DNA of 21,399 nt from a virus. The position numbers were made by a program, and so were the translations under genes. Positions 1 through 21,399 of the stretch are shown piece by piece. Numbering within the stretch: the first letter of the stretch is position 1; every line of letters starts with the position of its first letter. Under the pieces are notes generated by a model. The model was given only the letters and a program-made list of their open reading frames with translations. It did no database searches and was not told where the DNA came from. The DNA lies in IMG/VR virus record IMGVR_UViG_3300008267_000470, positions 1 through 21,399 of that record; one strand, given 5' to 3'.

Positions 1-2
1 AT

Positions 3-182
3 CTGAAGCCCGGTCACATGATATTCGGTAACAAGGGGAACGTGTGGGACGATACAGCTCACATTTACAAGTCTGGTGAGGGTAACCTGTGCGGTACACC
101 AGCCCTCAGTACCAACTGGGCACGCATCGAGGAAATAAAGACGATTGGATGTCCGGGGTGCCTAGCACGATATAATGCTTAA
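3..182 (+). CDS. Small CxxC protein, 5' end outside the window
   Basis: An open frame enters from the left edge and ends at TAA 180-182, giving 59 visible residues. An in-frame ATG at 18-20 could be the start, but the frame stays open to the edge, so a longer protein is equally possible. The C-terminal half has LCGTPAL followed by ALSTNWARIE and then CPGCL, so one Cys plus a CxxC pair could bind a metal, probably zinc. Similar short proteins with CGTPALSxNWARIE occur, as far as I recall, in Bacteroidota phages, without a known function. The codons are much richer in G and C than those of the tail genes downstream, so it belongs compositionally with the gene at 616. Function unknown. Confidence 0.6.
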   Translation: MKPGHMIFGNKGNVWDDTAHIYKSGEGNLCGTPALSTNWARIEEIKTIGCPGCLARYNA

Positions 183-207
183 TATAAGCTATATAATCAA
201 ATTAATC

Positions 208-233
208 GAACGGGGCTAGTCACAGTCCCGTTC
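208..233 (+). terminator. Hairpin, possible weak terminator
   Basis: GAACGGG (208-214) pairs with CCCGTTC (227-233). The stem extends inward by G-T, C-G and T-A pairs to a 6-base loop. It lies between two genes. Only a broken T stretch (CTATATT) follows, so it may be a weak terminator or a leader hairpin of the gene at 247. Confidence 0.4.
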
Positions 234-234
234 C

Positions 235-243
235 TATATTCAC
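235..243 (+). promoter_or_regulatory. Possible -7 element TATATTCAC
   Basis: TATATTCAC starts 12 bases before the ATG at 247. The identical 9-mer lies 12 bases before the ATG at 1135, where it has a TTG box 20 bases upstream. Here the matching -33 position falls in the hairpin and is GGG, so this is a weaker promoter candidate. Confidence 0.3.
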
Positions 244-246
244 GGT

Positions 247-390
247 ATGAAAATAATAAACATAACCAACGAATTAGTAGAGGTGCTCTGGATCGATGAT
301 AATGAGATCGAGTACATCCCAGTGAGCGAGTTCATCAGTAAGTATGGACAAGCTAAAATCAACAATTACATAACCAATAAAACCAAGTAA
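247..390 (+). CDS. Small hypothetical protein (47 aa)
   Basis: An ATG at 247 opens 47 codons ending in TAA 388-390, one base before the next gene's ATG at 392. The protein begins MKIINITNELVEVLWIDDNE and continues with an acidic/hydrophobic stretch and a basic, Asn/Lys-rich tail. No domain, membrane segment or signal peptide is visible. It is preceded by a hairpin and a possible -7 box, and its stop is immediately followed by the next start, so the two are probably co-transcribed. The coding call rests on clean framing between two genes and on the upstream element. I do not recognise the family. Confidence 0.55.
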   Translation: MKIINITNELVEVLWIDDNEIEYIPVSEFISKYGQAKINNYITNKTK

Positions 391-391
391 C

Positions 392-595
392 ATGACACCA
401 AAAGAAAAAGCAATTGAATTATTTAAAAAATTCTATTGCATGCCAAATAATTCAAAAAGTAGAATAAAAAATATTGAGTTTGATACAGCTAAAAAATGTG
501 CATTAATAACATTAGATGAAATATTCAGTAATAACACTAATCAATCAAAACATGATTATTGGTGTGAAGTAAAGGAAGAATTAGATAAACTATAA
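392..595 (+). CDS. Small conserved phage protein, KEKA...AKKCALITLDEI type
   Basis: A 67-residue protein. Residues 3-14 (PKEKAIELFKKF), the middle stretch AKKCALITLDEI and the end YWCEVKEELDKL fit a small helical family that I recognise from phages and prophages of Bacteroidota, where the middle reads roughly AKQCALIAVDEI and the end YWxEVKxEI. No function is known. It starts one base after the preceding stop and has no Shine-Dalgarno sequence. Its DNA is very AT-rich, unlike the gene at 616, which suggests a different history for the two neighbours. The family recognition is from memory. Confidence 0.75.
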   Translation: MTPKEKAIELFKKFYCMPNNSKSRIKNIEFDTAKKCALITLDEIFSNNTNQSKHDYWCEVKEELDKL

Positions 596-615
596 TAAAT
601 AAAAACCCAGTAACG

Positions 616-840
616 ATGAAAGTAAGATACACACCCGGAACACCAGATGGCCTCGTGGGTAAAACCCACACGGTGGAAATAGTGGAGATGATGATCGTGG
701 AAACCAAGCACATCGACGCCCCATTACTCAAATCGGTGAAGATCAAGTACGCGGACGGTAAGTACGAGACGATCAGCGGAACTAAACTGTTCGATTCGAT
801 CAATATGATCCAGAAGGCCGTCCATAAGAGAGCTGAGTAG
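616..840 (+). CDS. Hypothetical protein (74 aa), GC-rich codons
   Basis: A 74-residue protein starting MKVRYTPGTPDGLVGKTHTV and ending in a basic, helical tail (MIQKAVHKRAE). The alternation of charged and beta-branched residues in the first 55 residues suggests a small beta-sheet fold, perhaps SH3-like, but this is a guess. About half of its bases are G or C, with codons such as gtg, gcc and atc that are rare in the AT-rich tail genes, so it may have been acquired separately. The leader before its ATG closely resembles the leader of the gene at 392. The structured GC-rich island begins right after its stop codon. Function unknown. Confidence 0.65.
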   Translation: MKVRYTPGTPDGLVGKTHTVEIVEMMIVETKHIDAPLLKSVKIKYADGKYETISGTKLFDSINMIQKAVHKRAE

Positions 841-842
841 AC

Positions 843-877
843 GGGTGCTATCGGGCCGATAGCGTTTGATAGCGCCC
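843..877 (+). repeat. Two competing hairpins sharing one arm
   Basis: GCTATC at 847-852 can pair with GATAGC at 858-863 (loop GGGCC) or with GATAGC at 868-873. The second option extends to a 10-bp stem, 843-852 with 868-877, with one G-T pair. The pairings are mutually exclusive, as in attenuators or switches. Confidence 0.55.
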
Positions 878-887
878 CGCGCGCGGG
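876..887. repeat. Perfect 12-bp palindrome CCCGCGCGCGGG
   Basis: CCCGCG followed directly by CGCGGG with no spacer. An RNA hairpin would need to open the centre, so a double-stranded protein-binding site is as likely. A smaller palindrome, ATCGCGAT, follows at 891-898. Confidence 0.6.
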
Positions 888-903
888 ATGATCGCGATCT
901 GCT

Positions 904-938
904 CCCACGCCAATTGCGGTCCATCGATGGGGCGTGGG
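904..938. repeat. Inverted repeat CCCACGCC / GGCGTGGG
   Basis: CCCACGCC (904-911) is the exact reverse complement of GGCGTGGG (931-938). The 19-base interior contains the palindrome CCATCGATGG (921-930). A run of seven A bases follows at 945-951; there is no T run, so it does not look like a + strand terminator. Confidence 0.6.
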
Positions 939-954
939 CGTGGCAAAAAAAGCT

Positions 955-990
955 ATGGGTATTCTCAACGCGAACACGATCTCTACCCAT
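955..990. repeat. Inverted repeat ATGGGTA / TACCCAT
   Basis: ATGGGTA (955-961) pairs with TACCCAT (984-990) across a 22-base loop. It is the last inverted repeat of the island and is followed by the palindrome GTATATAC at 996-1003. Confidence 0.45.
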
Positions 991-1098
991 CGACAGTATA
1001 TACACATATACTTGGCTTCAAATCGCATCTCCAATTTCCGAAATAACCCCTTTTGGACCCCTTTGCAAAATCCCAAAATCTCCTCTTAAACGATCTTT

Positions 1099-1130
1099 TT
1101 TGTATAGGCAAAGTATATACATTATATTCA
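1099..1130 (+). promoter_or_regulatory. Bacteroidota-like promoter TTTG-N20-TATATTCA
   Basis: TTTG (1099-1102), 20 bases, then TATATTCA (1123-1130), followed by an ATG at 1135. The spacing matches the primase promoter, which has the perfect TATATTTG box, and the sigma-gene promoter. The -7 box differs from the family consensus TAnnTTTG at its last two bases. The palindrome GTATATAC (1113-1120) lies in the spacer and could be an operator. Confidence 0.55.
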
Positions 1131-1134
1131 CTAC

Positions 1135-1227
1135 ATGACAACACTTCAATACATTTTATTCTATTTAGGAAATACATTATGGTTCTATGTAGGATATAAA
1201 ATTGGTAAAAATAAAAAATGGAATTAG
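1135..1227 (+). CDS. Membrane microprotein (30 aa)
   Basis: A 30-residue frame. Residues 3-22 (LQYILFYLGNTLWFYVGYK region) form one hydrophobic, aromatic helix, and the end KIGKNKKWN is strongly basic, which predicts a single membrane span with a positively charged tail in the cytoplasm. Its ATG lies 12 bases after a promoter-like TTG-N20-TATATTCA. The stop overlaps the next gene's ATG (1218) by 10 bases, implying coupled translation. Small phage membrane proteins of this shape may act in superinfection exclusion, lysis control or host takeover; none of these can be assigned here. It is too short for ordinary gene finders. Confidence 0.6.
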   Translation: MTTLQYILFYLGNTLWFYVGYKIGKNKKWN

Positions 1228-1397
1228 ATATAAAACCAACAGATAAAGTTTGTGCTAATTGCATTTATTTATTACGAATGATTGCTATTGGACAAGGTAT
1301 TAGATGTGGGTATGAAGACGGAAATTACAAACCAGTCCCATCATTTAGACATACATGCGAAAACTTTAAAAATAAACATACAGATGAAACCAATTGA
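1218..1397 (+). CDS. Four-cysteine small protein (59 aa), likely zinc-binding
   Basis: The protein starts MELDIKPTDKVCANCIYLLR, then has IGQGIRCGYE and PSFRHTCENF. The CxxC at residues 12-15, Cys30 and Cys47 look like one metal site. This spacing, with a final HTCxxF, is familiar from small phage proteins annotated as hypothetical. The gene overlaps the microprotein before it (10 bases) and the gene after it (14 bases), which is typical of a tightly packed translationally coupled cassette. No catalytic residues are visible. A plausible role is a small DNA- or protein-binding zinc module, but this is inference only. Confidence 0.7.
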   Translation: MELDIKPTDKVCANCIYLLRMIAIGQGIRCGYEDGNYKPVPSFRHTCENFKNKHTDETN

Positions 1398-1572
1398 TAT
1401 GTTTCTCACTAAAGAGGCATTTAATGAATACGCTAAGCGCTTACGCGAAGAGCAAGCTAAAGAATACGGTATGACACTCGAAGAGTGGGATCAAGCCGTA
1501 CTTGATGGTAAAACAGTTGAGAAGAAAATTAACCATAATACCCAGCCACCTACTAATAATGACAATAAATAA
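1384..1572 (+). CDS. Small acidic/helical hypothetical protein (62 aa)
   Basis: I chose the ATG at 1384, giving 62 residues starting MKPIDMFLTKEAFNEYAKRL. A longer version from 1282 would add 34 residues that lie wholly inside the preceding four-cysteine gene in another frame, and those read like noise. The protein has a charged helical stretch (about residues 9-45, with REEQAKEYGMTLEEWDQAV) and ends in a polar Asn/Thr/Pro-rich tail. No catalytic motif is seen. It overlaps the preceding gene by 14 bases and stops three bases before the next start, so it is part of the same cassette. Function unknown. Confidence 0.65.
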   Translation: MKPIDMFLTKEAFNEYAKRLREEQAKEYGMTLEEWDQAVLDGKTVEKKINHNTQPPTNNDNK

Positions 1573-1575
1573 GTT

Positions 1576-2076
1576 ATGTTAAAACACATTACACTAACCG
1601 AAGCCAAAGGATACCGCAAATTAATCCCAGAAATTGATTTAATCGATAATATGAGTATGGCTACAGCTTTTACTCGCGAGCCTGATCCTGACAATCCTAA
1701 ATTCGATATTGTTACTTATTACGGTGACATCCGTGGAGGTTTAGCTGATGATATATCAGGTGATCTTATTAATCCTCACTACGTTTATGTTCTTACTAAT
1801 CCTTCTATTCCCGGTATTGTTAAAATCGGTTACACCGAGCGTAATGTATTCGATCGTTTGAGAGAAATTAATTCTGCTCCGGGTGTTGTTATACCGTGGA
1901 ATGTAGCTTGGTCATATAAGTGTCCACAAGGGCGTGCTCTTGAAAGTGAAATTCATTCTCATCTCGAACATATGGGTCTTCGCCCTAATGTTAAACGTGA
2001 AGGTTTTTCTATTAGTGTTACCGACGCAATTAAAATTATTGAGGAATTAGGTCAAAAATATCAAAAACCCCTATAA
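1576..2076 (+). CDS. GIY-YIG superfamily protein, T5orf172/MUG113 type
   Basis: A 166-residue protein. The C-terminal two thirds fit the T5 Orf172/MUG113 branch of the GIY-YIG nuclease superfamily. YVYVL (residues 69-73) corresponds to the GIY strand and VKIGYT (82-87) to the YIG strand. R94 in FDRLREIN is a candidate catalytic arginine, then come the ALESEIHSHL helix (121-130) with acidic and histidine residues and a closing EGFSIS (142-147) resembling the EWF motif. The first 60 residues are an extension that I do not recognise. Such phage proteins are thought to cut or bind DNA, but their substrates are mostly unknown, so activity here is unproven. It is packed between the genes at 1384 and 2078. 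Confidence 0.75.
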   Translation: MLKHITLTEAKGYRKLIPEIDLIDNMSMATAFTREPDPDNPKFDIVTYYGDIRGGLADDISGDLINPHYVYVLTNPSIPGIVKIGYTERNVFDRLREINSAPGVVIPWNVAWSYKCPQGRALESEIHSHLEHMGLRPNVKREGFSISVTDAIKIIEELGQKYQKPL

Positions 2077-2077
2077 T

Positions 2078-2500
2078 ATGGAAAAGTATATTTCTACAAT
2101 TTTTAAAATTGGTATTCTACTTTGGCTTATTGTCATTTTAATGGAAGTAAATGAAATTAAACATGATATCGACCAAATTAAACGTCTAAATGTCGACACC
2201 GTCACTGTCACTACCTACGCTCCTGTGTCTGCTCAAACCGACGCTACACCGTTTATTACTGCTAGTGGTTTTAAACTGCATAAGAACCCACGCAAACAAC
2301 GAGTTATCGCTGTTAGTCGCGATTTAAAGCGCAAGATGCGGTGGGGACAACGCGTTCGTGTTGAAGGTGCTGGTGAATACGATGGCATATACGTAGTAGA
2401 GGACGTGATGAATCGTCGGTTCAAAAAGCGAATAGATATTCTAATAAATCCGTCTGATAAGCCTAATATGTTTAAGCAAGTTAGATTGTATAGAGTCTGA
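2078..2500 (+). CDS. Membrane-anchored 3D-domain protein (cell-wall related)
   Basis: A 140-residue protein. Residues 6-23 form a hydrophobic helix after a short N-terminus, so it is probably anchored in the inner membrane with the rest in the periplasm. Residues about 46-125 match the 3D domain (double-psi beta-barrel, as in MltA-like transglycosylases and RlpA relatives): TASGF, then IAVSRDLKRKMRWG, then YDGIYVVEDVMNRRFKKRIDIL. D109 and D120 correspond to the second and third aspartates that name the domain. The first is shifted (S80/D82), so catalysis is uncertain. Bacteroidota phages often carry this form. A role in peptidoglycan cleavage at lysis or in envelope modification is likely but not shown. 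It begins one base after the preceding stop and is followed by a clear terminator. Confidence 0.75.
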   Translation: MEKYISTIFKIGILLWLIVILMEVNEIKHDIDQIKRLNVDTVTVTTYAPVSAQTDATPFITASGFKLHKNPRKQRVIAVSRDLKRKMRWGQRVRVEGAGEYDGIYVVEDVMNRRFKKRIDILINPSDKPNMFKQVRLYRV

Positions 2501-2529
2501 AATAAGTAGTATATACGGAAAAGAATGTG

Positions 2530-2567
2530 GCATAGAATCTCTATAATGGGGTATTCTATGCTTTTTT
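2530..2567 (+). terminator. Intrinsic terminator after the 3D-domain gene
   Basis: GCATAGAAT (2530-2538) pairs perfectly with ATTCTATGC (2553-2561) around a 14-base loop, followed by six T bases (2562-2567). It closes the 1135-2500 cassette and lies just upstream of the ATATTTAT motif of the next gene. Confidence 0.85.
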
Positions 2568-2570
2568 ATT

Positions 2571-2578
2571 ATATTTAT
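2571..2578 (+). promoter_or_regulatory. ATATTTAT motif, candidate late promoter
   Basis: The 8-mer ATATTTAT ends 8 bases before the ATG at 2587 and sits directly after a terminator, a position that calls for a new promoter. No TTG lies at the -33 position. Confidence 0.55.
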
Positions 2579-2586
2579 TATCAACA

Positions 2587-3105
2587 ATGAGTACTTATAA
2601 TATTAAACTTGAGGATAAAGCCGCCTTTATAAATCGCCTTGATAAAATAGGGGTTGGTGTTGATAGTTATGAAGTTAAAGATGATAAGTTAAAAGGTACT
2701 TTTGAATTTATTGTAGATGATCCTGCAGTAGATAGTATGGTTAAAACTATTTTAAAACAAAGCCCAAAAATAACCCAAATTAAAGAAATGGAAAACAAAA
2801 AGAAACTAACTAAAGAGCAATTAATAAAAATAATTCGTGAAGAATTAGGTAGTACTAATAAAACAGAAAAAAAGAAATCCTCACTAAATGAAATTAATTG
2901 GGATATTTTAGGCCCAGCATTAGGTGTTACTTTACCAGGTATGGCTGCTGCTTTTGCCGCTATTAAATCAAGTGTATCTGCCGCTAAAAAGCAATTACAA
3001 GATCAAATTAATCCTGAAACAGGTCAACCATATACCGATGATGAAATTAAAGCAGGTGTAATGAGAGGATTAGTTGATAAGATGCAAAGTTTTGGTGGTG
3101 AATAA
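2587..3105 (+). CDS. Hypothetical protein (172 aa), own transcription unit
   Basis: Three parts are visible. Residues 1-66 alternate helix and strand (KAAFINRLDKIGVGVDSYEV, then KGTFEFIVDD), like a small alpha/beta domain. Residues 73-88 (KLTKEQLIKIIREELG) are an amphipathic helix also seen in the protein at 8014. Residues about 105-128 are hydrophobic and Ala/Gly-rich (LGPALGVTLPGMAAAFAAIK), then a charged tail contains PETGQPYTDDEIKAGV. The gene is isolated between two intrinsic terminators and has its own ATATTTAT motif, so it is probably expressed late and perhaps strongly. A virion-associated or head-internal protein would fit, but I do not recognise the family. Confidence 0.7.
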   Translation: MSTYNIKLEDKAAFINRLDKIGVGVDSYEVKDDKLKGTFEFIVDDPAVDSMVKTILKQSPKITQIKEMENKKKLTKEQLIKIIREELGSTNKTEKKKSSLNEINWDILGPALGVTLPGMAAAFAAIKSSVSAAKKQLQDQINPETGQPYTDDEIKAGVMRGLVDKMQSFGGE

Positions 3106-3131
3106 TTGATTTTAATTAAAAATAATAAACT

Positions 3132-3163
3132 TAGGCAATTCTATAAGAGTTGCCTATTTTTTT
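3132..3163 (+). terminator. Intrinsic terminator after the 172-aa gene
   Basis: TAGGCAA (3132-3138) pairs with TTGCCTA (3150-3156). Three more inner pairs, one of them G-T, give a 10-bp stem with a 5-base loop. Seven T bases follow (3157-3163). It starts 26 bases after the stop codon. Confidence 0.9.
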
Positions 3164-3207
3164 GGAAGTATAAAATTCTTTCCGTAACTTCAACCTACGA
3201 GCGGTTT

Positions 3208-3260
3208 GAAAAGGTTAAGGGAAAAAGGAAGGAATGAAAGGAATAAGGGAACATGAAGGG
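3208..3260 (+). repeat. Purine-rich tract
   Basis: These 53 bases are almost all A and G, with AAGGGAA at 3217-3223 and again at 3245-3251. The tract lies just upstream of the ATATTTAT motif at 3265 and has no start codon at Shine-Dalgarno distance. It could be an activator or loading site, or simply low-complexity sequence. Confidence 0.4.
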
Positions 3261-3263
3261 TCG

Positions 3264-3283
3264 TATATTTATATGTAAATATA
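3264..3283 (+). promoter_or_regulatory. ATATTTAT motif within an inverted repeat
   Basis: ATATTTAT (3265-3272) ends 15 bases before the ATG at 3288. It is embedded in an inverted repeat, TATATTTA (3264-3271), four bases, TAAATATA (3276-3283). A candidate late promoter for the genes at 3288 and 3495. Confidence 0.5.
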
Positions 3284-3287
3284 TATT

Positions 3288-3488
3288 ATGAGATATAAAA
3301 ACAACGTATTAGATAAATTAAGTCAAGCAGACGCCCTAGTAAATCGTCTTACTATTCAGGTAAATAGAAATCTAAGTAAAGAAGAAACAGTAGAAACTCT
3401 TACTATGTTGAAAGAACAAATTGAATCTACTCGTGAAATGATTTCTATTGAATCAGATGATTTTGAACAACAGTTTAGACCACAATAA
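3288..3488 (+). CDS. Small helical conserved protein (66 aa)
   Basis: A 66-residue, nearly all-helical protein starting MRYKNNVLDKLSQADALVNR and continuing with a charged heptad-like stretch (EETVETLTMLKEQIESTREM), which predicts a short coiled coil. Small proteins beginning MxYKNNVLDKL are, as I recall, widespread beside the sigma factor gene in marine T4-like phages, with no known function. It is followed six bases later by the membrane protein at 3495, and an ATATTTAT motif precedes it. A structural or assembly role is possible, but nothing in the sequence proves it. Confidence 0.7.
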   Translation: MRYKNNVLDKLSQADALVNRLTIQVNRNLSKEETVETLTMLKEQIESTREMISIESDDFEQQFRPQ

Positions 3489-3494
3489 TAGTTT

Positions 3495-3773
3495 ATGAAT
3501 GTAGTTATATGGGTGATTATAGTTCACCTAATTGAAGTAATAGGTATTGCCGGATATCTTTTAATTCATAAGAATAATAAGTTAGAACGAGTAATAGCCG
3601 AACAACAAAATTATATTGATACCATTAGTATTATTATTCAAGACTCCGAAAATACAATTAGAGAATTAGATGCCCGTGGAGCATTTGAATCTGATGATGA
3701 AGTTGGTACTTTCTTTAGAAATTTAAAACAAATTCAAGAAATACTAAACGATTTTAATACTCGCAAGAACTAG
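3495..3773 (+). CDS. Membrane-anchored coiled-coil protein (92 aa)
   Basis: Residues 3-24 (VVIWVIIVHLIEVIGIAGYLLI) form one strongly hydrophobic helix followed by a positive cluster (HKNNK), giving a single inner-membrane span. Residues 29-62 are a coiled coil. The end, ARGAFESDDEVGTFFRNLKQIQEILNDFN, is a stretch that I recognise as recurring in T4-like marine phages next to the late sigma factor gene. Function is unknown. The promoter of the following sigma gene overlaps the last few bases after its stop. Confidence 0.7.
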   Translation: MNVVIWVIIVHLIEVIGIAGYLLIHKNNKLERVIAEQQNYIDTISIIIQDSENTIRELDARGAFESDDEVGTFFRNLKQIQEILNDFNTRKN

Positions 3774-3805
3774 TTTGGTTCCGATATTTTTTGTTATTAT
3801 ATTCG
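3774..3805 (+). promoter_or_regulatory. Bacteroidota-like promoter for the sigma factor gene
   Basis: TTTG (3774-3777), 20 bases, TATATTCG (3798-3805), then the ATG at 3825. This is the same architecture as before the primase and the microprotein cassette. It would let host sigma factor transcribe the phage sigma gene. There is no forward ATATTTAT here, although its reverse complement ATAAATAT lies at 3816-3823. Confidence 0.55.
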
Positions 3806-3824
3806 ATATTAAACAATAAATATC

Positions 3825-4604
3825 ATGACATTATACTACGAAGAAGATAATTTAGATTTATTTTTAGAACCACAGTCTATCGCTTTAAATAAACGAGGTC
3901 AACCCCGTAAACGCAAACCGAAAGAACCCCGTGTATATTTTACTTCAGATACTGAAGAAGCAATTATTGAATATCTAGCTTCTACTGATCAAGATTTCCG
4001 CAATCGACTTTATAGTGACCGTATAGAGTATGCGTTTTATAAGCTTGCAGAAAATATAATTCATACCTTTAAATTTTACTACACAGACTCAGATACAATT
4101 GAAGAGTTAAAACATGAAGTTGTAACATTCCTACTTGAAAAACTTCACTTATACGATCAATCTAAAGGTAAAGCATATTCTTATTTTGGTACTATTGCTA
4201 AACGTTATTTAATTGTTTATAATAATAATAACTATAAGAAATTACAAGAACATGCTGACGTTGATGAATTAAATGAAGATAAAGGATTTTTACATGAAAC
4301 TATAAAAGAACAAGAAGAGCAATCTAATCCTGATAATTTTATTGATCAATATATCAGATATATCGATAAATATCTTTATCAATTATTTCCAAAACAACAA
4401 GATGCTCGTACAGCAGATGCAATAATGGAATTATTTCGTAAGCGCGAAACATTAGAAATATTTAATAAAAAAGCACTATACATTTATATTCGTGAAATAA
4501 CCGACACTTCTACCCCTCATATTACTAGAGTAACTAAGAAATTAGATACATTACGTACTCGTTTATTTAATGAGTATTATCAACATGGGTATATAAAGAT
4601 TTAA
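3825..4604 (+). CDS. 55: Late-transcription sigma factor, T4 gp55-like
   Basis: A 259-residue sigma-70-family protein of the reduced phage type. T4 gp55 is 185 residues, so this one is extended. Residues 66-140 correspond to sigma region 2: YAFYKLAENIIHTFKFYY (69-86), EELKHEVVTFLLEKL (93-107) and the diagnostic YDQSKGKAYSYFGTIAKR (110-127). In T4 this region binds the core polymerase and melts the simple -10-type late promoter. No region 4 for -35 recognition is visible; the C-terminus instead has HITRVTKKLDTLRTRLF. This predicts promoters without an upstream box, and seven such ATATTTAT sites lie in this window. Its own gene has a host-type promoter, so it is likely made earlier. Arg codons are mainly CGN, unlike the gp5-like gene downstream. 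Confidence 0.88.
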   Translation: MTLYYEEDNLDLFLEPQSIALNKRGQPRKRKPKEPRVYFTSDTEEAIIEYLASTDQDFRNRLYSDRIEYAFYKLAENIIHTFKFYYTDSDTIEELKHEVVTFLLEKLHLYDQSKGKAYSYFGTIAKRYLIVYNNNNYKKLQEHADVDELNEDKGFLHETIKEQEEQSNPDNFIDQYIRYIDKYLYQLFPKQQDARTADAIMELFRKRETLEIFNKKALYIYIREITDTSTPHITRVTKKLDTLRTRLFNEYYQHGYIKI

Positions 4605-4610
4605 GTATAC

Positions 4611-4618
4611 ATATTTAT
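4611..4618 (+). promoter_or_regulatory. ATATTTAT motif, candidate late promoter
   Basis: ATATTTAT ends 15 bases before the ATG at 4634 and would serve the block 4634-8000, whose genes overlap or touch. Confidence 0.55.
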
Positions 4619-4633
4619 TGATAAACATAAGCT

Positions 4634-5029
4634 ATGGCTAATTTTGACGATATAACCCTATTTGGTAGTACGTCATTATCCGATATATTTAAACAAATTC
4701 ATCGTAATAATAAGGATACTGACAAGCAAATTAACGAACTTATTGATGCTCTTAAACCACTTGCATCATCTAATGCAGGCTCTGCAGTAATGTTAATGCC
4801 TACTGTTAAAGATTTAATTGATGTTAATGTAAAAAATAACGAACAATTAATTAAAATGGCAGGTATTGCACAACGGGCATCAACTACTAACGGATCTTCT
4901 ACATCAGCTGATTTCTTTGACCCAGCAGAAATACAACAACTACTAGAAGAACAACGTGCTGTACAACAGGAAGGACAAAAATTAATACAAACCACTGAGA
5001 CTATACAACATCAAATTGATAATAAATGA
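4634..5029 (+). CDS. Conserved T4-like phage protein upstream of the hub gene (131 aa)
   Basis: Residues 8-45 read TLFGSTSLSDIFKQIHRNNKDTDKQINELIDALKPL, followed by MLMPTVKDLIDVNVKNNEQLIKMAGIAQR (about 54-82), then a Ser/Thr linker and a helical Gln/Glu-rich tail suggestive of a coiled coil. Proteins with this SLSDIFxxIxxN...KxLIxVxVKNxEQLxKLA pattern precede the gp5-like gene in marine T4-like phages. I know of no demonstrated function, but the position suggests a role in hub or tail assembly. The stop codon overlaps the next start (ATGA, 4 bases), so translation is coupled. Confidence 0.7.
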   Translation: MANFDDITLFGSTSLSDIFKQIHRNNKDTDKQINELIDALKPLASSNAGSAVMLMPTVKDLIDVNVKNNEQLIKMAGIAQRASTTNGSSTSADFFDPAEIQQLLEEQRAVQQEGQKLIQTTETIQHQIDNK

Positions 5030-6198
5030 GAATTAGGGAAAATTTAGGTGGATTATCAGCTCTAGCTACAAAAAATAAAATTCCTACTTCTACTCAGAAG
5101 TCTCAAATGGGAAGAGTAGCTGGGGTAATTACTACTAAAAATACTCCTAATAGAGAACTCTTTGAGAAATATAATGGATACTCAGGAATAGGAACAATAT
5201 TTTATATTGATTATAATCAATCAGTAAATGTAGATATATCTACAGTAGATTTAAATAAGTGTAGAGTAGCTCAACCTTTACTTTCAGGAGTACAAAGTTA
5301 TCCCTTAGTTGGTGAAGTAGTACAAATAGTAGATGGTCCTTCTCCTGTATCTCAAGTGTCAAATACAGCAACTCAAAAATATTACACAGGAACTGTTAAT
5401 ATATGGAATGATGTTCAACAAAATGCTCCTTCAACAGGTCAATTAGGTAAAACATTTATTGAATCTTCAGATATAAGACGACTTGTTCCATTTGAAGGAG
5501 ATAATATATACCAAGGAAGAAAAGGTAATGGTATAAGATTTGGAAGTACTGTAAAAAGATTCTCAAATATAAATGAATGGAGCTCAGTTGGAAATGATGG
5601 AGATCCTATCACTATATTAGTAAACGGATATGTAACCACAGACACTGGTTCTTTATCTCCTAATGTAGAAGAAATAAATAAAGAAAAATCTTCTATTTAT
5701 TTAACATCAACTCAAAAACTTCCCTTAACCCCCGGAGCAAGTATAATTAATCCTAGAGTTAATACTGTCGCTCCTAAAAATTATAATTCATCTCAGATAA
5801 TATTTAATAGTGATAGGATTACTCTTAATTCTAAAAAAGATGAAGTTTTATTATTTGCTAAAACTAATATAGAATTAAATAGCGATAATATTATTAATAT
5901 TAATGCAGGTGGGTTAGCACATATAAATTCACCTTCTATTGCTTTAGGTATAAAACCTGATGGAACATATCCTACAGAACCTGTTCTATTAGGAGGAAAA
6001 ACATATACTCTATTACTAGATATATGTGGTGCTTTAACCTCTCTTGCTGGGTTTTTATCTTCTGCTACTGTAGCTACATCTGAAGGAGCTATGGCTGTTA
6101 CTGATTGTAATTTAGCAGGAGAACAATTATTTGCCGATATAGATAATATATTAACTAAATTAGATACTATTACATCAAATAAAGTATATACAACATAA
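5026..6198 (+). CDS. Probable baseplate hub/spike protein, gp5-like (no lysozyme domain)
   Basis: A 390-residue, mostly beta protein. Residues about 50-110 (GIGTIFYIDYNQSV, then YPLVGEVVQIVDG) resemble the OB-fold found in gp5/VgrG-type spikes. Residues 151-175 (RRLVPFEGDNIYQGRKGNGIRFG) are a recurrent motif in phage hub proteins. Residues 263-310 (DRITLNSKKDEVLLFAKTNIELNS and following INAGGLAHI) look like the short repeats of a triple-stranded beta-helix. T4 gp5 carries a lysozyme domain between OB-fold and helix; none is visible here. The C-terminal 80 residues are helical and Ala/Thr-rich. It overlaps the genes on both sides (ATGA and TAATG), as in an assembly operon. Nearly all Arg codons are AGA/AGG. 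The gp5 assignment is from pattern and position. Confidence 0.55.
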   Translation: MRIRENLGGLSALATKNKIPTSTQKSQMGRVAGVITTKNTPNRELFEKYNGYSGIGTIFYIDYNQSVNVDISTVDLNKCRVAQPLLSGVQSYPLVGEVVQIVDGPSPVSQVSNTATQKYYTGTVNIWNDVQQNAPSTGQLGKTFIESSDIRRLVPFEGDNIYQGRKGNGIRFGSTVKRFSNINEWSSVGNDGDPITILVNGYVTTDTGSLSPNVEEINKEKSSIYLTSTQKLPLTPGASIINPRVNTVAPKNYNSSQIIFNSDRITLNSKKDEVLLFAKTNIELNSDNIININAGGLAHINSPSIALGIKPDGTYPTEPVLLGGKTYTLLLDICGALTSLAGFLSSATVATSEGAMAVTDCNLAGEQLFADIDNILTKLDTITSNKVYTT

Positions 6199-8000
6199 TG
6201 GCAACCCCTATAAATCTTAACCCAACTACTGTTCAACCATCCTCTCCTCCTACTCCCCCAGTATCAGGAAATATTGCCTCTTTAGCTAATCCTAGTACTT
6301 TATCTAATTTAAAAAATTCTCAATTACCTAAAACTTTTGGAGACCAGGTAAAAAATCAAGCTGTTTCTAAAGTTAAGCAGGGTTTAGTACAATCTACTTT
6401 AGCTAGACTATATGAAGAAAAAGCAAGGCTAATCCAAGCCGGAATTCAACTTGATATAGAACATCAAATTACTCTTCAAAAATTACAACAACAAAATACT
6501 CCTAAAAAACAAGTTCAAAACGGCCAAACAGTTGATATCCCAGCAGAGTTAAGTGATGAAGAATATCAAAAAGCAGTAGAAGCAGAAAACCAAAATTATC
6601 AAGAAGCTCAAACTCTTATTCAAACTCAAAAAGAACAGAATCAAAGAGATATAGATAATTATTTAAAAGATCCTTTTAAAAAACAAAAGGATGAATTAAA
6701 AAAATTAAAACTATCTAGAAAGCAAAAACAAAAAAGAAATAAAGAAGAAAAATCTAAAGCAAGAAAAGCAAGAATTAAATCTGTTTTAAAAAATGCTAAA
6801 AAAAGTTTAGCTCCTATTTTAACTCTTCTTTTAACTAATAAAATAGCTGAACTTGTAGCTCAAAATAGTAAAATAAAAAAATTAGTAGATGATACTAATG
6901 CTATAATTATAGAAGCTAATGAATCAGGGGATCCTACAAAATTAAATAATGCTAAAATAGCTAGAGATAATGCTATTAAAATTATTCAAGATAATGAAAA
7001 TAAAATTATAAAAATTAGAGACCAAATTAATAGAATCTCAACTTATATTAGTATATTCACAATTATAGTTAATATTATATCAGCTATTCCTATTCCTACA
7101 GCAGTTCCTCCTGGGATAGGTATTCCAACTAACTTAATTATTAAATTAGTTAAAATATTAGATAAAGCAAACCGTATACTTTTAACTTTAAGTGCTTTAA
7201 TTCCTATATTAATAGCATGTTTAGAAAAAGCTATTAGTATATTACAAGATTTAAGAGCACAATTATTAGATATAAATGGTCAACTAGAAGTAGCATCAGT
7301 TAGTGGAGTACCAGGAACTGAGTTTTTATTAAATAGTAGTAATGAAGGAGGAGTTGGAGGTGGAGCAGATACAAATAATGGTGTAATTCAAACTGAATAT
7401 AAAGGATTTAAATTTGCTATTAAAGAAGAAACAGGACCTAAAGCTATAGTAGTAAGAGGATATAAACGCCGTTATGCTGTAGCTATAGATGTAAATAATG
7501 TAGAAGTATTAAAAAGTGATTTATCTTTTACATTAGATCCTAACGATCTAATTGAACAATTAAAAATAGCAATAGATAGATTAGTATTAAGAAATGGAGG
7601 AACATTATCTTCTTCCGGTAATTCTGATAATACTGAAAATACTGATATTAATGGTGTTAATAATAATGGAAGTCTTACTCCTAATAATCCTTTATCATCC
7701 TCTAGTGGAGGAGGTGGATATAGTTCTCTAATAAGTTCTCTTAAAGTTTTAACGGATACTCCTCCTCAACCTGAAACTATTAAAGGCCCAACAGGAACTT
7801 TATCAACAAAAATTCCATTAAGTATTCCTAAAAAAGCATTTTATGCTGGCTTAGTATTAGCACCTATTCCACCTACACCACCAAATGTGAAAGTAGATGC
7901 TGCTTTTATACTTAAAAAAGATGTAGAATGGCAAGCAAGATATAAAGCATACCAGAGAAGAAATCAAAATATAGTAAATAACACATCTTCTTCATCTTAA
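6198..8000 (+). CDS. Large coiled-coil/hydrophobic tail protein (600 aa), tape-measure candidate
   Basis: Residues 1-30 are Pro/Ser-rich. Residues 40-205 are highly charged and helical (long Lys/Glu/Gln coiled coils, very basic around 160-200). Residues 204-222, 283-310 and 327-346 are hydrophobic stretches, including PIPTAVPPGIGIP. Residues 401-440 (YKGFKFAIKEETGPKAIVVRG and on to RRYAVAIDVNN) form a beta module, followed by Ser/Gly/Asn-rich linkers and a Pro-rich end. The length is close to T4 gp29 (590 residues), the tape-measure/hub protein, and coiled coil plus hydrophobic core fits that role, but sequence similarity is not evident to me. It starts on the last base of the preceding stop and lies between gp5-like and gp25-like genes, so a baseplate-hub role is the main alternative. 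Confidence 0.45.
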   Translation: MATPINLNPTTVQPSSPPTPPVSGNIASLANPSTLSNLKNSQLPKTFGDQVKNQAVSKVKQGLVQSTLARLYEEKARLIQAGIQLDIEHQITLQKLQQQNTPKKQVQNGQTVDIPAELSDEEYQKAVEAENQNYQEAQTLIQTQKEQNQRDIDNYLKDPFKKQKDELKKLKLSRKQKQKRNKEEKSKARKARIKSVLKNAKKSLAPILTLLLTNKIAELVAQNSKIKKLVDDTNAIIIEANESGDPTKLNNAKIARDNAIKIIQDNENKIIKIRDQINRISTYISIFTIIVNIISAIPIPTAVPPGIGIPTNLIIKLVKILDKANRILLTLSALIPILIACLEKAISILQDLRAQLLDINGQLEVASVSGVPGTEFLLNSSNEGGVGGGADTNNGVIQTEYKGFKFAIKEETGPKAIVVRGYKRRYAVAIDVNNVEVLKSDLSFTLDPNDLIEQLKIAIDRLVLRNGGTLSSSGNSDNTENTDINGVNNNGSLTPNNPLSSSSGGGGYSSLISSLKVLTDTPPQPETIKGPTGTLSTKIPLSIPKKAFYAGLVLAPIPPTPPNVKVDAAFILKKDVEWQARYKAYQRRNQNIVNNTSSSS

Positions 8001-8001
8001 A

Positions 8002-8009
8002 ATATTTAT
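8002..8009 (+). promoter_or_regulatory. ATATTTAT motif immediately before a start codon
   Basis: ATATTTAT ends only four bases before the ATG at 8014. If it acts as a -10 box, the transcript would start at or just inside the start codon, giving a leaderless mRNA. Alternatively the site is not used or transcription starts elsewhere. Confidence 0.4.
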
Positions 8010-8013
8010 TTAT

Positions 8014-8370
8014 ATGAACGTTAAATTATTTAAAAAATTAATTAGAGAAGCAGTAATCGAGGCACTTCATGAAGAACTGCCTGATATTATCAATGAAACC
8101 TTAGTAAAACAAAATAAACAACCTATTCGCGAAGGTAAAACATTTAACTTTACTAGTGCTGATGCTCAATTACCCGGAGATGTACGTAGTTCATTAGCTG
8201 CTAAAATGGGTATGGAATTTGGTTTTCAACCACAACGCAATGATTTAAAAGTTATTGATGCTGTTGATGAATCAACTGGTGAAAAAATTAACCCATATTT
8301 AGCATTTATCAATGATGCAGCTAATAACATGACAGCTCAAGATAGATCAGGATTAAGACAATTAGATTAA
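8014..8370 (+). CDS. Small virion-region protein with N-terminal LIREA helix (118 aa)
   Basis: Residues 1-30 (MNVKLFKKLIREAVIEALHEE and following) form an amphipathic helix closely resembling the KLTKEQLIKIIREEL stretch of the protein at 2587. The rest is soluble and mixed: FNFTSADAQLPGDVRSSLAAKMGMEFGFQPQ and INPYLAFINDAANNMTAQDRSGLRQLD. I do not recognise a domain. It lies one base before the gp25-like gene and after the 600-residue protein, so an assembly or baseplate role is likely. Unlike the two genes upstream it uses several CGN Arg codons. Confidence 0.65.
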   Translation: MNVKLFKKLIREAVIEALHEELPDIINETLVKQNKQPIREGKTFNFTSADAQLPGDVRSSLAAKMGMEFGFQPQRNDLKVIDAVDESTGEKINPYLAFINDAANNMTAQDRSGLRQLD

Positions 8371-8371
8371 T

Positions 8372-8782
8372 ATGCCTACTCAAACAATACGAGTCAACCC
8401 ATTAGACTTGCAAAAAAACATTGCAATTGGGGTATCTTTACCTTTTAGTGGACCTTCTGGTCCTTTTAATAAAACATATAGTACTAAAGATCAAACCAAA
8501 TCTAATTTGATTAATTTAGTTCTTACTAATAAAGGTGAAAGGGTATTTAATCCTGAATTTGGAGCAGATTTAAAAAGAGTATTATTTGAAGGAATAACAG
8601 AAAATATTAATGTAACTATACAAAGACTTATAGTAGAAAATGCTAGTATATTTGTACCAGAAATAAGCATTTCTGAAGTAGAAACAATACAAAATCCAGA
8701 TAATAATTCCTTACTTGTAACTATAAAATATAACTTGATAATATCAGGAACAGCAGATCAAATAACAGTAGAATTTATATAA
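8372..8782 (+). CDS. 25: Baseplate wedge subunit, gp25-like
   Basis: A 136-residue protein, matching the usual size of the gp25/W family (T4 gp25 is 132). GERVFNPEFGADLKRVLFEG (residues 55-74) is the hallmark of the family: turn, short helix and the Phe/Leu-rich segment that packs in the wedge core. Before it, DQTKSNLINLVLTNKGER is the usual lead-in helix, and the C-terminal half (ISISEVETIQNPDNNSLLVTIKYNLI) is the expected beta-sheet. In T4, gp25 with gp6 and gp53 forms the wedge core that starts sheath assembly. The gp6-like gene follows two bases later, as expected. Confidence 0.88.
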   Translation: MPTQTIRVNPLDLQKNIAIGVSLPFSGPSGPFNKTYSTKDQTKSNLINLVLTNKGERVFNPEFGADLKRVLFEGITENINVTIQRLIVENASIFVPEISISEVETIQNPDNNSLLVTIKYNLIISGTADQITVEFI

Positions 8783-8784
8783 AA

Positions 8785-10644
8785 ATGGCAACAAACAGAG
8801 TATCATATTTAAATAAAACTTTTAGTGATTTTAAGAATAATCTTATAAATTATGCTAAAACTTATTTCCCATCAACATATAATAATTTTTCAGATGCCAA
8901 TCCTGGGGCTTTATTTATTGATATGGCATCATATGTAGGAGATGTATCTTCATTCTATTTAGATACTCAAATTCAAGAAACTTTTCTATTATATGCTAAA
9001 GAAAAAGAAAATTTATTAGCCCTTTCTTATGCTTTAGGATATAATCCAAAAATATCGTACGCTTCCAATGTATTAATTGATATATACCAATTAATACCTA
9101 CTAAGGATAACCCTAACAACCCAGGAAATTTAATAATAGATCAAGATTATTATTTATTAGTACCTGAAAATACAATAATATCCTCAACAAGTACAGGAAC
9201 TAAGTTTTTGACTATAGAATCTGTAGATTTTAGTGATGAAAATAATAGAGAAGTAACTCTTGTTACTGATAGTAATTACTTTCTATTAAAAAAATCAGTT
9301 AAAGCAATCTCAGCAGAAATTAAATCTACTACATTAACTTTTAATGGTCCTGCTGAAAAATTTGCTATAAGAACTATAACTGATAATAATATACTTCAAA
9401 TATTAGATGTTACAGATGCTGAAGGAAATAAATGGTATGAAGTTCCTTATTTAGCCCAATCTACTATATTAGATAGAATTACTAATCCTAATTACATAAA
9501 TGGTACAGATGATGTTCCTTATTTAATTAATTATAAAAAAGTTGATCGTAGGTTTGTATCTAGATTTCTTTCTGATAATTCATTGCAAATAGAATTTGGA
9601 TCAGGAATAGGATATTCTTCTGATAACTCTATTATTCCTAATCCTGATACTATATCATTAGGTTTAATTCCTGGAGTTAGTAATTATACAAATAATTTTA
9701 ATAAAGCTTCTGTATTTTTTACCCAAGAATATGGTTTAGCTCCTAGCAGTAATTTAACAATAAGATATCTTGTTGGAGGAGGAGTACAATCTAATGTACC
9801 TGCTAATGATTTAACTAATATAAATAAATCAAGAATTATATTTAAAAATACTACAACTGTTCCTCCATTAAGTACTACAATATTAAATAGCGTAGCTTCA
9901 TCTAATCCTTCCCCAGCAGCTGGAGGTAGAGGTGGAGACGAAATTGAAGAAATTCGTAATAGTGCTTTATATTCATATCAATCTCAATTACGTGCTGTAA
10001 CTAAAGAAGACTATATGGTACGTGCTTTATCTCTTCCAACTGAATATGGCTCAATAGCTAAAGTATATGTTACACAAGATATGATTAGTACACCTTTACC
10101 TACCCCAACAGTAGCAACAATAGAAGAGCGTAACCCTCTATCATTGGATATGTATGTATTAGCTTATAACTCAGATAAAAAATTAACAACAGCTTCTACT
10201 ACTTTGAAGCAAAATTTAGCTCTTTACATTAACCAATATAGAATGGTTACTGATGCTGTTAATATTAAAAATGCTTTTTATATTAATATTGGTGTTAATT
10301 TTGACATAGTAGTTAAAAGTGGATTTAATAATAATGATGTTATTACTAATTGTATATTAATACTTAAAGATACGTTTAATATAAATAATTGGAACATTAA
10401 TCAACCTATAATAATATCAGATATTGTTGGTACTTTACTTCAAGTAAATGGTGTTCAATCTGTAACTAAATTTGAAATTATAAATAAACAAGATTCAACA
10501 GGAACAACATACTCTCAATATACATATGATATATCAGGAGCTACAAGACAGGGTAATATATATCCTTCTATAGACCCTAGTATATTTGAAGTACGTTATC
10601 CTGATACTGATATTCAAGGTAGAGTAGTACCATTTGTAATTTAA
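8785..10644 (+). CDS. 6: Baseplate wedge subunit, gp6-like (baseplate J)
   Basis: A 619-residue protein, close to T4 gp6 (660). The N-terminus is typical: SDFKNNLINYAKTYFPSTY, then ALFIDMASYVGDVSSFYLD (about 47-65), then FLLYAKEKENLLALSYALGY (about 71-92). The baseplate-J core appears around residues 385-435, with GGRGGDEIEEIRNSALY, then RAVTKEDYMVRALSL and SIAKVYVTQD. The C-terminal domain contains a second alpha/beta unit (MYVLAYNSDKKLTTASTTLKQNLALYI and FYINIGVNFDIVV). gp6 forms the continuous ring that joins the wedges of the baseplate and changes shape at sheath contraction. The gene is directly coupled to gp25. Confidence 0.88.
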   Translation: MATNRVSYLNKTFSDFKNNLINYAKTYFPSTYNNFSDANPGALFIDMASYVGDVSSFYLDTQIQETFLLYAKEKENLLALSYALGYNPKISYASNVLIDIYQLIPTKDNPNNPGNLIIDQDYYLLVPENTIISSTSTGTKFLTIESVDFSDENNREVTLVTDSNYFLLKKSVKAISAEIKSTTLTFNGPAEKFAIRTITDNNILQILDVTDAEGNKWYEVPYLAQSTILDRITNPNYINGTDDVPYLINYKKVDRRFVSRFLSDNSLQIEFGSGIGYSSDNSIIPNPDTISLGLIPGVSNYTNNFNKASVFFTQEYGLAPSSNLTIRYLVGGGVQSNVPANDLTNINKSRIIFKNTTTVPPLSTTILNSVASSNPSPAAGGRGGDEIEEIRNSALYSYQSQLRAVTKEDYMVRALSLPTEYGSIAKVYVTQDMISTPLPTPTVATIEERNPLSLDMYVLAYNSDKKLTTASTTLKQNLALYINQYRMVTDAVNIKNAFYINIGVNFDIVVKSGFNNNDVITNCILILKDTFNINNWNINQPIIISDIVGTLLQVNGVQSVTKFEIINKQDSTGTTYSQYTYDISGATRQGNIYPSIDPSIFEVRYPDTDIQGRVVPFVI

Positions 10645-10659
10645 AGGTTATAATCTACC

Positions 10660-10667
10660 ATATTTAT
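10660..10667 (+). promoter_or_regulatory. ATATTTAT motif, candidate late promoter
   Basis: ATATTTAT ends 19 bases before the ATG at 10687, in a 42-base gap after the gp6-like gene. It would serve 10687-17515, where the gaps between genes are 1-3 bases. Confidence 0.55.
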
Positions 10668-10686
10668 ATGTAGTAATCATGTAATT

Positions 10687-11790
10687 ATGGCAATTTATAA
10701 AATATTCCCGGAAAAATCCGCAACTCTTTATTCATATTATCCTACATTAAATTCTGGATTAGATGAAATATTAGAACTTAGTACTTATGAGTCTATAGCA
10801 GGTACTAATGAAATATCTCGTCTTCTTATCAAATTTCCTCAAAGTGAAATACTTGATGTAATTAATAATAAAGTAAGTGGGGCATCATATAGTGCCTCTT
10901 TACATTTATCTCTAGCTAATGCTTCTCAGATCCCATTAGATTATACTATATTTTGTCATCCTTTAGCAGCAGATTGGAATGTAGGAAATGGAAAATATTC
11001 AAATTCACCTATAACAACAGATGGTGTTAGTTGGCAATTTACAGACCAATTAAGTGGTAGTGTATGGTTTACAGCAGGTAATTTTCCCTCAGAGACCACA
11101 GGTTCATATACTGGGAGTGGAGTAGTTGGGGGTGGTTTATGGTGGACCGGTTCTAGTTATATATCTACTCAATCATTTAATCATGTTGATTCTTTAGATA
11201 TTGATTTAAATGTTACTAATACAGTAGTTGCCTGGTATGAAAGTACACTTTCTAATAACTACGGATTTATATTAAAACACAGTAGCTCATTAGAATTTAC
11301 TACAGCATCTAAATTTGAACTTAAATATTTTTCAGCAGAAACCCATACTATTTATCCTCCATGTTTAGAAATAAGATGGGATGATTGGGTATATAATACT
11401 GGTTCATTATCTGTTGTAACATCACCTAATATAGTAGCTACGTTAGCTAATAATCAAAGTGAGTATCAACAAGGATCAGTTCAACGTTTTAGAATAAATG
11501 TACGTGATAGATACCCTGCTAGAGCCTTTCAAGCTACTTCTGTTTATCTTAATAATAAAGCTTTACCAACAGCTTCCTATTATTCAATAAAAGATTTGGA
11601 TACTGAAGAAACTGTCGTAGATTACGATACAACATATACTAAAATTAGCTGTGATTCAACTGGTATGTATTTTGATGTATATATGAATGGCTTAGAACCA
11701 GAACGTTACTATCAGATACTAATTAAAACTACAATAGGTGAAACAACATTAGTATTAGATGATAATTACTATTTTAAAGTTATAAGATAA
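10687..11790 (+). CDS. Structural tail/baseplate protein (367 aa), DNRLRE-like N-terminus
   Basis: The first 40 residues (FPEKSATLYSYYPTLNSGLDEILEL) and the following SRLLIKF strand resemble the DNRLRE beta-sandwich found in secreted and phage surface proteins. Up to about residue 235 it is Ser/Thr/Trp-rich with the pattern of a beta-sandwich (DWNVGNGKYSNSP, GVSWQF). From residue 258 (SEYQQGSVQRFRINVRDRYP) a second domain begins, which recurs in marine T4-like phages; it ends VDYDTTYTKISCDSTGMYFDVY and GLEPERYYQILIKT. The position between gp6 and the giant protein, and the size (T4 gp8 is 334), make a wedge component possible. I see no direct gp8 similarity. Confidence 0.6.
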   Translation: MAIYKIFPEKSATLYSYYPTLNSGLDEILELSTYESIAGTNEISRLLIKFPQSEILDVINNKVSGASYSASLHLSLANASQIPLDYTIFCHPLAADWNVGNGKYSNSPITTDGVSWQFTDQLSGSVWFTAGNFPSETTGSYTGSGVVGGGLWWTGSSYISTQSFNHVDSLDIDLNVTNTVVAWYESTLSNNYGFILKHSSSLEFTTASKFELKYFSAETHTIYPPCLEIRWDDWVYNTGSLSVVTSPNIVATLANNQSEYQQGSVQRFRINVRDRYPARAFQATSVYLNNKALPTASYYSIKDLDTEETVVDYDTTYTKISCDSTGMYFDVYMNGLEPERYYQILIKTTIGETTLVLDDNYYFKVIR

Positions 11791-11791
11791 T

Positions 11792-12133
11792 ATGTCTGAA
11801 CAAATTCCTATAGAAAAAACAGTATACGATAAAAATACTTTTAGTAAAGTAGTTGATACCCAATTTAGCCAATTGTTACTTAATCAGGCTGAAGAAACTC
11901 CTGTTTTTACTATAGAAGATTTTTTTGAATTATATGAACAATTATTTTACCAAATTCCAAAAGAGGGAGATGCAGACTCTCATAGATTTATTTTGGAAAA
12001 AGAAGCAGAATATTTAGGTGTTATAATTAATCAAGATGATATTCAAGCTTTATTAGATGAAATTACAGTATTACGACAACAAGTAATAGACACTCAAAAT
12101 GCATTAGATGAACTAAGCAAAACAATTAAATAA
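11792..12133 (+). CDS. Small coiled-coil structural protein (113 aa)
   Basis: A 113-residue acidic protein. Residues 37-57 (VFTIEDFFELYEQLFYQIPKE) are hydrophobic/acidic helices, HRFILEKEAEYLG follows, and residues 83-112 (DIQALLDEITVLRQQVIDTQ and on) have clear heptads, giving a C-terminal coiled coil. Short proteins with FFxLYxxLFYxIPKxG...HxxLxxxSxxYxG are, as I recall, found next to large tail proteins in related phages. It probably bridges or trimerises with its neighbour. The gene lies one base after the 367-residue gene and three bases before the giant gene. Confidence 0.6.
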   Translation: MSEQIPIEKTVYDKNTFSKVVDTQFSQLLLNQAEETPVFTIEDFFELYEQLFYQIPKEGDADSHRFILEKEAEYLGVIINQDDIQALLDEITVLRQQVIDTQNALDELSKTIK

Positions 12134-12136
12134 TAA

Positions 12137-15100
12137 ATGGCTGACAATATAAAAATAATAGGTAATATAGTTAATACTACAGTAATTAATCGTTATTCTG
12201 AAGAGGATACCAATTTATTATTTCCTGAAAAATTACAAGAAAATTTTGGTGGAAAGGATGACTATATTGAATATTACATTTATGACATAGGAGGAAATTT
12301 ATTAAGAACAAATTATAATTACTTAAATTATAAATTACCTCCTTCTACTGGATTAACTCCTTCTGTATCAACTCCTCCTAATACAACGGATAATATCCAA
12401 ACAACAGAAGTAGGAATAACATCAACTTTAGCTTCCCCAACAAGTTCAATATATCCTATAATTGAAATAGACCCAGTCCAAGATTTACAAAATGCTGAAT
12501 ATTCATCAGGAGAATTTTCTGTTAGATATAATTTATTTCAAAATATTTTATCTAATTATATTGATTCTGCTTTATTTGTTAAAGAAATATCTCAAGATAG
12601 AACTGAAGTTAGATTAGCTTCTGTTACTTTATCTGATGATGAAATAGAGCAAGTTACTTTATCTTTAATAGATGAAATAAATAATTCTCCATATTATGTC
12701 GAATATTTACTTAATTTTGGTAATAATGAACAATTTGTAGCGGTAAACATAGCACTAAATAAAGACCCAGAAGGAAACGAAGTATTATTTAAATTATACC
12801 AACCCTTACCTTTAAATATTCAAGAAAAACAGACGTTATGGATTGTTAAAGAAAAAGTAAGTCCCTATAATTTTGAAATTAATTTAGATAAATTAATAAC
12901 ACCACCACCTCCACCAACATTAAAAGGACCAAATTTTGATATTCCTATTGATACAAATCAAGGAACAATATCATCTACATATAGTAATTATTCAACTTTA
13001 GTTTCTGGTCTTCAATCATTACAAAGTTCTTCTTATCAAAAAATTTTAAATCTATTAAATTCACAGAGTGTACAAATAAATGTTAATTATACTGTAAGTG
13101 AATCTGCTGATTTTGGTAATTTTGTATTTTTTGGTTCTGCTTATAAGCGTGTAGAAAATTTTTATAATAAAGTTAAACAAATTGAAGGTTATAATAATTT
13201 TATAACAACATATACTCCTTTTGTTAATACAACAGCTAGTCTTCAAACTGAAATAAATTTATATTCTTCTAGTATTAATGAAATTATTTCTCAATTTGAT
13301 GGATTTGAAAGTTATTTATATTTCGAATCTAGCTCATATACTTGGCCTAAATCAGGATCAGCAAAACCTTTTGAGTTATTATCAACAATATCATCATCAG
13401 TTCAAACTTGGTATAATAATTTAACATCATCAGCAAAAATATATGATTTAAATAATTATAATAATCTAGAATATTCAATTCCTTCATATGTAAAAGAGGA
13501 TGAAACAAACCAACCATTCCTTACTTTTTTAAATATGGTTGGTCATTATTTTGATAATATATGGGTTTATATAAAATCTATTCCTGATATAAATTTAGCT
13601 AATAATAATCTAAATTATGGTGTATCTAAAGATTTGGTATATGAAAAATTAAAATCTTTAGGTCTTAAATTATATAATAGCCAAGCAGGAGAAAGTGTTG
13701 ATCAATTTTTAATAGGAGCAAATACAGGTAGTTCTGTTTGGGATAATAATTTTACTGTAACAGGCAGCTATTTAAATAATATTCCTCGTAAAGATTTAGT
13801 ATCGGAATTATACAAACGTATTTACCATAATTTACCTTACTTATTAAAAACAAAAGGTACTGTTACTGGTCTAGATGCTTTAATAACAGTATTTGGATTA
13901 TATACAGGTATTGATGGTGTTCAAATAGGTAATCAAGTATGGTCTGCTTTTAATTATCAAGGAACTACTTACCGAAATGGAGATCCAATTCTAGAAGCTC
14001 AGTCAGATGCTGATTGGGCAGCAGCTAATACTGCTCAAAGAGGAGCATGGTGTTATTATAGTGGTAGTTATGAATATGCTAAATATGGTAAATTATATAA
14101 TTGGTATGCAGTAAATGATTCTAGAGGATTTGCTCCTGAAGGTTGGCATATACCAACTATAACAGAATGGAGAATATTAACCAGTTCTTTAGGATTAACT
14201 CCAACAGAAATAACACTTAAATTAAGAGCATCTGGATCTAATTATTGGAATAATAATACTTTATCTACTAATCTAAGTGGATTAACATTAGTAGGAAATG
14301 GTACTAGAGACGCTAGTCAAGGAGGTACACCGGCTTCAACATGGACTAATAATAATCAAAGACTTAGAGTAGGAGCTGGATTATGGGCAGCATCGATAAA
14401 TAGATTTGTTGTTTTTAGTGGAAATACAGTCACTGGTATAACAATAGGAGCAGCATCAGCGGGGATAGGTCACGCTGTTCGCTTTGTAAAAGATAATCCA
14501 AATACTTACGATGATACAGATAATTTATTGAATATTCGAGAATTTGGAGGTGCATTAAAATCAAATTACACTAAAGGGTATAATAGTAATAAAGTAAGGG
14601 TTATTGAAAATTCTATTGAACCGGGAGTAATTGTAAGTTCTTTATCTCCAATAATGAGTTTACAAACATACCCTACTGCGTCTTCTCAATTCAGAGACAG
14701 TGATATGAATTATATAGATATTTCATTTTCACCACAAACTCAATTGGATGCTCATATTTCTAGATCTATTAGCACTATTTCACCCACATGGGATATAGAT
14801 ACCTATATAGGTGATCCTAGGCAACAATATTTAAATTCTTATCCTGATTTAGATTTTCAACGTAGTTTTTACCAATTTAGAGGAACTGGAGCTACTAGAA
14901 GATACACAGCTAGCCTATTAGATTATAATAGATATACAAGATTAGTAGAATTTTTTGATAATTCTTTATTTAAAATGCTTAGTGATTTTGTTCCTGAAAG
15001 GACAAGTTTATCAACAGGTGTTACATTTAATTCTCCTATCTTAGAAAGAAATAAAGTAGCTTATGCTAATCCAACTAACACTATTTCTCAAAGTGTACCT

Positions 15101-17515
15101 ACAGCTCAATATAATTCAACATCTTCTTTATCTACGACATATGGTACATTCTACACAGCATTATCGTCATCTAATAACACTATGGGGTGGTATGATGGTG
15201 AATTAAGTGGAAGTACTGTTGATATTAATCAATATTTTGAAGACAATTATAATCCATATTTACAAGTAACAGGAACGATAAATAAAAATGATTTTAATCA
15301 TTCTGATTGGAATATATTACTAAATAATGTTTCACAAAGTGTAACGTCCACCACTAGACAACGTATTGAATATATTTGGGGAACTACAGGTAGTCTTACC
15401 CGCTCTGCAGAATTACAAGATTCTTATTTATCATTACAATCTTATAATAATTCTCGTTATAATGGAACTAAATTAACTAGTTTATATATTAATACGTATA
15501 CTAGTGCATCATATACTGGATCAGACGGTCTTACTATTGTAGAAGGAGATAATTCATTTGGTAAAACAGCTGTAATAGATAGATATGTTCGTCGAATAGG
15601 ATTATTTACTCAAATAGAAAGTAGTTCATTTTTATTAAATAGAAATAATGTTGCTTTAAAATATCTTGTAGATGAATTTGGAGGATTAACTGAATTAAAC
15701 CTTATTAATAATAACTGGGAAGATGTTCAGAGAACATTTGTAATGAGTGGAACAGGATCTGTATCTTTATTTGATACTAAGCAATATAGTAATCAAGTAT
15801 CAACTAATGGAGATAAAATAATATTTGATAGTGGGTATTCATACTTTCCAGTTTTTTATTATTCAACAGAATCAAAAGGACCAGACCCAAAGAGATATTT
15901 CGATTCAGTTATACCTCAACAAGACCAATTTACTGAAGCAAGGATGTTAGTTCCTCTTAATAGTAATAATCGTATTATTGGATCTATAAATCCTACCTCA
16001 GGAATAGGAGTACCAAATACTGGTCCTAATGGAGCTCCTTATTTTACAACAGCTTCTTTTGGAACTAAATTTGTTACTAATCTTTTTAGAAATATAGTTC
16101 AAGGAAGTGGTTTTACAATAGGAGGAGCAGATAATTCAACCTCAACCCTTCCTTATACCAATTCTCCTACATATCTCATACCTCAGGGAGGTCAATATAA
16201 AATAAATGTTAAATTAAATGTAGAAGTATACTCAGATGGAACTAATTTTGGAACTACAACATTTCAAGCAGGATTATATAGATCACGAAATAATATTGAA
16301 ACTTTAGTTGAAGGAACCTCTCTTAATACTAAAAGTGCTATATATAGTAATATTTCTTTCTCAACTGATCCAAATTCATCACCTGGTGTATTATATTTAA
16401 ATGCTGGGGTTGCTTTCTCCCGTCCTGATCCATTTGGAAATCCTGTATTTCCCGAACCATACCCCAATGGATTTACATGGCAACCTTTCTCTTCAATAAC
16501 ATACCCTGCTCCAGTAACTATTGGAGGACAACAAACAAGCATTATTTATAAATATGTTATTTCATCAACATCATCTCCTAGACTTCAATGGTCAAATCTT
16601 AATTATTTAACTGGAATAAATGGTACTTATTATTCAATATATCCTTCTCTTTTCTTTGATGGCGGTCTTAGAATAGATCAAACTAATTTTACTGATCCTG
16701 ATGGAAGTTGGATATATGACTTTGTACCTCCGTCTTCTCCAACTCCTTATCCTTTATATACTAGTACTAATGCTGAAAATGTCCCTAAAGGAGTTATAGC
16801 ACTAGATATGAGTATTGCCCCACCAACTCCTGTAGAATTTAATCAAGGTGATAAAATCATATATAAACTCAGCATATCTAATAATACCAACCCAGCAGCT
16901 ATAGCTTATATACCCACAGCATCAGCCATTTATCCTCAACAATTTGTAATATCTACTTTAGATACTTCATTAGGAAGTTATCCTTTTACAATAGCTAATC
17001 CTTATTTTATATCTGCTAGTAGTACTTCATCTTTAGAATTCAATAATGGTTTATCTAACTTTTTTGGAGGAAACTATACATTTTTACCAACATTTGCAAC
17101 AGGGTCTACAGTTTATACAAGTAGTTTATATGACAAATATGGAGATATAGATTATCCTTTTAATATATCAGCAGGAGATATATTTTTAGTAGTAGACGAT
17201 AATGGTAGAACATTTGAGTCAGCTATAAAAAATATTACTAAAAGAAACGATGATATTATAGAAATAGAACTACTTGAAAAAATGTCAGATATATTAAGAC
17301 AACAAATCACCCAACTTAAAACATTAGAACTTTTATTTTTAACTAAAAGAAAAGACGAAACAAATGTAATATTAAGATTTAAGAAAAGATTTGGTAAAAC
17401 ATCTTATGGTTTTTTAATACCTGAAAATTTAGCTCCTGATGTATTAGATAATATTGATACTATTACTAGGCAAGTAAAACAAAAACTCTTATCTGATCAA
17501 CAAAGCTCAACATAA
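12137..17515 (+). CDS. Giant baseplate/tail protein (1792 aa) with inserted FISUMP domain
   Basis: N-terminal part (1-590): beta-rich region with DPVQDLQNAEYSSGEFSVRY (about 115-135), then long helical and Ser-rich stretches, ending in DLVSELYKRIYHNLPYLLKTKGT and GLDALITVFGLYTG. Residues 597-786 are a FISUMP/Fib_succ_major domain (C-type-lectin-like): IGNQVWSAFNYQG, AKYGKLYNWYAV, GFAPEGWHIPTITEWRIL, RASGSNYW, GLWAAS, HAVRFVKD. The host fold resumes at NLLNIREFGG (796), followed by MNYIDISFSPQTQLD. Later blocks include RYNGTKLTSLYINTYT, FGKTAVIDRYVRRIGLFTQI and DGDKIIFDSGYSYFP-like repeats known from marine T4-like phages. The C-terminus is helical and charged. The position suggests a gp7-like wedge role, though T4 gp7 is only 1032 residues. 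The inserted domain probably binds a cell-surface ligand. Confidence 0.7.
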   Translation: MADNIKIIGNIVNTTVINRYSEEDTNLLFPEKLQENFGGKDDYIEYYIYDIGGNLLRTNYNYLNYKLPPSTGLTPSVSTPPNTTDNIQTTEVGITSTLASPTSSIYPIIEIDPVQDLQNAEYSSGEFSVRYNLFQNILSNYIDSALFVKEISQDRTEVRLASVTLSDDEIEQVTLSLIDEINNSPYYVEYLLNFGNNEQFVAVNIALNKDPEGNEVLFKLYQPLPLNIQEKQTLWIVKEKVSPYNFEINLDKLITPPPPPTLKGPNFDIPIDTNQGTISSTYSNYSTLVSGLQSLQSSSYQKILNLLNSQSVQINVNYTVSESADFGNFVFFGSAYKRVENFYNKVKQIEGYNNFITTYTPFVNTTASLQTEINLYSSSINEIISQFDGFESYLYFESSSYTWPKSGSAKPFELLSTISSSVQTWYNNLTSSAKIYDLNNYNNLEYSIPSYVKEDETNQPFLTFLNMVGHYFDNIWVYIKSIPDINLANNNLNYGVSKDLVYEKLKSLGLKLYNSQAGESVDQFLIGANTGSSVWDNNFTVTGSYLNNIPRKDLVSELYKRIYHNLPYLLKTKGTVTGLDALITVFGLYTGIDGVQIGNQVWSAFNYQGTTYRNGDPILEAQSDADWAAANTAQRGAWCYYSGSYEYAKYGKLYNWYAVNDSRGFAPEGWHIPTITEWRILTSSLGLTPTEITLKLRASGSNYWNNNTLSTNLSGLTLVGNGTRDASQGGTPASTWTNNNQRLRVGAGLWAASINRFVVFSGNTVTGITIGAASAGIGHAVRFVKDNPNTYDDTDNLLNIREFGGALKSNYTKGYNSNKVRVIENSIEPGVIVSSLSPIMSLQTYPTASSQFRDSDMNYIDISFSPQTQLDAHISRSISTISPTWDIDTYIGDPRQQYLNSYPDLDFQRSFYQFRGTGATRRYTASLLDYNRYTRLVEFFDNSLFKMLSDFVPERTSLSTGVTFNSPILERNKVAYANPTNTISQSVPTAQYNSTSSLSTTYGTFYTALSSSNNTMGWYDGELSGSTVDINQYFEDNYNPYLQVTGTINKNDFNHSDWNILLNNVSQSVTSTTRQRIEYIWGTTGSLTRSAELQDSYLSLQSYNNSRYNGTKLTSLYINTYTSASYTGSDGLTIVEGDNSFGKTAVIDRYVRRIGLFTQIESSSFLLNRNNVALKYLVDEFGGLTELNLINNNWEDVQRTFVMSGTGSVSLFDTKQYSNQVSTNGDKIIFDSGYSYFPVFYYSTESKGPDPKRYFDSVIPQQDQFTEARMLVPLNSNNRIIGSINPTSGIGVPNTGPNGAPYFTTASFGTKFVTNLFRNIVQGSGFTIGGADNSTSTLPYTNSPTYLIPQGGQYKINVKLNVEVYSDGTNFGTTTFQAGLYRSRNNIETLVEGTSLNTKSAIYSNISFSTDPNSSPGVLYLNAGVAFSRPDPFGNPVFPEPYPNGFTWQPFSSITYPAPVTIGGQQTSIIYKYVISSTSSPRLQWSNLNYLTGINGTYYSIYPSLFFDGGLRIDQTNFTDPDGSWIYDFVPPSSPTPYPLYTSTNAENVPKGVIALDMSIAPPTPVEFNQGDKIIYKLSISNNTNPAAIAYIPTASAIYPQQFVISTLDTSLGSYPFTIANPYFISASSTSSLEFNNGLSNFFGGNYTFLPTFATGSTVYTSSLYDKYGDIDYPFNISAGDIFLVVDDNGRTFESAIKNITKRNDDIIEIELLEKMSDILRQQITQLKTLELLFLTKRKDETNVILRFKKRFGKTSYGFLIPENLAPDVLDNIDTITRQVKQKLLSDQQSST
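13925..14494 (+). other. FISUMP (Fib_succ_major) domain insertion inside the giant protein
   Basis: About 190 codons, residues 597-786. The order of motifs is that of the family: IGNQxW start, AKYGKLYNWYA, PEGWHIPTxxEW, a short GLTLVGNGTRD stretch, a W-A-A-S box and a closing HAVRFVKD. Base composition is similar to the flanks, so the insertion is not obviously recent. Confidence 0.8.
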
Positions 17516-17533
17516 TAATTTTATAATTTTAAT

Positions 17534-17541
17534 ATATTTAT
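17534..17541 (+). promoter_or_regulatory. ATATTTAT motif, candidate late promoter
   Basis: ATATTTAT ends 24 bases before the ATG at 17566, in a 50-base gap. The palindrome GTATATAC follows at 17543-17550. It would serve the genes 17566-20450. Confidence 0.55.
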
Positions 17542-17565
17542 AGTATATACAACAAATATTAAACA

Positions 17566-18231
17566 ATGGCAATATTAAATCCAACAGTAGTAACAGTAGA
17601 TGCTATTTTAACTACAAAAGGTCGTGAATTATTAGCTCGTAACGATGGTTCTTTTCAAATTACACAATTTGCATTAGCAGATGATGAAGTAGATTACACA
17701 TTATATAACCCAAATCAACCATCAGGATCTGCATTTTATGGTGAAGCAATTGAAAATATGCCTATATCTCAAGCTTTCCCTGATGATACGCAAATAATGC
17801 GCTATAAATTAGTAACGCTACCACGTGGAACATCACGTCTACCTGTTATTAGTTTAGGATATAATACAATTACACTTAAACAAGGAGCTTCATTAACAAT
17901 TACTCCTCAAACATTAAATTATCTTGGAGCTGCAAGTTCATTTGAAACTAATGGATATACAGCAACAGTAGCAGATGTTAGATTAGTGTCTGCTTTCCAA
18001 GGTACAGGTATTACAACTACAACAGTTGGGGATCAAAATTTAAATACAACTACAGGAGCTGTATTATCAACATCAGCAATTGGTACCTCATTTACTTTAA
18101 CAGCAACAACAGTTAATACATTATTTGGTACTTCATTAACTACACTATCTACTACAATTACTGTAGTTGGTAGAGATAGTGGTGCTAGAATTACTATTCC
18201 TTTAAATATATCTAAAGTATCAACAACCTAA
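17566..18231 (+). CDS. Conserved structural protein (221 aa), FALADDEVDYTLYNPNQP family
   Basis: The N-terminal half contains DAILTTKGRELLARNDGSFQITQFALADDEVDYTLYNPNQP and FYGEAIENMPISQAFPDDTQIMRYKL, a highly recognisable block that recurs in tail regions of marine T4-like phages. The phrase LTTKGRELLA followed by FALADDEVDY also resembles baseplate-associated proteins. The C-terminal half (about 100-221) is Thr/Ser-rich and beta, resembling an immunoglobulin-like or decoration domain (VRLVSAFQGTGITTTTV and following). Arg codons include several CGN, unlike the 5026 gene, which may point to high expression. It is first in a three-gene group. A structural role is likely; the exact position in the virion is not known. 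Confidence 0.65.
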   Translation: MAILNPTVVTVDAILTTKGRELLARNDGSFQITQFALADDEVDYTLYNPNQPSGSAFYGEAIENMPISQAFPDDTQIMRYKLVTLPRGTSRLPVISLGYNTITLKQGASLTITPQTLNYLGAASSFETNGYTATVADVRLVSAFQGTGITTTTVGDQNLNTTTGAVLSTSAIGTSFTLTATTVNTLFGTSLTTLSTTITVVGRDSGARITIPLNISKVSTT

Positions 18232-18248
18232 TAAAATAAAAATATAAT

Positions 18249-19247
18249 ATGTCATTTTCAAGATATAATACAGAAGATTCAGTAATAAGCTCAGAAACCG
18301 TAGTACGTGGGATGTGGACAGGGGATAGTTATACTTTAAATAACTTTGTTACACAAAGTTCTATTTTAGAATCTTATGTAGATGTATATAATTTAGCTAT
18401 CTCTAACCCTAGTACAGTAGTTCAATTTAGCGTAGAATATGGTCACATAGCTGGATCCGGATCTGTAGCTTATAATTCGGCTGTTTCTGGTTCTTCTCCT
18501 TCTCGTGCTGTATATGGTAAATACAGAAATTTAATTTATGGTGATGAAAATACTAATTTTAGCTTTGATGGAGGAGCAACAACAGCACAACAAATATATG
18601 TAATTAATATTAGTAGGGATAGATATAAACAATCAATCCAACCTGGTTCTCTTAATTTAACTTTAGCAAGTGCTAGTAGTCCTACTTCTGTCAATACTAT
18701 TAGATTAACAGATGATAGTAATACAACTAGTTTAACTCGCTTTATAGGATCCAATAGAGTATTTTATATAATTAGTGGAAGTAACGGTAATGCTTATTCA
18801 AGTAGTGCAGCTGTACTTTCAACATATTATGGTATGATGTTCCCTGATTTAGGAATTATAGTATTAGATGCATCAGGATCTTTACGTCCATTTATATCAT
18901 CTTCAAATGTAGCTTCTGTAACTTCTCCTGTATATAATAACGCAGGATTTGTTAGATCTATGATATGGGGAAATAATTTTCAACTTAGATCATCTGAAGT
19001 AGTATCATCACGTTATTTCTTTACGCGTATTAAAAACAGTGAATATAATTATACTACAAATCCATCTGTTATAGATGCTAATGGTAATTTATTATATACT
19101 ACATTAATTAATAGTCCTCAAACATTTGTCACTACAGTAGGGATGTATAATGACAATAATGAATTATTAGCTGTAGCTAAATTATCAAAACCACTTACTA
19201 AAGACTTTACAAAAGAAGCCTTAATTAGAATCAAATTAGATTATTAA
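18249..19247 (+). CDS. Structural tail protein A of a tandem paralogous pair (332 aa)
   Basis: A Ser/Thr/Asn-rich beta protein starting MSFSRYNTEDSVISSETVVRG. Landmarks shared in order with the next gene are RDRYKQSIQPGSLNLTL (about 123-140), FYIIS, a hydrophobic FPDLGIIVLDA strand (about 198-208), YFFTRIKNSEYNYTTNPSVI (about 256-275) and the end TTVGMYNDNNELLAVAKLSKPL. The pair therefore comes from a duplication. These proteins form part of the tail tip or baseplate periphery in relatives, as far as I recall. No catalytic motif is seen. It is preceded by an A/T-rich leader without a Shine-Dalgarno sequence and ends three bases before its paralogue. Confidence 0.6.
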   Translation: MSFSRYNTEDSVISSETVVRGMWTGDSYTLNNFVTQSSILESYVDVYNLAISNPSTVVQFSVEYGHIAGSGSVAYNSAVSGSSPSRAVYGKYRNLIYGDENTNFSFDGGATTAQQIYVINISRDRYKQSIQPGSLNLTLASASSPTSVNTIRLTDDSNTTSLTRFIGSNRVFYIISGSNGNAYSSSAAVLSTYYGMMFPDLGIIVLDASGSLRPFISSSNVASVTSPVYNNAGFVRSMIWGNNFQLRSSEVVSSRYFFTRIKNSEYNYTTNPSVIDANGNLLYTTLINSPQTFVTTVGMYNDNNELLAVAKLSKPLTKDFTKEALIRIKLDY

Positions 19248-19250
19248 TGC

Positions 19251-20450
19251 ATGTCATCATTCAAAAGATTAAACAAGGCGGACGTTACGACAACTCTATA
19301 TGCAGCTAATAGACTGTGGAATATAGCATATACTAATGTTACTCTTAACCAAAATGCCTTCTATTATACAGGTTCTAATGTTACTTTTAGTATAAATGAA
19401 ACACAAAATAATGGTCAATATCCATCATTAATTTATGATTTTGTAAATCATTTATTTTATCAATCATATACTGGTAGTTTAAATACAGGTTCTTTAATGT
19501 TTAATACAAATACATTAGAATCTGCATCTCAACAACGTCCTACATCTTCTTATTTTAATTATAATTCTAATCCTTTATTAATTAAACAATTTCCTTCTGG
19601 AGCGGGGCAATCCATAGGAGTAGGTGTTATAAATCAAGATTTATATGGCTCTAAAATATTACCAAATAGTTTTCAAATAAGTGCATCCTCTCTTAATTCT
19701 GGTGTCCCTGATATTCTTATTAAAGATGATGGATACGGTAATTTATACGATGTAGCTCAAGCTCAATCTTTACCAATAGCTTTAAATTATGTTACGTTAG
19801 ATTATTTTGAAAATAATGGAGTTATAGGATCAGGAATATATTTTGTTGGAAATATATTTTATGCTCACGGAATAGCAGTTATTACTAATCCTGATTATCA
19901 AAGAGTTTTAAGTATAAATTCTTGTAATACTTTTACTGTTACTCCACTTATAACTTCTGATATTATTTATACAGATTGCCTAGGAATCAATAGACTTATA
20001 GCTAATACATTAACTACTCAAACAATATGCGCAATCTCAGGTACAATAGTTTTTGATAAGGGTTTTGGAAATATATCTACTCCTGGAATTCTTTGTAATC
20101 CACCTAGAACGTATACTTTTCAGAATGAGCATAGAATATATGAAAATGAAGTACGTTGTATAGTTAAAGAAAGTGATTTCAATTTATCATATAATCCTTC
20201 TCTATTAAAGTATGGAGGTCAAACAATAGTACCTATATCAGGAAGCGCTAGTAATGGTTATACTACAACAGGATCATTTGATAATAGTACTGTTAAAGAT
20301 TTTGCTACGGCCTCATTTTTCCAACCTTACGCAACAACAATAGGTTTGTATAATGATAACAATGATCTATTAATGGTAGCTAAACTAGCTAAACCAATAA
20401 TGTTATCTCCAGACACAGATATGACATTTATTGTTAAGTATGATCTTTAA
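19251..20450 (+). CDS. Structural tail protein B of the pair, with a four-Cys insert (399 aa)
   Basis: A paralogue of the 18249 product: NQDLYGSKILPNSFQIS (about 128-144), IYFVGNIFYAHGIAVITNPDY (about 196-216), EVRCIVKESDFNLSYNPSLL (about 300-319) and ATTIGLYNDNNDLLMVAKLAKPI near the end match its landmarks. Between the second and third lies an extra block, residues 222-285, with Cys225, Cys243 (YTDC), Cys260 (TICAISGTI) and Cys282 (GILC). This pattern of YTDCxG followed by ICA-x-GT and G-x-x-C recalls a small module seen in Bacteroidota phage tail proteins; disulfides are unlikely before virion release, so its role is unclear. An ATATTTAT motif begins on its last stop base. Confidence 0.6.
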   Translation: MSSFKRLNKADVTTTLYAANRLWNIAYTNVTLNQNAFYYTGSNVTFSINETQNNGQYPSLIYDFVNHLFYQSYTGSLNTGSLMFNTNTLESASQQRPTSSYFNYNSNPLLIKQFPSGAGQSIGVGVINQDLYGSKILPNSFQISASSLNSGVPDILIKDDGYGNLYDVAQAQSLPIALNYVTLDYFENNGVIGSGIYFVGNIFYAHGIAVITNPDYQRVLSINSCNTFTVTPLITSDIIYTDCLGINRLIANTLTTQTICAISGTIVFDKGFGNISTPGILCNPPRTYTFQNEHRIYENEVRCIVKESDFNLSYNPSLLKYGGQTIVPISGSASNGYTTTGSFDNSTVKDFATASFFQPYATTIGLYNDNNDLLMVAKLAKPIMLSPDTDMTFIVKYDL

Positions 20451-20457
20451 TATTTAT
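20450..20457 (+). promoter_or_regulatory. ATATTTAT motif, candidate late promoter
   Basis: ATATTTAT begins on the last base of the preceding stop codon and ends 13 bases before the ATG at 20471. Confidence 0.5.
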
Positions 20458-20470
20458 AATAAACATTGTT

Positions 20471-20899
20471 ATGATAAAATGGAATTATTGGGATAATTAC
20501 AATCCCGAAGATTATTTAGGTTTTGTTTATAAAATTACCAATCTCACAAACGGTAAATTTTACATTGGTAAAAAATTCTTTTGGTACAACAAAAAGAAAA
20601 AACTCACCAAAAAACAATTAGCTGAACAAACTGGACCTGGTCGCAAACCAACTACTGAAATAGTTAAAGTAGAAAGCGATTGGAAAACATATTGGGGTTC
20701 ATCTAAAGAATTACTTAAGGACATTAAAGAATTAGGTGAGGATCATTTTGAATGCATTATACTCAAATTATGTAAGAATAAAAAACAACTTACATACTTT
20801 GAAATGCATTACCAGTGTACCAATGAATGTTTAGTTAGTCCTTCACTAACATACAACGATAATATACTAGGTAAGTTTTTTGGTAAAGACTTGGTATAG
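20471..20899 (+). CDS. GIY-YIG endonuclease-like protein (142 aa)
   Basis: GFVYKITNLTNGKFYIGKKFFW (residues 17-38) carries both signature strands of the GIY-YIG nuclease fold: GFVY for GIY and FYIG for YIG, with K34/K35 following. YWGSSKELLKDIKELG (74-89) and FECIILKLCKNKKQLTYFEMHY (93-114) match the later helices; E111 is the candidate metal-binding glutamate. A basic insertion (40-62, KKKKLTKKQL to GPGRKP) precedes them. Relatives in T4-like phages are free-standing nucleases, some of them homing enzymes, and others are uncharacterised, so DNA cleavage is likely but the target is unknown. It is a separate small unit between the tail genes and the primase. Confidence 0.8.
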   Translation: MIKWNYWDNYNPEDYLGFVYKITNLTNGKFYIGKKFFWYNKKKKLTKKQLAEQTGPGRKPTTEIVKVESDWKTYWGSSKELLKDIKELGEDHFECIILKLCKNKKQLTYFEMHYQCTNECLVSPSLTYNDNILGKFFGKDLV

Positions 20900-20921
20900 T
20901 CAAAGTAATATCTTATATTTG
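20890..20921 (+). promoter_or_regulatory. Consensus Bacteroidota promoter before the primase
   Basis: TTG (20891-20893), 20 bases, then TATATTTG (20914-20921), a perfect fit to the Bacteroidota -7 box TAnnTTTG. The expected transcription start would fall close to the ATG at 20927, so the primase mRNA may be nearly leaderless. Confidence 0.7.
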
Positions 20922-20926
20922 TGGTT

Positions 20927-21399
20927 ATGGAGAATGCTGCCCTTGTAATATTATTGGAATCTGTATTAGGTACTGGTAATAAAACTAGTCGGGGTAATTA
21001 TTCATTTAAATGCCCATTTTGCACTCACCATAAGAATAAACTCGAAATCAACTGTATAACAAACGCTAAAAGCGAGAATCCTTGGCATTGTTGGGTATGT
21101 GAGGCAAAAGGAAAAACCATTAGATCTCTCCTTAAAAACATGAAAGCGCCGTCTAATAAAATAGCGGAGCTAAACATGATTATAGCACCTGGTAAAGCAG
21201 AAGAAAAACAAATATCAACATTACTTGATCTACCTAAAGAATTTATATCATTACATAAACCAGTTGAAGATAAAATAGCAAATATTGAATCAAAACACGC
21301 TATCAAATTTTTACGTAAACGTGGTATAACGGCTGATGATATTGTTAAATATAATATTGGTTTTTGCAATGATGGTCCATATAAAGAACGTGTTATTAT
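20927..21399 (+). CDS. 61: DNA primase, gp61-like, 3' end outside the window
   Basis: 157 codons are visible before the edge, so the protein is truncated by the window, not broken. The N-terminal zinc ribbon has CPFC (residues 29-32) with nearby H34/H35 and CWVC (55-58). Residues 128-146 (FLRKRGITADDIVKYNIGF) and NDGPYKERVII are the typical linker leading to the TOPRIM catalytic domain, which would lie downstream. In T4, gp61 makes short RNA primers at the fork together with the gp41 helicase. A zinc-ribbon TOPRIM protein of another replication type is a lesser possibility. The gene has its own host-type promoter, consistent with earlier expression than the tail genes before it. Confidence 0.78.
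   Translation, partial: MENAALVILLESVLGTGNKTSRGNYSFKCPFCTHHKNKLEINCITNAKSENPWHCWVCEAKGKTIRSLLKNMKAPSNKIAELNMIIAPGKAEEKQISTLLDLPKEFISLHKPVEDKIANIESKHAIKFLRKRGITADDIVKYNIGFCNDGPYKERVI

Follow-up and report, generated by a model that had tools for sequence, protein, structure and literature searches.

We identify the word ATATTTAT as what is very probably (at roughly 0.87) the single-box late promoter of a far-T4-like phage lineage, read by a phage sigma factor that would itself be made under a host-type promoter. Phages of the far-T4 group are frequent in freshwater and seawater. The word was examined in a 21,399-nucleotide stretch of viral DNA (IMG/VR record IMGVR_UViG_3300008267_000470), the whole of which we call the window, and in relatives of this phage. 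The features of the window that bear on the box and its neighboring genes are as follows:

2571..2578, + strand: candidate late promoter box ATATTTAT, preceding gene 2587; predicted start ~2583
3132..3156, + strand: terminator-like stem-loop, 5' of the 3265 box
3265..3272, + strand: candidate late promoter box, preceding gene 3288; predicted start ~3277
4611..4618, + strand: candidate late promoter box, immediately 3' of the sigma gene and preceding gene 4634; predicted start ~4623; kept in 50/50 relatives
8002..8009, + strand: candidate late promoter box, preceding gene 8014 at a constant 4-nt spacing; predicted start at the A of the ATG (8014)
8372..8782, + strand: gp25-like baseplate wedge gene, a late gene 3' of the 8002 box
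8785..10644, + strand: gp6-like baseplate wedge gene, a late gene
10660..10667, + strand: candidate late promoter box, preceding gene 10687; predicted start ~10672; the orthologue in G001-G004 also has a box
17534..17541, + strand: candidate late promoter box, preceding gene 17566; predicted start ~17546-17547; box also at the orthologue in G001-G004 and in immuto
20450..20457, + strand: candidate late promoter box, preceding gene 20471; predicted start ~20462; overlaps the stop of 19251-20450 by 1 base
20471..20899, + strand: SegE-type GIY-YIG endonuclease gene, following the 20450 box

All seven exact plus-strand copies lie in pre-gene gaps, and their distances from box end to start codon (8, 15, 15, 4, 19, 24 and 13 nt, in the order of the boxes above) agree with the 4-24 bases given for these sites in a preliminary description of the sequence. 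Three further copies are on the minus strand, starting at 3816, 4366 and 16548. As this total of 10 is close to the 10.2 expected from shuffling, the raw frequency of the word is ordinary and its signal is positional. The agreement with the shuffle mean would suit an origin by chance in AT-rich gaps, to which we assign a negligible probability, as it is refuted by per-gap shuffles, strand asymmetry and conservation. The 17 gaps of the window amount to 557 nt, about half of the 1 kb that had been estimated, and hold seven sense copies against 0.40 expected, a count that none of 5000 per-gap dinucleotide shuffles gave. The word ranks first among the 256 AT-only 8-mers in these gaps, and in a post-hoc control that admitted any 8-mer the best word across 2000 shuffles occupied five gaps, versus seven for ATATTTAT. 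Between 2501 and 20470 it is found in seven of the nine gaps of at least 10 nt, which bears out the earlier remark that it fills nearly every structural gap wide enough to hold it, other than the one before 18249; the second gap without a sense box is 3774-3824, which precedes the sigma gene and has only an antisense copy. A scan of the window for standard sigma70 promoters gave no signal (111 found, 123 expected).

A similar picture emerges from the relatives. Across 80 related loci ATATTTAT occurs 385 times in sense and 60 times in antisense orientation, and inside gaps 244 versus 22 times. The profile of these loci also shows an upstream A-rich signal that probably represents orthologous coding sequence, and independent genomes were therefore used. 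In the gaps of G001-G004 ATATTTAT is the top 8-mer, just as the same pipeline, run as a control, recovers TATAAATA as the top 8-mer of T4. In five long relative genomes the box is present in 101 of 156 structural-module gaps versus 84 of 370 other gaps (odds ratio 6.3, p 1e-19), leaving about one-third of the structural-module gaps without it; the genome-wide enrichment proposed in the preliminary description is thus strand- and position-specific, strongest before structural genes, and was not refuted. The box is kept before terminase, portal, phoH, tube, hub and baseplate genes at ~40-65% protein identity, and it lies right after the sigma gene in 50 of 50 relatives and right before it in none of the 50. 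Given that some non-structural genes have it as well, the box is not purely late: at such genes it is in part accompanied in G001-G004, often so in G003, by an upstream GGCAAA-like box; in the pooled profile, position -17 shows a G-rich signal that is strongest at non-structural sites, where it goes with this element.

A scan of single substitutions showed enrichments of 13.5x for ATATTTAT and 8x for CTATTTAT, with most other changes at ~1x or less, and the only strongly enriched word among these is (A/C)TATTTAT. The earlier claim for the exact word holds for ATATTTAT, with the amendment that CTATTTAT counts as a variant in immuto, a cultured relative that infects Flavobacterium sp. LMO8. At sites at least 8 nt from the start codon, position 12 counted from the box start is A at a frequency of 0.75 and G at 0.19, and position 11 is almost devoid of G. 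This purine 12 bases past the box start is the probable transcription start site; among the window sites it is missing in one of seven (17534).

No upstream (-35) box accompanies the word in structural gaps. TTG at one fixed offset (24) is found in 16 of 16 immuto early promoters versus 2 of 28 structural-module late sites, and, as had been reported for some of them, none of the seven window sites has TTG at the host -33 offset; where the triplet is present its offsets are 26 and 19. These patterns bear on whether the box might be a variant -7 element for the host primary sigma, in which the phage sigma takes no part. The -7 pattern of Bacteroidota, TAnnTTTG, does overlap TATATTTA (PMC6847099), which is also found inside the immuto early promoters, and the -33 element is only weak in Flavobacterium johnsoniae promoters themselves. 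The Bacteroidota housekeeping (sigma-ABfr) promoter, with -33 TTTG and -7 TAnnTTTG, is the form that precedes the sigma gene and the immuto early genes, whereas the late sites have neither the -33 element nor the G of TTTG. Against reading by the host sigma, the two bases that matter most in TAnnTTTG, its T and its G, vary (T precedes the box in only 43% of cases, and either A or C occupies position 0), and a host element would not account for a box that always follows and never precedes the sigma gene. We consider this alternative unlikely, and other phages argue in the same direction: the flavophages phi38:1 and 11b have neither the sigma nor the motif, and the motif is present in Mel-JY01, which is recorded from a cyanobacterium and has Shine-Dalgarno sites.

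In Mel-JY01 the box is kept together with longer leaders: ahead of annotated virion genes, most sites lie 33-40 nt from the start codon. An initial k-mer survey of this genome did not place ATATTTAT among the top words, its many other gaps being dominated by different words, and direct reading of the structural gaps revealed it. The retention of the box at a longer distance from start codons argues against a host box and against a leader signal for translation initiation or mRNA processing. The latter might be entertained for a box 4-24 nt ahead of start codons, Shine-Dalgarno sites being nearly lacking in the lineage, but the spacing varies widely, the box is tied instead to the purine 12 nt downstream, and several sites lie directly behind terminator-like hairpins; we regard it as very unlikely. 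LR756508, with a sigma 41% identical, shows no enrichment of ATATTTAT, and its five TCTATTTAA sites are too few for a claim. The far-T4 Rhodothermus phage RM378 is alike in having a distant sigma homologue (17095-17814, E 1.2e-6) and an enrichment of TATTTAA before genes (14 sense and 3 antisense in tandem gaps), and differs in having TTATTTAA in place of ATATTTAT.

The candidate reader of the box and the elements before its gene are the following:

3774..3777, + strand: TTTG, predicted -33 element in the host-type promoter ahead of the sigma gene; pattern TTTG-N20-TA in relatives
3798..3805, + strand: TATATTCG, predicted -7 element of the same promoter; TATATTTG in relative L013
3825..4604, + strand: predicted phage sigma factor of 259 aa, with sigma region 2 at about residues 40-143 and a C-terminal helix-turn-helix (215-226, 230-254)

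The product of gene 3825 matches Pfam Sigma70_r2 with E 0.0014, below the curated cut-off, and its structural model contains a sigma region 2 fold. The best VIA-align match of the model is T4 gp55 in an open complex (7d7c_F; Z 9.7, rmsd 3.4, 111 residues), closely followed by other structures of sigma region 2, and the part matching gp55 comprises residues 37-152. In hhalign the lineage sigma is collinear over 82 columns with a gp55 profile built from database records, the match being weak (probability 1.2, E 0.045). The T4 gp55 sequence used as a query agreed with X01804 at 100% over 185 residues. PDB sequence searches with the product retrieved no sigma, and Foldseek with the model gave nothing significant, many of the weak matches being sigma factors. 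A factor without visible region 4 had been described; sequence searches agree, with no Pfam match to Sigma70_r4, but a helix-turn-helix (215-254) closes the predicted fold at its C terminus, and the alignment of several full sigmas to the model extends to residue ~250, at high rmsd, so that the region need not be absent. TTTG-N20-TA precedes the sigma gene in 22 of 22 members of the window's subgroup having the TTTGG element, and this promoter is, as judged from its sequence, host-type, with TTTG/TTG at -33 and a -7 element.

That this sigma reads the box is suggested by their co-conservation, namely the sharp change at the sigma gene, the lack of the box in the sigma-less flavophages and its retention in a phage recorded from another host phylum. 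Enrichment, together with the sigma-gene boundary, the flavophages and Mel-JY01, likewise upholds the proposal of a late promoter of the lineage, if not one exclusive to late genes. Host RNA polymerase with the host sigma would read TTTG-N20-TATATT before gene 3825, yielding the phage sigma, which would join the host core polymerase and recognise (A/C)TATTTAT with its region 2 at ~-12 to -5. No contact would be made at -35. RNA would begin ~12 bases past the first base of the box, and the baseplate, tail, capsid and packaging modules would be switched on, first of all the gene directly after the sigma gene. In immuto, early RNA 5' ends are predicted directly 3' of TATATTTAGG. The orthologues of gene 8014, whose counterpart in immuto is gene 81525, have a spacing of 4 in 51 of 51 cases, with 14 different 4-nt spacers; as the predicted start in this gene is the A of its ATG, its mRNA is probably leaderless.

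T4 late promoters consist of one -10-like box, lack a conserved -35 element and are served by a diverged, phage-coded sigma (PMC7892883). The sites described here are alike in their single box, the lack of a -35 element and their position before virion genes, and the predicted fold of the sigma is gp55-like; they differ in the word (A/C)TATTTAT and in the C-terminal helix-turn-helix of the factor. On the sense strand of the lineage, TATAAATA does not exceed its counts in shuffles, whereas ATATTTAT does. On the antisense strand TATAAATA is in excess in the same gaps, which raises the question of whether we are dealing with late promoters of the T4 type that face the other way, ATATTTATA including the reverse complement of TATAAATA. 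This excess is a consequence of ATATTTATA itself; the next base after it is T in about one-fourth of sites, three of the seven window sites being ATATTTATT. Moreover, nearly all genes of the lineage genomes are on one strand, so that antisense promoters would be without targets, and we hold such an arrangement to be extremely improbable.

A further difference concerns the sliding clamp: in seven lineage records, some of which may be incomplete, no gp45-type clamp (PF09116, PF02916) exceeded the cut-off, as opposed to PF09116 in four of four T4-likes used as a control. At their C termini the family members carry forms of HGYIKI, unlike the clamp-binding LDFLYE tail of T4, a type of tail that is also missing in several cyanophage gp55s. 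We tentatively raise the possibility of a clamp-independent late system, in which a gp55-like region 2 would be combined with a C-terminal helix-turn-helix replacing region 4 or gp33, which in T4 is a separate co-activator, an A/T-swapped T4 late word, and one conserved start exactly on AUG giving a leaderless mRNA.

A genomic survey of far-T4 phages did not detect the core T4 transcription-regulation genes and noted that transcription patterns might differ (PMC4360716). Our literature search, with most subscription papers outside its reach, found no report of a (A/C)TATTTAT promoter. The best reading is that T4-type late transcription exists here in a new form: its logic is known from T4, whereas the word differs, as probably do the helper proteins. 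It would supply a host-to-phage sigma cascade for far-T4 phages and a promoter word to look for in hundreds of contigs, with predicted starts testable in cultured immuto, and it would allow T4-like late transcription to be compared between natural systems that have a sliding clamp and those that lack one. A family of large tailed water phages seems to turn on its particle-building genes via its own RNA-polymerase specificity factor.

All seven + strand copies of ATATTTAT, which the preliminary description had proposed as the late promoter of this phage lineage (hereafter the late box), indeed lie in gaps preceding genes, with a start codon 4 to 24 nt away. The total count of the word in the window equals the shuffle prediction but its placement departs from it: the 557 nt of gaps between genes, called by a simple longest-ORF method, hold seven sense copies against 0.40 expected, a number reached in 0 of 5000 shuffles, and in 2000 shuffles no 8-mer of any kind occurred in more than five gaps.

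The record is linear (21.4 kb, ~30% G+C), and its + strand gene run, beginning at 1576, includes:

3825-4604, + strand: sigma factor gene (259 aa), weak match to sigma region 2
gene 8372, + strand: gp25-like baseplate wedge protein
gene 8785, + strand: gp6-like baseplate wedge protein
20471-20899, + strand: SegE-type GIY-YIG endonuclease (Pfam match)

Because its baseplate genes are of T4 type and it is related to the cultured Flavobacterium phage immuto, we infer that the window belongs to the far-T4 phages, which published work has tied to Bacteroidota; promoter analysis is absent from the far-T4 literature consulted on this point. Relatives of the sigma factor are plentiful in viral contigs (at least 599 confirmed), the named ones being from immuto (48% identity), the uncultured megaphage LR756508 (41%) and the Microcystis phage Mel-JY01 (37%). 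In a homologue from a flavobacterial metagenome bin (G012:C73:13633-14442, L138), the matched stretch runs through one TAA. Positions 1-2000 of the window are richer in G+C (a fraction of 0.39, against ~0.30 in the remainder) and show no clear run of genes until 1576; they can be read as a different module or region. The gene at 20471-20899 carries the label 'NAD synthetase' (PHROG 447), as does the gene at the matching place in immuto (KNV73_gp100); the Pfam result listed above for the window gene makes it likely that this name is a propagated misannotation.

Across the window and 80 related loci the late box occurs 385 times in sense versus 60 in antisense (244 versus 22 inside gaps), though these loci are statistically non-independent and comparisons of five genomes and of 50 loci are the better tests. 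We read five long genomes in full, namely immuto and four relatives (G001-G004). The most enriched 8-mer in the gaps of the latter is again ATATTTAT, and immuto has a second form, CTATTTAT. Mapping of immuto genes by tblastn showed that the box precedes the terminase, portal, phoH, tube, hub, post-sigma and gp107 genes in these genomes, even though the proteins behind conserved boxes are only ~40-65% identical. The anticipated genome-wide enrichment was borne out: the box is present in 101 of 156 structural-module gaps versus 84 of 370 other gaps, where it precedes non-structural genes (odds ratio 6.3, p 1.1e-19; module borders were set by hand on the basis of the tblastn mapping, and the exact ratio varies with them). 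The enrichment is significant in each genome separately.

Changing any single base of the word removes the enrichment, the one exception being C for A at its first position; the third base (as C) and the last are partly tolerant. Where the box stands 8 nt or more from the start codon, the base at position 12, counted from the box start, is A at 75% of sites and G at 19%, and G hardly ever occurs at position 11; a purine at position 12 would match the distance expected between a -10-type element and its transcription start. No upstream element of comparable information was found in the structural gaps. In orthologues of gene 8014, which follows the box at 8002 (site 8002-8016), the box-ATG spacing is exactly 4 nt in 51 of 51, with 14 different spacers, all ending in a pyrimidine. 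The predicted start here is the A of the ATG, and the late mRNA is thus probably leaderless. Although compact gaps may play a part in the fixed spacing, the spacers diverge in sequence without changing in length, which points to constraint.

Immuto itself holds two classes of putative promoter site. Fifteen of its 16 early-type sites (TATATTTAGG) fall between 60.9 and 76.3 kb, and all 16 have TTG exactly 20 nt upstream, versus 2 of 28 structural-module late sites. The sigma gene is preceded by a promoter sequence of this host type: among members of the window subgroup that have the element, 22 of 22 show TTTG followed after exactly 20 nt by TA, and L013 has a perfect TATATTTG. In relatives further removed, the gene comes after its neighbour with no TTTG-type host element. 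The late box lies just downstream of the sigma gene in 50 of 50 sequences, the window included, and within 120 nt upstream in none of the 50. Such an arrangement is the order that a cascade from host sigma to phage sigma to late RNA would require. At many non-structural genes of G001-G004 (L098-L128), a GGCAAA/GTCAAA-like box (e.g. G003 positions 1865, 2156, 2759 and 7723) stands ~17 nt ahead of TATATT-type elements (TATATTCAC in G001, TACATTTAC in G004), possibly a separate early or middle class with an activator-type box.

Among known structures, a sigma model built from 31 relatives is best matched by gp55, the T4 late sigma factor, in the late open complex (Z 9.7; 111 residues superposed at rmsd 3.4). 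Scores for further structures of sigma region 2 come close to this one, so that the modeled fold shows sigma region 2 and not gp55 specifically; the sequence comparison with gp55 is weak, and domain placement is unreliable at a mean pLDDT of 73 and pTM of 0.42. The C-terminal part has a conserved helix-turn-helix, leaving unproven the earlier claim that region 4 is absent. T4 late transcription depends on the gp45 sliding clamp, whereas a profile that found this clamp in 4 of 4 T4-likes found none in seven records of this lineage; therefore clamp-dependent activation probably does not apply as such.

T4 processed identically yielded TATAAATA as its top word. The Rhodothermus far-T4 phage RM378 has a very distant sigma homologue (hypothetical protein Rm378p020, L147 17032-17826; E 1.2e-6), and TATTTAA is enriched in it, as is TTATTTAA in its gaps; this suggests a TATTTA core common to RM378 and the box lineage. 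In LR756508 (L097, L154-L173), TCTATTTAA occurs at five sites in tandem gaps, four followed within a few bases by TGAG, and is possibly a diverged promoter word. No sigma of this family was detected in the flavophages phi38:1 and 11b, and neither shows sense enrichment of the box (first 50 kb of phi38:1). In Mel-JY01, whose host is Microcystis according to its record, 11 of 36 structural gaps contain the box (0 antisense), mostly 33-40 nt from virion-gene start codons, and 29% of the genes have Shine-Dalgarno-like sites, compared with 0-4% for G001-G004, immuto and the window. Since sigma-less flavophages show no enrichment and Mel-JY01 retains the box, the late box would appear to track the sigma factor, and not the host or its ribosome.

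Follow-up and report, generated by a model that had tools for sequence, protein, structure and literature searches.

A FISUMP domain inserted in an internal loop of a giant, probably baseplate wedge, phage protein

The FISUMP domain (Fib_succ_major, PF09603) is found inside a very long protein encoded in the baseplate region of a viral contig. The whole stretch of DNA analysed, 21,399 nucleotides, is called the window here. The place of this domain raises two questions, whether it is an integral part of the giant protein or an insert in one of its loops, and what it might do there. An initial annotation made from the sequence alone had described it as spliced into a conserved loop of a tail protein, and had proposed a part in receptor recognition and host range.

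Identity, borders and predicted fold of the domain

The giant protein and the parts of it that are discussed first are the following.
12137..17515, plus strand: giant baseplate-region protein, probable wedge subunit with the insert, an open reading frame of 1792 amino acids
13838..13900, plus strand: conserved 5' flank, the YLLKTKGTVTGLDALITVFGL region, which resembles the KGT...G helix found in wedge proteins of the P2 gpI type
13898..14527, plus strand: whole inserted segment, residues 588–797, replacing the bare loop of homologues (from homologue comparison)
13919..14491, plus strand: FISUMP or Fib_succ_major domain, residues 595–785 (PF09603, TIGR02145, and a model with C-type-lectin-fold matches)
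14522..14551, plus strand: conserved 3' flank NLLNIREFGG

PF09603 is the only Pfam family found in the giant protein, it matches residues 595–785 over the full length of the profile (positions 1–187 of 187, E 5.5e-26, 92.4 bits against a cut-off of 33.9). NCBIfam also has a model for this domain, TIGR02145 ('FISUMP domain-containing protein'), which hits residues 595–785 as well (E 3e-16, 60.6 against 41.65 bits), and both matches lie above the curated cut-offs. The domain had earlier been placed at 13925–14494, a shift of a residue or two, and the two segments named as its flanks, GLDALITVFGL (starting at 13868) and NLLNIREFGG, are both present. The insert lies between FG587 and L798 and adds about 205 residues net. 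Its GC3 is 10.0, against 8.0 and 10.8 in the flanks, and this comparison of codon third positions between insert and flanks gives no sign of a recent foreign origin. Most FISUMP copies found in phages are C-terminal (58 of 77 distinct copies), which is the usual place of binding tips, whereas the window copy is in an internal loop.

An AlphaFold2 model of the domain fragment has a mean pLDDT of 75, falling below 50 at fragment residues 140–166, the variable part. Most matches listed for this model belong to the C-type-lectin fold class. They include sulfoxide-synthase enzymes of the EgtB/SenA type, the C-terminal domain of Legionella Lcl (8q4e, Z 6.7, rmsd 2.7 over 94 residues), the variable protein TaqVP of a diversity-generating retroelement (DGR; 5vf4, Z 5.7) and many C-type lectins (Z 4–5), all of which we take to share the C-type-lectin fold. 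The matches of the predicted model agree with the earlier description of the domain as C-type-lectin-like, at modest Z scores (at most 7.2, all below 8), and the domain probably folds like a C-type lectin. A sequence search against solved structures found no genuine relative. The calcium-dependent sugar-binding motif of canonical C-type lectins is missing from many members of the fold class, and a fold match alone carries no functional proof.

The loop in homologues and its history

Homologues of the giant protein were found at 80 loci in a search of viral contigs. In most homologues the motif GLxxLxxxFG is followed by five residues and then by LNVKE[FY]GG, as in GLQTLISTFG-ITGSI-LNVKEYGG, so the two flanks are nearly contiguous in relatives, as the initial annotation had stated. 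The initial annotation had proposed an alignment with homologues lacking the insert, and in one of 83 well-covered rows (75 of them different) 80 have a bare or short loop. It is four residues long in 62 rows and 25–32 residues long in 18; the domain is therefore an insert and not an integral part of the giant protein. One further row (L018) has an unrelated, non-FISUMP loop of 86 residues, and the remaining two, the window and L002, have about 210–220 residues with FISUMP. Full-length family matches at a site where most relatives have a bare loop bear out the description of a domain spliced into this protein. As most relatives live without FISUMP, the domain is not essential in the giant family.

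L002 is an independent contig (65% identity over the best segment) with an insertion point identical to that of the window. Since it carries the same insert at the same place, an assembly join or artefact in the window is ruled out.

FISUMP is present in another loop of the giant homologue in three members of a distant branch (L083, L163 and L164, 31–32% identity). This second loop is just ahead of IDDYIGDPR (window residues about 876–883), and relatives of the three have no FISUMP there. Because the two insertions are at different sites and most members of each branch have bare loops, FISUMP was inserted in this protein family at least twice. Resolution in the FISUMP domain tree is too low to tell if the loop-A and loop-B copies come from one source (AU p 0.58).

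Trees of the core of the protein, built after removal of the loop, require at least nine changes of loop state among the 83 rows, and at least seven in a 23-row tree of the window clade and its nearest outgroups. In the domain tree the FISUMP domains of the window and L002 are sisters (support 99), but their cores are not, L002 grouping with L018, L020 and L021 at 99/99. Forcing the two cores together is marginally rejected (AU p 0.04). Sister domains on cores that are not sisters fit a loop that has been exchanged, or lost repeatedly.

Other segments of the family also vary. The giant homologues of L167 and L171 contain a module of about 60 residues. A homologue on a contig of a Winogradskyella metagenome-assembled genome (MAG; L186:8001-11009) has inserts of 187 and 96 residues right behind the EFGG motif, the longer of which has no Pfam match. 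Further variable segments are found near residues 1045 and 1125.

Gene context and identity of the giant protein

Two genes upstream of the giant gene encode proteins related to baseplate wedge proteins.
8372..8782, plus strand: gp25-like baseplate wedge protein, context (PF04965, E 6.8e-8; phrog_261, E 5.6e-18)
8785..10644, plus strand: gp6/J-like baseplate wedge protein, context (phrog_219, E 4.9e-13)

The gp25-like gene (8372) is followed by the gp6-like gene (8785), two further genes and the giant gene, which matches the order gp25, gp6/J, gpI. The block around the giant gene is syntenic with Flavobacterium phage immuto, in whose annotation the homologues of gp25 and gp6 are listed as baseplate proteins and that of the giant protein as hypothetical. 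The closest named phage relatives have Flavobacterium hosts, more distant ones have Microcystis hosts, and a genome-bin relative of the giant protein is a Winogradskyella MAG. A host from the Bacteroidota is likely, because named relatives infect Flavobacterium and because of the Winogradskyella relative.

Outside the insert the giant protein has no family match in Pfam or PHROGs, and neither database recognises it as Tail_P2_I or gp7. The Pfam profile Tail_P2_I does not match the giant protein of the window at E up to 0.1, nor any of 16 homologues at E up to 1, and a scan with P2 gpI returned near-identical copies only. T4 gp7 was set aside as a direct relative, the direct comparison giving nothing convincing. 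A profile of bare-loop homologues was aligned with five Tail_P2_I-type proteins from genomes of one phylum. The hhalign score was 23.2 (p 0.017), which none of 150 column shuffles reached (best shuffle 22.5). In this alignment KTKGT..GL..L..FG is paired with HKGT.GAI...V..LG and LNVKE with INVTE, and the insertion point falls between them. The giant protein is like Tail_P2_I, P2 gpI and T4 gp7 in gene order after gp25 and gp6, and may share with them a KGT...G...[IV].E motif on either side of the insertion point, but it is ten times longer than P2 gpI and is not recognised by Pfam, and the likeness of the profiles is only suggestive. Gene order and the weak P2 gpI profile match favour the earlier description of a wedge-region protein, against which stands the failure of Pfam to recognise Tail_P2_I or gp7. 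We consider it probable that this protein is a subunit of the gp7/gpI type, the third of the baseplate wedge.

If the profile likeness is right, the insert would be in the third wedge subunit, which is where receptor-binding proteins are attached in the baseplates that have been studied (PMC10811340). A model of residues 1–1010 of the giant protein is too poor (mean pLDDT 54) to bear on exposure of the loop, and a PDB search with this model gave small barrel matches only.

From about residue 1540 on (approximately 16757–17515), the giant protein has a C-terminal part that is fused to the rest in 28 relatives. Fourteen relatives split it off (L018, L019, L020, L037, L045, L074 and others), and in most of these it is a separate gene of about 240 residues. 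Four contigs (L007, L012, L023 and L083) have an extra gene of 277–922 amino acids between the giant gene and the homologue of g17566, this gene is missing from the window. The adjacent genes at 18249–19247 and 19251–20450 have no known-family match, they look like paralogues that share a C-terminal motif (63 nt, 78% identical). A cysteine-bearing motif, Y..C.G, was seen by eye in the second of these genes and in the giant-loop inserts of relatives (L018, L019, L167 and L171), and may be another mobile module. Two small genes, at 1576–2076 and 20471–20896, look by eye like GIY-YIG-type nucleases; the latter has a weak match to a group I intron endonuclease, the sole such match of the two.

Variability of the domain and its possible role

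The part of the domain that varies most is the following.
14384..14458, plus strand: hypervariable stretch of the domain (WAASINRFVVFSGNTVTGITIGAAS), from the window compared with L002 and a 50-row domain alignment

Over the domain and its flanks, 123 of 226 residues are identical between the window and L002, in this stretch there are two identities in 25 aligned columns (permutation p 5e-5). The same stretch has the top entropy in an alignment of 50 phage FISUMP domains, in which the front and end motifs are conserved and the variable stretch comes ahead of a final [SA]VR.

A second, unrelated family of virion-like proteins (L347–L355) has FISUMP near the N-terminus with constant flanks on both sides. 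In five of these (L347 and L349–L352, a protein of 1.4 kaa) the N-terminal FISUMP has a hypervariable last third, which is 22–39% identical in nine of ten pairs (69% in the closest pair) and differs in length as well as in sequence. The front of the domain is about 79% or more identical, and the remainder of the protein about 70% or more. L353 has two tandem FISUMP copies, while in L354 the domain is replaced by a different sequence that lacks FISUMP. This pattern is as would be expected of an exchangeable ligand-binding domain.

FISUMP domains are known DGR targets (PMC4159848, PMC8143477), and in Bacteroides uniformis phages Fib_succ_major proteins are variable targets of this kind (PMC8143477). 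The window domain is like the C-type-lectin-fold proteins of DGRs (Mtd of BPP-1, TvpA, TaqVP and the Fib_succ_major proteins of B. uniformis phages) in its predicted fold and its variable last third, but it is embedded in a wedge-like protein and not at a fibre tip. A retroelement elsewhere in the genome could be rewriting the last third, the variable stretch is at the expected place and the window is only a 21 kb fragment. No reverse transcriptase was found in 38 records, the window and 37 related ones (several of 110–309 kb, many of them fragments), and this holds for 14 giant-family records, 15 other FISUMP-bearing records and the unrelated-family records alike. No template repeat of the variable stretch is among the largest repeat families listed for the window, and the length differences in the unrelated family are unlike adenine-only substitution. 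Of the earlier suggestion of a DGR link, the status of the family as a known target stands, while neither enzyme nor template was found for the window domain; we regard an active retroelement as very improbable.

The variable last third also bears on a structural role, in which the domain would be an attachment point for a fibre, spike or chaperone, or would fill a contact between wedges. Receptor-binding proteins usually dock at the third wedge subunit (PMC10811340), but a docking interface should be conserved, yet the last third is hypervariable, and FISUMP also occurs in unrelated proteins, mostly at the C-terminus. We give this role a small probability.

It is also conceivable that the domain is an accessory decoration, a weak, non-specific adhesion or stabilising module, with host range set by separate fibres. 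Most relatives lack FISUMP, phage surface proteins are often decorated with Ig-like domains (PMC9853417), and in one related Flavobacterium phage separate tail-fibre and tail-spike genes are found downstream of the same block. The window, a 21 kb fragment, does not include these genes, they could be elsewhere in its genome. Variation concentrated in one stretch of the domain is more like a specific ligand site than a passive decoration. We think a decoration unlikely, though it keeps a real share of the probability.

The reading that we prefer, and hold to be moderately probable, is that the domain is an exchangeable surface-binding module on the baseplate wedge. We favour it because the last third is hypervariable, other domains replace FISUMP, and receptor-binding proteins attach at the third wedge subunit. 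The loop between the KGT...FG helix and the next strand of the giant protein would accept domains, and the FISUMP domain in it would stand out from the baseplate. Its variable last third would bind a ligand on the host surface, probably a cell-surface glycan or protein of Bacteroidota type, and this binding would help adsorption, with or without a contribution from tail fibres. Through recombination the module would be passed between phages, lost, or replaced by another. The sequence comparisons directly show the insert, its family, the bare homologues, the repeated changes of the loop and the concentrated variability, while the fold is predicted. Surface exposure, receptor recognition and a role in host range, as the initial annotation had proposed, are plausible.

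Domain shuffling has been described for receptor-binding and neck passage proteins of phages (Smug et al. 2023, PMC10684548). As in the giant protein, binding domains are exchanged there on a conserved scaffold, but the giant protein, which is wedge-like, has its exchanges in internal loops and not at the C-terminal end. FISUMP itself, C-type-lectin-fold binders of phages and the shuffling of tail proteins were already known (PMC4159848, PMC8143477, PMC10743442, PMC10684548). What is new is that such domains recur in the internal loops of a protein that is wedge-like; no description of this was found in the literature covered, which leaves out most subscription journals.

The widest form of this proposal is that across an entire family of large contractile-tailed phages the internal loops of the wedge protein are standing sockets for binding domains that can be interchanged, FISUMP and other modules, and that the baseplate, not the fibres, sets host range. 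This is tentative, and we think it rather doubtful. Should the loop be such a socket, it would be a host-range locus that annotation has overlooked, since the giant protein has no Pfam or PHROG match apart from the insert and its homologues in the annotated relatives examined are labelled hypothetical. Differences in host surface recognition among uncultured phages could then be predicted directly, and the loop would be a place where a baseplate protein naturally tolerates insertions.
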